A DNA stretch of 64,000 nt. It comes from Dietzia psychralcaliphila. Lineage in GTDB: Bacteria > Actinomycetota > Actinomycetes > Mycobacteriales > Mycobacteriaceae. Below the pieces are notes generated by a model, which saw only the letters and a list, made by a program, of their open reading frames with translations, was not told the DNA's origin and ran no database searches. Numbering within the stretch: position 1 is the stretch's first letter; every line of letters begins with the position of its first letter. The stretch lies in contig NZ_CP015453.1 of assembly GCF_003096095.1 (NCBI RefSeq), positions 2,170,001-2,234,000 on the forward strand. The letters run 5' to 3'. The position numbers and the translations under genes were made by a program. Of the stretch, positions 1-64,000 are shown in pieces.

Positions 1-370
1 ACTCCTCGCCGCCCTCACCCGATTTGATCTCCATGAGCACGTCGTCCGCGTCGTGGGGATCCCGCGGCGCCAACAGATCCGCCAACCGCGACTCCAGTTG
101 TGTGGCCTCGGACGACAGCCGCTCGGCCTCCTCGGCGAACGACGAGTCGTCACGAGCCAGTTCACGCGCGGCGGACAGGTCGCCCCGCGTCGACTCCAGT
201 GCGCGGTAGCACTGCACCACGGGGGTCAGTTCGGCGAAGCGCTTCCCCACCCTGCGCGCGGCCGCCGGGTCCTCGTGGAGCGCCGGATCCGACAGTTGCG
301 CCTCGAGGCCCCCGTACTCGGAGAGGACGTCGTCGACCGAGGACGGCGAACGCCCCGGCGCGTCTGTCAC
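1..370 (-). CDS. prfA: Peptide chain release factor 1, N-terminal part (cut by window edge)
   Basis: Class I release factor that ends translation at UAA and UAG on the ribosome. Only the first 123 or so residues are inside the window. They read as a helical, charged N-terminal domain that ends in KSGEGGEE, the conserved lead-in to the RF1 core; the GGQ and PxT motifs lie outside. The start is the GTG whose bases overlap the rho stop codon (GTGA), so translation is probably coupled to rho. In mycobacteria rpmE lies between rho and prfA; here nothing fits between them. RF1 rather than RF2 is inferred from the position after rho and from the lack of any frameshift site. Confidence 0.9.
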
Positions 371-2514
371 TCCTCGTCCTGCGGCAGGGTCGGAGTCGTC
401 TTTGCCACCTGCAACAGGAACTCGTAGTTGGTGTTGGTCTTGCGCAGCTGCGACATGAGGAGGTCGATGGCCTGGTGCGAGTCGAGGCCCGACAACACCC
501 GGCGCAACTTGTGCATGACGCTGGCCTCCTCGGGCGTCATCAGCAGCTCTTCCTTGCGCGTACCCGAGGGGCCCACGTCGACCGCGGGGAACACACGCCG
601 CTCGGCGATGCGCCGGTCCAACTTGAGTTCCGCGTTGCCGGTGCCCTTGAACTCCTCGAAGATCACGGTGTCGCCGGCGGACCCGGTCTCGACCATCGCG
701 GTGGAGATGATCGTCAGGGACCCACCGTTCTCGATATTGCGCGCCGCGCCCAGGAACCGCTTGGGCGGGTACAGCGCCGTGGAGTCGACGCCACCGGACA
801 GGATGCGCCCCGAGGCGGGCGAGGAGTTGTTGTAGGCGCGACCGAGGCGGGTGATGGAGTCCAGGAGGACCACGACGTCCTGCCCCATCTCCACCAGACG
901 CTTCGCCCGCTCGATCGCGAGCTCCGCGACCTGGGTGTGGTCCGACGGCGGACGGTCGAAGGTCGAGGCGATGACCTCACCCTTGACCGATCGCTGCATG
1001 TCGGTGACCTCCTCCGGCCGCTCGTCGACGAGCACGACCATGAGGTGGCATTCCGGGTTGTTGATCGCGATCGAGTTGGCGATGTTCTGCAGGATCGTGG
1101 TCTTGCCCGCCTTGGGCGGGGAGACGATCAGCGCACGCTGGCCCTTGCCGATCGGCATGATCAGGTCGATCACGCGGGTCGAGATGATGTTCTTCTCGGT
1201 CTCCAGGCGCAACCGTTGGTTGGGGTAGAGCGGCGTGAGCTTGCCGAACTCCGGACGGTTCCGGACATCCTCGAGGGGACCACCGTTGACCGAGTCGATC
1301 CGGACCAGCGGGTTGAACTTCGCGCGGTTCTTGCCACCCTGGCCGCCCTGCCCGCCGCCTCGGCCGCCACCCTGCCCGCCGCCCGGCCCGTCCATCTGGC
1401 CGTCGGTCTGACCGTCTCGCGGCATCTTGACCGCGCCGACGATCGCGTCGCCACGACGGAGGCCGTACTTGCGGATCATGTTCATCGAGACGTAGACGTC
1501 GTTCGAACCCGCGAGGTAGCCGGAAGTGCGCACGAACGCGTAGTTGTCCAGCACGTCGAGGATTCCGGCGACCGGCTGGAGGACGTCGTCGTCCCGCACC
1601 TCGGTCTCGCCCTCCTGCGGACGGCCACCGCCACCACCACGGTTGCGCTCGCGCCGGCGACGGCTCCGACGACCACGGCCGCTCCCGTCGTCGTCGTCAC
1701 GGTTCTGGCCGTCGCCCCGCGGGCCGTTGTCTCCGCCCTGGTTGCCCTGGTTCCCCTGGTTGCCCTGGTTGCGCGGATTGCCCGAGTCACCGGACTGCTG
1801 ATCGCGGTTGCGGCTGCGCCCGCCCTGCTGGTCGCGGTTCTGCTGGTCACCGGACTGCTGGTCGCGCGTGCGCCCGCCCTGCTGGTCGCGGTTCTGCTGG
1901 TCACCGGACTGCTGGTCGCGCGTGCGCCCGCCCTGCTGGTCGCGGTTCTGCTGGTCACCGGACTGCTGGTCGCGCGTGCGCCCGCCCTGCTGAGCCTGTT
2001 CCTGCTGACCTGAGGCCTGGTCGTCGCGGTTCTGCCCGCCCCGACGCTGCCGGTTCCCCTGGTTCTGGCCCTGACCCTGGTTCTGGCCCTGACCACCGCT
2101 GCGCGGGCCGTCCTCACGACGGTTCCGGTCGCCCTGGTTCTGGCCGTCACCACGATTCTGACTCTCGTCGCGGGTCTCGCCGTCACCGCGACTCCGGCCC
2201 TCCTCGCGATGCTGCTCGTCGTCGCGGCGACCGCCCTCGTCCGGGTTCCCGGGCTCGCGCCTGGCCTGCTGGCCGCGCGTGGGCTTCTGCGCGTCGGGCT
2301 GGGGGGCACTCTCCGGCGTCGCGGCGGGCGCGGACTGGGCGGCCGGCGCTTTCCCGCCACGAGCGGCGTCGATCATCGCAACGAGATCGCCCTTGCGCTT
2401 GCCGGACAGACCCTTGAGGCCCATCTGCTGGGCCAGGGTCTTGAGGTCCGCCAGGCGCATTGCTGCCAATGCAGCACCCTGCGGCGGCGTGGAGTGGGTT
2501 TCCGTCGAGGTCAC
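367..2514 (-). CDS. rho: Transcription termination factor Rho with long low-complexity extension
   Basis: Hexameric RNA helicase that terminates transcription. The 715 aa are far more than the roughly 420 of E. coli Rho. In order: a Rho_N/SAP-like helical segment (about 15-55, [20 protein letters not shown]); a disordered Arg/Asp/Gln/Asn/Gly-rich stretch (about 60-300) with three exact 18-residue repeats of the type [18 protein letters not shown]; the cold-shock-like RNA-binding domain (about 313-375, [10 protein letters not shown]); a second Gly/Gln-rich insert (about 375-405); then the ATPase with Walker A PPKAGKTT (about 465) and [14 protein letters not shown]. Large basic inserts are known in Rho of Micrococcus and Mycobacterium, but the Q/N-rich repeats are striking. 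It overlaps prfA by GTGA. The start ATG follows a long leader. Confidence 0.97.
1817..1978 (-). repeat. Three exact tandem 54-bp repeats inside rho
   Basis: Three contiguous copies of a 54-bp unit at 1817-1870, 1871-1924 and 1925-1978, followed by a partial fourth copy. The unit is a multiple of three and encodes 18 residues ([18 protein letters not shown]), so changes in copy number would keep the reading frame. The flanks contain degenerate versions ([19 protein letters not shown] side), which suggests repeated slippage or unequal crossover. Confidence 0.95.
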
Positions 2515-2986
2515 GGGTGTCCTTTCTGGGCCCGGGCCGGGGCGGTGTCAACCGCCTCGCACCGAGCATCTGTCCGGGACGCGGACGGGCGTCCCGGGTG
2601 GCCGCTGAGGCCTTCCGTGGCGGCGAACTGGCCGGACACGGATTCGTCTGAGGGGGATGTACACGAGGTGATACCCACCGGGCCGACTCGATGTTGACCG
2701 ACGACTACGGACGAGAACCACTCACGGGCACGACAATCCCAATTGACCACTCGCCGTTCGGCCGCTCCCGCCGGGACCGGCTCGCGAGCTACCGACCGCG
2801 AAGGCGGTCAGCGAACTGGAGATGTCTCGGGATGCGGGGACGACCGGGCGTCCGTGGCTTCGGCAAGCATACTACCCGTTGTCCATTTCCACGCGCGTCC
2901 CCCTCGCGAGTCCCACCGGCCGTGTCCGCATCTTCGCCGGCGGGCGGTAACCTACAGCCCACTGCGGCCACGCGGAGGGAGGTCCC
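2515..2986. promoter_or_regulatory. Divergent intergenic region between rho and the acyl-CoA ligase
   Basis: 472 bp without a credible gene. On the minus strand a -10-like TAGTAT sits at 2869-2874; if used it would give rho a leader of about 350 nt, which suits a gene known in other bacteria to be autoregulated through its leader. A perfect small stem-loop GACCGC-GAAG-GCGGTC lies at 2794-2809, and the palindrome GCTCGCGAGC is just upstream of it. On the plus strand TAACCT at 2948-2953 is a possible -10 for the ligase. I see no riboswitch I can name. The promoter calls are inference. Confidence 0.4.
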
Positions 2987-4657
2987 ATGTTCGGAACGAT
3001 GCTCGACACCCCGTTACTCGTCTCCCGAATCCTCGAGCACGCCGCAGAACGCCACGCCAGCTCCACCGTCACCGGTTTCGTGGGTGACATGCAGCCGCGG
3101 ACCACTCGGTTCGATGTGGTCGCCGCCAGGGCCGCCGCGACGGCCCACGCCCTCGCTGATCTCGGTGTGGGCGACGGCGACGTCGTGGCCGTCCTGTCCG
3201 GCAGCCGCACGGAGGTCGTGGAGTCGCTGTTCGCGATCCCGTCGATGGGTGCTGTCGTACTCGCGGTCAACATCCTCCGATCACGGTCCTTCCTCCTGGC
3301 GGCACTCCGCGACAACGACGTGTCCGTGCTGCTGGTCGATCCCGAGTTGATGTCTGTCGCGCTCGAGGTGGTCGCCGATCTGGAGCACGTGCGCCATCTC
3401 GTCGTCTTCGACAGTCACGTCCCCGGGCACATCGTCGACCACTCCGGGGACGATCACGACGTCGAGTTCCACGCTCTCGAAGCACTCCTCGACGGGCGAC
3501 CCACCACCTACCCCTGGCCCGAACTGGACGAACGCACCGCCGCCGCGCTCGCGTACACCTCAGGTACCACCGGCCTGTCCAAGGCCGTGGCTTTCACCCA
3601 CCGGTCGATCTGGCTGCACTCGATGGAGATGTGCATGGCCGAGAGTGCTGCGCTGCGGAGCGGTGACACGGTCCTGACGACGGTGCCGATGTACCACGTG
3701 CTGTCCTGGGGGCTGCCCTACGCCGCCTTCATGACCGGCGCGAGCCTCATCACTGCTCGGCCGCGACCGGGTCAGGCCATGCACACCGGACGCGACCTGG
3801 CCGAACTGCTGGCAACGTTCCGACCCAACAAGGTCGCGACCACACCCGCCTCGCTCCAGCGGCTCCTGCGACGCCTGGAGACCAACCCGCAACCACTCGG
3901 CCACCTGGGCGAGGTCCTGGTCGGTGGCTCCCCCGTTCCCGAGGCTCTCTTCGACGCCTTCGTCACACGTCACGGGGTCACCATCATGCAGGCCTACGGC
4001 CTCACCGAATCGAGCCCGATCGCCACCTTCGCCCGCGCCGACCCCCACTCGTCCGCTACCCACAGACGGGCTCAGATCCTCGGGCAGGGCAGGTTTCCCG
4101 CCGGTGTCGAGGCACGGGTCGTCGAGGCCGGGAGGATACTGCCGAATGACGGCTGGTCCGTCGGCGAACTGCAGATCAGGGGTCCGTGGGTCACCGCACG
4201 CTATCTGGGCGACGAGGCGACCGACCGGTTCGTCGACGGCTGGTTGCGCACCGGTGACATGGCCACCATCTCCCCCAGGGGCTACCTCGACGTGGTGGAC
4301 CGGGTGGACGACATCATCGCCTCGGGGGGCGAGTTGATCTCCTCGGTGGAACTCGAACACGCCGTTCTGCGGGAAGAGCGGGTGGCGGACGCCGCGGTGA
4401 TCGGGGTACCGGACGAACGGTGGGGCAACAGACCCCTGGTCCTGGTCCACCTCAAGCCCGGCGCAACGGCTACCGCGCGTGCGCTGTGGGAGGCGTTGGA
4501 CGGGCATGTCGAACTGTGGAAGCGACCGGACCACTGGGCGTTCGTCGACGACATCCCCCGTACGTCGGTGGGAAAGTACGACAAGCGGGCGATCCGTTCG
4601 CTACACGCCGACGGGGCGTACCGGGTCACCACGATCTCGCCGGGTGCCACCAGCTGA
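2987..4657 (+). CDS. AMP-dependent medium-chain acyl-CoA ligase (AlkK-like)
   Basis: Activates a fatty acid with ATP and joins it to CoA via an acyl-adenylate. The 556 aa carry the ANL-superfamily P-loop YTSGTTGLSKA (about 189-199), the YGLTESS motif (about 336) and the C-terminal catalytic lysine region GKYDKR (about 529). The N-terminus (MFGTMLDTPLLVSRIL) resembles AlkK-type medium-chain ligases rather than long-chain FadD15. ATG is preceded by GGAGG at suitable spacing. The gene lies on the opposite strand between thrB and rho, which are adjacent in mycobacteria, so it looks like an insertion into a conserved block. The substrate cannot be fixed from sequence. Confidence 0.85.
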   Translation: MFGTMLDTPLLVSRILEHAAERHASSTVTGFVGDMQPRTTRFDVVAARAAATAHALADLGVGDGDVVAVLSGSRTEVVESLFAIPSMGAVVLAVNILRSRSFLLAALRDNDVSVLLVDPELMSVALEVVADLEHVRHLVVFDSHVPGHIVDHSGDDHDVEFHALEALLDGRPTTYPWPELDERTAAALAYTSGTTGLSKAVAFTHRSIWLHSMEMCMAESAALRSGDTVLTTVPMYHVLSWGLPYAAFMTGASLITARPRPGQAMHTGRDLAELLATFRPNKVATTPASLQRLLRRLETNPQPLGHLGEVLVGGSPVPEALFDAFVTRHGVTIMQAYGLTESSPIATFARADPHSSATHRRAQILGQGRFPAGVEARVVEAGRILPNDGWSVGELQIRGPWVTARYLGDEATDRFVDGWLRTGDMATISPRGYLDVVDRVDDIIASGGELISSVELEHAVLREERVADAAVIGVPDERWGNRPLVLVHLKPGATATARALWEALDGHVELWKRPDHWAFVDDIPRTSVGKYDKRAIRSLHADGAYRVTTISPGATS

Positions 4658-4680
4658 CCCTCACCTCCGTGGCGCGGAAC

Positions 4681-5643
4681 TCACTCCCCGGTGAGAACGC
4701 GGGCACCCTCCGCGATCTGAAGATCCAGGACCTGCCATCCCTGGTCCTCGGCGTCCCCGCGCAGGTCCGCCGGGAGATCGGAGGTGCCCAGTACGAGTAC
4801 GGTCGGGCCCGCTCCGGAGACGGTCGCTGCGAGTCCGCGGTCCCGTAGCCGGCCGATCCACTCTGTGGTGCCGACGAGTGCCGGGGCCCGGTAGGACTGG
4901 TGTAGCCGGTCCTCGGTCGCGGCCAGGAGGAATTCCGGGTGCGAGGCCAGCGCCACCGACATCAGTGCGGCGCGACTGGCGTTGAAAGCCGCGTCCTCGT
5001 GGGGGACCATCTCCGGCAGCAGTCCACGGGTCTGGGCTGTCGAGGAGGTCTCCGCCGGCACCAGCACGGTGGCGACGATCGTCGGATCGACATCCATGCG
5101 GACCGCCCTGTAGGTCACGGCGGTCGCGGATCTCTCGGTCCACGAGACCACGACGCCACCGAGGACGCTCGCCGCCGCGTTGTCGGGATGCCCCTCGAAT
5201 TCGCTCGCGAGCTGCACCAGGTGCTCGTCGGTCAGCACGAGGCCCATGAGACCGTTCGCCGCGACCAGCCCCCCGACCGCGGCGGACGCCGAGGAACCGA
5301 GACCCCGCGAGTGCGGAATCGCGTTGGTGCAGGTGATCCTGACCCCGGGGGCACCCGCTCCGCCGGCCCGCAGGCCCGCCTCCACGGCCTTGGCCACGAG
5401 GTGTGAGGCGTCCGCGGGAACCTGGCCGGCACCCTCCCCCGACACCTCGAGCTCGAGCCCCGACCCGATCGTGGTCACCGTGATGGTGTCGTACAGACCC
5501 AGGGCCACACCGAGGGCGTCGAAACCCGGCCCGAGGTTGGCGCTGGACGCGGGCACCTCGACGGTCACCGACCGCCCGACCGGCAGGATGCGTCCCCCTG
5601 AGCTGCCGAACACCTCGGGACCGGAGCCGATCACGTCGCTCAT
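4681..5643 (-). CDS. thrB: Homoserine kinase
   Basis: Phosphorylates L-homoserine with ATP to O-phosphohomoserine, the penultimate step to threonine. The 320 aa show the GHMP-kinase signature [16 protein letters not shown] (about 108-123), an N-terminal [13 protein letters not shown] motif and the C-terminal [10 protein letters not shown] loop. Length and motifs are normal for the family. Its ATG overlaps the thrC stop (ATGA), so it is translated from the same mRNA as thrC. It is the last gene of the threonine/lysine unit. Its stop is only 23 bp from the stop of the convergent acyl-CoA ligase, and I see no strong terminator there. Confidence 0.97.
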
Positions 5644-6722
5644 TCCAGCCCGAGTGCGCCGGCGACGGCCGACGGATCCACCGGGATGGCCTCGACCTCG
5701 GGCATGCCCAGCAGCGCGGTGTCAGGGTCCTTGAGTCCGTTGCCGGTGACCGTACAGACGATCGTCTGACCGGCCTCGAGCTCTCCGTTGGCGTGCGCGT
5801 CGAGGAGCCCTGCGACTGACGCCGCCGAGGCCGGCTCCACGTACACGCCGTCCTTGCCCGCGACGGTGCGGTAGGCCTCGAGGATCTGCTCGTCCGTGCG
5901 CTTGCGGAACGTGCCACCCGACTCGTCGCGTGCGGTCACGGCGCCGTCCCACGACGCCGGGGCGCCGATCCGGATAGCGGTGGCGATGGTCTCCGGGTTC
6001 TTGACCGGTGCGCCGTCCACGAGGGGCGCCGCGCCCGCCGCCTGGACACCCATCATCCGGGGGCGCGCCGAGATGATCCCGTCAGCGTGGTACTCGCTGT
6101 ACCCCTTCCAGTACGCGGTGATGTTGCCCGCGTTGCCGACCGGGAGGAAGTGCAGGTCGGGAGCCCGCCCGAGCACGTCGACGATCTCGAACGCGGCGGT
6201 CTTCTGGCCCTCGATCCGCACCGGGTTGACCGAGTTGACCAGACCGATCTCCGCGTAGGTCGCGGTGGTCTTGCGCGCCAACTCCAGGCAGTCGTCGAAG
6301 TTGCCGTCGACCTGGATGATCGTGGCACCGTGCATGACCGCCTGCGCCAGCTTGCCCGCCGCGATCTTGCCCTGCGGGATGAGGACGGCGCAGCCCATGC
6401 CCGCGCGGGTCGCGTAGGCGGCCGCCGAGGCGGAGGTGTTGCCGGTCGAGGCACACAGCACGGCCTTCTGTCCCCGCGCCCTGGCGTCGGTGACGGCCAT
6501 GGTCATGCCACGGTCCTTGAACGACCCCGTCGGGTTGAGACCCTCGACCTTGAGGTAGACCTCGCACCCGGTGACCTCGGAGAGGTAGGGCGCCGGGAGG
6601 AGTGGGGTACCGCCCTCGAAGAGCGTCACCGGCTCCCAGGTGTCCCCGATCGGTAGCCGGTCGCGGTAGGCCTCGATGAGGCCGGGCCAGCGATGGTGCA
6701 CGGGCTGGTGGGTGCTGCTCAT
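5640..6722 (-). CDS. thrC: Threonine synthase
   Basis: PLP enzyme that converts O-phosphohomoserine to L-threonine and phosphate. At 360 aa it matches the short class of threonine synthases of actinobacteria. The PLP-binding lysine is in [12 protein letters not shown] (Lys about 69); the glycine-rich phosphate loop is at [12 protein letters not shown] (about 195-207). Start ATG overlaps the hom stop codon (ATGA) and its own stop overlaps the thrB start, so hom, thrC and thrB are tightly coupled. Confidence 0.97.
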
Positions 6723-8071
6723 TCGGTGTCCACTCCCTCGAGTCGGATGACGCTGGTGATGACCGAGACCGCGTCCTGGTCGGAGAGCGCGGCGACCGTG
6801 TCGGCCAGTGCGCGCTCGGATGCCCGGTGGGTCAGGACGGTGAGCTCGGCGGTGGGCTCGGCGTCGTCCATCTCCGACTCGGGGAACTCGACCTCGGTCT
6901 GGCGGACCTGCGCGATGGACACCCCGTGGCGCGAGAACTCGGCGGCGACCAGCGCCAGCACACCGGGCTTGTCCGCCACTCGCATCCGCACGTGGTATCG
7001 GGTGGAGACCTCGTCCATGGAGGCCACCGGGAGGGCCGCGTAGGTCGATTCGCCGGGCGCGCGGCCCGAGTCCACCTTGTTGCGCGCCGCGGCGACCATG
7101 TCGCCGAGGACGGCGGACGCGGTGGGGGAACCGCCGGCTCCCTGGCCGTAGAACATGAGCCGACCGGCCGCCTCCGCCTCCACCACGACAGCGTTGAAGG
7201 CGCCGTTGACGGTCGCGAGTGGATGGGTGTTGGGAAGCAACGCCGGGTACACGCGAGCCGACACAGCCTCGGTCCCGTCCTCCCGCTGCAACTTCTCGCA
7301 GATCGCGAGGAGCTTGATCGTGCAGTCCATGTCGCGGGCCGAGGCGAAGTCGTCGGGCGAGATCCTGGAGATCCCCTCCCGGTAGACGTCGCCTGCGGTC
7401 ACGCGACTGTGGAACGCGATCGAGGCGAGGATCGCGGCCTTGGCCGCCGCATCGTAGCCCTCGACGTCGGCCGTCGGGTCGGCCTCCGCGTATCCGAGCC
7501 TGGATGCCTCCGCGAGGGTCTCCGCGTAGTCGGCGCCCGTGGACCCCATCGCGGAGAGGATGTAGTTGGTGGTGCCGTTGACGATCCCGAGGACCCGCTC
7601 CACCTGGTCGCCCGCCATGGAACGACGCAGGGGTCCGATCACCGGGATCGCACCGGCCACGGCCGCCTCGAAGTACAGGTCGGTGCGGGTCGAGTCCGCG
7701 GCCTCCGCCAGCTCGTCGGTGTATTCGGCCAACAGCGCCTTGTTGGCGGTGACCACGGCCTTGCCGTGGCGGAGTGCCTCCAGGAGGAGGGGCCGGGGCA
7801 CGTCGATGCCGCCCATCAGTTCGACGACGACATCGACGTCCTCCCGCGAGACGAGCGACGCCGGGTCCGCCGTGAGGAGCTCGGGGTCCACCCCGCGGTC
7901 GCGGGTCAGATCGCGGACCGCGACTCCACGCAGAGCCAGGGGGGCTCCGATGCGGGCGGCCAGCGCCTCCGCGTTCTCCGTCATGTAGCGGATGACCTCG
8001 GTGCCGACGGTGCCCATTCCGAGCACCGCCACTCCCACGGGTCGCACGCCTGACGCCGTTGCGTCGCTCAC
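6719..8071 (-). CDS. hom: Homoserine dehydrogenase with C-terminal ACT domain
   Basis: Reduces L-aspartate 4-semialdehyde to L-homoserine with NAD(P)H, the branch toward threonine and methionine. 450 aa: a Rossmann motif [13 protein letters not shown] at the N-terminus, a catalytic domain with [11 protein letters not shown] and [11 protein letters not shown], then an ACT regulatory domain (about 360-435, [20 protein letters not shown]) that in relatives gives feedback inhibition by threonine. Start GTG overlaps the lysA stop (GTGA). A normal monofunctional actinobacterial enzyme, with no aspartokinase fused. Confidence 0.97.
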
Positions 8072-9486
8072 TGTCCCACCTCCAGGCTCGTCAGATCGTC
8101 AAGGGTTTCACGTCGCAGCACCAGGCGTGCCCGTCCGTCACGGACCGCGACCACCGCCGGACGCCCGATCAGGTTGTACCGGCTCGACATCGAATAGCAG
8201 TACGCGCCCGTCGCCGCGACGGCCACCAGGTCTCCCGCCCCTACGTCCTCGGGCATCCACAGGTCACGCACCACCACGTCGCCGCTCTCGCAGTGCTTTC
8301 CCACCAGTCTCGCGACCACGGGCTCGGCAGACGAGGCGCGGCCCACCAATCGGGCGTCATACTCGGCGTCGTACAGCGCCGTCCGGATGTTGTCGCTCAT
8401 CCCACCGTCGACGCTGATGTAGCGGCGGCTCTCCCCACCGGCGAGTTCCACGTCCTTGACCACGCCGACCTCGTAGAGAGTGACCGTGCCGGGGCCGGCG
8501 ATCGCGCGACCGGGTTCGACCACCAGCGTGGGAGGCGCGAGTCCGACGTCCCGCGAGAAGCCGTCGACGATCTCCGTCAGCGCGGTGGCCAGTTGCGCCA
8601 CCGGAGGCGGGTCGTCGGACGGGACGTAGCTGATGCCCAGCCCGCCTCCCAGGTCCAGGTGGTCCAGCTGGGCCGTGCGTTCCACACCGAACTCGTCGAC
8701 GATGTCGCGCAGGAGACCGATCACGCGACGCGCCGCGAGTTCGAAGCCGTCGACGTCGAAGATCTGGGAACCGATGTGGCTGTGCAGGCCGGTGAGCCGG
8801 ATGTGCGGTGCCTCGAACACCCCGCGGACGGCCGCCATGGCCGCCCCGCCAGCGAGGGAGAACCCGAACTTCTGGTCCTCGTGGGCCGTGGCGATGAACT
8901 CGTGGGTGTGCGCCTCGACGCCCACCGTCACCCGGATGAAGACGTCCTGGACCACGCCCTCCTCGGCGGCGATGCGGTCGAGCAACGCGATCTCGGACAT
9001 GGAATCGAGGACCACGTGCCCCACACCGCTGCGCACGGCGAGCCGGAGTTCGTCGGCGGACTTGTTGTTGCCGTGCACCGTGATCCGAGCCGGCGGGAAG
9101 CCGGCGCGCAGGGCCACCGCGAGTTCGCCGCCGGAGGCGACGTCCAGGCTCAACCCCTCCTCCGCCACCCAGCGCGCCACCTCGGTGCACAGGAACGCCT
9201 TGGAGGCGTAGTGCACCCTGTCGGCGCCGCCGAAGGCCGCCGCCATCTCTCGGCAGCGGGAACGGAAGTCCTCCTCGTCGATCACGAACAGCGGGGTGCC
9301 GAACTCGGCCGCCAGCTCGTCCGCCGCGACCCCTGCGAACTCCACCACGCCGTCGTCGCGTCGGCCCGCACCGCGCGGCCAGACAGCCGGGTCCAGGGCC
9401 ATCACGCCACCCGCGTCGGTGGGACGCTCGCCGATCCCGGGGGCGTGCGGGAACTCGTGCCGCGAACCGGCCGGGTGCGCGCTCAC
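8068..9486 (-). CDS. lysA: Diaminopimelate decarboxylase
   Basis: PLP enzyme that decarboxylates meso-diaminopimelate to L-lysine. 472 aa. The alanine-racemase-like barrel carries the PLP lysine in HYASKAFLC (about 95) and the [10 protein letters not shown] motif; the C-terminal domain has the active-site CESGDVV (Cys about 399). The start is a GTG overlapping the argS stop by GTGA, and its own stop overlaps hom in the same way. The order argS-lysA-hom is conserved in mycobacteria and corynebacteria, where lysA expression is tied to argS. Confidence 0.97.
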
Positions 9487-11135
9487 ATCTTCTCCGGGGC
9501 GGTGACGCCGATCAGTCGCAGTCCGTTGGCCAGGGTCTGTCGGGTGGCCGAGCTCAGCGCGAGACGCGCGGCATGGAGGGGCCCTGCCTCCTCGTCGCCC
9601 ATGGGCAGGACACGACAGGTGTCGTAGAAGCGGTGATAGGCGCCGGCGAGCTCCTCCAGATACCGGGCGACACGATGCGGCTCACGGAGTTCGGCCGCGC
9701 TCGCCACGACCCTGGGGAACTCTCCGATGGTCCGGATGAGCGCGCCCTCCCGGTCCTCGACCAGGAGTGCGAGGTCGGCGGCGTCCGTCGTGACGCCCAG
9801 GTCGGCGGCGTTGCGGGCCAGGGAGCACAGTCGAGCGTGCGCGTACTGCACGTAGAAGACCGGGTTGTCGTTGGTCGCCGAGGTCCACAACTGCAGGTCG
9901 ATGTCCATGGTCTGATCCACCGAGGAGCGGATGAGCGCATACCGCGCGGCGTCGACCCCGATCGCATCCACCAGGTCGTCGAGCGTGATGACGGTTCCGG
10001 CGCGCTTGCTCATCTTGACCGGGACGCCCTCCCTCACGAGGCTCACCATCTGACCGATGAGGACCTCGATCGTCGCGGGATCGTCTCCCAGCGCCGCTGC
10101 CGCAGCCTTGAGCCGCGCGATGTAGCCGTGATGATCGGCGCCGAGCATGTAGATGCACAGGTCGAATCCGCGGTCCCGCTTGTCCAGGAAGTAGGCGATA
10201 TCACCCGCGATATACGCCGCGTTGCCGTCGGACTTGAGGACCACGCGGTCCTTGTCGTCCCCGAAGTCCGTCGAGCGCAGCCACCAGGCCCCCTCGGACT
10301 CGTACAGGTTCCCGTTGCCCTTGAGGACCTCGATCGCCCGGTCGACGGCTCCGGAGGTGAACATCGAGTTCTCGTGGGTGTAGACGTCGAAGACCGTCCC
10401 GAACTCCGCGAGCGAGGCCTTGATGTGGGTGAACATCAGGTCGACACCCTCGGCGCGGAACGTCTCGAGCGCCTCGGCCTCGGGCTGCTCGAGGACATCC
10501 GGGTGATCAGCGACGACCCGGGCGGCGATGTCCTCGATGTACGCACCTGCGTATCCGTCCTCGGGCGTCGCCTCGCCTCGGGCGGCGGCGGCCAGCGACC
10601 TGCTGAAGCGGTCGATCTGGGCGCCGTGGTCGTTGAAGTAGTACTCCCGGGTGACAGCTGCGCCGGAGGCCTCCAGGACGCGCCCGAGGGCGTCACCGAC
10701 CGCCGCCCAGCGGGTACCACCCAGGTGGATGGGGCCGGTCGGGTTGGCGGAGACGAACTCGAGGTTCACGCGTCGACCGGCCATCGCGTCCCCGGTGCCG
10801 TACGCCTCGCCCTGCTCGATGACCGAGGCCACCAGCGACCCCTGCGCCCCGGAGTCGAGGCGGATGTTGAGGAACCCGGGGCCGGCGATGTCCGCCGACG
10901 CCACGCCGGGATCCGCGGCGAGCGCGGTGGCGATCTCCTGCGCCAGCTCTCGCGGGGCGGCTCCGACCTTCTTGGCCAACTGCAGAGCGACGTTGGTCGC
11001 GTAGTCGCCGTGTTCCGGGTTGCGTGGACGTTCGACGGTCACCGTGTCCGGCACCACCGAGATGTCGGCTCCGCGCTCGGTGAGAACGGTGATGAGTGCG
11101 GCACGGATGACGGCGGCGAGGTCGGCGGGAGTCAC
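9483..11135 (-). CDS. argS: Arginyl-tRNA synthetase
   Basis: Class I synthetase that charges tRNA-Arg. 550 aa with an N-terminal Arg-tRNA-synthetase domain ([13 protein letters not shown]), a HIGH variant in [11 protein letters not shown] (about 131-141), a KMSKS variant KMSKRAG (about 375) and a C-terminal DALR anticodon-binding domain ending in [10 protein letters not shown]. The GTG start has AGGAAG just upstream and TAGGAT eight bases before it, so it may be read from a short-leader or leaderless mRNA. It heads the argS-lysA-hom-thrC-thrB unit and lies next to a tRNA-Arg gene on the other strand, as in M. tuberculosis (argV-argS). Confidence 0.97.
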
Positions 11136-11143
11136 GTCTTCCT

Positions 11144-11149
11144 ATCCTA
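11144..11149 (-). promoter_or_regulatory. Candidate -10 box for argS operon
   Basis: TAGGAT on the minus strand, separated by eight bases from the GTG of argS. It fits the TANNNT consensus of actinobacterial housekeeping promoters, and a transcript from it would begin at or within a base or two of the start codon. Confidence 0.45.
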
Positions 11150-11325
11150 GGTGTCAGCACGTCGGCAGGGGAATCGGACACCTCCCCGCCCCTGAACCGA
11201 CGGACCGTTCGGGGCCGATGCGGTCACGGCCCCACCCCGGTGCTACGATCGGTCTCGCTGTTCAGCAGGGCGGTTCAACGCAGTCGCCCCGCGATCAGCC
11301 TCCGGCCCCGACGGGCCGGTATCCC

Positions 11326-11401
11326 GCCCTCGTAGCTCAGGGGATAGAGCGTTGGTTTCCGGTACCAAAGGTCAGGGGTTCGATTCCCTTCGGGGGCACC
11401 A
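11326..11401 (+). tRNA. argV: tRNA-Arg (anticodon CCG)
   Basis: A complete cloverleaf is readable. Acceptor GCCCTCG pairs with CGGGGGC, including one T-G pair. D arm is GCTC/GAGC, anticodon stem TTGGT/ACCAA around loop TTCCGGT, T arm AGGGG/CCCTT with TTCGATT. The anticodon CCG reads the arginine codon CGG, very common in this GC-rich genome. Discriminator A is at 11398, and CCA (11399-11401) is encoded. TACGAT at 11244-11249 is a possible -10. It lies beside argS in the same arrangement as mycobacterial argV. Confidence 0.96.
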
Positions 11402-11403
11402 CG

Positions 11404-11441
11404 AGAGCAGGGCCCGGGCTTCACAGCCCGGGCCCTGCTCT
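11404..11441. terminator. Strong hairpin terminator after tRNA-Arg
   Basis: A perfect 17-bp stem, left arm 11404-11420 (AGAGCAGGGCCCGGGCT) and right arm 11425-11441, with loop TCAC, followed by TGATTTA. It starts three bases after the tRNA CCA end, so it is almost certainly the tRNA terminator. The symmetric stem could also stop transcripts arriving from the MarR gene on the other strand. Confidence 0.9.
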
Positions 11442-11498
11442 GATTTACGGCCTACGTTTCCGGCGGGTCTCCCGACCCGGGCAGCTGGCCCGACCCGG

Positions 11499-11978
11499 TC
11501 AGCTCGGCAGAGTGATCCCGTCGACGTCACCGATGCGGGTGACGACCCGCTCGAAGATCTCGGTCAGCGTGCCGATCTCATCTTCGGTGAGGACGTCCAC
11601 GAGTAGCTCTCGCACCTTCGCGACGTGCATGGGGGCCACCCTGGCGATCGCCTCGGCCCCCTCCTTGGTGAGGGTGACGATCGTTCCACGGCCGTCCTCC
11701 GCGCACTCTCCCTTGGCGACCAGGCCACGACCCTCCATCCGCCTGACCTGATGCGACACGCGGCTGCGATCCCAGCCCAGGGCCGCACCCAGATCACGAG
11801 CGCGTAGACCCCGGCCGTCCGCCTCGCTGAGGCTGACCAGCACGGAGTAGTCGGACTGGGACATCGACGCGTCGCGTTGGAGCTGTCGCTCGATAGCGAG
11901 ATCGAGCAGCTGATTGACTTCCCTGTACCGGCGCCACATGCACTGCTCTTCATCGCTCAACCAGCGTGTCTCGCTCAT
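11499..11978 (-). CDS. MarR-family transcriptional regulator
   Basis: Probable DNA-binding repressor, 159 aa from the ATG at 11978. It shows the winged-helix arrangement of MarR proteins: a recognition region ARDLGAALGWDRSRVSHQVRRM, then a wing containing GRGTIVTLTKEGAEAI. The N-terminal helix (MSETRWLSDEEQCMWRRYREVNQLLD) is typical of actinobacterial MarR proteins. An upstream in-frame start at 12023 is possible, but the ATG fits the family length better. No effector can be inferred. It is followed by the tRNA/argS region and preceded by the YhaN-like ATPase, both separate units. Confidence 0.85.
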   Translation of the reverse strand: MSETRWLSDEEQCMWRRYREVNQLLDLAIERQLQRDASMSQSDYSVLVSLSEADGRGLRARDLGAALGWDRSRVSHQVRRMEGRGLVAKGECAEDGRGTIVTLTKEGAEAIARVAPMHVAKVRELLVDVLTEDEIGTLTEIFERVVTRIGDVDGITLPS

Positions 11979-12052
11979 GGGGCTATTACAGCACGGCGCC
12001 CGGCCGCTGCGTCCTTCAGCCACCGGTCCGTCGTCGACCGCGTGGCCCGCCC

Positions 12053-14710
12053 TCAGTCCCGGGTCGCACGGGACCTACGCATGACATGGGTGCGGGCACT
12101 CCCGACTCCCGCGAATCGAGAGCGGTCGCACGTGAGGACGATTACCTGTGACGTAGCCGCCGCGGCGGCGATGACCGCACCCATCGTGAGGCGCCGGGAA
12201 GGGTCGGTGTATCCCATCGTGTCGTCGAGGAACACCGGGACTCCGTTGTCCCCCACGAGCCTCGCGCAGGCTATGCGGACGATCACCGCCAGCTGTTCCC
12301 GGGCACCGCCCGACAGGGAGTCGTAGTCGACGGTGACGTCGCCGATCCTCCGGCTGAGAATGGTGAGGTCCTCCCCCAGTCGCACGTCGAAGTCGCGTCC
12401 GTAGACCAGCCGCCCGAGCTCGACTACCGCCCGGTGGAAGGGTTCCTGGTACGCCCGAAGTGCCTCGGACCGGCGCTGTTCGAGGGTTCGGTGGAGCAGA
12501 TCCGCCGCGCGGGCCCGCCGCCACAGCGCATCGTTCTCCCTCTGCGCCGCCTCGACCTCGCGATCCGCCACCGCGACGTCCCCGAGTCGGCCCTGGTCGC
12601 TGATCGCGTTCACGCGACCGAGTGCCGTGGCCACAGCCGAGGCGCTCTCCCGCTCCTCTGCCTCTAACACGGCCAGCGACGCCCTCGCGTTCTCGAGCAG
12701 CTCCGGAGGGGCGTCGGCGAGCGCCTCGTCCAGTCTGGACCGCGCCTGATCCGCGGTCTCCCGTGTGGAGTCCACCACGACCCTCGTCCGCTCCACCGCG
12801 GCCGCGAGCTCCTCGTCCGGTGCGATGTCCCTCGCCGCGGCGAGAGCGTCCTCGCAACCCTGCAGGCGCTCTGCTGCCTCAGCGGCCAACGCGTTACGGG
12901 TGGCGAGGTCGGTCCTCAGTGTCTCGGCCTCGGCCGAAGCCGCCCGATCCTCCGCGCGGCACCTGGCCAACTCCTCCTCTGCCAACTCCTCCTCGGTCGA
13001 GGCCGACTCCGCTGCCGGATCCGGGACGGCCCCGGCCCCCGGGTCACCGGTTCCACCGGGTTCCCTTGTCGACTCCTCGGACGCCTCTCCCTCCGAGTCC
13101 ACCGCCGCGGCGAGTGTCGCCCGTCGTCGCGTCAGATCCTCGGGGGTGTCCCCGTGGAGTAGATCCGTCCTGCGTCGCCTGTGTGATGCGATGTCGGCAC
13201 GAAGTGCCTCCGCTCGCCGTTCACGCCTCTCCGCCTCGGCCAGCGAACCGACACCACACTCCCGGAGAATCGCGTCGAGGCGGACCCTGGCCGTCGACTC
13301 AGCGCGGCGGACCGCGTCCGTGTCGCCGGCGGGGACGACGGTCAGGGACACCTTGCCCACCTCGAACACCGTGTTCTCGACGATCTCGCGCTCCCATCCC
13401 TCGGAGGCGTCGATCGTCTCGTCTCCGACTCGGGCCAGGCCCTCGCCGGCCACCGCCACTCTCGGGGCGCTGGCCGCGCTCCTGACAACGGCTTCACGCA
13501 GGGCCGAGTCCGCGGCGCGGATGCGGTCGACGGCCCCGCCGGGGAGGTCGGCATCCGCGAGTTCCGCCTCCTTCTCGGCGAGTTCCGCCCCGACGGCCCC
13601 GAGGGTCTCGAGGAGGGAGTCGAGAGCAGACAGATCCGCGCGACGCCGCGCCTGCTCCCGCGCGTCCCGTTCCGCATCGACACGTGCGCGCGCAGTGGAG
13701 ACCCGTCGCTCGGCGGCCTCCAGAGCGGCCCGCGCCACACCGGCCCTCACCTCGGCAGGCTCCAGTCTCCGCGCCGCCGCCGCCGTGGCCTCTCGTAGCT
13801 CGGCTCCCCTGACCTGTTCCTCATCGCGACGCGCGACGAGGACTGTGCGCTCCCGGTGGAGGCGGTTCTCTGCGTCGTGCGCCACCGTGGCGCGATCGAC
13901 CTCCACCTCCGCCACCCGTAGGGCGTCGCGGGAGTCGGCGACCGTTCGACCGGCCTCCTCCAGCCGCGCCACCTCCGACTCGATAGCGACCAGTGACGAT
14001 CGCCTGCTGGAGTGGGCTGCGGTCTGTTGTGCGTGCTCGGTCACCGCGGCATCGAGTTCGGACAGCTTCGCCCTGGCGTCGTCAAGGCTCGCGCGGGCGT
14101 CTGCGAGCCGGGACTCGGACCGCGCCAGGTCACCGGTGGGCTCGCCACGTCGCGCCGTCAGGTAGCGGTTGCGTTCCTCAGCGACACGCGTGACCAGGGT
14201 GTCATCGCCGGTGGGATCGGCCCCGCCGGCCGCGGTGTCCAGGGCTCGCCGCAGCGATTCCATCCCCTTCCCCGCCTCGACCTGACCGATGGGCTCGTCC
14301 TGGGCGATCCGCAGGGCCCTCCACAGGGATCGATCCACCCTGCGGTCGAGAAGGTCCCGCACGTAGTCATGGGCGTCGTCGCCCGTCAGCGCCACCTTCG
14401 CGGACTCCGGGAACTCGAGCGATGTGCGCTTTCCACGCACGAACTCCTTGCGGTACCGCATCCTCTCCCGGTCGATCGTGAACTCCGCCTCCACGACCAC
14501 GGGGACGTCACGCCCCACGGGACTCGCGGCCTTGATCTCCGCTCTCCCGGACGACGCCTTGTGTTCGAGGAGCATCTCCAGCGCGTCCATGAGGCTCGTC
14601 TTCCCCGACTCGTTGGGGCCCTCGATCACGAAGACACCACGAGGGGGCATGTGCACCTCTTCCCGGTCGACACCGCGGAAGTCCTGGATATCCAGCCGGT
14701 GAAGGATCAC
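12053..14710 (-). CDS. SMC/RecN-like coiled-coil ATPase (YhaN / Rv1278-like)
   Basis: 885 aa. The N-terminus has a RecF/SbcC-type start (ILHRLDIQDFRGV) and Walker A GPNESGKTSL (about 33-42). A long Ala/Arg/Glu-rich region (about 180-760) reads as coiled coil. The C-terminus has the ABC signature LSGGAREQ and Walker B VPVFLDDTMG. This is the layout of SbcC/Rad50 relatives, and size and partner match M. tuberculosis Rv1278. The GTG start overlaps the stop of the metallophosphoesterase gene (GTGA), so the pair should act as an SbcCD-like nuclease complex. No zinc-hook CxxC is seen in the middle. DNA end processing is inferred from the family. Confidence 0.85.
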   Translation of the reverse strand: MILHRLDIQDFRGVDREEVHMPPRGVFVIEGPNESGKTSLMDALEMLLEHKASSGRAEIKAASPVGRDVPVVVEAEFTIDRERMRYRKEFVRGKRTSLEFPESAKVALTGDDAHDYVRDLLDRRVDRSLWRALRIAQDEPIGQVEAGKGMESLRRALDTAAGGADPTGDDTLVTRVAEERNRYLTARRGEPTGDLARSESRLADARASLDDARAKLSELDAAVTEHAQQTAAHSSRRSSLVAIESEVARLEEAGRTVADSRDALRVAEVEVDRATVAHDAENRLHRERTVLVARRDEEQVRGAELREATAAAARRLEPAEVRAGVARAALEAAERRVSTARARVDAERDAREQARRRADLSALDSLLETLGAVGAELAEKEAELADADLPGGAVDRIRAADSALREAVVRSAASAPRVAVAGEGLARVGDETIDASEGWEREIVENTVFEVGKVSLTVVPAGDTDAVRRAESTARVRLDAILRECGVGSLAEAERRERRAEALRADIASHRRRRTDLLHGDTPEDLTRRRATLAAAVDSEGEASEESTREPGGTGDPGAGAVPDPAAESASTEEELAEEELARCRAEDRAASAEAETLRTDLATRNALAAEAAERLQGCEDALAAARDIAPDEELAAAVERTRVVVDSTRETADQARSRLDEALADAPPELLENARASLAVLEAEERESASAVATALGRVNAISDQGRLGDVAVADREVEAAQRENDALWRRARAADLLHRTLEQRRSEALRAYQEPFHRAVVELGRLVYGRDFDVRLGEDLTILSRRIGDVTVDYDSLSGGAREQLAVIVRIACARLVGDNGVPVFLDDTMGYTDPSRRLTMGAVIAAAAATSQVIVLTCDRSRFAGVGSARTHVMRRSRATRD

Positions 14711-15870
14711 CGCACGCCTCCGTCCACGAGCCTGTACAGCAGGCTGAGAGCATTGCCCGCGTCCTCGGTGCCCGACCCGTTCGAGGCGGCCATCTCGACG
14801 AGATCCTCCACCGCGCGCCCGGCGTACCCGTCGACCAGGTCGGTGAAGTCGGAGTCCTCGGCGCGGACCACGAGATGGGTGAGCCGCTCCCTCAGGTACG
14901 CGGCCGCGAACAACGCCGCCCACGTCTCCAGCAGGTCGTCGATCCTGGCGCGCAGTGAGACCCCCACGGTCCCGGTGAGCCCGAGCTTGAGGACCGTCCT
15001 GGGCTTGTCCTCGACCGCCTCGACTCGCTCCGCCAGCACATCGAGGTCCGAGTCGGTCTCGATCTCCGCGTTGATCGCGAGAAAGGACCACCGCCCGGTC
15101 CGCACGGGCGTGACCACGCAGCCACCCGGGTCCCCGACAGGGCTCCGCTTTCCGAGCTCGACGAGCAGGGCGTGCCCGGATTCTCTCTCCACGTCGTCGA
15201 ACGCCGTCGTCTCGGGGCTTCCCGAGAACCAGATCCTGTCGCCGGAACCGACACGGGTGACCGAGTGCCTGTCGCCGAGTGCCACGTAGTCCAGGTGGCC
15301 CGCCCCCACGGCGTGCTCGAGCTCCTCGACGCGGATCGCCTCCACGGACGGCGAGTCACCGACGTAGACCTCGTCCGTGCCGCCGTGCGCGAGCAGGATC
15401 CGCAGGGAGTCGGTCGGCCCCAGCTCGGCGAGTAGCGCTGGGAGGCGGGCGGGATCCGGACGCTTGGAGGTCCACGGGACCCCGACCACCTCGACGCCGG
15501 GGCGCACCTCGACCGGATCGGAGTCGCCGATGACGGTGACGACTCCGCCGTCCACCGCCGATGAGAAATCCCGGCACCGGAGTACCGACGACACGTCCAG
15601 CGGGTCGTGGTTCCCGGGGAGGATCAGTACGGGTACCGGGAACGCGGCGAGGACCTCCGCCGCGCGGAGCACGACCGATCGTGGAACCGCGTTGTCCTCG
15701 AAGGCGTCGCCCGCGACCACCACGAACTCCGCCCCGTGTTCGATGGCGAGGTCTCCCAGTGACGCGACCGCCGCGAGCCGGTCCGCGGTGTACACCGCCT
15801 GCGACTCGGTCCCGAGGAACCGTCGCGTCATCCCCAGTTGCCAGTCTGCCGAGTGGAGGAATCGGATCAT
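14707..15870 (-). CDS. Metallophosphoesterase, SbcD/YhaO-like (Rv1277-like)
   Basis: 387 aa from the ATG at 15870. Calcineurin-like phosphoesterase motifs are clear: FLHSADWQLG (about 4-13), VVVAGDAFED, LPGNHDPLD and, further on, LLAHGGTDEV. These residues bind the two catalytic metals of Mre11/SbcD-type nucleases. It is coupled by GTGA to the SMC-like ATPase that follows, the order known for YhaO-YhaN and Rv1277-Rv1278. An upstream in-frame ATG at 15894 would add eight residues; the later start puts the first motif where family members have it. Confidence 0.87.
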   Translation of the reverse strand: MIRFLHSADWQLGMTRRFLGTESQAVYTADRLAAVASLGDLAIEHGAEFVVVAGDAFEDNAVPRSVVLRAAEVLAAFPVPVLILPGNHDPLDVSSVLRCRDFSSAVDGGVVTVIGDSDPVEVRPGVEVVGVPWTSKRPDPARLPALLAELGPTDSLRILLAHGGTDEVYVGDSPSVEAIRVEELEHAVGAGHLDYVALGDRHSVTRVGSGDRIWFSGSPETTAFDDVERESGHALLVELGKRSPVGDPGGCVVTPVRTGRWSFLAINAEIETDSDLDVLAERVEAVEDKPRTVLKLGLTGTVGVSLRARIDDLLETWAALFAAAYLRERLTHLVVRAEDSDFTDLVDGYAGRAVEDLVEMAASNGSGTEDAGNALSLLYRLVDGGVR

Positions 15871-15955
15871 GTGGCCGTCCCGTCGCCTGTCCATGGCCGC
15901 ATCGTAGGTCGGGGCTCCGACATCGCCGCGGCGGGCTCCTCGCCGGGTGTGCTGC

Positions 15956-16717
15956 TCACCCCGACCGGTACCGGGTGAAGGCGTCGAGGAAGTCCTCGAG
16001 GTCGGCCACCACGCGCAGTTGCTCCAGTGGGTCCCCGGTCGCCGCCGCGGCGAGCCTCCTGGTGACCGGCGCGTCCAACAGGTCCTCCAGTCCCGCCGGG
16101 TCGGGGGCGGGAACGGTCGGGAGGAGCGGATCCCGGCCCCACAGGCTCTCCTCGACATCGAATGCGACGGTCCCGTCGTCCCCGTCGCCCGTTCCGGCAA
16201 GCACCGCGCCCAGCGTGTCGGCGCGAAGTCCGCGAAGTGCGAACATCACCTGCGGCGCGGCGTCCCACCACTCCACGAGTACGTGTGCGGCGGCGAGCAC
16301 GTGCCGGCACGGGCCGGGCTGAACCGGACACCGGCAGGAGTGCCTGGTGGCTCCGTGGACCGCCGGGAGCAGCAGGAACCCGACTGTGTCGGAGAAGTCG
16401 CCGGACAGCGCCCCCAGGACTCCGCCGTCCTCGCGACGCAGCGCCGAACGAAGCGCATCGGTGTCGGTCCCGTCGAGCGGGGCGAACTCGAACTCCACCG
16501 TGAACGGTTCCGGCTGGCTACCGGCGACGTCGCACCGCACGATCCGGCCGGAGTGTTCCAGCGAGAGCACTTTTCTGTTGCGTGCGTCCTTGCGGCCGAG
16601 GAAGACGTCGCTGCGGCCCACTCCGGACTCGAGGTCCGAGGACCACCGCCGACTCCACATGTGAGCCCCGAAGGGCCCCGCCATCGACCTGGTCGGGATC
16701 CCGTCACGCCCGCTCAC
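15956..16717 (-). CDS. SWIM zinc-finger protein
   Basis: 253 aa with one clear SWIM finger, CRCPVQPGPCRH (CxC...CxH, about 127-138), which usually binds DNA or protein. The N-terminal part (MWSRRWSSDLESGVG) is typical of actinobacterial SWIM proteins encoded beside SNF2 helicases. The GTG start overlaps the helicase stop (GTGA), so the two should be made together. The C-terminal 90 residues are acidic and not assignable. An accessory role for the helicase is inference. Confidence 0.82.
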   Translation of the reverse strand: MSGRDGIPTRSMAGPFGAHMWSRRWSSDLESGVGRSDVFLGRKDARNRKVLSLEHSGRIVRCDVAGSQPEPFTVEFEFAPLDGTDTDALRSALRREDGGVLGALSGDFSDTVGFLLLPAVHGATRHSCRCPVQPGPCRHVLAAAHVLVEWWDAAPQVMFALRGLRADTLGAVLAGTGDGDDGTVAFDVEESLWGRDPLLPTVPAPDPAGLEDLLDAPVTRRLAAAATGDPLEQLRVVADLEDFLDAFTRYRSG

Positions 16718-19629
16718 GGTTCGTCACTCCCCTCATCTGCCAGGGCCACGAGTGCGGCCAGGTCGGTATCGGTGAGTTCTGTCAGTACACCGGCGAGAGG
16801 GCCCAGCGTGAGATCCGCCAGCTCGCGTTTGGACTCGAGCAGCTCGTCGATCCGGTCCTCCACCGTGCCCGGCGCGACGAGGGTCCGGACCTGTACCACC
16901 CGGGTCTGCCCGATCCGGTGCACCCGGTCCGTCGCCTGGTTCTCCACCGCGGGGTTCCACCACCGGTCCAGATGTACCACGTGATTGGCCTCGGTCAGGG
17001 TCAGCCCGGTCCCACCCGCCCGGAGAGAGGCGAGCATCAGAGGCGGGCCGTTCGCGCTCTGGAACTCCTCGACCATCGAGGCCCGACCGGCCGCGGTGAC
17101 ACCACCGTGGAGGAATGGGACACCGGTCGCCGCCCGGCGCTCCAACAACGGCAGGATGAGATCCCCGAAGGCCCGGTACTGCGTGAACAACAGGACCTTC
17201 TCCCCCGCGTCGAGGATCTCGGTGAGGACCTCGTCCAGCGCCGCGAGTTTGCCGGACCGGTGCCGCCCACCCCGTAGCAGGGAGGATCCGTCGCCGAGAT
17301 AGTGCGCCGGGTGGTTGCAGACCTGCTTGAGCGCGGTGAGACCGGACAGGATCGCGCCCTTCCGCGCCGCGCCCTGGGATTCCTTGACCTGCTCCATCAT
17401 GTCCTCCACGACCGCCTGGTAGAGGGTCGCCTGCTCACGGGTCAGGGGCGAGTCGACACGGATGTGTAGCTTGGCCGGCAGATCGGCGGCCACCAGCGGG
17501 TCCGACTTGAGACGGCGCAGGACGAACGGGGCCGCCAGGGCCCGCAATCGGGTGGCCGCGGCCTCGTCCCTGTGGGACTCGATGGGGACGGCGAACCGCG
17601 CGCGGAACGTACTCGCCGAGCCGAGCAGGCCCGGGTTGGCGAAGTCGAGCACCGCCCGCAGTTCGTCCAGCCGGTTCTCCACCGGGGTCCCGGTGAGCGC
17701 GATCCGGTGCCGCGCGGGAATCGACCTGATCGCCCGGGCCACCGCGGTGGACGGGTTCTTGACCGTCTGTGCCTCGTCGGCGACCAGGCGTCGCCAGCTC
17801 ACCCCGGTGAGCAGGTCGACGTCACGCGCCGCCGTACCGTACGAGGTGAGGACGAGGTCCGAGTCCGCCATCCGGTCTGCCGCGCCCTCCCCTCGGTCAC
17901 GTCCCTGACCGTGGTGGACGTGGACGCGCAGTTCCGGCGCGAATGTCGACGCCTCGCGGGCCCAGGTGGACACCAGGGTCAGGGGTGCCACCACGAGGGT
18001 GGGTCCGGATCGCCCGCCCACGTATTCGGCCGCGGTGAGCGCGAGGACCTGCATGGTCTTGCCGAGCCCCATGTCGTCGGCGAGGACCGCCCCGGTATCG
18101 GCCCGCGAGAGCGCCGCGAGCCACCTGACCCCGTCCATCTGGTACGGCCGAAGTGTGGCCCGGAACCACTCCGGGAGTACCACCGGGGACGACGACGAGG
18201 GGATCCAGTCGAGGGTGGAGGGCGACTCCACCTCGACGCCTACGGCATCCTCGGACATCAACGCCCCGACCAGGGCGGGTGCGGTCATCCGCTGCCCACG
18301 CCGGGCGGCGAGGAAGCGGGCCGCCCGCCGGAGCGCACCCGGGTCCGCCCGGACCCACTGGCCGCGGAGCTTGACCAGGTCCGAGGCCGCGTCGAGCAGC
18401 ATCCGGGCCTCGGTGGCGTCCAACGGGCTGTCGTCGACGACCATCTCCCAGTCCACATCCGCCAGCTGTTCGAGCCCCAACCGGTGTCCCGAGTCCACCG
18501 ATTCGGTCCCGGGCTCCTTGACGGCCACCCTGACCGCGGTCCTGATCCTCGTCCAGGCCCTGGGCAGGAGCACCTCGACACCACGGCCGCGGAGCGCCTC
18601 CACCCCCTCGTCCACAAGATCGACCACGAGGTCGGTCGGCATGAGCAGATCGGGACCGCCGGCCGCCTGCGTGGCGCGCGTCAGCGGCGGCCACGAACGG
18701 ACGGCGCGGTCCACGACGTCCTGTACCGGTCCGGCGACCGAGGAGGAGTCGGCCAGGTCGGAGAACGGTCGGAGGGAATCGGCGCCCGTCCGGACCAACA
18801 CCTGCAGCCGCCAGAACACGCGGGCTCCCCGGGACTCCTCACCCGCGGGGCCGTCGACCGCGTCCCGATCCACCGAGCTGTGCACCGCGTCGCTGTCCAC
18901 CGCGTCGTCTCCGGACGGTTCGACCACCCGGAACACCACTTCGACGTCCTTCGCCGCGGCCGCCCGGCCGAACTCCCCGACCGCATCGGCCAGGCCCTGC
19001 CCACCCGATGCCACCTGTCCGCCGGTGACCAGCGCGTCGCCGAGGTCACTGTGGCGATCAGCCGCCAGAGGGGCCAACGCCGCCCGGGCGTGGTGGTCCG
19101 CCAACGCCGACAGGAGCCGGACCAGCTCCTCGCGGGTGGCGACGAGCCCGTGACTGCGCTGCAGGCTCTCCGTGGTCCACGCCCCGATCACCGGTGAGGC
19201 GACCAGATCCCAGGAGGCCTCCCACCCCCCGTCCCGTCGGGTGAGGCACGGAACCACGTGGCCCGCGGAGACGAGGGCCGCGACACCCGAGGACAGCGCG
19301 GAGAACGATCGAAGGCCGGGCCCGACCCACTGGTCCTCGGTCCCGAGCAGGCGACACAGATCGATCGCGGCGCCGACGGAGATCCGGATCCCGGGCACCG
19401 TCGCCGATCTGGCCCTCCCGTCCACCACGGCGCGGACGCCGATCCGGTGGGAGAGCTTGTACCCGGCGAGGAATTCCACCACCTGGTCCGGCGCTCCGGC
19501 TCGGGCCACGGCCGTCACGGAGGCGGCCGGCGCGACGGACTGCGGCCGGCGCAGCCCCGTATCGCACCACAACCCCATGACCCCGGACTGCCACACGGCG
19601 TGGAGGCGCGGATCGGCGGAGGGGGTCAC
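16714..19629 (-). CDS. SNF2-family DEAD/DEAH helicase (HelZ-like)
   Basis: About 971 aa. The C-terminal half is a Swi2/Snf2 ATPase: Walker A DDMGLGKTMQV (about 520), VADEAQTVKNP (the DEAH-box equivalent, about 618), LTGTPVENRLDEL and QATDRVHRIGQTRVV (motif VI, about 900). The N-terminal half is the SNF2-associated region found in mycobacterial HelZ (Rv2101). The GTG at 19629 is chosen because LHAVWQSGVMGLWCD lines up with the start of HelZ-type proteins; a longer open frame exists upstream. Translocation on duplex DNA or remodelling of protein-DNA complexes is the family role. It is coupled to the SWIM gene. Confidence 0.88.
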   Translation of the reverse strand: MTPSADPRLHAVWQSGVMGLWCDTGLRRPQSVAPAASVTAVARAGAPDQVVEFLAGYKLSHRIGVRAVVDGRARSATVPGIRISVGAAIDLCRLLGTEDQWVGPGLRSFSALSSGVAALVSAGHVVPCLTRRDGGWEASWDLVASPVIGAWTTESLQRSHGLVATREELVRLLSALADHHARAALAPLAADRHSDLGDALVTGGQVASGGQGLADAVGEFGRAAAAKDVEVVFRVVEPSGDDAVDSDAVHSSVDRDAVDGPAGEESRGARVFWRLQVLVRTGADSLRPFSDLADSSSVAGPVQDVVDRAVRSWPPLTRATQAAGGPDLLMPTDLVVDLVDEGVEALRGRGVEVLLPRAWTRIRTAVRVAVKEPGTESVDSGHRLGLEQLADVDWEMVVDDSPLDATEARMLLDAASDLVKLRGQWVRADPGALRRAARFLAARRGQRMTAPALVGALMSEDAVGVEVESPSTLDWIPSSSSPVVLPEWFRATLRPYQMDGVRWLAALSRADTGAVLADDMGLGKTMQVLALTAAEYVGGRSGPTLVVAPLTLVSTWAREASTFAPELRVHVHHGQGRDRGEGAADRMADSDLVLTSYGTAARDVDLLTGVSWRRLVADEAQTVKNPSTAVARAIRSIPARHRIALTGTPVENRLDELRAVLDFANPGLLGSASTFRARFAVPIESHRDEAAATRLRALAAPFVLRRLKSDPLVAADLPAKLHIRVDSPLTREQATLYQAVVEDMMEQVKESQGAARKGAILSGLTALKQVCNHPAHYLGDGSSLLRGGRHRSGKLAALDEVLTEILDAGEKVLLFTQYRAFGDLILPLLERRAATGVPFLHGGVTAAGRASMVEEFQSANGPPLMLASLRAGGTGLTLTEANHVVHLDRWWNPAVENQATDRVHRIGQTRVVQVRTLVAPGTVEDRIDELLESKRELADLTLGPLAGVLTELTDTDLAALVALADEGSDEP

Positions 19630-19800
19630 GACGACATGAAAGCATGCCCGTCGGACACGGCAGGGAGTGCGGGGCCGAGCCCGGGCCCCGACGGTCTCTC
19701 CCCACCCTGATTCCCCACACCCCGTGGCGCCTCCACAGTCCCGGATCGCCGGCCCCTGTCCACCGGGCCACCGGGCGGACACGGACCCCATAATCGCCCC

Positions 19801-20562
19801 GTGAACAACCACTCACCACCCGGACTCCGCCCCGAGGAGTCCGGGCGGGTCATCCCTCCGGTGGGGCCTAGGGCGCTCGGCCTCGCGCTGGCGGTGGTGG
19901 CGGCGATCTGCGCGGTGCTGTGGTGGGCCGAGCCGCGGACCTCGGCTCCGGGCAGCCCGGGACGGGATCGCATCGAACCCCTGCTCGCGCAGGTCGACGT
20001 GGTGCCCGAGCGGGTCCCGGTCCCCGGCTACGAGCGCGACTGTTCCGGGGATTCGGCATGCGTGTTCGGTCCTGCCTGGACTGACACGACCGGAGCGCCG
20101 GGCTCAGGTAACGGCTGCTCGACGCGTCACGACGTGTTGGCCCGCGACCTGCTCGGTGCCACGGCGGATCCGGCCTCCCGGTGCACCGTCATCGGGGGGC
20201 TCCTCGTTGACCCCTACACCGGACGGGTGGTGGACGTGGGCGGCACCGGGCTCAGGGGGATCCACGTGGACCATGTGTTCCCCCTCTCCGCGGCGTGGGA
20301 CCTGGGTGCCTGGAACTGGTCGGCCGAGCGGCGGGCGGCGTTCGCCAACGACGTCGACCGCAACCTCCTCGCCGTCACCGGTTCGGTGAACAGCAGGAAG
20401 AGCGACTGGACCCCGGAGAACTGGTTTCCCCCCGACCCCGGCCGGCACTGCTTCTACGCGGCCAGGTATCTCACCGCTGCGGTGGCGTACGGGCTGCCGG
20501 TGACCGCCGGGGACCACGACGTGTTGGAGTTAGCGGTACGCCGCTGCCCTCCCGGCGGGTAA
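19801..20562 (+). CDS. Membrane-anchored HNH endonuclease family protein (DUF1524)
   Basis: 253 aa. One hydrophobic segment (about 25-43, LGLALAVVAAICAVLWWAE) follows a short cytosolic tail, which suggests an exported, membrane-tethered domain. The C-terminal half carries the DUF1524/GmrSD-type HNH core: HVDHVFPLSAAWDLG (about 154-168), then NDVDRNLLAVTGSVNSRKSD, and a late KSDWTPENW. Four cysteines could form disulphides outside the membrane. Similar secreted HNH proteins are common in actinobacteria and may degrade extracellular DNA; that role is inference. The GTG start lies six bases after CATAAT (leaderless candidate). Its stop sits in the loop of a hairpin. Confidence 0.82.
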   Translation: MNNHSPPGLRPEESGRVIPPVGPRALGLALAVVAAICAVLWWAEPRTSAPGSPGRDRIEPLLAQVDVVPERVPVPGYERDCSGDSACVFGPAWTDTTGAPGSGNGCSTRHDVLARDLLGATADPASRCTVIGGLLVDPYTGRVVDVGGTGLRGIHVDHVFPLSAAWDLGAWNWSAERRAAFANDVDRNLLAVTGSVNSRKSDWTPENWFPPDPGRHCFYAARYLTAAVAYGLPVTAGDHDVLELAVRRCPPGG

Positions 20563-20579
20563 CGGCGGGAGGGCAGCGG
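20541..20579. terminator. Hairpin between convergent HNH and deaD genes
   Basis: Left arm 20541-20554 (CCGCTGCCCTCCCG) pairs perfectly with right arm 20566-20579; the 11-base loop contains the TAA stop of the HNH gene. No T-run follows. It probably ends transcripts from the plus strand, and may stop deaD transcripts from the other side. Confidence 0.75.
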
Positions 20580-20617
20580 CGACAGCGTGTGTCCGGGACG
20601 TTCGTGGTCCGTGACCA

Positions 20618-20713
20618 GGTTAGTCCCGGTCCGAGTCAGTTCCGAGCCGAGTCAGTACTTGTCCGGGTCGGCACCGGTCCGGGTCGGTATCGGTTCGACT
20701 CAGTACCGGTCCG
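20618..20713. repeat. Six 16-bp tandem repeats that include the deaD stop codon
   Basis: Six copies with a 16-bp period at 20618, 20634, 20650, 20666, 20682 and 20698. The copy at 20698-20713 (ACTCAGTACCGGTCCG) contains the deaD stop codon, and the others run downstream of the gene. Copies differ at several positions, for example GGTCGGCACCGGTCCG and AGTCAGTACTTGTCCG. See the finding on stop-codon repeats. Confidence 0.85.
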
Positions 20714-22880
20714 AACCGCCGCCCGAACGGCCGCGGAAGCCGCCACCGCGGCGATCGTCGCCGTCGCCGCCCCGCCGGAACCCTCCACCGCGCTCGCCGC
20801 GACGGTCGTCGTCCCGGCCGCCACGATCGCCGCGATCGCTCCCGCGGGGACGACCACCACGGTCGTCCCTGGACGCGGACGGACGACCGGCGGGAGGACC
20901 GGAGTCCGGCCGGATGTCGATCTCCGAACCCGCCACCCGGATTCCCCGCATCGATTCGACCTGATCCCGGGACAGATTCGCCGGGAGCTCCACGATCGTG
21001 TGGTCGAACCGGATCGAGATGCGTCCGATGTCGCCCCCGCTGAGACCGGCCTCGTTGGCGAGCGCACCCATGATCGACCCGGGCTTGACGTTGTTGCGCT
21101 TGCCCACGGCGATCCGGTACTGCGCCATGTCCTTGCCGCCTCGCGACGGCCGGGGACCGTCGGAGAAGTCGCGGCCCGGACGCTCGCGCCGGTCATCCCG
21201 CCGGGAGTCGCGCCGATCGTCCTGACGCGCCGGCCGCACCGGTCGCTCCGGTTCCCGCATGAGGAAGTCGGCGGAATTACGGGACTGCGTGGCGAGAGCG
21301 GCGGCGATATCCGCCATCGAGACGGAGTGCTCGTTGGCGTACTCCTCCACCAGCCGGCGGAACATCGCCAGGTTCGGATCATCGAGGCTCTCGGTGATCG
21401 ACTGGCCGAACTTGGCCATCCGCATCTCGTTGACATCATCCACGCTCGGAAGCTGGATCTCTGTCAGCGGCTGACGCGTGGCCCGCTCGATCTGTGAGAG
21501 CATGCGACGCTCCCGCGGGGTGACGAACAGCAACGCCTGCCCGCTGCGGCCGGCGCGGCCCGTACGGCCGATCCGGTGCACGTACGACTCGGTGTCGTGC
21601 GGGATGTCGTAGTTGACCACGTGGCTGATCCGCGACACGTCGAGTCCACGGGCGGCCACGTCCGTAGCCACGAGGATGTCGGTACGGCCGTCCTTGAGCG
21701 CCTCGATCGTCCGCTCGCGGAGATTCTGCGGGATGTCGCCGTTGATCGGCGCAGCCGAGAACCCGCGCGCCCGAAGCTTCTCCGCGAGCTCCTCCGTGGC
21801 CGACTTGGTCCGGACGAACAGGATCATCGCGTCGAAGTCCTCGACCTCGAAGATCCTCGTCAGGGCGTCGAGTTTGTCCCGGTGATTGACCAGGACGTAG
21901 CGCTGATGGATGTTCGGGGCGGTGGAAGTCTTGGACGCGACCTTCACCTCCGCCGGATCGGTGAGGTACTTCTGTGAGATCCGGCGGATCGCGGCCGGCA
22001 TGGTCGCCGAGAACAGCGCGACCTGCGTGGTCTGCGGGGTGTCCGAGAGGATCCGCTCGACGTCCTCCTGGAAACCCATCGCGAGCATCTCGTCGGCCTC
22101 GTCCAGGACGAGGTGACGCAGACCCGACAGGTCGAGCGTGCCCTTCTTGAGGTGGTCGATCACGCGGCCGGGCGTGCCGACGATGATCTGTGCACCCCGA
22201 CGCAGACCGGACAGCTGGATCCCGTAGGCCTGACCGCCGTAGATCGGCAGCACGTTGACCTGCGGCATGTTGGCGGAGTAGGTGATGCACGCCTCGGCGA
22301 CCTGGAGCGCGAGCTCACGGGTGGGGGCGAGCACGAGCGCCTGGGGGCTCTTCACCGCCGGGTCGATGAGCGAGAGGATCGGCAGGGCGAAGGCCGCCGT
22401 CTTACCGGTACCGGTCTGTGCCAATCCCACGACGTCACGGCCCGCCATCACCATGGGGATGATTGCCGCCTGGATGGCGGAGGGGACCTCGTAACCGACG
22501 TCCTTGACCGCCTGGGCCACGGCCGGCGCGAGCCCCATGTCGGCGAACGTGACAGTGGGACTGTCCGCGTTCTCCTCAGCGGGGGCGCGGTCGTCCGTCT
22601 TCACCTCGGCGGGAGCGCGATCGTCCGTCTTCTCGGCGGCGGGGGCGCGGTCGTCCGTCTTCACCTCGGCAGGCGTACGGTCGACAGTCTCCTCTTCGGC
22701 GGGCGGCTCTCCGACCGTCGGCTCCTCGGCGGGCACCTCTAAGGCGGCCTCGGCGGGGGCCGAGTCGTCCGCCCCCTCGGCGGCGGGCTCGGTGGTGTCT
22801 GGGGTACTGGCGGCGGTCTCGACCTCGTCGCCGGCAGTGGCGGTACGGTCCTCGTTATCGTTGCTCATGAGGTGACTCAT
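20700..22880 (-). CDS. deaD: DEAD-box RNA helicase (DeaD/CsdA-like)
   Basis: ATP-dependent RNA helicase linked in bacteria to ribosome assembly and RNA decay in the cold. 726 aa. An acidic tail (1-107) holds four 10-residue repeats of the RAPAEVKTDD type. The helicase core has AQTGTGKTAAF (about 153), VLDEADEML and HRIGRTGRAG. A DbpA-like RNA-binding domain (about 550-625, RIAVGKRNNVKPGSIMGAL) follows. The Arg/Gly/Asp-rich tail ends GGGSDRY. The start is either ATG 22880 or the ATG four codons later. Only 42 bp separate it from the MFS gene upstream on the same strand. Confidence 0.93.
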   Translation of the reverse strand: MSHLMSNDNEDRTATAGDEVETAASTPDTTEPAAEGADDSAPAEAALEVPAEEPTVGEPPAEEETVDRTPAEVKTDDRAPAAEKTDDRAPAEVKTDDRAPAEENADSPTVTFADMGLAPAVAQAVKDVGYEVPSAIQAAIIPMVMAGRDVVGLAQTGTGKTAAFALPILSLIDPAVKSPQALVLAPTRELALQVAEACITYSANMPQVNVLPIYGGQAYGIQLSGLRRGAQIIVGTPGRVIDHLKKGTLDLSGLRHLVLDEADEMLAMGFQEDVERILSDTPQTTQVALFSATMPAAIRRISQKYLTDPAEVKVASKTSTAPNIHQRYVLVNHRDKLDALTRIFEVEDFDAMILFVRTKSATEELAEKLRARGFSAAPINGDIPQNLRERTIEALKDGRTDILVATDVAARGLDVSRISHVVNYDIPHDTESYVHRIGRTGRAGRSGQALLFVTPRERRMLSQIERATRQPLTEIQLPSVDDVNEMRMAKFGQSITESLDDPNLAMFRRLVEEYANEHSVSMADIAAALATQSRNSADFLMREPERPVRPARQDDRRDSRRDDRRERPGRDFSDGPRPSRGGKDMAQYRIAVGKRNNVKPGSIMGALANEAGLSGGDIGRISIRFDHTIVELPANLSRDQVESMRGIRVAGSEIDIRPDSGPPAGRPSASRDDRGGRPRGSDRGDRGGRDDDRRGERGGGFRRGGDGDDRRGGGFRGRSGGGSDRY
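22560..22679 (-). repeat. Four 30-bp repeats in the deaD N-terminal region
   Basis: Residues 68-107 of the helicase are four 10-residue units: RTPAEVKTDD, RAPAAEKTDD, RAPAEVKTDD and RAPAEENADS. At DNA level this is a 30-bp period. They form an acidic, probably disordered tail. Confidence 0.88.
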
Positions 22881-22922
22881 GCTACGGCGTCGGAGGCCCC
22901 ATACGCGACACGACGACGCAGG

Positions 22923-24158
22923 TCACTCCCCCGACGTTCCCCGGACCAGGTGTTCGTGGGTCTCCCTGGCGAACAGCCACGGGACCACGGCGGCCAGCAG
23001 CAGACCACCCGAGAGAACGAATCCGGCGGTGTAGCCGAACAGGTCCACGACGATTCCCACCAGCACCGGACCGAGGATCGCCCCGGAGTCACTGGCCATC
23101 TGGAAGGTCGCGAGCACCTTTCCACCCGCCCGATCAGCTCCGATCACATCTGCGACCGAGGCCTGTTGCGCCGGGTTGAGCACCCCCGCTCCCATTCCCG
23201 CCACGACCGACGCCGCCACGAGGAGCGGAACGGTGTCGCACCAGCCCAGGACGAGTGTCGACACCCCGGACACCAGCAAACCCCCGATCACCAGGGGGCG
23301 ACGCCCGTATCTGTCGGACAACCAACCCGCTACAGAAATTACGGCCGCGGTGCCCACGGCGAAGGAGGCGAGGGCGGTACCGGCGATCCCCGGCCCGGCG
23401 TCGAAGTTGGCGGCGGCGAAAAGGGGCACGATAGCCACCCGTACACCGAAGGAACTCCAGCCGTTGACGAAGCTGGACACGAGCGCGGCGCGGTACCCGC
23501 TGTGGCGCAACGCCTCGCGCACCGGCAACGCTTCCTGTTCGGGCAGCCCGTCGTCCGCCGAGGGACGGCGTCCGCCACGGAGGAAGACCGCCACCACTCC
23601 GGTCGCCACGAGCAGCGTGAAGGAGTAGACGAAGAACGGCACCCGCATACCGAATTCGGCGAGGAGCCCGCCGAGGACCGGTCCGCCGATGTTGCCCAGG
23701 AGGAACGCCGTGGCGTACAGACCAGCGATCCGCCCTCTCGCCCCCGGTGGCGAGAGGCGGGTGAGCAGCGCCATGGCGGAAATAGTGAACATGGTCGACC
23801 CGAGCCCGCCGAGCCCGCGGAACACCAACAACTGCCAGTAGCTCTGGGCGAGCCCGGTGGCCAGAGTCGAGACCACCACGATCAGCAGCCCCGACATGTA
23901 GACCCAGCGTTCCCCCAGTTTGTCCACGAGGAACCCGCCGGCGGGAGCGAAGACCAGGCGGAAGAATGCGAAGGCGCTCACCACCACCGACGCGGCTGTC
24001 ACCGAGACGTCGAAGCTCCGCGCGTACTGCGGGAGAACCGGGGCCACGAGGCCGTAGCCGATCGCGACGGCGAAGGCCGCGGCGACCAACACCCACACGT
24101 CGGCGGGTAGCGGTGTGCGCGGTTGCGCGGTCCGGCTACCGGAGAAGGGGCCCCTCAC
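22923..24158 (-). CDS. MFS transporter
   Basis: 411 aa with about twelve hydrophobic segments. The MFS loop 2-3 motif is visible as GGFLVDKLGERWV, and a second copy in the other half reads AGWLSDRYGRRPLV. An efflux-type, drug/proton-antiporter-like carrier is the closest guess, but the substrate is unknown. The GTG start overlaps the M20 peptidase stop (GTGA), so it is the last gene of a TetR / PLP-enzyme / peptidase / MFS unit. A link to export or uptake of the substrates of those enzymes is inference. Confidence 0.85.
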   Translation of the reverse strand: MRGPFSGSRTAQPRTPLPADVWVLVAAAFAVAIGYGLVAPVLPQYARSFDVSVTAASVVVSAFAFFRLVFAPAGGFLVDKLGERWVYMSGLLIVVVSTLATGLAQSYWQLLVFRGLGGLGSTMFTISAMALLTRLSPPGARGRIAGLYATAFLLGNIGGPVLGGLLAEFGMRVPFFVYSFTLLVATGVVAVFLRGGRRPSADDGLPEQEALPVREALRHSGYRAALVSSFVNGWSSFGVRVAIVPLFAAANFDAGPGIAGTALASFAVGTAAVISVAGWLSDRYGRRPLVIGGLLVSGVSTLVLGWCDTVPLLVAASVVAGMGAGVLNPAQQASVADVIGADRAGGKVLATFQMASDSGAILGPVLVGIVVDLFGYTAGFVLSGGLLLAAVVPWLFARETHEHLVRGTSGE

Positions 24159-25489
24159 GCCGATCCGAGCACGCGGGCGAGCACATCCGCACCGAAGTGC
24201 AGCGCGTCGACGGGAACCCGCTCGTCGACGGCATGGAAGTGGCCGAAGACGTCGAACTCGTCCGGCACCCTCAGCGGGACGAAACCGTACCCGTGGATCC
24301 CCAGGGGTGCGAGGTGTTTGTTGTCCGTGCTCGCCGGCAGGAGATAGGGCACGACGAGCGCATCGGGGTCCGACTCGCGGACGGCCTCCCGGATGACGGA
24401 GACCAGTGGATCGTCTGCGGGCGCGGCGATCGGCGGTTGCCAGATCCAGTCAACCGTCACGTCGGGACCGAGTTCCCGTTCGATCTCGGCCCGGAAGGTG
24501 TCCTCGCCACCGGGCAGGACACGGCAGTCGATCTCCGCGAACGCCTCGGTGGGGATGACGTTGGTCTTGTATCCGGCGGACAGGATCGTCGGCGAGGCGG
24601 TGTGCGAGAGCGACGCCTCGACGAGCGGCCCGAAGTGACCGAGCACCCCCAGGTGCGAGGGCAGCTCCGCGACGTCCCCGCTCGCCCCCGCGATCTTGCC
24701 GACCGCCGCGGCCAGCGCGGTGTTGGCCTCGGTGGGGGCCACCGGGAAGTCCAGGCTCGAGACCCGGTGGACGGCACCGGCGATCGCGGCGACCGCGTTG
24801 TCCGGGGTCGGGCGGGACGCGTGCGCAGCTGTCCCCTTGGCACTCACCCTCGCCCAGGCGACACCCTTCTCCGCGACAGCGATCGGGTAGAGCCGACGCC
24901 CCGCCACCGGAACGGACCAACCCCCGACCTCGCTGAGTGCGTGGGTCATGCCGTCGAAGATCTCGGGGCGTTCCCGCACCACCCACTGCGCTCCCATGGT
25001 GCCCGCGGCCTCTTCGTCCGCGAAGAAGGCGAGCAGTAGGGGTCTGCGCGGCACGATTCCTTCACGGCGGTAGAGACGCACCACGGCGAGCATCATGCCG
25101 ATCATGTTCTTCATGTCCACGGTGCCACGGCCGTAGAGCCAGCCTTCGCGGATCTCCCCCGCGAACGGAGGGACGGTCCAGTCCTCGGCGACCGCGGGCA
25201 CCACGTCGACGTGCCCGTGTACGACCAGGCCGCCGGCGCCGGCGTCCGACCCGTCGACGCGGGCGAAGAGGCTGCCGCGACCGGGCACGGATTCCACCAG
25301 CTCGCTCGGGATCCCCACCTCGTCGAGGTATTCCGCGATTCTTCGGCACACGCGGGTCTCGCCGTCGCCGATCGTCGCCGGATCGCCCGTGTTGGTCGAG
25401 TCGATGGACACCAGGTCAGCTGTTATCGAGACGGCCTCCGAGTGCAGGAGCTCCCGCTGCTCGTCGGTCATCGGCTCGGTGTCCGTCAT
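24155..25489 (-). CDS. M20/M25/M40-family metallopeptidase
   Basis: 444 aa, a probable dinuclear zinc dipeptidase or carboxypeptidase in the cytosol. Metal ligands are in VVHGHVDVVPA and GRGTVDMKNM, the catalytic glutamate in FFADEEAAG, and a later ligand in PYLLPASTDNKHL. The family resemblance is to Rv2141c. The start ATG at 25489 overlaps the stop of the upstream PLP enzyme (ATGA); a GTG three codons earlier is less likely. The stop overlaps the MFS start. The DapE-type substrate is unlikely because a clear dapE lies elsewhere in the window. Confidence 0.87.
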   Translation of the reverse strand: MTDTEPMTDEQRELLHSEAVSITADLVSIDSTNTGDPATIGDGETRVCRRIAEYLDEVGIPSELVESVPGRGSLFARVDGSDAGAGGLVVHGHVDVVPAVAEDWTVPPFAGEIREGWLYGRGTVDMKNMIGMMLAVVRLYRREGIVPRRPLLLAFFADEEAAGTMGAQWVVRERPEIFDGMTHALSEVGGWSVPVAGRRLYPIAVAEKGVAWARVSAKGTAAHASRPTPDNAVAAIAGAVHRVSSLDFPVAPTEANTALAAAVGKIAGASGDVAELPSHLGVLGHFGPLVEASLSHTASPTILSAGYKTNVIPTEAFAEIDCRVLPGGEDTFRAEIERELGPDVTVDWIWQPPIAAPADDPLVSVIREAVRESDPDALVVPYLLPASTDNKHLAPLGIHGYGFVPLRVPDEFDVFGHFHAVDERVPVDALHFGADVLARVLGSA

Positions 25490-26685
25490 CCGAAGCACTT
25501 CCCTTCACCACGGTAGGTGGGCCAGCGGTCCACCACTGCGGGCCCCTGTGCAGTCTCGTCCACCACGTGGAGCGTGTCGAACCGCTCGCAGACCTCCCCC
25601 GCCTTCGCGTGCCGCCACCAGGCGCGGTCACCTATCGCCACCTCCCCACGCATGGGGGTCTGGACCTCACCCGCGCCTTCCCTTCCCAGGTAGCGCAGGC
25701 CCGTCGGGCGGGCGGGCACGGGCAGCCTGTCGGGTCCCGGCACCCCGGACGCTACGTAACCGCCGTAGAGGAAGGTCGTGAGACCACGAGCCGGGGTCCG
25801 GACGGCGGGAAGCGCGAAGAACAGCGACGGGCGCGGCCTGAAGGTGCGGTAGTGGTCGAACAACCCCGGCACGTAGAGACCGGAACCGGCGGTGACCTCG
25901 GTGACGGCCGGGTCCGCGGCGCTCTCGGCGATCGACCCGGAGCCACCCGAGTTGACGATCTCGGGGCGCTCCCCGGTCACATCGGCGATCACCGCGGCAA
26001 CGGCCTCGCGTATCCCGATGAGACGACGCATGGACAGCGTCTTGACCAGGCGGACACCCCGGATGTCGTCGGGGACACCAGCGACCTGCGCCTCGTAGAA
26101 CATCGCCCCCACCACCTGGAACCCCATGTCCACGGCTCGACGGACCAGCGGCTCGACGTCGGCCGGACCACGTAGCGGCGAGCGCCGGACGCCCAGGTGG
26201 ATCGGGCCGAGCCTGAGCGAGGCGTCCACGTCGACGCACACCCTCGCGCCGCCCGCCCCAGACCCGCGCGCGATCTCCAACTGGCGCACGTCGTCGATCA
26301 TCAGGGTCACCGCTGCCAGAGCGGTCGGATCCGCTCCCAGCCGCGCGAGGGCGGCACGGTCGACCGTCGGATACCCGAGCAGGACGTCGTCGCACCCGGC
26401 ACCCACGAGCCACAGTGCCTCGGCGAGCGAGTAGGCCATTATCCCGCGGACCGTGTCGTCACCTCGGAGCTCCGGACCCAGGACCTCCTCGAGCACACCG
26501 CGCGATCGCACGGACTTGCTGGCGATGCGGATCCTTGTCCCACCGGCTCGTCGCCTGAGGTCCGCCAGGTTCGCGCGCAGGGCGGGCAGGTGGAGTGCGG
26601 CGATCGGCGCGTCGAGTCCCGAGGTGGCGTCCTCGACGTCGTCCAGGTCACCGGGCTCCTGACCGCCCACCGGCCTAGTCACCAT
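25486..26685 (-). CDS. PLP-dependent amino acid deaminase/aldolase (alanine racemase-fold)
   Basis: 399 aa. The N-terminal barrel has the PLP lysine in RIRIASKSVRS and belongs to the alanine-racemase-like / D-threonine aldolase / D-serine dehydratase class. The C-terminal part contains GDRAWWRHAKAGEVCERF, with a His and Cys placed like the zinc ligands of D-serine dehydratase-type enzymes. It therefore probably cleaves or deaminates a D-hydroxy amino acid; the exact substrate is unknown. ATG at 26685 overlaps the end of the TetR gene by about 11 bp, and its stop overlaps the M20 peptidase start. Confidence 0.8.
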   Translation of the reverse strand: MVTRPVGGQEPGDLDDVEDATSGLDAPIAALHLPALRANLADLRRRAGGTRIRIASKSVRSRGVLEEVLGPELRGDDTVRGIMAYSLAEALWLVGAGCDDVLLGYPTVDRAALARLGADPTALAAVTLMIDDVRQLEIARGSGAGGARVCVDVDASLRLGPIHLGVRRSPLRGPADVEPLVRRAVDMGFQVVGAMFYEAQVAGVPDDIRGVRLVKTLSMRRLIGIREAVAAVIADVTGERPEIVNSGGSGSIAESAADPAVTEVTAGSGLYVPGLFDHYRTFRPRPSLFFALPAVRTPARGLTTFLYGGYVASGVPGPDRLPVPARPTGLRYLGREGAGEVQTPMRGEVAIGDRAWWRHAKAGEVCERFDTLHVVDETAQGPAVVDRWPTYRGEGKCFG

Positions 26686-27349
26686 CGATCGGACGCGCGT
26701 CCGCAACCACGAGGTCGACCGCCCGGTGGAGGAGTGCGATCGCCTCGTCGTCGTCCCGGCATATCTGCCAGCGAAGTCCGATGCCCGCCACCGTGCCCTC
26801 GACGACGCGCACCATGTCGTCCAGCCCCATGCCCCAGCGCATGCCCGCGGACTGGGCGGTCCGCTCGAGGACCGAGCGGATGATCTCCTCGTTGGACTCC
26901 TGCTGGTGACGGGCCAGCCCGATCTCGGGTGAACCGTGGGTACGCAGCGAGTAGGACACGATCTCGTAGGTGAGGAGCTGTCGGTCAGGCGAGGCGGAGA
27001 TGACCGCCCAGATGAGGTCGATGGCTTCGTAGAGCCTTCGCCTCAGACCCTCCCGGCCGCGGGCGCCCGAGTCGAAGTCGACGTTGATGAACGCTCTCGC
27101 CGCCTGGTGCACTTCGAGGTTGACCGCGCCGATCACCTCGCGGAGGAGCTCTTCTTTATCGGTGTAGCAGTAGTGGACGACGCCGAGCGAGACCCCGGCG
27201 CGCTCGGCGACGCCACGAACGGTCACCGCACCGAGCCCGTCGTGTTCGGCGATCTCCAGGGCTGCCCGGAGGAGCTGCGCTCTGCGCTGATCGGATGGAA
27301 GGCGTCTGGTCACCCGTCCATGGTACGACGGCGACGACGAGGTGGGCAC
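26675..27349 (-). CDS. TetR-family transcriptional regulator
   Basis: 224 aa. The N-terminal helix-turn-helix reads GLGAVTVRGVAERAGVSLGVVHYCYTDKEELL, the standard TetR DNA-binding domain. The C-terminal ligand domain is all helical and not assignable. It is the first gene of an overlapping unit with the PLP enzyme, peptidase and MFS genes, and it is divergent from the aldonolactone oxidase, so it may control both directions. GTG at 27349 is the longest start; GTG at 27313, just before TRRLPSDQRR, is an equally good choice. Confidence 0.85.
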   Translation of the reverse strand: MPTSSSPSYHGRVTRRLPSDQRRAQLLRAALEIAEHDGLGAVTVRGVAERAGVSLGVVHYCYTDKEELLREVIGAVNLEVHQAARAFINVDFDSGARGREGLRRRLYEAIDLIWAVISASPDRQLLTYEIVSYSLRTHGSPEIGLARHQQESNEEIIRSVLERTAQSAGMRWGMGLDDMVRVVEGTVAGIGLRWQICRDDDEAIALLHRAVDLVVADARPIDGD

Positions 27350-27440
27350 CGCTCACCGTGATGTCACCTGGGCACACCGGGCTCCGAGCGCGCTATCAGG
27401 TCAGTCGTCCGGGACGGTCCCCCAGACGCGTTCATGGGGG

Positions 27441-27446
27441 TAATCT
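27441..27446 (+). promoter_or_regulatory. -10 box of a probable leaderless promoter for the lactone oxidase
   Basis: TAATCT ends eight bases before the ATG at 27455. There is no Shine-Dalgarno sequence in between, so transcription probably starts at or near the A of the start codon. Confidence 0.55.
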
Positions 27447-27454
27447 CGGCAGCC

Positions 27455-28789
27455 ATGACGACCTCGACCACACCGTGGCAGAACTGGGCCGGAAACGTCA
27501 TCGCCTCTCCATCCGGCCGCTCCAACCCCACGACCGTCGCGGAGGTCACCGAGGTCGTGACGGCCGCCGCGGAGCGGGGCTCCCGGGTCAAGTGCGTGGG
27601 CGCCGGCCATTCCTTCACCCCCGCCGCGTCGACCGACGGGGTCCTGATCTCACTCGACGACCTGACGGGGATCGAGTCGATCGTCCCGACCCGTGACCCC
27701 GACGGGCACGTCGACGGTGCGGACGTGACGGTCTGGGCGGGCACGCGGCTACACCAACTCGGCCCCCTGCTGTGGGACCTCGGGCTGGCGCAGCCGAACC
27801 TCGGCGACTTCGCTGAACAGTCTCTGGCGGGGGCCGTGTCCACGGGCACCCACGGCACTGGCCGCGACGCGGTCGGGATGCCGGCCACCGTGGTCGGTCT
27901 GCAACTCGTCGCCGCGGACGGTTCGGTCCTCAACTGTTCGCGCGGGTCGAATCCGGAGGTGTTCGAGGCGGCTCGACTCGGGATCGGTGCGGTCGGGATC
28001 ATCACCAAGATGACGATCCACTGTGTCCCGGCGTTCGTACTGAGCGCCGAGGAACACCCGTGGACCCTCTCCGCCGCGCTGGCTGATCTCGAGGGTTTCT
28101 CGAGATCAGCGGACCACGCCGAGTTCTTCTGGTTCCCCCACACGGACGCCGTCACTGTCAAACGGAACACCCGCCTACCGGGTGACGCCGAACTCCGGCC
28201 ACTGGGCCGGTTCCGCGAGCTCGTCGGCGACGAGTTCCTGTCCAACGAGGCGTTCGGCGCGCTGTGCCGCACCGCCGCACGCCGGCCGTCGATGACACCA
28301 CGGATCAATCGCTTCGCCGCCAGGGCGATGTCTGCTCGTGCGTACACCGATCGCAGCTACCGGGTCTTCGCCTCCCCGCGGCGGGTCCGCTTCCGCGAGA
28401 TGGAGTACGCGGTCCCGGTCGCCGCGGCCGCAGGCGTGTTGGGCGACCTGCGCGACATGATCGACCGCTCGGGAATCGTCACCCCGTTCCCCGTGGAGGT
28501 CCGGTTCGCGGCTGCGGACGACGTCTGGATGTCAACCGCCCACGAGAGGGACGTCTGCTACGTCGCGGTCCACCAGTTCCATCTGATGGACCACACCGAG
28601 CTCTTCCGGTCCGCCGAGGAGATCTTCCTCGCCGCGGACGGTCGGCCCCACTGGGGCAAGATGCACACCCGGACGGCGTCCGACCTCTCGAACACGGTCC
28701 GGCATTTCGATGACTTCGTCTCCGTGCGGGACCGCCTGGACCCGGACCGCGTCTTCGCGAACGAGTACACCGAACGTGTCCTTCCGTAG
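27455..28789 (+). CDS. FAD-linked aldonolactone oxidase/dehydrogenase
   Basis: 444 aa. An N-terminal FAD-binding (VAO-type) domain contains VGAGHSFTPAASTDG and the QSLAGAVSTGTHGTG loop that contacts FAD; the C-terminal domain is the D-arabinono-1,4-lactone oxidase type, ending near RDRLDPDRVFANEYTERVLP. The closest known type is the gulonolactone dehydrogenase / arabinonolactone oxidase of mycobacteria (Rv1771-like). It oxidises sugar-derived lactones; the true substrate and electron acceptor cannot be told. The ATG at 27455 is chosen over an upstream ATG because of the -10 box directly before it. Confidence 0.87.
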   Translation: MTTSTTPWQNWAGNVIASPSGRSNPTTVAEVTEVVTAAAERGSRVKCVGAGHSFTPAASTDGVLISLDDLTGIESIVPTRDPDGHVDGADVTVWAGTRLHQLGPLLWDLGLAQPNLGDFAEQSLAGAVSTGTHGTGRDAVGMPATVVGLQLVAADGSVLNCSRGSNPEVFEAARLGIGAVGIITKMTIHCVPAFVLSAEEHPWTLSAALADLEGFSRSADHAEFFWFPHTDAVTVKRNTRLPGDAELRPLGRFRELVGDEFLSNEAFGALCRTAARRPSMTPRINRFAARAMSARAYTDRSYRVFASPRRVRFREMEYAVPVAAAAGVLGDLRDMIDRSGIVTPFPVEVRFAAADDVWMSTAHERDVCYVAVHQFHLMDHTELFRSAEEIFLAADGRPHWGKMHTRTASDLSNTVRHFDDFVSVRDRLDPDRVFANEYTERVLP

Positions 28790-28874
28790 GAGGCGCGACC
28801 ACCTGATTCTCCGTACCGTGGTGTGACGGACGAGGACAACCGTCCCGATCACGAACACCCTCGAGGAGATCCCC

Positions 28875-29570
28875 GTGCCAGAACCCGTCCCCGCCGACAC
28901 CGAGGTCTCCGGTCCACTCGCCGGGGTCGTCACCGGAGCCCTGCGCAAGGCGATACGGAGTCAGACCGGTGTGGCGCGCACCTACGTCCGCAAGCTCCGC
29001 GAGAGCCATCCCGACGAGAGCCCCACACGGATCCGGGAGCGGCTGGACTCCCGCTTCCTGACCATGGTCACCGCGTCCGGGGCCGCGGTCGGCGCCACCG
29101 CTGCCGTCCCCGGGGTGGGCACCGTACTCGCGTTCGGCGCGATCGGTGCCGAGTCCCTCGTGTTCCTCGAAGCCACCGCGTTCTACACGTTGGCCGTCGC
29201 AGAGGTGCACGGTGTGGACGTACGGGTCGGCGAGCACGAGGAGCTCCTCGTGATGACCATCATGCTCGGCGCGTCCGGCACCGCGATCCTGTCCAACGCG
29301 GTCAGCACGAGCGGCGGGGCCTCCGTCGGCGGTTCGCTCGCCAGCAGGTCGCTGCGGATCCCCGGACTGAAGGAGGTCAACCGTCGGATGGTGTCCCGGT
29401 TCGCTCGGAAGTTCGCGGTCAAACGGGCCACCCTCGCCATGGGCAAGCTGGCCCCCGCGGGAATCGGCGCGGCGGTGGGCGGTTGGGGTAACCGCAGGCT
29501 CGGTCGGACCGTCGTGAACGCGGCCGCCACCACCTTCGGGACGCCCCCGGACAGCTGGCCCGCGTCCTGA
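28875..29570 (+). CDS. Uncharacterised membrane-associated protein
   Basis: 231 aa; I do not recognise a named family with confidence. Residues about 62-100 form a long glycine/alanine hydrophobic segment (VTASGAAVGATAAVPGVGTV), a second hydrophobic helix follows (about 100-118), and the C-terminus is rich in Arg/Lys and Gly (SRFARKFAVKRATL, GIGAAVGGWGNRRLGRT). The layout suggests one or two membrane helices with a basic tail. The GTG start has GAGGAG at good spacing. It stands alone between the lactone oxidase and kgd. A distant EcsC-like relation is possible but not shown. Confidence 0.7.
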   Translation: MPEPVPADTEVSGPLAGVVTGALRKAIRSQTGVARTYVRKLRESHPDESPTRIRERLDSRFLTMVTASGAAVGATAAVPGVGTVLAFGAIGAESLVFLEATAFYTLAVAEVHGVDVRVGEHEELLVMTIMLGASGTAILSNAVSTSGGASVGGSLASRSLRIPGLKEVNRRMVSRFARKFAVKRATLAMGKLAPAGIGAAVGGWGNRRLGRTVVNAAATTFGTPPDSWPAS

Positions 29571-29642
29571 CCTTGCGCACCTCGTGAGCCCCCGCATCCC
29601 CCTGTCAGGTGAGATCGGAAGGCCGAGAACGCGCGGAAGGTC

Positions 29643-29648
29643 TAGCCT
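29643..29648 (+). promoter_or_regulatory. Candidate -10 box for kgd
   Basis: TAGCCT about 50 bases before the kgd GTG start. The transcript would have a leader of about 44 nt that includes the AGGAAGG ribosome-binding site at roughly 29681-29687. Confidence 0.4.
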
Positions 29649-29699
29649 GGGTTCATTGCGTGTGAAACCCACCACAGATCAGGAAGGCACCACAACATC

Positions 29700-32600
29700 G
29701 TGAGCAACAACGTCTCACAGTTCGGACAGAACCAGTGGCTCGTCGACGAGATGTACGAGCGGTTCTCCAAGGACCCGTCCTCCGTGGACAAGTCCTGGCA
29801 CGAGTTCTTCGACGCGAACCCCGGGGCCGCCGCTTCTGCTGGTCGTAGTTCGTCGAACGGCTCGTCCGGCGCTCGTCCGTCTTCGGACGGGGGTGACGAG
29901 CGCGGTGGTGGGAAGAGCCGTGGTGGGAAGAACGGTGGCGAGAAGGTCCGGGGTGAGAAGACTGGCGGCAAGAAGGTCTCCGACGACAAGTCCGGAGGCG
30001 ACAATGCCACCCCCGACGCGAACACCCAGAAGACCTCGGAGCTCACCGTCGGTGACATGACCCCCGAGTCGTCGGCAGAGGACGTGGCCGCCAAGCCCTC
30101 CATCGACAGCTCCCCCGGGCGCAAGGCCCGTGGGCAGGGGGTCCCCGCACCGGTGCGGACGCCCGAGACGCGTGGCAAGCCGGATGCGGCCGCCGCGAAG
30201 CGGACGACACCCCCCGAGTACGCGCCGCCGGAAGAGCCACAGAACAAGGTCCTGCGCGGCCCGGCCAACGCCATCGTCAAGAACATGAACGCGTCGCTGA
30301 CGTTGCCCACGGCCACCTCGGTACGTGCGATTCCGGCCAAGCTGATGATCGACAACCGGGTCGTCATCAACAACCACCTCAAGCGCACGCACGGCGGCAA
30401 GATCTCCTTCACCCACCTCATCGGGTACGCCATGGTGCAGGCCATCAAGGCCTACCCCAACATGAACAACTACTACGAGGAGATCGACGGCAAGCCCAAC
30501 GTCGTCACGCCGAACGGCATCAACCTCGGTCTGGCCATCGACATGAAGACCAAGGCGGGGCGCACCCTCGTCGTGGCCGCCATCAGGAACTGCGAGAAAC
30601 TGGACTTCCGCGGCTTCCTCGACGCCTACGAGGACATCGTGTCCCGCGCCCGCGTCGGCAAGCTGACGATGGACGATTTCTCGGGCGTCACCATCTCGCT
30701 GACCAACCCCGGTGGTATCGGCACGGTCCACTCGGTACCGCGACTCACCGTGGGACAGGGCGCCATCCTGGGCGTCGGCGCGATGGAATACCCGGCCGAG
30801 TTCCAGGGTGCGAGCGACGAGCAGCTGGCCAACAACGCCATCGGCAAGATCACGACGCTCACCTCGACCTACGACCACCGGATCATCCAGGGTGCGGAGT
30901 CCGGCGAGTTCCTCCGCGAAATCCACCGTCTTCTGCTCGCTGACGAGTTCTACGACGAGATCTTCGACGTCCTCGGAATCCCCTACGAGCCGGTCCGGTG
31001 GCGTCAGGACATCACCGACCCACGCGTGGACAAGGACGCCCGCGTCCTCGAGCTCATCGCGGCCTATCGCGATCGCGGTCACCTCATGGCCGACATCGAT
31101 CCGCTGGACGGCAGGCACGCGAAGCGTCGCCGTACCTTCCACCCGGACCTCGACGTCAACTCACACGAGCTGACCCTGTGGGACCTGGACCGCAAGTTCT
31201 CCGTCGGCGGTTTCGTCGGCAAGGACAAGATGCGCCTGCGCGACGTGCTGTCCGCGCTGCGCGCGGCCTACTGCCGCAAGATCGGCATCGAGTACACCCA
31301 CATCCTCGAGAACGAACAGCGCCAGTGGATCCAGGAACGCCTCGAGGGAGTCGACGACAAGCCGACGGTCGCCGAACAGAAGTACATTCTGTCCAAGGTC
31401 AACGCCGCCGAGGCGTTCGAGACCTTCCTGCAGACCAAGTACGTGGGCCAGAAGCGCTTCTCGCTGGAGGGTGCCGAGTCCGTCATCCCCATGATGGACG
31501 CTGTGATCGACGAGGCCGCCGAGTTCGCGCTCGACGAGGTCGTGATCGGGATGCCGCACCGCGGCCGCCTCAACGTCCTGGCCAACATCGTGGGCAAGCC
31601 CTACCGGCAGATCTTCACGGAGTTCGAGGGCAACATGGATCCCTCGGCCGCGCACGGCTCGGGGGACGTCAAGTACCACCTCGGCGCCGAGGGCATCCAG
31701 TACCAGATGTTCGGCGAGAACGAGATCAAGGTCTCGCTCACCGCCAATCCGTCGCACCTCGAGGCCGTCGACCCGGTCCTGGAGGGGATCGTGCGTGCGA
31801 AGCAGGACGTCATCGACGACCCGGAGTGGCGTGCCGAGTACCCGGTCGTGCCGCTCATGCTCCACGGTGACGCGGCCTTCGCCGGCCAGGGTGTGGTCGC
31901 GGAGACTCTCAACCTCTCGCTCATCGACGGCTACCGCACCGGTGGCACCATCCACATCGTCGTCAACAACCAGATCGGGTTCACGACCGCACCCGAGGCC
32001 GGGCGGTCGAGCCAGTACTGCACCGACGTCGCCAAGATGGTCGGCGCACCGATCTTCCACGTCAACGGCGACGATCCGGAGGCGTGCGTCCGCGTCGCCC
32101 GGTTGGCGATGGACTTCCGCCAGCAGTTCAAGAAGGACGTCGTGATCGATCTCGTCTGCTACCGCCGGCGGGGACACAACGAGGCCGACGACCCGTCGAT
32201 GACGCAGCCCCGGATGTACGAGGTGATCGACGGCAAGAAGAGCGTCCGTCAGTCCTACACCGATGACCTGGTCGGTCGCGGTGACATCACGGAGAAGGAG
32301 GCGGAGAACGCCCTCCGCGACTTCCAGGGACAGCTCGAGCGGGTCTTCAACGAGGTCCGCGAGCTCGAGAAGCACCCGGTCAAGGCATCGAAGTCCATCG
32401 AACCTGATCAGCCGCTGCCCAAGCGTCTGGTCACGGCGGTGGACGAGTCGGTCATCCACTCGATCGGCGACGCTTTCGGGAACCTGCCCGAGGATTTCCA
32501 CATCCACTCGCGGGTCAAGCCGGTCTACGAGGCACGCCAGAAGATGGCCTACAACGGCAACATCGACTGGGCGTTCGCCGAGTTGTTGGCCATCGGTTCG

Positions 32601-33599
32601 CTGGTCCAGGAGGGCCGGACGGTCCGACTCGCCGGCCAGGACTCCCAGCGTGGAACGTTCACACAGCGGCACGTCGTGGTGGTCGACAAGTCGACCTCCG
32701 AGCCCTATTCGCCGCTCCAGAACCTGGAGAACGCCGAGGGGCGCTTCGAGGTCTGGAACTCCGCGCTCACCGAGTACGCCGGCGTCGGGTTCGAGTACGG
32801 CTACTCGGTCGGCGACCCCGAGGCGTTGGTGATGTGGGAGGCGCAGTTCGGCGACTTCGTCAACGGCGCCCAGACCATCATCGACGAGTACATCTCCTCG
32901 GGTGAGGCCAAGTGGGGACAGAAGTCCTCGGTCACCCTGCTCCTGCCGCACGGCCACGAGGGCATGGGTCCCGACCACACCTCCGGGCGTATGGAGCGGT
33001 TCCTGCAGCTCTGTGCCGAGGGCTCGATGACCGTCGCTCAGCCGTCGACCCCGGCGAACTACTTCCACCTCATGCGTCGCCATGCCACCGACGGGATCAA
33101 GCGCCCCCAGATCGTCTTCACCCCCAAGTCGATGCTGCGCAACAAGAAGGCCGTCAGCGCCCTCGCGGACTTCACCACCGGGAAGTTCCGCTCGGTCCTC
33201 GACGATCCCACCTTCGTCGACGGCGGTAAGGACCCGGGCAAGGTCAAGACCATGCTGATGGTCTCCGGCAAGCTCTACTACGAGCTCGCCGCACGTCAGG
33301 AGAAGGAAGGTCACGACGACTTCGCGATCGTTCGGCTCGAGCAGATCCACCCGATTCCGTTCCGTCGCCTGCGCGAGGCCCTCGGGCACTACCCGAACCT
33401 CACCGAGGTCCGGTGGGTGCAGGAGGAGCCGGCCAACCAGGGGGCGTGGAGCTTCCTGGCCCTCAACCTCCCGGAGGTCATCCCGGAGTTCCCGCGGCTC
33501 AAGCGGGTCTCGCGCCGGGCCATGGCGGCCACGTCGACCGGTCTGAGCAAGGTCCACGCCGTCGAGCAGAAGGCGCTCGTGGACGAGGCCTTCTCATGA
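29700..33599 (+). CDS. kgd: Multifunctional 2-oxoglutarate metabolism enzyme (E1o with fused E2 core)
   Basis: 1299 aa; catalyses the decarboxylase/dehydrogenase (E1) step on 2-oxoglutarate in the TCA cycle and has an acyltransferase-like core. In order: N-terminal recruitment segment (1-40, [25 protein letters not shown] in part); a Lys/Gly/Glu-rich linker (about 45-175); an E2-type catalytic core without lipoyl domain (about 185-410) ending in [13 protein letters not shown] (about 390-402); and the ThDP-dependent E1 part with [20 protein letters not shown] and [10 protein letters not shown]. This is the mycobacterial/corynebacterial Kgd/OdhA architecture, which in those organisms is regulated by GarA/OdhI. 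GTG start with AGGAAGG upstream. Confidence 0.97.
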
Positions 33600-33680
33600 T
33601 CACGCGCACGGGCTAGCCCCCGGGACCGTCGCCGAACCACCGGCGCCGATCCGATCCGCCGAATCCGCTACCCCGCCGCT

Positions 33681-33711
33681 GGATCCGCTACCCGATACGG
33701 GTAAGGGATCC
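33681..33711. terminator. Hairpin terminator after kgd
   Basis: Left arm 33681-33694 (GGATCCGCTACCCG), loop ATA, right arm 33698-33711; 12 of 14 positions pair. It is framed by a wider inverted repeat GAATCCGCTAC (33661-33671) / GTAGCGGATTC (33721-33731), so two nested structures are possible. It is the only good terminator candidate between kgd and the convergent lipoprotein gene. Confidence 0.75.
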
Positions 33712-33733
33712 GGCCCGGGAGTAGCGGATTCGT

Positions 33734-33827
33734 GCGTCAGGGCCCAGGGCGTGCGTCAGGGCCCACTACGTGCGCAGGGCCCAGTACGTGCGTCAGGACT
33801 CGGTACCGGCGTCGGGGCTCAGTAGTC
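33734..33827. repeat. Five 19-bp tandem repeats that include the lipoprotein-gene stop codon
   Basis: Copies begin at 33734, 33753, 33772 (one base shorter), 33790 and 33809. The typical unit is GCGTCAGGGCCCACTACGT. The last copy (33809-33827) carries the stop codon of the minus-strand OpuAC-like gene at 33819-33821; the other copies lie downstream of that gene, between it and the kgd terminator. Confidence 0.85.
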
Positions 33828-34733
33828 GTGCGAGTCGAGCCAGTAGTTGGCGAGGTCGATCGGGGTGGCGGTACCGAACTCCACCCCCAGCAGGAGTTCC
33901 CGCACGTCCTCGGTGGTCAGCTCTCCACTGATCCGGTTGACCAGGGCGAGTTGGTCCTCCGAGAGAGAGCCCTTCCGGAACACCGGGACGAGGTGTTGGG
34001 ACAGGATGGCGTCCTCGTCGTCGTCCAACGGCACCATGTCCTCGGGGTCCAGGACCGGGTCACTCGACTGGACCAGCCCCACGCCGATCTGTCCCGCCCG
34101 CAGCGCCTCGAACACCGCGCGCGGGTTCGGGCCCAGCGCCACCCTCCGCCCGAACCCGCAGTCGTACGTTCCACCCACCGCGGTGGCGAGTTCGCGGTCC
34201 GTGAGCGCCTCCTGGCGTGCGCCCAGGGTGAACTCCCCGCAGCGCCCGGCGAGGTCGGACATCGTCCGCAGTCCGTTCGTCTCCGAGGTGTGGCGGGTCA
34301 CCACGTAGACGGGGGCGTCCTCGGCGGGGGCCGGGTCGGCTGCGGTCACACCCTCGGGCAGGGCCGCCATCATCGCGGCGTACACCTCGTCCGCCTCGAC
34401 CACCGTGGAGCCGGGATCGAAGGCCCTGAGCAGCTCCCCCGTGAACCCGAGGGTGAAGGTGGCGTCCCCGGAGGTCACCGACTCGACGACCTCTGCCTGG
34501 CTCCCCGACTGCGGACGTGCCGTGACCCGGGAACCCGATCTCAACAGAGCATTGCCGTAGATGTGCCCGACGATCTCGGCCTCGCCGAAGGAGGCGGTCT
34601 CGATCACCACGACCGGATCGGACTCGTGAGCGGGGACGATCGTCGACTGCGCCTGGCATCCGCTCAGTCCCACCACCGCGGCCCCGGCCATCGCCAGCGC
34701 CCGCACCCCGACCCGCTCCCCCGTCCGCCGCAC
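33819..34733 (-). CDS. OpuAC-type substrate-binding lipoprotein (glycine betaine/osmoprotectant class)
   Basis: 304 aa. A signal peptide ends in the lipobox LSGC (Cys about 26), so the protein should be lipid-anchored outside the membrane. The mature part matches the OpuAC/OsmF periplasmic-binding fold: IETASFGEAEIVGHIYGNAL, then FTLGFTGELL and LGARQEAL. Such proteins normally feed betaine or choline to an ABC permease, but no permease or ATPase gene is next to it. It is divergent from corA. Ligand unknown. Confidence 0.82.
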   Translation of the reverse strand: MRRTGERVGVRALAMAGAAVVGLSGCQAQSTIVPAHESDPVVVIETASFGEAEIVGHIYGNALLRSGSRVTARPQSGSQAEVVESVTSGDATFTLGFTGELLRAFDPGSTVVEADEVYAAMMAALPEGVTAADPAPAEDAPVYVVTRHTSETNGLRTMSDLAGRCGEFTLGARQEALTDRELATAVGGTYDCGFGRRVALGPNPRAVFEALRAGQIGVGLVQSSDPVLDPEDMVPLDDDEDAILSQHLVPVFRKGSLSEDQLALVNRISGELTTEDVRELLLGVEFGTATPIDLANYWLDSHDY

Positions 34734-34758
34734 CCGTCCACGCCCTCTCTCGCCACGT

Positions 34759-34776
34759 GCGCACGCGATCGTGCGC
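34759..34776. promoter_or_regulatory. Palindrome between divergent lipoprotein and corA genes
   Basis: GCGCACG-CGAT-CGTGCGC, a perfect 7-bp inverted repeat in the 136-bp space between the two divergent starts. It could be an operator for a dimeric regulator. No regulator gene is adjacent. Confidence 0.35.
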
Positions 34777-34869
34777 CACCTGCCCGTCAGTCTCCCAGCA
34801 GAACCGTATCGGCGTCACGTCGAGGCCCGGCGCCGGATACTGTCGAGCAGACGAGCGAGGGGAGCGCCG

Positions 34870-35943
34870 GTGCCGAGTATCCGAGGACGGCGGGGTGGTG
34901 CGGCGGTGTCCACGACCCCGCCCTCCCGGTTGAACGTCCCCACCGAACGCGCGGTGGTCGACTGTGGTGTCTACGTCGACGGCGTGCGCGAGCGGGGACG
35001 GTTCACCCATCAGGCGGCGATCCGACACGTGCGGGAGACCGGGCGGGGGTTCGTGTGGATCGGCCTCCACTCCCCTGACCCGCACCAGATGGAGGCGCTC
35101 TCGCGGGAGTTCGGGCTCCACGAGCTCATCACAGAGGATGCGACGATCGGTCGGCAGCGGCCCAAGTTGGAGGCGTACGACGACTCCCTGGTTCTGAACA
35201 TGTCGACGGTCAGCTACCTCGAGCACGAGTCGATCACCGAGGCCAGCGACATCGTGTCCACCGGTGAGGTCATGGTGGTCCTGGGCCGGGACTTCGTGGT
35301 GACCGTCCGACACGGTGACTTCACAGGTCTCGCCGGGATCCGGGCGGAACTCGAGAGCGCACCCGAGAGGCTCGTACACGGGCCCGCGACGGTCATGCAC
35401 GCCGTGGCCGACCGGGTGGTGGACAGCTACCTCGAGGTCGCCGAGGGGATGAGTCGGGACGTCGACGAGCTGGAGACCGCGGTTTTCGCCCCCCGCTCCC
35501 CGGTCGACATCGAACAGATCTACTTCCTCAAGCGTGAGCTCCTCGAACTCAAGCACGACATCGCTCCCCTCGCCCTTCCGCTGCGACGCCTGTCGGTCGA
35601 GCACCTGGACCTGATCCCCGCCGAGATCCGGCACTACTTCCGGGACGTCCACGACCACCACACACAGGTCGCCGCCGAGGTCACGACCCTGGACGAGCAG
35701 ATCACCTCGCTGGTCAACGCGGCCGTGGCGATAATCGGGGTGCAGCAGAACACCGACATGCGGCGGATCTCCGCGTGGGTGGCGATCGCCGTCGTACCCA
35801 CGATGATCGCGGGGATCTACGGTATGAACTTCGCCAACATGCCCGAACTACGGTTCAAGTACGGCTACTACCTGGTCCTCGGGTTCATGGTCGCGGCGTG
35901 TACGGCTCTGTTCCTGCTCTTCCGCAAGAACCGCTGGCTGTAG
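34870..35943 (+). CDS. corA: CorA-family magnesium/cobalt transporter
   Basis: 357 aa from the GTG at 34870, which has GGGGAG upstream; the open frame continues further up but without a family-like N-terminus. A long soluble domain with coiled helices is followed by two membrane helices at the C-terminus. The signature YGMNF (GMN motif, about 317-321) lies at the end of the first, and the tail is the basic FRKNRWL. Functional CorA channels are pentamers that admit Mg2+ or Co2+. Its stop abuts the stop of the convergent SUFU gene with no gap. Confidence 0.93.
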   Translation: MPSIRGRRGGAAVSTTPPSRLNVPTERAVVDCGVYVDGVRERGRFTHQAAIRHVRETGRGFVWIGLHSPDPHQMEALSREFGLHELITEDATIGRQRPKLEAYDDSLVLNMSTVSYLEHESITEASDIVSTGEVMVVLGRDFVVTVRHGDFTGLAGIRAELESAPERLVHGPATVMHAVADRVVDSYLEVAEGMSRDVDELETAVFAPRSPVDIEQIYFLKRELLELKHDIAPLALPLRRLSVEHLDLIPAEIRHYFRDVHDHHTQVAAEVTTLDEQITSLVNAAVAIIGVQQNTDMRRISAWVAIAVVPTMIAGIYGMNFANMPELRFKYGYYLVLGFMVAACTALFLLFRKNRWL

Positions 35944-36549
35944 TCAGCGGGTGAGGCCCGGGTTCACCGCCCGGCGCGCCGGATCGGTCACATCGATCCC
36001 CGCCTCAGCCCACGCGTCCTCGAGTTCCCCCGCTCCCTTGAGCCGGACCCACGCGGCCTCGGTGTGCGTCACCGGGACCGCCCGGAATATCCGCACCGGC
36101 GCGGCCTCGCCGCCCAACTCGACGTCGGGGATCTCGGGTTCGCGGAGCACGACCGCGGTGAACGTCGCGCCCGGCCACAGTGGCTCGCCGAGGTCGATGA
36201 GTGCACCTTCCGACAGCACCAGGCCCTCGACAGCAGGGGCTGCGGCCAGGACGGCCAGCGCGCGGACGAGCCCGTCCACCCCGCCCTGCAGCACCAGGGA
36301 CAGCTCGGCCCGCGGCGCGGTCGGGTCGGGGACGAGCGCGGAGGGGTCGCCCATCGGGTCGGCCGAACACCCGAGCGAGGCGTAGCGGACGAGGCCCGAC
36401 TCGATGTCCACGAACCGCAGTATCCGGATCGGCGCCGCGCCCAGGAAGGTCACCGACGCCTCCTGCGGCTCGGGGCCGAGATGCGTGATCAGGTGCTCGC
36501 GGACAGCGGTCAGGACGGACGCCGAACCGGACGGACCGCCCGGGAGCAT
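35944..36549 (-). CDS. Suppressor-of-fused (SUFU) domain protein
   Basis: 201 aa. The second half (WPGATFTAVVLREPEIP, then RIFRAVPVTHTEAAWV and LEDAWAEAGIDV) matches the SUFU-domain pattern seen in bacterial proteins of this family; the bacterial role is unknown. Start ATG overlaps the stop of the upstream stress-type gene by one base (TGATG), so both are made from one mRNA. Several members occur as immunity-like or stress-linked proteins, but nothing nearby looks like a toxin. Confidence 0.75.
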   Translation of the reverse strand: MLPGGPSGSASVLTAVREHLITHLGPEPQEASVTFLGAAPIRILRFVDIESGLVRYASLGCSADPMGDPSALVPDPTAPRAELSLVLQGGVDGLVRALAVLAAAPAVEGLVLSEGALIDLGEPLWPGATFTAVVLREPEIPDVELGGEAAPVRIFRAVPVTHTEAAWVRLKGAGELEDAWAEAGIDVTDPARRAVNPGLTR

Positions 36550-37055
36550 CACTTGAGGCCGAGGCGTGCGAGTTCGTCGCGGACCTTCTCGGCGTTCGCG
36601 GGCTCGCACAGGATGTCGTACCGCCCGGCGACCAACTGCGAGGTCGACGCGAAGTCGCGCTTGCCGCGGGTCGCCGCGTAGGACAGGGAGGCGGACACCA
36701 CACCGAACACCGAACCACCGACGAGGCCGGTGAGGACGACCCCCCACATCGGTTGGGTGAAGATCCCGAGGAGCAGGCCCACGAAGAGACCGAGCCACGC
36801 GCCGGTGGCCAGTCCCCCGAGCAGCACCTTGGGCCAGGTCAGTCGCCCGGTGACGCGTTCCACCTGCATGAGGTCCACTCCCACGATGGTCACCTCGTGG
36901 ACGGGGAACTCCTCGTCCGCGAGGTGGTCCACGGCCGCCTGGGCCTGGGCGTAGGTGGGGTAGGAACCGACGACCCAGCCGGTGGGTGGCGTGGGTAGTC
37001 CGGGCGTCTGGCCCCGTCCTCGCCGACCCGTTGTCGGGGACACCGGAGTGGTCAT
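36549..37055 (-). CDS. Membrane protein with general-stress (YflT/GSP17M-like) domain (Rv1234-like)
   Basis: 168 aa from the ATG at 37055 (TGATG overlap with the lyase stop). An N-terminal domain of about 65 residues starts VVGSYPTYAQAQAAVDHLAD, typical of heat-induced stress protein 17M / YflT domains. Two hydrophobic segments follow (about 78-125, GAWLGLFVGLLLGIF and VVLTGLVGGSVFGVV), then a soluble tail ending DELARLGLK. The gene order (stress-type protein near the MgtE-like gene) matches M. tuberculosis Rv1234-Rv1232c. Function unknown. Confidence 0.8.
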   Translation of the reverse strand: MTTPVSPTTGRRGRGQTPGLPTPPTGWVVGSYPTYAQAQAAVDHLADEEFPVHEVTIVGVDLMQVERVTGRLTWPKVLLGGLATGAWLGLFVGLLLGIFTQPMWGVVLTGLVGGSVFGVVSASLSYAATRGKRDFASTSQLVAGRYDILCEPANAEKVRDELARLGLK

Positions 37056-38095
37056 CAACTCAGTCCTTCCGTCGCCGACCCGTTCGGATCGGTCTCGCGG
37101 GAATCCGACACCGTCATCCCTGCCGCCCGGCCCCGTGCGGAGACCACCAACGCCATCTTACGGCTGGCCTCGTCGAGCATCTCGTCCCCGAACATCACCG
37201 CACCCCGGGCCCCACCCTCCGCGGACGTCGAGTGCGCGTAGGCGGCGAGGATCCCTTCGGCCTTGTCGAACTCGTCCTGACGCGGGCTGAACACCTCGTT
37301 CCCCGCGTCCACCTGAGCGGGATGCAGGACCCACTTGCCGTCGAAGCCCAGAGCCGCGGTGCGGGCCGCCGCGCGGCGGAAACCCTCCTCGTCGCGCACC
37401 TTGAGGAACGGCCCGTCGATCGCCTGGAGCCCGTGCGCCCGGGCCGCGACGAGGATGCTCAGCAGTATGTGGTGGTAGGCATCGCCCGGCGTGTACCCCT
37501 CGGGCTGTTCCCCCACGGTGAGCGTGCGCATGCCGATCGAGGCCATGAAGTCCGCGGGACCGAACACCAGCGTGAGTACGCGGGCACTCGCGGTGGCGAT
37601 CTCGTCGATGTTGGTGAGCCCGAGCGCGTCCTCGATCTGTGGCTCGATACCTATGTGCCCGACCGGCAGACCCGCCGCCTTCTCCACCTGGGTCAGCACG
37701 AGGTCCAGTGCCCGGACCTCCGCGCCCGACCTCGCCTTGGGCAGGAGTAGGGCGTCGACGTGTCCACCGGCACGGCCGATCACCTCGGTGACGTCGCGGA
37801 CCGTGTACTCGGTGTCCCACGCGTTGACCCTGACGACCACCGTCGGCGCGACGAAGGCGCCGGTGGAGAGCGCCTCGACGACGTTCTCGCGCGCCTGCTC
37901 CTTGGCCGGCCCCGCCACCGCGTCCTCGAGGTCGAGGAACACCTCGTCCACCGGCAGGCCGCGGGCCTTGTCGATCATCTTGACGCTGCTTCCGGGGACG
38001 GCGAGGACGGTGCGCCGGGGACGCGACCGGAGCTCTGCGATCGTCGCCGCCGCGGAGTCCGACGGTGCGGGTTCCGTGTGCGTGGCGGGGGTCAT
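37055..38095 (-). CDS. HpcH/HpaI aldolase / CitE-like CoA-ester lyase
   Basis: 346 aa from the ATG at 38095. A TIM-barrel lyase of the CitE / malyl-CoA / citramalyl-CoA lyase family: RTVLAVPGSSVKMIDKARGL, VFLDLEDAVAGPAKEQAR (metal and substrate residues), VRVNAWDTEY, LLPKARSG and KWVLHPAQVDAGNEVFSP. Stand-alone CitE-like proteins in actinobacteria cleave beta-hydroxyacyl-CoA esters such as malyl- or citramalyl-CoA; the exact substrate is open. It is the first gene of a unit with the stress-type protein and SUFU genes, and divergent from the MgtE-like gene. Confidence 0.87.
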   Translation of the reverse strand: MTPATHTEPAPSDSAAATIAELRSRPRRTVLAVPGSSVKMIDKARGLPVDEVFLDLEDAVAGPAKEQARENVVEALSTGAFVAPTVVVRVNAWDTEYTVRDVTEVIGRAGGHVDALLLPKARSGAEVRALDLVLTQVEKAAGLPVGHIGIEPQIEDALGLTNIDEIATASARVLTLVFGPADFMASIGMRTLTVGEQPEGYTPGDAYHHILLSILVAARAHGLQAIDGPFLKVRDEEGFRRAAARTAALGFDGKWVLHPAQVDAGNEVFSPRQDEFDKAEGILAAYAHSTSAEGGARGAVMFGDEMLDEASRKMALVVSARGRAAGMTVSDSRETDPNGSATEGLS

Positions 38096-38151
38096 CTGCG
38101 GGCACTCCCTCCGGTCCGGTGCGGGCACGGCGCGATCCGCCGCCCGGTGAC

Positions 38152-38157
38152 TAACCT
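38152..38157 (+). promoter_or_regulatory. -10 box of a probable leaderless promoter for the MgtE-like gene
   Basis: TAACCT, seven bases before the ATG at 38165, with no Shine-Dalgarno sequence in the gap. Confidence 0.55.
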
Positions 38158-38164
38158 GGTCCGC

Positions 38165-39478
38165 ATGGCGAACCTCAACAAGGCTTTCGTCGCCAGGCTA
38201 GCCGGACTGCCGGTGATCGGCCCCGACGGGGACGACATCGGGCGGATTCGCGATGTCGTGGTGACGATGCGCGCCCGGCACAAGCAGCCCCGGGTCATCG
38301 GACTCGTGGTGGAACTGCCGACCCGTCGGCGGATCTTCGTGCCCATGCTCAGGGTCGCCTCGGTCGAGCCCCGTTCGGTCGCGCTCATCTCGGGCACCAT
38401 CAACCTGCACCGGTTCCAGTCCCGGCCCGGCGAGAACCTCGTGCTCGGGACTCTCGTGGACTCGATCGTCGGGGTCGAACCCGAGCGCAACGCATCCGGT
38501 GCCGCCCCCGGGACGGAGGCGACGCCTCGCTACCAGGTCATCGACGTGGAGATCGAACGTCAGCGCACCCGCGACTGGTTGGTCTCCAGGCTCGCCGTCC
38601 GGGCCCGGCGCGGGCGCGGGCCACTCGGTCGTCGGGGGCCTGTGTCGATCCAACCCTGGAGCCGGATCGAGGGCTTCGACGACGACGCGATCGGAGCCCC
38701 CGATCACGGCGCCGAGAGTCTGGTCGAGCTCTACGCCGACCTCCGCCCGGCGGACGTCGCTCACGCTCTCCGCGAACTCCCCGAGGTGCGCCGGCTGGAG
38801 GTGGCCCGCACCCTGGATGACGAGCGACTCGCGGACATCCTCCAGGAACTCCCGCACGACGAGCAGACCGAGATCGTGACCCGGCTGGAGCTCGAGCGAG
38901 CAGCGGACGTCCTCGAGGCGATGGACCCCGACGACGCGGCCGATCTGTTGGGTGAGATGCCGGAGAAGGACGCGGAGTCGTTCCTCCAACGAATGAACCC
39001 GGAGGACTCGGCACCCGTCCGACGTCTGCTGACGTTCGACGCGGACACCGCCGGCGGGCTCATGACGCCGGAACCCATCATCCTGTCCCCCCAGACGACC
39101 GTCGCGGAGGCCCTGGCCCACTGCCGCAATCCCGACCTGAGCCCGGCGCTGGCCAGCCTCGTCTTTGTGGTCCGACCCCCCACGGCCACCCCGACGGGCA
39201 AGTACCTCGGGTGCGTCCACATCCAGGCGCTGCTCCGGGAGTTGCCGTCGACGATGGTCGCCGAGACCGTGGACACCAGCCTGTCCACTCTGCGTCCCAC
39301 CGACTCGGTGGACTCGGTGACCAGGTTCTTCGCCACCTATAACCTCGTGTGCGGCCCGGTCGTCGACGACGAGGGGCACCTGCTGGGAGCGGTCGCGGTC
39401 GACGACCTCCTCGACCATCTGCTCCCCGAGGACTGGCGCGACATGGACCTGCACGACAACAGAGAGGCACGTCGGTGA
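38165..39478 (+). CDS. Soluble PRC-barrel / MgtE-N / CBS protein (Rv1232c-like)
   Basis: 437 aa. The N-terminal PRC-barrel-like part (GLPVIGPDGDDIGRIRDVVV) is followed by an MgtE N-terminal helical superhelix (about 190-300, LADILQELPHDEQTEIVTRL, LEAMDPDDAADLLGEMP) and a CBS pair (about 300-425, AGGLMTPEPIIL). These are the cytosolic Mg2+-sensing parts of MgtE channels, but no membrane domain follows, so it cannot be a channel by itself. It may be a Mg2+ or nucleotide sensor. Its stop overlaps the DUF1003 gene start (GTGA), and that membrane protein could be the partner. Confidence 0.85.
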   Translation: MANLNKAFVARLAGLPVIGPDGDDIGRIRDVVVTMRARHKQPRVIGLVVELPTRRRIFVPMLRVASVEPRSVALISGTINLHRFQSRPGENLVLGTLVDSIVGVEPERNASGAAPGTEATPRYQVIDVEIERQRTRDWLVSRLAVRARRGRGPLGRRGPVSIQPWSRIEGFDDDAIGAPDHGAESLVELYADLRPADVAHALRELPEVRRLEVARTLDDERLADILQELPHDEQTEIVTRLELERAADVLEAMDPDDAADLLGEMPEKDAESFLQRMNPEDSAPVRRLLTFDADTAGGLMTPEPIILSPQTTVAEALAHCRNPDLSPALASLVFVVRPPTATPTGKYLGCVHIQALLRELPSTMVAETVDTSLSTLRPTDSVDSVTRFFATYNLVCGPVVDDEGHLLGAVAVDDLLDHLLPEDWRDMDLHDNREARR

Positions 39479-40026
39479 CCGAACCCGGTACGCGCTCGGC
39501 GCTCTCTACGCCCGTCACCTCGCGGCGGCCCCGCATCAGCGTCGACCCGGACGCCGTGGGCCGGTACAGCGAGGCCATCGCCCGGTTCTTCGGGACCGGC
39601 CAGTATCTGATGATCCAGACGATCCTCGTGATCGTCTGGATCCTCATCAACGTCACCGTCGTGGCGCTGCGCTTCGACCCCTATCCGTTCATCCTCCTCA
39701 ACCTCGCGTTCTCCACCCAGGCGGCCTACGCCGCCCCGCTCATCCTCCTCGCGCAGAACCGCCAGGAGGACCGCGACAAGGAGTCGATCGCGGAGGACCG
39801 GCTGAGGTCCACCCAGACCAAGGCGGACACAGAGTTCCTGGCGCGGGAACTGGCGTCCGTCCGGCTCTCGGTGGGAGAGACGGTCACGCGGGACTACCTC
39901 CGCCGGGAACTCGACGATCTCCGGCAGTCGGTCGAGCGGATAGAAACCCTGCTCGCGGGACAGGATTGTGACGGCGGTAACACCGAACGCCGGAAAACCG
40001 ATTCAGACACCAGGGGCCGGAGGTAG
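39475..40026 (+). CDS. DUF1003 membrane protein (Rv1231c-like)
   Basis: 183 aa starting at the GTG that overlaps the previous stop. Two membrane helices (about 42-90: MIQTILVIVWILINVTVVAL, then FILLNLAFSTQAAYAAPLIL) are followed by a charged coiled tail (EDRDKESIAEDRLRSTQTKADTEF) that may oligomerise. DUF1003 proteins are small membrane proteins of unknown function. Translational coupling to the soluble MgtE/CBS protein suggests a sensor plus membrane partner; that is inference. Confidence 0.85.
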   Translation: MTEPGTRSALSTPVTSRRPRISVDPDAVGRYSEAIARFFGTGQYLMIQTILVIVWILINVTVVALRFDPYPFILLNLAFSTQAAYAAPLILLAQNRQEDRDKESIAEDRLRSTQTKADTEFLARELASVRLSVGETVTRDYLRRELDDLRQSVERIETLLAGQDCDGGNTERRKTDSDTRGRR

Positions 40027-40098
40027 CGTCGACCAGCACGGCAGCGATGTCGCGGCGCACCCCGCTCGCGACACCGTCCGGACGCTGTAGGGGGAACT

Positions 40099-41223
40099 TT
40101 GCGCAAGATGGCGCACAACACTGATCGACGGGCACTGACCAGCGCCGCGGTCGCCGCGGGCGTGATCGGCGTGCTCACAGCCGTGAGCCTGACGATGGAC
40201 CACAGTCGACCCACCGGGGCCGCGGGCATCGCCCCGGCCGCCGAGACCGCCACCCGGGCTCCGACGGTGACGACCGAATCGCTGGTCACCACACCGTCCT
40301 CCGAGACCCCTCCGCCGACCGAGGCGGACGACCCCGGAGCCGCACACATCGAGCCGGCGACGATCCCGGACGGCCCCCTGGGAATCCCCGGCATCGCCCT
40401 GGACGCCTACCACCGGGCCACCGACCGGCTGAACGTCGAGAAGCCCGCGTGTGAGATGGACTGGACCCTCCTCGCAGGTATCGGTCAGGTCGAGTCCAAC
40501 CAGGGACGTGGACGCTTCGACGTGCACGGGAACACCATCGGCCGCATCCTCGGCCCCCGGCTCGACGGGACACTGCCCGGCACCGCCGTGATCACCGACA
40601 CCGATGGTGGGAGGTTCGACGGCGACGCGGAGTTCGACCGGGCAGTCGGCCCGGTGCAATTCATCCCCTCGACCTGGGCGCTGTTGGGCCGGGACGGGAA
40701 CGGCGACGGGGTGGCCGACCCCAACAACATCTACGACGGTGCTCTCGCGGCCGCGACCCTGCTGTGCGGTCAGGGCGGGTCCATGGGCGACCCGGCGGCC
40801 CGTACCCGGGCGGTCCTGGCCTACAACAACTCGCTCGCCTACGTGGCCAACGTCAACGCCTGGGCACACGGTTACGCCGTCAATTCCTACCCGTTGCCGG
40901 CGGACCTGCCGGAGATCCACCAGCCGAAGCCGATCGTGGAACCCCCGGCGATCCCGGAGCGCTGCCCCGACGGGTGGGAGGGAGAACCCACCGCGGCGCC
41001 CGAGCCCGCTCTCCCCGGTGAGCCCGGGCACCCGGTGCCCGGTTGCACCGAGGTCGCACCGCCTCCCGCGGAACCCACGCCGCCCTCACCATCACCGTCC
41101 CCGGAGAACACACCGACGCCACAGCCGCCCGCGCCACCCGTCCACGTTGCCCCGGTGCCACCGGTTCTGCCGGTGTTCGAGCTGCCCTGTATCGCACCGT
41201 TCTGCGTGCCGCCCCCTGCCTGA
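40099..41223 (+). CDS. Secreted lytic murein transglycosylase (Rv1230c-like)
   Basis: About 374 aa. A hydrophobic N-terminal signal (ALTSAAVAAGVIGVLTAVSL) is followed by a Ser/Thr/Pro spacer, then a transglycosylase (SLT) domain with LLAGIGQVESNQGRGRFD (catalytic Glu in QVES), AVGPVQFIPSTWALLG and VLAYNNSLAYVANVN. The C-terminal 110 residues are Pro-rich and wall-spanning in character, with four cysteines. It probably cuts glycan strands of peptidoglycan. The start is TTG 40099 (close to GGGGGA) or ATG 40108. It stands between the DUF1003 gene and mrp, as in M. tuberculosis. Confidence 0.87.
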   Translation: MRKMAHNTDRRALTSAAVAAGVIGVLTAVSLTMDHSRPTGAAGIAPAAETATRAPTVTTESLVTTPSSETPPPTEADDPGAAHIEPATIPDGPLGIPGIALDAYHRATDRLNVEKPACEMDWTLLAGIGQVESNQGRGRFDVHGNTIGRILGPRLDGTLPGTAVITDTDGGRFDGDAEFDRAVGPVQFIPSTWALLGRDGNGDGVADPNNIYDGALAAATLLCGQGGSMGDPAARTRAVLAYNNSLAYVANVNAWAHGYAVNSYPLPADLPEIHQPKPIVEPPAIPERCPDGWEGEPTAAPEPALPGEPGHPVPGCTEVAPPPAEPTPPSPSPSPENTPTPQPPAPPVHVAPVPPVLPVFELPCIAPFCVPPPA

Positions 41224-41263
41224 ATCGCCCGCCCGGACCCCGACGCCTAGACTCGGGGCCATC

Positions 41264-42403
41264 ATGAGTGCACCCAGCGAAGAATCGATCCGCGCCGCCC
41301 TGGCCAAGGTCGACGACCCGGAGATCCGAAAGCCGCTCACGGAGCTCGGCATGATCAAGGGCGTCGAGATCGACGACCGGACCGGCCGGGTCGGGATCGG
41401 CATCTACCTGACGGTGGCCACGTGCCCCATGCGGGACACCATCACCGACCGGGTCCGCGCCGCGGTCTCCGACGTCCCCGGCGTGGGTGAGGTCGCCGTC
41501 GAGCTCGACGTGATGAACGACGAGCAACGCACGGAACTGCGCAAGCACCTGAGGGGCGACGCGGCCGAGCCCGTCATACCGTTCGCCCAACCGGGGAACC
41601 TGACCCGGGTGTACGCGGTGGCCTCGGGGAAGGGTGGCGTGGGCAAGTCCACCGCCACGGTCAACCTCGCGACCGCGCTCGCCTCCCGTGGGCTGTCCGT
41701 GGGTGTCCTCGACGCCGACATCTACGGTCACTCCATCCCCCGGATGCTCGGAACCGACGCCCGACCCACCCAGGTCGAGCAGATGATCCTGCCGCCGGTC
41801 GCACACGACGTCAAGGTCATCTCGATCGCCCAGTTCACCAAGGGCAACACCCCCGTGGTGTGGCGTGGCCCCATGCTCCACCGTGCACTCCAGCAGTTCC
41901 TGGCCGACGTGTACTGGGGTGACCTCGATGTCCTGCTCATGGACCTGCCGCCCGGAACAGGCGACGTGGCCATCTCGATCGCCCAACTCATCCCGTCGGC
42001 GGAGATCCTCGTCGTGACCACCCCGCAGCAGGCCGCGGCCGAGGTGGCCGAACGGGCGGGTTCGATCGCCCTGCAGACCCGTCAGCGGATCGCGGGGGTC
42101 ATCGAGAACATGTCCTGGCTCGAGCTCCCCGACGGCACCCGCATGGATGTCTTCGGCACCGGAGGCGGAGCCGAGGTCGCGGCGAATCTCTCCCGCTCGG
42201 TGGGTGCGCCGGTCACGCTCCTCGGCCAGGTGCCGCTCGAGCAGGCGGTCCGGGAGCACGGCGACGAGGGCACCCCGATCGTGCTGGCGGAGCCGGATTC
42301 ACCGTCCGGCCGGGCGTTCAGGGAGATCGCCGACGGCCTCGCCGTCCGGCCGCGTGGCCTTGCGGGGATGAACCTCGGGATCGACACGACGCGCCACCTC
42401 TGA
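41264..42403 (+). CDS. mrp: Mrp/ApbC-type P-loop ATPase, iron-sulfur carrier
   Basis: 379 aa. An N-terminal MIP18/DUF59 domain (1-95, with TCPMRD) is fused to a Mrp NTPase with the deviant Walker A GKGGVGKST (about 126), DADIYGHSIPRML and LLMDLPPGTGDVAISIAQ. These proteins bind and hand over Fe-S clusters to apo-proteins; the usual C-terminal CxxC is not visible here, as in other actinobacterial members. ATG at 41264; TAGACT (41248-41253) ten bases upstream is a candidate -10. The stop lies in a 16-bp duplication, followed by a strong hairpin. Confidence 0.93.
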   Translation: MSAPSEESIRAALAKVDDPEIRKPLTELGMIKGVEIDDRTGRVGIGIYLTVATCPMRDTITDRVRAAVSDVPGVGEVAVELDVMNDEQRTELRKHLRGDAAEPVIPFAQPGNLTRVYAVASGKGGVGKSTATVNLATALASRGLSVGVLDADIYGHSIPRMLGTDARPTQVEQMILPPVAHDVKVISIAQFTKGNTPVVWRGPMLHRALQQFLADVYWGDLDVLLMDLPPGTGDVAISIAQLIPSAEILVVTTPQQAAAEVAERAGSIALQTRQRIAGVIENMSWLELPDGTRMDVFGTGGGAEVAANLSRSVGAPVTLLGQVPLEQAVREHGDEGTPIVLAEPDSPSGRAFREIADGLAVRPRGLAGMNLGIDTTRHL

Positions 42404-42429
42404 CCACAGGCGGCTCTGACCACAGGCGG
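42398..42429 (+). repeat. 16-bp tandem duplication across the mrp stop codon
   Basis: CTCTGACCACAGGCGG is exactly duplicated at 42398-42413 and 42414-42429. The first copy contains the mrp stop codon (TGA 42401-42403); the second is downstream and provides part of the left arm of the terminator. Confidence 0.9.
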
Positions 42430-42456
42430 CGCGGGTGTCCCCCGCGCCGCCTGTGG
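42420..42456. terminator. Bidirectional hairpin terminator between mrp and tatB
   Basis: A perfect 16-bp stem, left 42420-42435 (CCACAGGCGGCGCGGG) and right 42441-42456, loop TGTCC, extended by CTGA/TCAG with one bulge. It lies between two convergent genes. Confidence 0.88.
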
Positions 42457-42472
42457 TTCAGTTCGGATCCGC

Positions 42473-42994
42473 CTAGGTGGCGTCCGTGTCCCACATCGGA
42501 GTCGTACCCGGGCTGTTCGGGGCGGGTGCGGGCGACGGGCCCGTCGCCGGCACTCCCACTCCGGACGACCGTGGACCCGTCGACTGTGGCTTCATCGGCT
42601 GTGCACCCGTCGACTGTGCACCCGTCGACTGAGCCGCGGCCGACTGTGGTGCGGTCGATCGTGGTCCGGTCTCCGAAGCGCCTCCCGCGGGTGCGGCTGC
42701 ACCGAAGTCCCCCGTGAACAGGGAGTCGTCCCCGTCCAGGAGGTGCTTGGTCACCATCGCGCGGGGGCTCATGCCCCTCAGATCGCTCAGTTGCTTGAGC
42801 GGCTCGCGGAACTCGTCGAAGTCCGTCCCGTAGTCGTCGCGGAGTTGCTGCTGGGCGGACCCCGCGAACTCCTTGACCTTGCGGATCGCCGAGGCCAGCC
42901 AGCGGGCGGCCTCGGGTAGCCGCTCGGGCCCCAGGACCACGAGCGCGATCACGCCGAGCACCAGCAGCTCGGACCACCCCACGTTAGTGAACAT
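42473..42994 (-). CDS. tatB: Sec-independent protein translocase subunit TatB
   Basis: 173 aa. Part of the twin-arginine export system. It has the short N-terminal membrane helix followed by the hinge and amphipathic helix typical of TatA/B ([20 protein letters not shown], then [18 protein letters not shown]). The tail is disordered and rich in Ser/Thr/Pro/Ala/Gln with short QSTGA repeats. GGAGG stands just before the ATG. The position downstream of htrA and sigE on the same strand matches Rv1224-Rv1221 of M. tuberculosis, where tatB belongs to the envelope-stress region. Confidence 0.93.
42571..42665 (-). repeat. Short 15-bp repeats in the tatB tail
   Basis: The unit GTCGACTGTGCACCC and degenerate copies recur every 15 bp, encoding AQSTG-type repeats in the disordered tail. 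The period keeps the reading frame. Confidence 0.75.
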
Positions 42995-43109
42995 CGCCTC
43001 CGAGGATACGTCGTCGCGGCCCCGTCCGGCACCACGACCTCGCGCGACGATCCCCCGTCACCCCGATCGTGCCGCTCAGAACGCGTCACGCCGGCCGTGT
43101 CGGGCCGGT

Positions 43110-43151
43110 CGTGTCACCCCAACCGTGTCACCCCAACCGTGTCAACCCAGC
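43110..43151. repeat. Three 14-bp tandem repeats across the htrA stop codon
   Basis: CGTGTCACCCCAAC occurs exactly at 43110-43123 and 43124-43137, and as CGTGTCAACCCAGC at 43138-43151. The third copy contains the stop codon of htrA (43142-43144); the other two lie downstream, each keeping the same stop triplet. Confidence 0.9.
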
Positions 43152-44680
43152 GCAGGGCGGACGGTCAACTCGATCAACGCACCGTCCCGGACGACCTCGA
43201 CCGGGACGTCCCCGTCCGCGCCCGCCCGTCGGACGGCCACGATGAGCTCGTCGGAGGACCGGACGCTGCGCTCCCCTACCCTCGTCACCACGTCGCCCTC
43301 CCGGAGCCCGGCCTCCTGTGCGGGCGACCCCTCACGCACGTTGACGAGCTCCGCACCCTCCACGTTGCCGTTCTCCGCTTTGCGTGCGTTCACGCCGATA
43401 GTCGCGTGACGTACCGACCCCTCCCTCATGAGCGAGGTGGCGATGTCGCGCACATCGTTGACGGGGATGGCGAACCCGAGCCCGATCGATCCACCGGATT
43501 GGGTGAAGATGGAGGTGTTGATCCCGATCACCGCCCCGCTGGCGTCGATGAGTGGGCCTCCCGAGTTTCCGGGGTTGATGGCCGCGTCCGTCTGGATGGC
43601 GTCGATCACCACGTCCCCGTCGGAGGTCGACTCCCCCAGCGCGATCGGTCGTTGGGTGGCGGACACGATGCCCTCGGTGACCGTCCGGGCCAAGCCGAGG
43701 GGTGAACCGATGGCCACGACCTGTTCTCCCACCTCCACCCGGTCGGAATCGCCGAGGGTCGCCACGGTCAGGTTCTGTACGTCCTCGACCTTCAGCACCG
43801 CCAGGTCGGTCGCCGGGTCCCGTCCCACCAATTCGGCCGAGGCCCTGGACCCGTCCGGGAAGACGACGTCGATGTCGGCCCTGTCCGCGGCCCCGTCCAT
43901 GGTGACGACGTGGTTGTTGGTAACGATGTATCCCTGCGGATCTATGACGATCCCGGAACCCTCACCCCGGGCCGAGGCTGTCGAGACCTGGATGTGGACC
44001 ACCGCCGGCTGGACCCGCTGGGCGACCTCACCGACAGGATTGTCGGGCCGGATCACGTTGGCCGGGGCGTCGGCGATACGGACCGTCGATGTGGTGAGGA
44101 CGCGGGCGGAATCGGCCACGACCGCGCCGATCCCCCCTCCCACGAGCGCGACGACGGCGACGGCGGCCACCGCTCCGGCGAGTGCCTGCCTGCTCAGCCG
44201 CCGTTCGAACAGCGCCTCGGAGAGCGAGAGCCTCGGCGGAGGGGGCGCTTCCGCGCCGGACAGGTCCTCCGGTCCGGGCTCTTCCGCCGCCTGCACGGCG
44301 GGAGCACCGAAGCCGACCGGCGCGCGGGGATCGCGCCAGGGGTCCGGCGGCGCGGGTTGCGGCTCCTCGACCTGGTCCTGCCATGCCGGATGCCGCTGGA
44401 TGCCCCGGTCGGCGTCGCCGGACGGGCCGAACGCCGCCGCCAGTGCCGGGTCGGCGTCGTGGCCGCGAGTCGGGGCGGAGCGATCGTCGGCGGCCGAGTA
44501 GTCGTGGGCGGCCGAGTGTCGCCGGGGGTCGGATCCCCCGGTCACCCCGTCGGGACGGGAGAAGCGTTCCTCCGAGGCCTTGTCGACGACGGGCCTGTGG
44601 ATCGGGGCCGGTTCGCGAAGCGGTCGGTCGGGTTCCACGCCCCGCCCCGCCGGATCCGGCACACCAGTCTCATCCTCCAC
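43142..44680 (-). CDS. htrA: HtrA-family membrane serine protease with PDZ domain
   Basis: 512 aa. A disordered cytosolic segment (1-150) precedes one membrane helix (about 172-192, LAGAVAAVAVVALVGGGIGAV). The extracytoplasmic trypsin-like protease has its triad in TNNHVV, ATDLAVLKV and NPGNSGGPLI, and a PDZ domain follows (ARKAENGNVEGAELVNV...). It should degrade or refold damaged envelope proteins and corresponds to Rv1223. The GTG at 44680 lies ten bases after rseA and may be cotranscribed, but TAGGCT seven bases upstream also suggests an internal leaderless start. Confidence 0.92.
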   Translation of the reverse strand: MEDETGVPDPAGRGVEPDRPLREPAPIHRPVVDKASEERFSRPDGVTGGSDPRRHSAAHDYSAADDRSAPTRGHDADPALAAAFGPSGDADRGIQRHPAWQDQVEEPQPAPPDPWRDPRAPVGFGAPAVQAAEEPGPEDLSGAEAPPPPRLSLSEALFERRLSRQALAGAVAAVAVVALVGGGIGAVVADSARVLTTSTVRIADAPANVIRPDNPVGEVAQRVQPAVVHIQVSTASARGEGSGIVIDPQGYIVTNNHVVTMDGAADRADIDVVFPDGSRASAELVGRDPATDLAVLKVEDVQNLTVATLGDSDRVEVGEQVVAIGSPLGLARTVTEGIVSATQRPIALGESTSDGDVVIDAIQTDAAINPGNSGGPLIDASGAVIGINTSIFTQSGGSIGLGFAIPVNDVRDIATSLMREGSVRHATIGVNARKAENGNVEGAELVNVREGSPAQEAGLREGDVVTRVGERSVRSSDELIVAVRRAGADGDVPVEVVRDGALIELTVRPALG

Positions 44681-44690
44681 GCGTCCCAGC

Positions 44691-45110
44691 CTAACGGCCG
44701 AGCGAACGCAGGCGGCGCAGGAGCCTCGACCAACGGTTCCCCGATGGGGGCACCGGGGCCGGTGGGAGTTCCGGGTCTCCACCCTCCCCGAGGAGGCGGA
44801 GACGCTCCCGCAGATCCCCCGGCATGTGGATCGGCCCGGAACCCCGGAGAGCCCGACGCGCGTCCTGTTGCTCGGTCACCTCGCGTCGACACTGCGGGCA
44901 CAGCCCGAGATGCGCATCGGCGCGGACCTGGCCCGCAGGCGGCAGACATCCGTCCACATATGCCGCCGCGGCCTCGGTGGAGAGGTGGTCGGTGGAGAGG
45001 AACCGGGGTTCGGAACGGGGAGGCGGCGTACGCTCCGCGACCTCACGGACCGAGTCCCTCGACAGCCGGTACTCGGGGGTGGACCCGCCTCCTGAATGGT
45101 GTCGGTCCAC
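44691..45110 (-). CDS. rseA: Anti-sigma-E factor with zinc-binding domain
   Basis: 139 aa, soluble. The ZAS-type anti-sigma motif HLGLCPQC (HxxxCxxC) is preceded by LSTEAAAAYVDGCLPPAGQV, as in RseA of M. tuberculosis (Rv1222). It should hold SigE inactive until surface stress releases it. GTG at 45110 has GAGGAGGGG at good spacing. It follows sigE on the same strand and precedes htrA. Confidence 0.9.
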   Translation of the reverse strand: MDRHHSGGGSTPEYRLSRDSVREVAERTPPPRSEPRFLSTDHLSTEAAAAYVDGCLPPAGQVRADAHLGLCPQCRREVTEQQDARRALRGSGPIHMPGDLRERLRLLGEGGDPELPPAPVPPSGNRWSRLLRRLRSLGR

Positions 45111-45222
45111 CCTCGCCCCTCCTCGTCCGCCTGCCCTCGGTGCACCCGTCCTACTCGTACGGGGTGTTCAACGCGCGGGGTGCGCCCGGGGTTCCCGGGT
45201 GTCCCCGGGTGTCCCCGGGGAA

Positions 45223-45846
45223 TCAGTCGATGCCCTGGTGCACCCCGGTCACGCCGGCCGCCTCGAGCTCGGCGCGCAACGCGGAGCGTCCCCGGTGGAT
45301 GCGGCTGCGGACCGTCCCCATCTTCACGCCGAGGATCCGGCCCACCTCCTCGTAGCTCAGATCCTCGATGTCGCACAGCACCACGGCCGCGCGGAATTCC
45401 GGTGAGAGGTTGGCCAGTGCGGTCTGCAGGATCGGGTCGAATGTCTCCTCGGCCAGCACCTGCTCCGGGCTGCGCTCTCGACCGGGGACCCGCTCGGCGT
45501 CCTCCGGGAGCGCCTCGAAGCGGATCCGCGACCGACGGCGCGCCATGTCCAGGAAGAGGTTGGTGACGATGCGGTGCATCCATCCCTCGAAGGTGCCCGG
45601 CTTGTACTTGTCCAGGGACCTGAACACCCGGATGAACGCCTCCTGGGTGATGTCCTCCGCGTCGTGGGCGTTGCCGCAGAGACGGAACGCGAGTCGGTAC
45701 ACCCTGTCCCCGTGCTGGGCGACGAGTTGCGACCAGGAGGGCATGTCGGCGGAGTCACCACTGGCGTCGAACCGGGCGGTTCCGGCCGCCGCGTCGCCGT
45801 CGCCCCCGGGACCAATCGACGTACCGTGCACCGTCTGCGAGTACAT
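45223..45846 (-). CDS. sigE: ECF RNA polymerase sigma factor SigE
   Basis: 207 aa, a group 4 sigma factor. Region 2 includes [20 protein letters not shown] and [20 protein letters not shown]; region 4 has [25 protein letters not shown]. Neighbours rseA and htrA identify it as the mycobacterial-type SigE controlling surface stress. The first ATG is used here; a later ATG ([10 protein letters not shown]) is possible, as several starts are known for the M. tuberculosis protein. A GC-rich stretch with two CCCGGGTGTC copies follows the stop before rseA. Confidence 0.94.
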
Positions 45847-45949
45847 GCGCTTCCGCCGCCTTCCGGCGCGGGGTCCCCCGAAGGCGTCCGCGCGCAGTGT
45901 TCCGTCGCCCCCTCGTGGAGCGGCATGGTCCCACCCTCTCGCATCGGGC

Positions 45950-45987
45950 TGTCCTCACGGTATATCCGTACTGAGATCCCCCTGAGA
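45950..45987 (-). promoter_or_regulatory. Putative sigE promoter with MprA-like direct repeats
   Basis: Reading on the minus strand, TCTCAGGG (45987-45980), a 3-base gap, then TCTCAGTA (45976-45969), followed by GGATATACC, which gives a -10-like TATACC. Two 8-bp direct repeats of the TCTCAG type separated by 2-3 bases match what I recall of the MprA box in the mycobacterial sigE and mprA promoters. The site lies about 125 bp before the sigE start. Confidence 0.5.
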
Positions 45988-46054
45988 GTCTCATACCGAT
46001 CCGATCACCGCGCGTTGGACGCGTCGTCCACGTGCGCGGCGATACGCTGCTCAG

Positions 46055-46663
46055 GTGTCCGATTCGACTGACGTCCCCGCCTCCGACCGTTCCCGGTTCA
46101 CCGACCTCGCGCGCCGCAGCGCCGACCTGGTCGACGACTCGCTGTACGCACCCGCCCGTGCGGACGCGACCGAACTGGGGGCCGCGTCGCCGGACGCGCT
46201 GACCGCCGAGGCGATCCGGCTGGTGGCGCGACTGACCGCGGCCCGTACCGCGGTGTGCATCTCGCCCGCTCCCGGCGTCCCCGCCCTGGCGATACTGGCC
46301 GCAGCCGGGCCGGGGTCCGGGGCCGTGGTCACCTGCATCACCGACGACCCTCATCATCTGGACGCCGCCCGATCCGCCCTCCGCGCTGCCGGACACCCCG
46401 CGTCCGCCGCCCGCTACATCGCGGCACGCCCCCTGGAGGTGGCCGACAAGCTCGCTGACGGCGCCTACGACCTGCTCGTCGCGGACGTGCCGGACCACTC
46501 GGTCTCCCGGGTGGTCTCCCGGGCCCACCAACTTCTCCGGTCCGGCGGCGCGCTGATCCTGATCGGCGAGCACGCGCCGTTGCCGGACGACGCGGACCTG
46601 CCCACACACGCGCACGTCACCGTCCTGCCCGTCGGCGACGGGCTGACCGTGGTCGCGCTCTGA
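46055..46663 (+). CDS. O-methyltransferase family protein (Rv1220c-like)
   Basis: 202 aa, a class I SAM-dependent methyltransferase fold of the caffeoyl-CoA OMT type. The glycine-rich SAM loop region is ISPAPGVPALAILAAAGPGSG, followed by VVTCITDDPHHLDAAR and DLLVADVPDHSV. The metal-binding Asp/Asn residues of true catechol OMTs are not obvious. It is divergent from sigE, as in M. tuberculosis (Rv1220c / sigE). The GTG start is six bases after TACGCT (46043-46048), a likely leaderless promoter. Its last codons lie in a 17-bp tandem repeat. Confidence 0.85.
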   Translation: MSDSTDVPASDRSRFTDLARRSADLVDDSLYAPARADATELGAASPDALTAEAIRLVARLTAARTAVCISPAPGVPALAILAAAGPGSGAVVTCITDDPHHLDAARSALRAAGHPASAARYIAARPLEVADKLADGAYDLLVADVPDHSVSRVVSRAHQLLRSGGALILIGEHAPLPDDADLPTHAHVTVLPVGDGLTVVAL

Positions 46664-46785
46664 ACCTGGTCGCGCTCTGAACCCGGCAGTGCGGTGAACC
46701 CGACGGTGCGCTGGACCCGGCGGTGCGCTGGACCCGGCGGTGCTCTGGACCCGGCGGTGCTCTGGATTGAGCGGTGCGCCGGACG
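46650..46785. repeat. Eight 17-bp tandem repeats across the methyltransferase stop codon
   Basis: Period of 17 bp from 46650. Copies 1 and 2 are identical (TGGTCGCGCTCTGAACC), and copy 1 holds the stop codon (46661-46663). Later copies drift gradually (CGGCAGTGCGGTGAACC, CGGCGGTGCGCTGGACC, CGGCGGTGCTCTGGACC). The tract fills nearly all of the 137 bp between this gene and the convergent glgC. Confidence 0.92.
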
Positions 46786-46800
46786 AGTCCCCGTTTCGGC

Positions 46801-48027
46801 TCAGCCGGGTAGCGACGTGACGGAGTTCTTCGCCACGCTCACCACCCCGCCCGCGCTGATCGGGAACCGCAGGCGGTCGCGCTCGTGGTCCACGCCGATC
46901 ACGTCGCCGGCACCGATGTGGCAGTTCTTGTCGACGATCGCCTTGCGCACCACGGCGCCCCGACCGATCCGCACGCCGGGCATCAGGACGCTGCCCTCCA
47001 CCACTGCACCGTCCTCGACGATCACATTGTTCGAGACCACCGAGTTGCGCACGGTTGCCGCCGAGATGATCGTCCCGGCACCGACCATCGACTCCTGGGA
47101 CATGCCACCGTTGACGAACTTGGCGGGCGGGAGGTTGTCCTGCTGCGTCCGGATGGGCCAGAGGTTGTTGTAGAGGTTGAAGACCGGGTGGACGGAGACC
47201 AGATCCACGTGCGCGTCGTAGAACGCGTCGATGGTCCCCACATCGCGCCAATACCCCCGGTCGCGCTCCGTCTCGCCCGGGACCTGGTTGCGGGCGAAGT
47301 CGTACACGTACGCGCGCTCCTGCTCCACCAGGGCCGGGATGATGTCCCCGCCCATGTCGTGAGTGGAGTCCGGCTTCTCAGCGTCCGCCTTGAGCGCCGT
47401 GACGAGTGCGTCGGTGGTGAAGATGTAGTTGCCCATCGAGGCGAACGTCGCATCCGGGTCGTCCGGCGTCCCCGGTGGGTCGGAGGGCTTCTCGACCCAG
47501 TCACGGATCAGATCGTCGTCCCCCGCGTCGATGCAGCCGAAGGCGAACGCCTCACTGCGAGGGACGCGGATCCCCGCCACGGTGACCGCGGCCCCCGTGG
47601 CGATGTGGTGGTCGAGCATCTGGCGGGGATCCATGCGGTACACGTGGTCCGCGCCGAAGACGACGATGTGGTCCGGCTTCTCGTCGTAGACCAGGTTCAG
47701 CGACTGCAGGATGGCATCGGCCGAACCGGTGTACCACCGCGGTCCGAGCCGCTGCTGCGCGGGGACGGGGGTGATGTACTCGCCCCCCATCCCGCTCATA
47801 TGCCACACCTGCGAGATGTGCCGGTCCAGGGAGTGCGACTTGTACTGCGTGAGGACGCAGATCCGCATGAATCCGGCGTTGACGAGGTTGCTCAGCACGA
47901 AATCGATCAGTCGGTACGACCCCCCGAACGGCACCGCCGGTTTGGCGCGGTCCGCCGTGTGCGGGAAGAGTCGCTTGCCCTCGCCACCGGCGAGAACGAT
48001 TGCTAGGACGTGCGGCTGGTTCCTCAC
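46801..48027 (-). CDS. glgC: Glucose-1-phosphate adenylyltransferase
   Basis: 408 aa. Makes ADP-glucose from glucose-1-phosphate and ATP, the first committed step of glycogen or maltosyl-donor synthesis. N-terminal pyrophosphorylase motif [16 protein letters not shown], then [15 protein letters not shown] and [13 protein letters not shown]; a left-handed beta-helix follows at the C-terminus ([20 protein letters not shown]). The GTG start lies six bases after TACGGT (48034-48039), so the mRNA is probably leaderless. It is divergent from glgA with 143 bp between the two starts. Confidence 0.96.
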
Positions 48028-48033
48028 CCCACC

Positions 48034-48039
48034 ACCGTA
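48034..48039 (-). promoter_or_regulatory. -10 box of the glgC leaderless promoter
   Basis: TACGGT on the minus strand, six bases from the glgC GTG. No Shine-Dalgarno sequence in between. Confidence 0.5.
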
Positions 48040-48157
48040 TCGACTTCCGGGCCTCGGTCACGGACCATCGCGTTACTTGCCCCCGAGCCGCCCCATACGG
48101 ACACCCCGTGGTCGGGCGGGGTTCACCCGCAACGGTCCCGGGTGAGCCCGGGACGGC

Positions 48158-48163
48158 TAGGTT
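48158..48163 (+). promoter_or_regulatory. -10 box of the glgA leaderless promoter
   Basis: TAGGTT followed by seven bases and the GTG of glgA at 48171. It mirrors the glgC promoter on the other strand. Confidence 0.5.
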
Positions 48164-48170
48164 GACCCGT

Positions 48171-49337
48171 GTGCGAGTAGCGATGATGACGAGGGAGTAC
48201 CCGCCGGAGGTCTACGGCGGGGCGGGAGTCCACGTGACCGAACTGGTGGCCACGCTTCGGCCGCTGTGCGAGGTCGACGTCCTGTGCATGGGCGCGGACC
48301 GGGACACCGCCCGGGCTTTCCGGCCCGATCCGGAGCTGGGCGAGGACGCCAACCCGGCGATCAAGACCCTGTCGGCGGGCCTGCGCATGTGCGTGGCGGC
48401 GGAGGGGGCGGACATCGTCCACTCCCACACCTGGTACGCGGGCCTGGCCGGCCATCTCGCCGGAGAGCTCTACGGCATCCCCCACGTGGTGTCCGCGCAC
48501 TCGCTCGAACCCAGTCGGCCCTGGAAGGCGGAGCAGCTCGGTGGCGGATACCGCGTCTCGTCGTGGTCCGAGCGCAACGCCTTCGCCAACGCGGACGCCG
48601 TGGTCGCGGTGAGTGCACGGATGAAGGACGAGATCCTGCGCGTGTACCCCGAGATCGACCCGGACCGGATCCACGTGATCCTCAACGGCATCGACACCTC
48701 GGTGTGGTCACCGGTCGAGACGTTCGCCGGAGAAGACTCCGTGCTCCGTCGGCACGGTGTCGACCCGGACCGCCCGATCGTCGCCTTCGTCGGTCGCATC
48801 ACACGACAGAAGGGTGTGCCCCACCTGGTGCGCGCCGCCCGTGACTTCCATCCGGACGCCCAGCTCGTGCTGTGCGCCGGCGCGCCGGACACCCCGGAGA
48901 TCGCGGCCGAGATGGAGGGGCTGGTCTCCGAGCTGCAGTCGACGCGTGACGGCGTCTTCTGGCTCCGTGACATGCTCCCCCGCGAGGAGGTCATCGAGAT
49001 CCTCTCCGCCGCCACGGTGTTCGCCTGCCCGTCCGTGTACGAACCGCTCGGGATCGTCAACCTCGAGGCCATGGCGTGCGACACCGCCGTCGTGGCCTCC
49101 GACGTCGGAGGGATCCCCGAGGTGGTCGTCGACGGCGAGACTGGCACACTCGTCCACTACGACGAGTCGGACCCGGACGCCTTCGAGGCCGGTCTCGCGG
49201 CCGCCGTCAACGCCCTGGTGGTCGACCCCGGGAAGGCCGCCCGGTTCGGGCGCGCCGGACAGGAGCGGGCCCGGACCCGGTTCGCGTGGGAGGCCATCGC
49301 CGAGCAGACCCACGCGATGTACGCCTCACTCCTGTAG
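48171..49337 (+). CDS. glgA: Glycogen synthase / ADP-glucose glycosyltransferase
   Basis: 388 aa, GT4/GT-B type, as in the mycobacterial and corynebacterial GlgA (Rv1212c, GlgM), which can use glucose-1-phosphate to make maltose-1-phosphate or elongate alpha-1,4-glucan. N-terminal VRVAMMTREYPPEVYGGAGV, central FVGRITRQKGVPHLVRAA and the C-terminal donor site CPSVYEPLGIVNLEAMAC with EPLG. GTG at 48171 matches the N-terminus of relatives. Its 3' end overlaps the stop of the convergent methyltransferase by 12 bp. Confidence 0.94.
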   Translation: MRVAMMTREYPPEVYGGAGVHVTELVATLRPLCEVDVLCMGADRDTARAFRPDPELGEDANPAIKTLSAGLRMCVAAEGADIVHSHTWYAGLAGHLAGELYGIPHVVSAHSLEPSRPWKAEQLGGGYRVSSWSERNAFANADAVVAVSARMKDEILRVYPEIDPDRIHVILNGIDTSVWSPVETFAGEDSVLRRHGVDPDRPIVAFVGRITRQKGVPHLVRAARDFHPDAQLVLCAGAPDTPEIAAEMEGLVSELQSTRDGVFWLRDMLPREEVIEILSAATVFACPSVYEPLGIVNLEAMACDTAVVASDVGGIPEVVVDGETGTLVHYDESDPDAFEAGLAAAVNALVVDPGKAARFGRAGQERARTRFAWEAIAEQTHAMYASLL

Positions 49338-50231
49338 AGACCTGCGGAAGGACCGCACCTCGACGTGCACACGAACCGGGCTGTCGACCGTCCCGACGAC
49401 CTGCTCGACCCCGGCCCGGTCCAGGTGGACACCACTTGGCCCCATGAGCGCGAGGTCCGCCGCGATCGCGGCCGGGACCGTGGCGGTGACGTCGACCACC
49501 CGGACCGGGCCGGGTTCGAACCCCGCCGCCAGGTGGGTGTCCAGCCGTTCGGCCTTGTCCGCCGCGGGTGCGAGCATCCCGGCCTGCGTCCGGAGGGGTT
49601 CGAGATGACCGGGACCGGGGACCGCGACGACCAGGGTCCCGCCCTTGCGCAGCACGCGCGCGAACTCGGACGGGTTCCTCGGTGCGAAAACCACCTGGAC
49701 CAGGTCGACGCACTCGTCCACCAGGGGTAGACCGTCCCAGGTATCGACGACCAGCGCCGTGACGAGGGGGTTCACGCGAGCCAGCCGACGTGCGGCGGCC
49801 ACGGAGAGCTCCGTACCTATCCCGAGCGGTTCCCCGGGGCCGTCGGTGGCGTCCCCACCCGCCGGGGACGGCGGGCGCAGCGCGCCGATGACACGGTCCA
49901 GATAGAAACCCGTGCCGGCCCCGGCGTCCAGGACCACGGGTCGCTCGGCGACGCCGACCGCGTCGGTCGCCACCCCCACCAGGGCGTCGGCTACCCCGTC
50001 GAACAGCCCGTGGCTGAGAACCCTCTCGCGGGCGGCGAGCTGCTCGGCTGAGTCCCCCGGAAACCGGCGCCCACGCGAACCGAGCAGGGTCAGGTGGCCA
50101 CCGCGTGCACGATCGAACGAATGCCCGCCGCCGCACTCCACGCCGGTGTCGGTGGACCCCAACCGATCCCCGCACAGCGGGCAGCGCAACAGCGGGACGG
50201 CCCTGGAGAGGGCGGCCGGCGCCGGGTTCAC
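49326..50231 (-). CDS. RlmA-type 23S rRNA (guanine-N1) methyltransferase family protein
   Basis: 301 aa. The N-terminal zinc-binding motif CPLCGDRL...CGGGHSFDRAR has the CxxC/CxxxH layout of RlmA(I)/RlmA(II) and TlrB. A Rossmann methyltransferase follows, with VLDAGAGTGFYLDRV as the SAM site and QVVFAPRNPSEFARVL. It probably methylates a guanosine in 23S rRNA helix 35; TlrB members give macrolide resistance, which cannot be claimed here. The GTG start overlaps the aminopeptidase stop (GTGA). Confidence 0.86.
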   Translation of the reverse strand: MNPAPAALSRAVPLLRCPLCGDRLGSTDTGVECGGGHSFDRARGGHLTLLGSRGRRFPGDSAEQLAARERVLSHGLFDGVADALVGVATDAVGVAERPVVLDAGAGTGFYLDRVIGALRPPSPAGGDATDGPGEPLGIGTELSVAAARRLARVNPLVTALVVDTWDGLPLVDECVDLVQVVFAPRNPSEFARVLRKGGTLVVAVPGPGHLEPLRTQAGMLAPAADKAERLDTHLAAGFEPGPVRVVDVTATVPAAIAADLALMGPSGVHLDRAGVEQVVGTVDSPVRVHVEVRSFRRSLQE

Positions 50232-51703
50232 CGCCGCGGCCGGTCGACGAGATCCCGGAGCAGACCCACGAGGGTGCGTGTGGCGAACCCTGTCGCCACC
50301 GGGCCGACCTCGTCGATCTCCTCCGGCGACCGGGCCGGGCCGGCGATGTCGAGGTGTGCCCACGGACGCCCGTCGACGAACCCCTCGAGGAACAGGGCCG
50401 CGGTGATGGCGCCCGGCCCCTTGGGTGCCTGGCGACGATCCGCGATTCCGGACTCGACGGCGCCGCGCAGGTCGTCGGGCAGCGGGAGCCGCCACCACCG
50501 CTCCCCCGCCCCCGCGCCCGCCGCGGACACGCGGTCTGCGAGGTCGTCGTCCGTCGCCATCACCGCACCGGTCCGCATGCCCAGTGCGACCTTCATCGCC
50601 CCGGTGAGGGTGGCGACGTCCACCACCACGTCCGGGTCGCACTCGGCGATCCCGTGGGCCAGCCCGTCGGCCAACACCATGCGGCCCTCCGCGTCGGTGT
50701 TGGTGACCTCGGAGGTCGTGCCGCCCACGTGCGTGACGACGTCCCCGGGACGGTAGGCGGACCCGGAGAGCATGTTCTCAGCCGAGGGGACCACGACCGT
50801 CAGATCGAGATCCGCGTACCGCGCGCCGACCTCAGAACAGAACGCAGCCGCCGCTGCCACTACGGCGGCCGAGCCGGCCATGTCGGTGCGCATGAGATGC
50901 ATCCCCTCGGCCGGTTTGACCGAGATCCCTCCGGTGTCGAACGTGATCCCCTTGCCCACCAGCAACACCCGCGTGCCGGGGCCTGGGCGGCGCGCCACCA
51001 GGACTCGGGGGGCCGCGGCCGACCCGCCGCCCACCGCGAGGACACCGCCGAAACCGCCGGCGACCAGGTCCTCCCCCTCGAGCACCTGTGTCCGCATCCC
51101 GGCGGTGGACAACTCGTCGGACATCCGGGACACGAGCCACTCGGGGGACTTGAGATCGGCGGGAGCTCCCGCGAGGTCTCGCGCCAGCGCGGTGGCGCGG
51201 GCGGCCTCCCGGGCCGCTGCAACCGTTGCGGAGACGACCGCCTCGTCGTCGTCACCCGCTCCGGCCCCGGATGACACCCACACCACCAGCTCGGGCGCCA
51301 CGGGCGCCGGACCGGCGGCGAACACGTCCTGACCGCGCGCACCCAGCAGATATCCGAGGACCAGATCGCCGACCCGGTCGGGCGGGACCGTTCCGGGAAC
51401 GGACACCCCGACCTCTTCGGTCCGCCGCGCATCCCGCAGGTGTCTGGCCACGGCCGCACCCGCTCGGCGGTACCCGATTCCGACGTCCACCGCTCCCGAC
51501 CACCCGGGCCGGGGAGCCGTCGCGTCGATCTCGACCTCCACCACCGGCCGCCCGTCGACCGCACTCGTCCGCGCCTCCACGGCGCGGCCGCGGAGGGATC
51601 GGCCCTCCTCCGGGGCCCGGGTGACCAGCGACCATCCGGTCGTGGGCTCCGGTCCGCGGACTACGCGAACGGTGGGCAGTGGACGCGAGGGGACCTCGGA
51701 CAT
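50228..51703 (-). CDS. pepA: Leucyl aminopeptidase (M17)
   Basis: 491 aa, a dizinc cytosolic aminopeptidase, probably hexameric. M17 signature NTDAEGRMVLAD near residue 333, with VLLVGKGITFDTGGISVKP and MHLMRTDMAGSAAVV before it. The N-terminal regulatory domain is less conserved. ATG start; followed with GTGA overlap by the rRNA methyltransferase gene. A strong hairpin separates it from the upstream DUF3117 gene, so it likely has its own promoter. Confidence 0.92.
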   Translation of the reverse strand: MSEVPSRPLPTVRVVRGPEPTTGWSLVTRAPEEGRSLRGRAVEARTSAVDGRPVVEVEIDATAPRPGWSGAVDVGIGYRRAGAAVARHLRDARRTEEVGVSVPGTVPPDRVGDLVLGYLLGARGQDVFAAGPAPVAPELVVWVSSGAGAGDDDEAVVSATVAAAREAARATALARDLAGAPADLKSPEWLVSRMSDELSTAGMRTQVLEGEDLVAGGFGGVLAVGGGSAAAPRVLVARRPGPGTRVLLVGKGITFDTGGISVKPAEGMHLMRTDMAGSAAVVAAAAAFCSEVGARYADLDLTVVVPSAENMLSGSAYRPGDVVTHVGGTTSEVTNTDAEGRMVLADGLAHGIAECDPDVVVDVATLTGAMKVALGMRTGAVMATDDDLADRVSAAGAGAGERWWRLPLPDDLRGAVESGIADRRQAPKGPGAITAALFLEGFVDGRPWAHLDIAGPARSPEEIDEVGPVATGFATRTLVGLLRDLVDRPRR

Positions 51704-51724
51704 CGGGAGAACCTTCCGTGGAAC

Positions 51725-51766
51725 CGAATCGACGCACCCGCCGCGTGGGCCGGGTGCGTCGATTCG
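51725..51766. terminator. Hairpin terminator after the DUF3117 gene
   Basis: A perfect 16-bp stem, left 51725-51740 (CGAATCGACGCACCCG), loop of ten bases, right 51751-51766. It lies just downstream of the small gene and upstream of pepA on the minus strand. Confidence 0.88.
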
Positions 51767-51782
51767 CCAGAGCTGGGAACGA

Positions 51783-51950
51783 TCAGGAGATGGCCTGGGT
51801 CAACTCCGCGCCGAGCGACTTCGCCTCGTCGGGGGTCAACTCCACGACGAGGCGTCCGCCACCCTCGAGAGGGACGCGCATGACGATCCCGCGGCCCTCC
51901 TTGGCCGCTTCCATCGGTCCGTCACCGGTCCTGGGCTTCATAGCCGCCAT
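51783..51950 (-). CDS. Small conserved protein DUF3117 (Rv1211-like)
   Basis: 55 aa from the ATG at 51950. The sequence MAAMKPRTGDGPMEAAKEG...MRVPLEGGGRLVVELTPDEA is nearly invariant in the Mycobacteriales, where its role is unknown. AAGGG stands upstream. Its conservation next to the glycogen genes matches M. tuberculosis. The longer in-frame extension to 52010 is not family-like. Confidence 0.9.
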   Translation of the reverse strand: MAAMKPRTGDGPMEAAKEGRGIVMRVPLEGGGRLVVELTPDEAKSLGAELTQAIS

Positions 51951-52041
51951 CGGGTCGATTCCCTTCGTCCTTGGCAGTGGGCGGCGTCCTGTGAGGACGG
52001 CCGCTCCCACGTGCGGTATCGCTGAGTGGATGTTGCCGATT

Positions 52042-52392
52042 CTAGCGCGTCACACCGGCCCCGGACGCGGGAGCGCGTTCTGGGCCCGCCTCGTCAGAGG
52101 TCTCGCCGAGGTTTCCGTCCCCGGCGAGACGCGCCCGGAGGCGGTCGATCTCAGCGGCCGCCTCCTCGAGTGCCCAGTCGACCTCCGACATCGTGTAGCC
52201 GCGCGCGGACATGCCGAACCGGACCGATCGCAGATCGTCGCCGGTGAACGACCCCTCGGGCAGCGTCGTGACCGTGTGGCCCCGTGCGACCGCCGGCAGC
52301 AGTTCCGAACGGCCGAAGACCACGATCGACAGGGCGAAGAGCGCCGCCGCCACGATCAGGGTGATGACCACGTAGATGACGACCGTGAGCAT
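52042..52392 (-). CDS. Membrane protein with DivIVA-like motif (Rv1209-like)
   Basis: 116 aa from the ATG at 52392 (GAGGGG upstream; a longer frame begins at 52440). One membrane helix at the N-terminus (VVIYVVITLIVAAALFALSI) is followed by FGRSELLPAVARGHTVTTLP and a short DivIVA-type motif VRFGMSARGYTMSEVDWALEE with a helical end. It resembles Rv1209. A link to polar or septal protein assembly is suggested by the motif only. Confidence 0.82.
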   Translation of the reverse strand: MLTVVIYVVITLIVAAALFALSIVVFGRSELLPAVARGHTVTTLPEGSFTGDDLRSVRFGMSARGYTMSEVDWALEEAAAEIDRLRARLAGDGNLGETSDEAGPERAPASGAGVTR

Positions 52393-52467
52393 GCGGGCGC
52401 GCCCCCTCATCTGGTTCGGACCGGGCCACCAGTCTGGCACACGTGACGCAGCGGGGGCCCGCCCGAG

Positions 52468-53352
52468 TCAGGCGAGCCCGCGGACGGTTCGTGCAGGTGG
52501 GCGGGTACCCACGATGGAAGCCACCATCTCCACCGACCGGCGTGTCGCCCGCACGTCGTGGGTGCGGAACACCCGTGCACCCATCATCGCCGCGACGGAG
52601 GTCGCCGCCAGCGTGCCCTCGGCCCGGTCGTCGATCCCTGCGTCCAGTGTCTCGCCGATGAAATCCTTGTTGCTCAGCGCCATCAGGACGGGATGCCCCA
52701 GAGCCACGATCTCGTCCATCCGTCGCAACAGTTCCAGGCCGTGGAAGGTGTTCTTGCCGAAGTCATGGGTGGGATCGACCAGGATCCCGTCCGCCGGGAC
52801 CCCGGCGGCGATCGCCCGTTCAGCGGCTGCGGACAGCTCCGAGACCACGTCGAGGACGACGTCGGGATAACCCACCCGGAAGGGACGCGTGCGAGGGACG
52901 GCGCCGCCGGTGTGGGAGCACACGAACCCCGCCCCCGCCTCACCTGCCGCGGTCAGGACCTCCGGGTCGTGTCCCGCCCAGGTGTCGTTGACCAGGTCGG
53001 CCCCGGCGGACAGGGCCCGGCGGGCGACCGAACCGCGCCACGTGTCCACGGAGATCACCACGCCCGGGTGCCTGGCCCGCACCGCCTCGACGAAGGGGAC
53101 GACCCGCCGCATCTCCTCTCGTGCGTCCACCGACTCACCCGGACCCGCCTTGACTCCCCCGATGTCGAGGATGTCGGCGCCGTCCGCCACGGACTGGTCG
53201 ACCCGGCGCATCGCGGCCTCGTCGGTGAAACTCGCTCCACGGTCGTAGAAGGAATCCGGGGTGCGGTTGACGATCGCCATCACCAGGGGTCGGTCCACCG
53301 GGACCGGACGACCACAGAGCGTGGGCAGTGGCGCCGGGCCCGGGGGTTTCAC
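52468..53352 (-). CDS. folP2: FolP2-type dihydropteroate synthase homologue
   Basis: 294 aa, TIM-barrel pterin-binding family. It has MAIVNRTPDSFYDRG and ISVDTWRGSVARRAL, but the usual DVGGESTRPG loop is replaced by DIGGVKAGPGE, as in the mycobacterial FolP2 (Rv1207), whose members lack measurable dihydropteroate synthase activity. So a different reaction is likely. The GTG start overlaps the upstream LOG gene stop (GTGA). In M. tuberculosis gpgS (Rv1208) follows directly; here it does not. Confidence 0.88.
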   Translation of the reverse strand: MKPPGPAPLPTLCGRPVPVDRPLVMAIVNRTPDSFYDRGASFTDEAAMRRVDQSVADGADILDIGGVKAGPGESVDAREEMRRVVPFVEAVRARHPGVVISVDTWRGSVARRALSAGADLVNDTWAGHDPEVLTAAGEAGAGFVCSHTGGAVPRTRPFRVGYPDVVLDVVSELSAAAERAIAAGVPADGILVDPTHDFGKNTFHGLELLRRMDEIVALGHPVLMALSNKDFIGETLDAGIDDRAEGTLAATSVAAMMGARVFRTHDVRATRRSVEMVASIVGTRPPARTVRGLA

Positions 53353-53903
53353 CGACGACCTCCGCAGGCGTCGAGGGCCGCCTCCAGGTCGTCACGCACC
53401 ACGAGGCTGTCGAACGCCTGTGGCTTGACCAGCCCGGACTCCGCCAGTCCGCCGACCCAGTCCAGAAGAGGTCGGTAGAAGCCGATCGGGTCGTAGAGCA
53501 CGACCGGTTTGTGGTGGAAACCCAGCGAGGCGGACGTCCACACCTCGAACATCTCCTCCATGGTGCCGATCCCCCCGGGCAGGGTCAGGAACGCGTCGGA
53601 ACGCTCCTCCATCTCGCGTTTGCGTTCGCGCATCGTGGTGACCACCACCAGCTCGTCCGCGGCGGTATCGGCCACCTCACGCACCCGCAGGCCCTCGGGG
53701 ATGACGCCGACGGTCCTGGCGCCGCCGTCCCGTGCCGCCTCGGCGACCGCTCCCATCATGGACACGTTGCCGCCGCCGGAGACCAGTGACCACCCACGAC
53801 GGGCGATCCCGGCGCCCACCTCGGAGGCGATCTCCAACAGCGCGGGATCGTAGGTCGAGGACGCACAGTAGACGCATACCCTGCGCCCGGGGACGGGTGC
53901 CAT
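53349..53903 (-). CDS. LOG-family protein, probable cytokinin/nucleotide phosphoribohydrolase (Rv1205-like)
   Basis: 184 aa, Rossmann fold. The signature PGGIGTMEE with the preceding SGGGNVSMMG is the LOG (lonely guy) active site, which cleaves N6-substituted AMP to free base and ribose-5-phosphate; Rv1205 is the M. tuberculosis enzyme of this type. Starts at the ATG that overlaps the previous gene's stop by one base (TGATG). Confidence 0.87.
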   Translation of the reverse strand: MAPVPGRRVCVYCASSTYDPALLEIASEVGAGIARRGWSLVSGGGNVSMMGAVAEAARDGGARTVGVIPEGLRVREVADTAADELVVVTTMRERKREMEERSDAFLTLPGGIGTMEEMFEVWTSASLGFHHKPVVLYDPIGFYRPLLDWVGGLAESGLVKPQAFDSLVVRDDLEAALDACGGRR

Positions 53904-54703
53904 CAACGCTCGACCCCTCGGTGCTCCTCGCCCACCAGGTCCTCGCGTTGTTCGGCGGTCAGTGCCACCCGGTGGTGCGCCTCGCGGATGTACTCCACCG
54001 TCTCGGACACGGAATCGGTGACCAGGAACAGGTCCAGGTCGGAGGCCGAGACCATGCCCTGCTCGGCCAGTGTGCCCCGGATCCAGTCCACGAGCGGGGT
54101 CCAGAAGTCGACTCCCAGCAGGACGATCGGGAACCGGGTGATCTTGTCGGTCTGGACCAGGGTGATGGCCTCGAAGAACTCGTCGAGGGTGCCGAAACCA
54201 CCCGGGGTGCAGACGAACGCCTGCGTGTACTTGACGAACATCGTCTTGCGGACGAAGAAGTAGCGGAAGTGCAGACCCAGGTCCACCCAGCGGTTGATCC
54301 CCTGCTCCATGGGTAGCTCGATACCCAGGCCCACGGACTCGCCGTCGGCCTCCCAGGCACCCTTGTTGGCCGCCTCCATCTGACCGGGCCCACCGCCTGT
54401 CACCACCGCGTACCCCGCCTCCGCGAGGGCTCGTCCCAGCTCCACCGCCTGTTCGTAGGCGGGATCACCCGGACGGGTCCGCGCCGAGCCGAAGACACTC
54501 ACGGCGTCGGGTAGCTCCGCGAGCGCACCGAACCCGTTGACGAACTCGCTCTGGATGCGCAGGACCCGCCACGGATCGGTGTGCAACCAGTCGGTGTCCT
54601 GGTTGGTGTCCAGCAGCCGTTGGTCGGTGGTCGTGCGATCACCGCCCTTGTCCCGTCGGAGGAGGAGGGGGCCGCGCAGGTGTACGGAGTCGTTCGGTGC
54701 CAT
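53903..54703 (-). CDS. Second LOG-family Rossmann-fold protein (TIGR00730)
   Basis: 266 aa, longer than the first LOG protein. An N-terminal 70-residue extension (DTNQDTDWLHTDPWRVLRI) precedes the Rossmann core with VTGGGPGQMEAANKGAWE and the active-site-like CTPGGFGTLDEFFEA. Family members include nucleoside monophosphate glycosidases. It is coupled to the next gene by TGATG, so two LOG paralogues are made together. GGAGACC lies before the ATG. Confidence 0.88.
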   Translation of the reverse strand: MAPNDSVHLRGPLLLRRDKGGDRTTTDQRLLDTNQDTDWLHTDPWRVLRIQSEFVNGFGALAELPDAVSVFGSARTRPGDPAYEQAVELGRALAEAGYAVVTGGGPGQMEAANKGAWEADGESVGLGIELPMEQGINRWVDLGLHFRYFFVRKTMFVKYTQAFVCTPGGFGTLDEFFEAITLVQTDKITRFPIVLLGVDFWTPLVDWIRGTLAEQGMVSASDLDLFLVTDSVSETVEYIREAHHRVALTAEQREDLVGEEHRGVER

Positions 54704-54738
54704 CAGGGGAAGGTCTCCTAGTGGGGTGGGTTCCGGGT

Positions 54739-55908
54739 TCAGCCGGATGTGGTGAGGTAGGCGCGGAGCACCTCGGCGACCTCGGTGATCTGGGTGGCCG
54801 GGCAGTGTTCGTCACGCGTGTGAGCCAGCCCGGGGTCGCCGGGACCGAGGTTGACGGCGGGGACACCCAGGGCCGCGAACCGGGACACGTCGGTCCACCC
54901 GTACTTGGCCCGCACCCGGCCGCCCGCGGCCCGCACCAGGTCCGCGGCCGCCGGGGCGCCGAGGCCGGGCAGCGCCCCGGGGCACAGGTCGGTGAGCTCC
55001 CAGTACAGGCCGGGACCGGTCGGCGGTTCCGACCCCTCGGCGACTCGAGCCTGATCGGGCACACCGAGCGCGTCGAGCGCATGGGCGAGCGCGGCGCCGG
55101 TGTCCCGGTCCGGGGCGAACCGGAAGTTGACGTCGAGCCACGCCTCGTCCGGGACGGTGTTTCCGGCCACACCCGCGGACATCCGTACCGCCTGTAGCCC
55201 CTCCCGGTAGACACACCCGTCGATGTCGATCGACCGCGGCTCGTAAACCTCGAGCTTCGCCAGGACCGGGGCGAGGCGGTGCACGGCGTTGTCGCCCAAC
55301 CAGCTCCGAGCGGAGTGGGCGCGGACGCCGCGGGTGTGCACCCTGATCCGGAGGGTCCCCTGGCATCCCGCCTCGACCAGGCCCCCGGTGGGTTCCCCGA
55401 GGATCGCCACGTCCCCCGTGAGCCAGTCCCGGTGGGTGCGTTCCAGGAACCCGAGGCCGTTGGCGGTGGCCTCGATCTCCTCGCAGTCGTAGAGGACCAG
55501 CGTGAGGTCGTGCGCGAGCTCCTCGGAGTCGGCCAGGGTGGCGAACAGGTGGAGGAACACGGCGTCGCCGGATTTCATGTCGACGGTTCCGCACCCGTGC
55601 AGGACGAGATCGGCGCCCTCACCCGTGAGTCGGCACGGCACGTTGTCCGCCACGGGAACGGTGTCGAGGTGGCCTGCCAGCACCACCCGCGACGGCAGAT
55701 CCCTGCGGGTGCGGGCGAGGACCCGGTTGCCCTCGCGGACGAGCTCCGTCCGTCCGGCGGCCGGGCCCGTGAAGCCGGCGATGACGGACTCGAGCGCGGA
55801 GTGGACGGCCCCGGCGATCGCGGCCTCCTCACGGGAGGGGCTGGCGATGTCAACGAGGGCGCGGGTGAGGTCGACCGGGTCTGCGGTCAGGTCGAGGGCG
55901 GCGGTCAC
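54739..55908 (-). CDS. dapE: Succinyl-diaminopimelate desuccinylase
   Basis: 389 aa, M20 metallopeptidase fold. Converts N-succinyl-LL-diaminopimelate to LL-diaminopimelate. Metal ligands are in [26 protein letters not shown] and [13 protein letters not shown], with a later [14 protein letters not shown]. The GTG at 55908 is chosen because TAAGGT stands seven bases before it and the resulting N-terminus ([21 protein letters not shown] in part) matches relatives. It is divergent from dapD, as in M. tuberculosis (Rv1202/Rv1201c). Confidence 0.93.
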
Positions 55909-55915
55909 GGCGTCC

Positions 55916-55921
55916 ACCTTA
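55916..55921 (-). promoter_or_regulatory. -10 box of the dapE leaderless promoter
   Basis: TAAGGT on the minus strand, seven bases from GTG 55908. Only 35 bp separate it from the dapD -10 box on the other strand, so the two promoters probably share a control region. Confidence 0.5.
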
Positions 55922-55956
55922 GATGCCCGTGGCCGGTGTGCGCCGGGGCCGACCGC

Positions 55957-55962
55957 TAGCAT
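55957..55962 (+). promoter_or_regulatory. -10 box of the dapD leaderless promoter
   Basis: TAGCAT followed by seven bases and the ATG of dapD at 55970, with no ribosome-binding site in between. Confidence 0.55.
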
Positions 55963-55969
55963 CGGGGTC

Positions 55970-56938
55970 ATGAGTGCACATGGAGCCGTGGCCACCGGAA
56001 TCGCCACCCTGACGTCCGATCACACCGTCCTCGACGTGTGGTATCCCGCACCGGAGCTCGGTGCGGCCTCCGACGGCGGTCACCGTGTCCTGTCGGGTGA
56101 CGAGGTCCCCGAGGAGCTCGCCTCCCTGACCGGACCCGACGCCGACCGCGGTGTGGAACGGGTCGCGGTACGGGTGGAGATCGAGGACCTCACGCAGCCC
56201 CCGACCGACGCCTACGACGCATACCTCCGACTTCACCTGATCTCCCACCGGCTCATCAGGCCGCACTTCGCCAACATGGACGGACTGTTCGGCACCCTGT
56301 CCAACGTCGTGTGGACCAACTTCGGTCCCTGCGCGGTCCCGGGATTCGAGATGGTGCGGGCGAGGCTGCGCGCCCGCGGCCCGGTGACGGTCTACGGCGT
56401 CGACAAGTTCCCGAGGATGGTGGACTACGTGGTCCCGTCCGGGGTCCGGATCGCCGACGCCGACCGGGTCCGCCTGGGCGCACATCTGGCGGAGGGGACG
56501 ACTGTCATGCACGAGGGCTTCGTCAACTTCAATGCCGGAACCCTGGGGCCGTCGATGGTCGAGGGACGCGTCTCGGCCGGAGTGGTCGTCGGCGCGGACT
56601 CCGATGTCGGCGGTGGCGCCTCGATCATGGGCACCCTCTCCGGCGGCGGCAAGGAGACCATCTCGATCGGCGAGCGATGCCTGCTGGGTGCGAATTCCGG
56701 AATCGGGATCTCGCTCGGCGACGACTGTGTGGTGGAGGCCGGGCTTTACGTCACCGCCGGCACCAAGGTGGACGTCCGTGCCGGCGCGTGGGCCGACCGT
56801 GAGCCCGTCAAGGCCGGTCAGCTCTCCGGGATGGACAACCTGCTCTTCCGTCGCAACTCGGTCTCCGGCGCCGTCGAGGCCGTGCCGTGGAAGCGGGAGG
56901 GCGTCGGGCTGAACGAGGCGCTCCACGCCAACGACTGA
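55970..56938 (+). CDS. dapD: Tetrahydrodipicolinate N-succinyltransferase
   Basis: 322 aa, left-handed beta-helix acyltransferase of the actinobacterial type. Transfers succinyl from succinyl-CoA to tetrahydrodipicolinate in the lysine/DAP route. The hexapeptide region includes [16 protein letters not shown]-like [35 protein letters not shown] and [15 protein letters not shown]. Start ATG follows a -10 box at 7 bases. An interrupted inverted repeat and the IS30 element lie 20-70 bp after its stop. Confidence 0.95.
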
Positions 56939-56996
56939 CCACCCCCGACGCACCCACATCGATAAGAGCGTTCCGCACACATCGGCCGACTTGAAG

Positions 56997-57711
56997 TCAA
57001 GTGGTTGTTGCAACCAGGAAGTCGTTGAGGGTTTGTGCTGGGGTTCTCCAGTCGAGGGTTTGCCGTGGTCGTCCGTTGAGCTCGGCGGCCACGGCGTCCA
57101 GGTCGGCTTGGGTGTAGGTGCGGAAGTCGGTTGAGGACCGCGGGAAGTACTGCCGGAGCAGCCCGTTGGTGTTCTCGTTGGAGCCACGCTGCCAGGGCGA
57201 GTGCGGGTCACAGAAGTACACCTGGCAGTTGGTGGCCAACGTGAACTTGGTGGTCTTCGCCATCTCCGAGCCTTGGTCCCAGGTCAGCGACCTGAGCAGG
57301 TGATCGGGCAACTGGCCCATACGCTCGATCAGAACCCCGATGACCTCCTCACTGACCCGTGACCGCGGTAGCGAACCGAGCATCACGTACCGCGAATGCC
57401 GCTCGACCAGGGTCACAATCGCCGAAGCGCTGCGGGCACCCAGGACCAGGTCGCCCTCCCAGTGCCCCGGAACTGCTCGATCCTCGGCCTCGGCAGGCCG
57501 GGTCGAGACGTTGAACCCCTTGACCCAGGCCTTGCCGGTGCGGTCGGCCGACGCCTTGCGCGACTGCGGTTTGCGCTGTCGACGGCCGGACCTGAGAGCG
57601 ACCTGCCTGCCGATCTCCATCCGGAATCCACCCCGTGCTTGGAAGTAGATGGCCTGATAGATCGTCTCGTGGGACACATGCATCTCCGGCTGATCGGGGT
57701 AGGTCAGCGTG
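56997..57711 (-). pseudogene. IS30 transposase, C-terminal part (split by IS21)
   Basis: Encodes the DDE catalytic half of an IS30-type transposase: VSHETIYQAIY, the Asp regions VPGHWEGDLVLG and SLTWDQGSEM, and Glu in RGSNENTNGLLRQYFP. It reads through the left inverted repeat (VATTT) and its TGA lies outside the element, in flanking DNA. Joining it to the N-terminal half after removal of the IS21 element and one AGCCAC copy gives exactly 371 codons including stop. A start codon within this part (ATG at 57683) exists but is unlikely to give an active protein. Confidence 0.9.
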
Positions 57712-57717
57712 AGCCAC
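57712..57717. repeat. Left copy of the 6-bp target duplication of the IS21 element
   Basis: AGCCAC directly before the left end of the IS21-family element; the second copy is at 60348-60353. Confidence 0.85.
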
Positions 57718-57893
57718 TGCTAGCGGCCATGCCAATCTCCCTGTAGGCGGACACGTACTTCCCTGCTGACGGTCAGTTGATCTCCCTGTCCGTGGCCAAG
57801 GGATCGGGCCGTGTCGGTCCCGCGAAAAGCGCCCCTCCGGGGATGTGCTCGAGGTCTTCGACCACCACGAGCGCTGTTCCACCGGAGGGACGC

Positions 57894-59465
57894 ATGAAGA
57901 AGTCTGACAGGGAGATCATGGAAATTCTCGAGGCATACGACGCCACTGAAAGTGCGCACTCCGCCGCGCAGCTGGCGGGTGTGGATCCCAAGACCGTGCG
58001 GCGGTACGTCGCCGCTCGTGACCAGGGGCGTCCGGTGACCGGCGCGGGCCGCCGTCCGCGGATGCTCGATGAGTACATGCCCAAGATCGAGGAGTGGGTC
58101 GAGCGCGGCAACGGCAAGGTCCGCGCCGATATCGTCCACGAACGGCTGGTGGCGATGGGGTTCACCGGCACTGAGCGCACGACCAGGCGGGCGGTGGCGC
58201 AGGTCAAGGCCGCGTGGCGGGCCGGGCATCAGCGCACCTACCGGCCGTGGATCACCGAGCCGGGCCTGTGGCTGCAGTTCGACTGGGGCGAAGGGCCGAA
58301 AGTCCCCGGCCCGGACGGGGTCCTGCGCTCGACGTTGCTGTTCTGCGCCTGGTTGGCGTGGTCCCGCTTCCGGGTAGTCATCCCGGCGTGGGACCAGAAA
58401 CTGCCCACGCTGATCGCTTGCCTGGACGCGACCCTGCGCCGCGTGGGCGGGGTACCGACCTACGTGCTGACCGACAACGCCAAGACGGTCAGCGTGGATC
58501 ACGTCGCCGGTGTGCCGGTGCGTCATCCGCAGATCGTCCAGGCCGCACGTCACTACGGCACCCAGGTGCACACCTGTGTGCCGTTCGATCCGGAGTCCAA
58601 AGGCGGCACCGAGTCCACCGTCCGGTTAGCCAAGGCCGATGTGGTGCCCACCGAGGCGAACCTGCGGGAGCAGTACGGCTCGTTCGCCGAGCTCGAGGCA
58701 GCATGCGAGCAGTTCTGCGCCAAGGTCAACTCCCGTAAGCATCGGGAGTCGGCAAGGGTCCCGAATGAGGCTCTGGCCCAGGAGCGCCGTCGTCTGCATG
58801 TACTGCCGACGGCGCCCCACACCATGGCGCTGGGCCAGACCCGCACCGTGGGCACCGATCAGACCATCCGATTCGGGTCAGTGCGCTACTCCACCCCACC
58901 GGGACTGGTCGGCGCTGAGGTGTGGGTCCGCGCCGACGGCATGGACCTGGTCATCGTCGCCGACCTCGACCGGCTACCCGTGGCCCCGGACTGGGTCGCC
59001 GATCGGCGGGGACTGTGCGAGGTGGCGCGGCACCACTTGTCCACCCCGGGCACGCCGCGCATCGATCTGGGCCACTACCCCAACCACCCGCAGGAGCCCG
59101 ACGGGGCACCGCGCCCACCCCGGCCCAAGGCTCGATCCCAGGCCGAGAAGGAGTTCCTAGCCTTGGGCGATGGAGCCCAGTCCTGGTTGATCGAGGCCTC
59201 CGCCGCCGGGACCTCGCGGATCCGGGCCAAGATGGTCGACGCCGTCGAGCTGGCCGCCCTGGTCGGCGCCGACGACGTGGACGAAGCACTGGGGATTGCT
59301 GCCGCGGCCGGACGGTTCGCCGACGGCGACGTCGCAGCGATCGTCCGGCACCTGGCCACCGGCGCGACCGGTGCGGACCTGGTCATCGCCGACGAAGCCC
59401 ACTCCGCTCAGCCCGGCACAGGAGCCTGGGCCGGCTTCGGCACCCGAAAGGACACCGCCCGATGA
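57894..59465 (+). CDS. istA: IS21 transposase IstA
   Basis: 523 aa from the ATG at 57894 (GGAGGG upstream). N-terminal helix-turn-helix (SAAQLAGVDPKTVRRYVAAR), then the DDE integrase core: Asp in QFDWGEGPKV, Asp in YVLTDNAKTV and Glu in FDPESKGGTEST. A C-terminal domain follows. Together with IstB it carries out transposition. It appears intact, so this copy may still be active. Its stop overlaps the istB start (ATGA). Confidence 0.95.
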   Translation: MKKSDREIMEILEAYDATESAHSAAQLAGVDPKTVRRYVAARDQGRPVTGAGRRPRMLDEYMPKIEEWVERGNGKVRADIVHERLVAMGFTGTERTTRRAVAQVKAAWRAGHQRTYRPWITEPGLWLQFDWGEGPKVPGPDGVLRSTLLFCAWLAWSRFRVVIPAWDQKLPTLIACLDATLRRVGGVPTYVLTDNAKTVSVDHVAGVPVRHPQIVQAARHYGTQVHTCVPFDPESKGGTESTVRLAKADVVPTEANLREQYGSFAELEAACEQFCAKVNSRKHRESARVPNEALAQERRRLHVLPTAPHTMALGQTRTVGTDQTIRFGSVRYSTPPGLVGAEVWVRADGMDLVIVADLDRLPVAPDWVADRRGLCEVARHHLSTPGTPRIDLGHYPNHPQEPDGAPRPPRPKARSQAEKEFLALGDGAQSWLIEASAAGTSRIRAKMVDAVELAALVGADDVDEALGIAAAAGRFADGDVAAIVRHLATGATGADLVIADEAHSAQPGTGAWAGFGTRKDTAR

Positions 59466-60244
59466 GCACACCGACAACCACGCCGGCGGTGCCACTGCCC
59501 GAGGACCTGACCGCGGTACTCAAACGAATGCGCATGCCCTACCTGCGGGCCGCCGCCCCCGAGGTCCTGGCCACCGCCCGAGCCCAACGCTGGGACCCCA
59601 CCGAACTGCTGCGGGTCCTGCTCGCCGAGGAGATCCGCGGACGAGACGAGGCCACCAAAGCCGCCCGCCGCAAGGCCGCCGGACTCCCCGCCGGCAAGAC
59701 GTTCGACTCCTGGCGCGAAGCCGACTCCTCCATCCCCGCGCCGACCCAGTCAGCGCTCGCCGGACTGGAATGGGTCCACCGAGCCGAGAACCTCGCCATC
59801 AGTGGCCCCTCAGGCACCGGAAAGACGCACTTCGTCGAGGCCCTCGCCCACAACGTCATCGACGCCGGCATGCGGGTCTCCTGGTTCACCCTCGAATCAC
59901 TGACCGAAGCCCTGGCACGCGCCAACGTGGACGGCTCCGCCGGCAAAGTCATCGCCCGCATCACCCGCGCCGAGCTCATCGTCGTCGACGACATCGGGAT
60001 GCTGCCCGCAGGTCAAGCCGCCGCAGAGGCGTTCTACCGCCTGGTCGATGCCACCTACGAACGCCGCAGCCTGGCGGTCACCAGCAACCTGCACCCCGCG
60101 GGATTCGACACCTTCATGCCCAAAACCCTGGCCACCGCCGCCGTGGACCGACTACTGCATCACGCCCACGTCATCATCACCGAGGGCACCTCCCTCCGGC
60201 TCGCCGAAGCCACCGCCGGCAAGGGGGTGGTCCCATTGCACTAA
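59462..60244 (+). CDS. istB: IS21 helper ATPase IstB
   Basis: 260 aa, AAA+ ATPase related to DnaC. Walker A SGPSGTGKTHFVEAL (about 116-130) and Walker B IVVDDIGMLP (about 177-186). It selects target DNA and stimulates IstA. ATG overlaps the istA stop. The gene looks complete and ends just before the four right-end repeats. Confidence 0.95.
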   Translation: MSTPTTTPAVPLPEDLTAVLKRMRMPYLRAAAPEVLATARAQRWDPTELLRVLLAEEIRGRDEATKAARRKAAGLPAGKTFDSWREADSSIPAPTQSALAGLEWVHRAENLAISGPSGTGKTHFVEALAHNVIDAGMRVSWFTLESLTEALARANVDGSAGKVIARITRAELIVVDDIGMLPAGQAAAEAFYRLVDATYERRSLAVTSNLHPAGFDTFMPKTLATAAVDRLLHHAHVIITEGTSLRLAEATAGKGVVPLH

Positions 60245-60347
60245 CCGACCACCAGGGAGATCAACTGACCGCGCACAGGGAGATCAGCTGTCCGTGAGCA
60301 GGGAGATGAACTGACCGCCCACAGGGAGATCCCAATGTCCCTTGACA

Positions 60348-60353
60348 AGCCAC
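60348..60353. repeat. Right copy of the 6-bp target duplication of the IS21 element
   Basis: AGCCAC directly after the right end of the IS21-family element; pairs with 57712-57717. Confidence 0.85.
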
Positions 60354-60745
60354 CGCGAGATCTGCATCGGTGACCACCGCAGCTCGAGCTTGGCCTTGAC
60401 CGTAGACCACAGCGGCGGATAGGCACGGCCGTGACCAGGCCTGAGCTTGCCCGCACGCTTGCGCCTGGCACGCTCATCGGCTTTGCGCTGAGCCTGCTCG
60501 CAGGAGTACAGCCAGCGATACGACCCGGACAGGCCCGGCGTGTGGCCCCGCTTTCGATGCGGGTGCCGAGCCCCCTGCCCCTTCGCGCACCGCGCACCCC
60601 GGCGGGAGTTGTTGCGCTCGACCTCCCGCCAGACCGTGGTGCGACTACGCCCGATCCGCTCGGCGATCTCCGGGTAGGTCAACCCCTGCCCAAACAAGGT
60701 CTCGATCTTGGCCCGCTCGACAACCGACAACCGCGCACCAGGCAC
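60348..60745 (-). pseudogene. IS30 transposase, N-terminal part (split by IS21)
   Basis: Starts with GTG and encodes the DNA-binding half of the IS30 transposase: the helix-turn-helix LTYPEIAERIGRSRTTVWREVERN and the end SPMQISRWL. Beyond the AGCCAC duplication the frame enters IS21 sequence. The missing second half is at 56997-57711. Confidence 0.9.
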
Positions 60746-60870
60746 CGCGATCTCCTACAGTCAAACCGCCCCCGCCTCTCAGGAGCGACGTTGCAACAAC
60801 CGTATGAAACCGCCCGAGAGCAGGTGCGCGGAACGCTCTTTTCGATGGTGGGAGCGAGGGCGCACCCGAC

Positions 60871-61992
60871 TCAGGCCAGCCGGCGGACCGCCTCGGCCAC
60901 TGTGGCGTCGGTCGCGGTGAGGGCGATGCGAACGTGCCGCGCACCCGCCGATCCATAGAACTCCCCGGGTGCCACCAGGACACCGCGCCGGGCGAACCAG
61001 TCCGCCGTGTCCCGGCAGGGCTCGTCCCGGGTCGCCCAGAGGTAGAGGCCCGCCTCCGAGCTGTCGATGCGGAATCCGGCGCCCTGCACCGCCGGGAGCA
61101 GGAGCGCGCGACGGGCCCGGTAGCGCTCGCGCTGTTCGGCCTCGTGCGCGTCGTCCCGCAGCGCCGCCGTCATCGCCGCCTGGACGGGCAGCGACATCAT
61201 CAGACCCGCGTGCTTTCGCACCGCCAGCAACTCCGCGATCAGAGAGGGGTCGCCCGCCACGAACCCGGCACGATAGGAGGCCAGGTTCGAAGTCTTGGAC
61301 AGCGAGTGGAGGGCCAGGAGCCCGGTGTGGTCGCCGTCGCAGACGCGCGGGTCGAGGATCGAGGGCGCCTCGCCCTCCCACACCAGGCCGAGGTAGCACT
61401 CGTCGGAGGCCACGATCACCCCACGTTCGCGGGCCCAGCCGACCACCTTGCGGAGGTGCTCCACCCCGAGCACCTTGCCGCTGGGGTTCGACGGCGAGTT
61501 GAGGTAGAGCAGGGTCGGCGAGGACGGGCCGAGCTGCGTCAGCGAATCGGCGCGTACGACGGTCGCCCCCGCGAGCAGCGCCCCCACCTCGTAGGTCGGG
61601 TAGGCCACCTCTGGTACGACGACCGTGTGACCCGGACCCAGCCCGAGCTGCGCCGGCAGTCCGGCGATGAGCTCCTTGGTGCCGATCGCGGGGAGGACGG
61701 ACCCGGTGTCGAGTCCGGTTATCCCGTAGCGCCGGGCGAGCGCGTCGACAGCGGCGCGGCGAAGCTCCGTGGTCCCCACCGTGGTCGGGTAACCCGGTTC
61801 GGCGGAGCCGGCGGCGAGTGCCTCACGGATCACCGGTGCGACCGGGTCGACGGGCGTGCCGACGGTGAGGTCGACCAGGCCGTCGGGGTGCGCGGCTGCC
61901 AACGCTCTCGCCTCGGCGAGGGTGTCCCACGGGAACACGGGGAGCGCGCGCCCGGGCGGACGACGCTCCGGGCGCGACACCACCGGGGTCAC
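60871..61992 (-). CDS. dapC: N-succinyldiaminopimelate aminotransferase
   Basis: 373 aa, fold-type I PLP aminotransferase (DapC of actinobacteria, Rv1178 type). Transfers the amino group from glutamate to N-succinyl-2-amino-6-ketopimelate. PLP lysine in [18 protein letters not shown], nucleotide-pocket [10 protein letters not shown], arginine near the C-terminus ([11 protein letters not shown]). The GTG start overlaps the fdxC stop (GTGA). It converges on dapD across the nested IS elements. Confidence 0.93.
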
Positions 61993-62312
61993 TCCTGGTT
62001 CATGGGGGGCAGTGCCTTGATGAACGGGTGGTCGTAGTCGACCTTGCCCACCTTGGCGGCGCCGCCCGGCGATCCCAGCTCGACGAAGAAGTCGACGTTG
62101 GCGGTGTTGTACTCGGTCCACTCGTCCGGGGTGTCGTCCTCGTAGAAGATCGCCTCCACAGGACAGACGGGCTCACACGCGCCGCAGTCGACACACTCGT
62201 CGGGGTGGATGTACAGCATCCGTCCACCCTCGTAGATGCAGTCGACAGGACACTCCTCGACACAGGACTTGTCCATCACGTCGACGCACGGCTCTGCGAT
62301 CGTGTAGGTCAC
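61989..62312 (-). CDS. fdxC: Seven-iron ferredoxin FdxC
   Basis: 107 aa. [3Fe-4S]/[4Fe-4S] ferredoxin. Ligands are in [18 protein letters not shown] and [19 protein letters not shown]; the C-terminal tail is typical of actinobacterial FdxA/FdxC (Rv1177). Start GTG at 62312 with AGGAAGG upstream. It overlaps dapC by GTGA, the same order as in M. tuberculosis. Electron carrier for an unknown partner. Confidence 0.95.
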
Positions 62313-62397
62313 GTCGGCCACCTTCCTCGTAGCGGTATGGCCTGCATCGTATGTCACACCCGGCGTCCAGGACGAAGCCGCCCCGGAGCCCGCCGCG

Positions 62398-64000
62398 CTA
62401 TGTGACGACGGTCACGGGAATCTGTGTGGGTGCCGGTCCGTAGACGGTGTCCCGACGCCGGGCGGGCCGACCGATACCGGTGGCGATCTCCTCGATCTCC
62501 CCCGGGGTCTTGGCCGAGCCGTTCTCCGCGCCGGCCATCCGCGAGATCGTCTCCTCCATGAGCGTTCCACCGAGGTCGTTCGCACCCGAGCGGAGCATGG
62601 TCCGCGTGCCCGCCACCCCGAGCTTGACCCAGCTGGTCTGTACGTTGTCGATCGCGCCGTGCAGCATGATCCGGGCCAACGCGTGGACCGCGACGTTCTC
62701 CTCGCGTGTCGGCCCGGGACGGGAAGCCCCCGCCAGGTAGAGCGGGGCGCTGCGGTGCACGAACGGCAGCGGGACGAACTCGGTGAACCCGCCGGTGCGT
62801 TCCTGGATCCCCCGGAGCGTGCGGAGGTGCGCCACCCAGTGCTTGGGGGTGTCCACGTGGCCGTACATCATCGTCGAACTCGACCGCAGACCCACCTCGT
62901 GGGCGGTGGTGACGATGTCGATCCACTCGGAGGCGGGCAGTTTGCCCTTGGTCAGCACCCAGCGGACCTCATCGTCGAGGATCTCGGCGGCCGTCCCGGG
63001 GATGGTGTCCAGCCCGGCCGCCCGCAGTTCGGTGAGCCACTCCCGGACTCCCACTCCCGAGCGGGCCGCCCCGTTCGAGATCTCCATGGGGCTGAAGGCG
63101 TGGACGTGCATGGACGGCACCCGCTCCTTGACGGCCCTCACGAGGTCGGCGTAACCGGAGACCGGTAGGTCCGGGTCGATCCCGCCCTGCATGCACACCT
63201 CGGACGCGCCGGAGACGTACGCCTCGTACGCGCGGTCGGCGACCTCGTTCGCCGAGAGCGAGAACGCGTCGGCGTCCCCCTTGCGCTGGGCGAAGGCACA
63301 GAACCGGCAACCGGTGTAGCAGATGTTGGAGAAATTGATGTTCCGGTTGACCACGTAGGTCACCGTCTCCCCCACCACGTCCGCGCGGATCCGGTCGGCG
63401 AGTCCGGCAACAGCGGCCAGCCCGTCACCGGTGGCCGTGGCCAGCGCGAGGTACTGCTCGTCGGTGAGGGAAGCCGGGTCCGACTCCGCGGCCCTCAGCG
63501 CCGCGAGCACCTCGGAGTCCGCGCGCTCGGGAGCCAGTGCGGCCGCTCCGAGTTCGGCGGCGCGGGCCCGGATGACGTCCCAGTTGCCGAAGGCCTCCCC
63601 GATGTCCGAGCGGGTATCGGTGTTGCGGCCCTCGGAGTCGATCGCGGTGTGCAGATCGGTCCGTCCGCTCGAGTCCCAGTCGTCGTCGGGTTCCTGCCAG
63701 GGACGACCGGTGGGCCGAACGACCTCGTCGTCGCCGCCCTCACTGCCGTCGCCGACCGCCGCCAGACCCGTGCCCGGGTCGGCCAGCGCGTGGACGTGGC
63801 CCGACACCCTGGGGTCGATCCAGGCGTCACCCGCGCCGACGTAGCGCGGGTGGGCGGTGAGACGCTCGGTCAGCGCCCAGCCCGCCGCCGCCAGGTCGGC
63901 GGTCAGCCCCTCCAGGTGCGGCCACGGACGCTCGGGGTTGACGTGGTCCGGGGTCAACGGGGAGATGCCACCCAGATCGTCCACCCCCGCCCCGATGAGG
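62398..64000 (-). CDS. fbiC: FO synthase FbiC, C-terminal (CofH) part, cut by window edge
   Basis: 533 residues inside the window, ending at TAG 62398; the gene continues beyond 64000. The visible part contains the end of the CofG half ([20 protein letters not shown]), a linker, then the CofH radical-SAM domain with the cluster motif [12 protein letters not shown] (about residues 218-229 of the visible part) and [15 protein letters not shown]. FbiC joins tyrosine and an aminouracil to make the deazaflavin FO, precursor of coenzyme F420. The fused CofGH form is typical of actinobacteria. Confidence 0.95.

Follow-up and report, generated by a model that had tools for sequence, protein, structure and literature searches.

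Short tandem arrays that run across the ends of unrelated genes in a Dietzia genome are probably minisatellites born where they stand, the product of local tandem duplications that arise again and again and are filtered by selection. They are ordinary minisatellites, and local duplication together with selection explains their placement for the most part. Short duplications, with units mostly of 11-30 bp, would be produced by slippage or strand misalignment, with slippage as the likely birth step. Selection would then purge duplications that cause a frameshift or interfere with a start region, and would in this way account for the uneven distribution of arrays. Duplications in 3′ flanks would be tolerated, above all between convergent genes. 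One that spans a stop codon would be harmless at any period, with copy 1 keeping both the gene and its stop and the extra copies lying downstream.

Arrays at gene ends in the window and in the genome

The window, meaning the whole stretch of 64,000 nucleotides analysed (C1:2170001-2234000), is part of a 3.90 Mb Dietzia genome labelled G000. A reading made from its letters alone, the sequence-only reading, had claimed arrays over the stops of five genes, and all five were found by TRF, each covering the stop codon placed by gene calls made in the present analysis. The deaD stop (20700-20702, (−)) is under a period-16 array of 5.5 copies (20626-20713, (−)), convergent with a gene ending at 20562, and that of the OpuAC-like gene (33819-33821, (−)) is under a period-19 array of 5.0 copies (33731-33824, (−)), convergent with a gene ending at 33599. 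At mrp the array (42398-42430, (+); period 16, 2.1 copies) covers the stop at 42401-42403 (+) and faces a convergent TatA_B_E gene at 42473. The stop of htrA (43142-43144, (−)) is within a period-14 array of 2.9 copies (43110-43149, (−)), beyond whose TRF edge about 4 further units, as diverged copies, can be made out by eye. The period-17 array of the Rv1220c-like gene (46650-46784, (+)) is split by TRF into two rows, 46650-46683 with 2.0 copies and 46677-46784 with 6.4; the stop at 46661-46663 (+) is under it, and the gene at 46801 is convergent. The gap at htrA is co-directional, and the other four of these five arrays are in convergent gaps. A sixth array, absent from the sequence-only reading (60253-60331, (−); period 23, 3.4 copies), covers the stop at 60284-60286 of a short HTH-bearing ORF (60284-60730, (−)) whose neighbour is convergent. 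Several of the window arrays are imperfect, with TRF percent matches of 72-100.

Pfam agrees with the names deaD, OpuAC, mrp and htrA; the Rv1220c-like protein gave no Pfam match and keeps the name it had in the sequence-only reading. Relatives of the htrA protein come from Dietzia at 13 of 17 named loci (73-91% identity), the other 4 being distant (38-42%). A search of three of the array loci against Rfam returned two sub-threshold microRNA matches, which are regarded as chance.

The arrays of the window belong to a pattern that extends over the chromosome. It was sampled in 40 independent 20-kb stretches that exclude the window and hold 755 genes, as called by a purpose-written codon-usage caller; a TRF hit was taken as an array if it scored 50 or more with a period of 9-60, and gaps of at least 20 nt were counted. 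The gene-end scan that the sequence-only reading had proposed, of repeats over stops versus starts, gave 28 of 480 stops under arrays and 4 of 508 starts among gap-flanking ends (Fisher p=5e-6); the start count holds for gaps of at least 20 nt, and counted per array 6 sample arrays cover a start. Arrays were present in 38/105 convergent gaps, 33/270 co-directional and 10/119 divergent ones, with convergent well above co-directional (p=6e-7). Three dinucleotide shuffles of the same gaps, run with periods 10-60 where the real gaps had 9-60, left arrays in 0 convergent, 1-2 co-directional and 0-1 divergent gaps. The arrays are therefore beyond chance, since the shuffles give none in convergent gaps against 38/105 in the real ones. 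An independent detector, which required adjacent copies at least 90% identical at periods of 12-36, again put convergent gaps on top (21/105, with 20/270 co-directional and 11/119 divergent), though with it the difference between co-directional and divergent gaps disappears.

Convergent gaps, transcription ends and lineage

The share of G000 convergent gaps with an array barely rises with length, being 5/19 at 20-40 nt and 8/20 at 140-220 nt. A per-base process does not predict so flat a share, which speaks against the simple view of duplication with selection; a target consisting of two gene ends explains part of it. Where a convergent gap measures 60 nt or more, array coverage rises from 0.02 deep in the gene to 0.10 over its final 10 nt and 0.16 over the first 10 nt beyond it, reaches 0.24 at 30-50 nt and is down to 0.08-0.12 past 70 nt; it is highest near gene ends. 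Both features, like the richness of convergent over co-directional gaps, would suit a mutational hot spot where transcription terminates or where transcription units converge. Stalled polymerases, R-loops or supercoils would raise duplication there, and birth rather than survival would decide where arrays are found. The lack of convergent preference in two other Dietzia genomes, G017 and G014, also favors it. However, this reading is unlikely. In gaps of 150-1000 nt, with arrays collapsed, stop flanks are hit at similar rates in convergent (7/60) and co-directional gaps (7/72), and start flanks nearly never (0/72, 1/114). Moreover, with the origin assumed at coordinate 0 and the terminus near 1.8 Mb, where the skew changes sign, the stops under arrays in convergent gaps divide into 10 leading and 9 lagging, with no strand difference. 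By the same assignment co-directional stop arrays are 8 leading and 1 lagging, and 177 of the 270 co-directional gaps are leading. Array-bearing gaps are closer to coordinate 0 in all three classes, a post hoc comparison (p=0.09, 0.11, 0.11).

In gaps of 30-100 nt, arrays touch 28/104 convergent ends and 8/130 co-directional stop flanks. Co-directional start flanks of this length are hit like the stop flanks (7/130), which speaks against duplication with selection. The sequence-only reading would have yielded to repeats equally common elsewhere in intergenic DNA, and these were found in part only.

The convergent excess recurs outside G000, though not everywhere. Eight genomes of other genera, pooled at 100 kb each, have arrays in 13/66 convergent, 19/245 co-directional and 6/101 divergent gaps, and over 13/377 stops and 1/447 starts. 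For 15 other Dietzia, tallied over regions orthologous to the window and so not a random sample, the values are 10/77, 10/191 and 5/89, with 6/345 stops and 0/369 starts. That tally leaves out G007, G013, G019 and G020 (less than 15 kb) and G023 (another genus), so the three genomes of highest mrp identity to the window (G013, G019 and G020, 97%) are absent from the rate comparison. The near-complete Dietzia genomes G017 and G014, randomly sampled at 200 kb each, together have arrays in 3/37 convergent, 14/134 co-directional and 2/47 divergent gaps (convergent and co-directional being 1/22 and 10/70 in G017, 2/15 and 4/64 in G014). In these two there is no convergent excess and no clear excess at stops (3/208, with 2/228 starts).

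The convergent rate of G000 is above that of G017 and G014 (Fisher p=0.001). The convergent/co-directional odds ratio also sets G000 apart from these two (p=0.02), though not from the 15 other Dietzia (p=0.45) or the other genera (p=0.50). With all sets other than G000 pooled, convergent gaps exceed co-directional ones (OR 2.1, p=0.007) and stops exceed starts (OR 8.4, p=2e-5). Array placement varies between lineages. The absence of a convergent excess in G017 and G014 counts against relaxed selection alone, since this would be expected to act in all genomes. The strong convergent bias of G000, unlike these two, is the part that deserves a second look. One explanation is that in the G000 lineage a process at transcription ends or between converging genes, together with relaxed selection, raises duplications in convergent gaps, about a third of which carry an array; the lineage would then be a natural mutator for duplications at 3′ ends, with no such preference in the two congeners. 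This is still less probable than a hot spot of general kind. Should the bias turn out to be mutational, congeners that differ in this respect would offer a direct test of duplication linked to convergence.

That G000 had lost exonuclease VII or NucS was considered as a cause and rejected, for it has both. Each is matched in 22 of 23 Dietzia genomes, G000 counted; G018, which is 78% complete, matches neither.

The peak of coverage, 20-50 nt past the stop, is where terminators are expected. This is the chief attraction of supposing that the arrays are transcription terminators or mRNA 3′-end stabilisers kept by selection, and such a role is nevertheless very improbable. The fold z-scores of the units are near 0 (mean 0.20 in convergent gaps, 0.07 in co-directional gaps, −0.03 in coding sequence), and strong stems adjoin the arrays rather than coincide with them: of the 12 convergent gaps that have both an array and a strong stem, 3 show any overlap between the two and 1 an overlap of more than half. 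Gaps with arrays have strong stems at least as often (0.32, n=37) as array-free ones (0.17, n=58), and the arrays are not conserved between species. A hairpin origin of the units was likewise dropped, intergenic units being no more hairpin-prone than coding ones. The sequence-only reading had tentatively linked the arrays to convergent genes or to transcription termination; its first half is borne out by the preference in G000, and its second finds no support in the hairpin and stem tests.

The stop codon, the periods and the outward polarity

The coverage maximum in convergent gaps is downstream of the stop codon and not on it, and coverage falls through the stop to background. This does not fit a mechanism aimed at the stop codon, which the sequence-only reading had favored. 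Its proposal of one mechanism acting on many genes holds as regards recurrence at many gene ends, and the downstream peak speaks against stops being the target. Stop overlap is chiefly the shoulder of the enrichment in 3′ flanks and convergent gaps.

A modest residue is not fully explained. A uniform-seed null places segments evenly over the gap and over as much as period minus 3 nt of the adjoining gene end. On it, a stop should be covered by 13.7 of 41 convergent arrays, and 19 cover one (P=0.03). For co-directional gaps 4.1 of 36 are expected and 9 found (P=0.014), the expected value being an underestimate if selection keeps the start side free of arrays. The total is 28 observed against about 18 expected, and the excess persists at score cut-offs 40 and 60 (P=0.005 to 0.05). 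Overlap above the null at all three cut-offs is an observation that goes against duplication with selection.

The sequence-only reading had also pointed out that the periods at its five stops are not multiples of three. As a rule this does not hold: among 29 stop arrays of the G000 sample the residues modulo 3 are 9:9:11, so that 9 of the 29 periods are multiples. Periods at stops are random in this respect, and the five non-multiples in the window are due to chance, the probability of five of five being (2/3)^5 = 0.13. The accompanying contrast with in-frame coding arrays stands, for the period is divisible by three in 116 of the 123 coding arrays sampled.

The polarity follows a geometric rule. 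Tandem duplication of a segment that includes the stop leaves copy 1 as the original gene end, with frame and stop intact at any period; the upstream part of the array cannot then exceed the period minus 3, and the array extends outward only. Of the 29 stop arrays 28 keep to this limit; the remaining one begins 15 nt upstream at period 16, which is judged to be within the edge slop of TRF. The outward direction noticed in the sequence-only reading is therefore real, and geometry suffices for it in place of a special mechanism. Growth from the stop-proximal end was also considered, but the first copy pair is the more alike in 15 of 22 arrays (4 of them from the window) and the reverse holds in 7, which is unconvincing.

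A process targeted at stops, or selection for stops in all three frames behind the gene, can claim the modest overlap above the null and the presence of the stop codon in units at stops, which is there by construction, but with the coverage peak downstream, the 9 of 29 arrays of period divisible by three repeating the stop in one frame only and stops hardly hit in G017 and G014, it is the least credible of the readings.

Orthologous gaps and known repeats

Local duplication with selection supposes units made on the spot, and orthologous gaps provide instances. Seventeen relatives were compared at the gap behind the Rv1220c-like gene. In 15 of them the end of the gene and its stop appear homologous on inspection by eye; the other two, G011 and G023, are diverged. 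An array of score at least 50 is present in 4 of the 17, every one with its own unit: the period is 15 in G010, 19 in G009 (farther downstream), 20 in G002 and 22 in G013, compared with 17 in the window. Across species, with one genome for each, arrays are not conserved, and both presence and period differ.

Two pairs of relatives show the array-less and the array-bearing state side by side. In G010 there are 2.5 copies of a 15-mer; at the corresponding place G014 has a single complete unit followed by the beginning of another, which agrees in 7 of 8 nt. In G002 a 20-mer with the stop codon as its first three bases stands in three copies by eye (2.7 copies from +6 by TRF), and in G004 it stands in one. 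DNA identity over about 19 kb is 93.9% for G014/G010 and 94.0% for G004/G002. In both, a locus-specific unit is built from resident sequence. The array-less state probably came first in each pair, since it is the predominant one. Orthologous gaps also differ in how far their length varies, the SD/median being 0.92 for 3 convergent, 0.40 for 14 co-directional and 0.23 for 7 divergent gaps, in a comparison that omits the convergent gaps at 35943 and 49337 (below 20 nt) and in which the OpuAC-like gap gave no row. The high value for convergent gaps, from only 3 of them, would be consistent with weak constraint.

What emerges is a counted rule for minisatellite placement in a compact GC-rich genome, namely in 3′ flanks, above all in convergent gaps, and rarely at starts; neither the overlap with stops nor the outward polarity calls for a special mechanism. 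No description of stop-overlapping arrays was found in the titles and abstract openings of a mostly open literature, which is weak evidence of absence.

Among known repeats, REP and BIME elements are extragenic and close to gene ends, a placement which the arrays share. REPs are palindromic, with a sequence common to many loci, whereas the G000 units are not hairpin-prone, and the consensus units of different loci appear unrelated on inspection by eye; a stretch of 23 bases from the htrA array has a single occurrence in the G000 genome. MIRUs are one family, with longer units, scattered over the chromosome and some of them in tandem, whereas G000 arrays have their own unit at each locus. MIRUs are a named class of mycobacterial repeat (PMC2734929).

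Closer are the bacterial minisatellites or VNTRs, such as the mycobacterial ETR and VNTR loci, which are likewise short, locus-specific, intergenic and head-to-tail. In mycobacteria the ETR-F/VNTR3239 array, located between rnc and fpg1, varies from isolate to isolate (PMC2734929). VNTRs vary between strains, whereas the Dietzia arrays, whose copies are mostly few and imperfect, were compared between species only. Unlike VNTR loci, the arrays of G000 strongly prefer 3′ flanks and convergent gaps. The constant-size bacterial satellites of Subirana and Messeguer resemble them in that a genome contains several repeat families of different sequence; these satellites, however, have near-constant units of 52 or 20-21 nt (PMC8161180), and the intergenic and stop-array periods of the G000 sample spread from 11 to 46.

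A dispersed element beside the OpuAC-like array

The OpuAC-like array abuts, at its distal end, a dispersed intergenic element (33661-33731) made up of four boxes, two direct 13-mers of the RATCCGCTACYC type spaced by about 20 nt and then two inverted 13-mers; the inner pair forms an inverted repeat whose loop is short. The same genome carries more copies of the element, near chromosome coordinates 329790-329841, 1033966-1034017, 1990396-1990447 and 2889245-2889296. The exact inner palindrome is present in 12 of 23 Dietzia genomes (the reversed-pattern control gave 0), and an Rfam search of three loci yielded no credible match.

The 3′ flank of mrp

At 42398-42450, read by eye, a long GC-rich inverted repeat lies 3′ of mrp inside the convergent gap, and the unit of the mrp array reiterates the base of the inverted repeat's 5′ arm along with the stop. 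In two Dietzia drafts the contig ends close behind mrp, 136 nt past its stop in G019 (contig L089) and 59 nt past it in G020 (L090). Since a period-16 array in G020 finishes only a few nt before the contig end, draft assemblies may break at such arrays or hairpins.

Chromosomal position and a short ORF

In the 40 sampled stretches of the chromosome (L002-L041), array-bearing gaps are closer to coordinate 0 in all three gap classes, at a median distance of about 0.6 Mb versus 0.88-0.98 Mb, a post hoc comparison with p of 0.09-0.11 per class.

The short ORF at 60284-60730, whose HTH_38/HTH_23 match starts at residue 1-2, is perhaps the remnant of a mobile-element gene.
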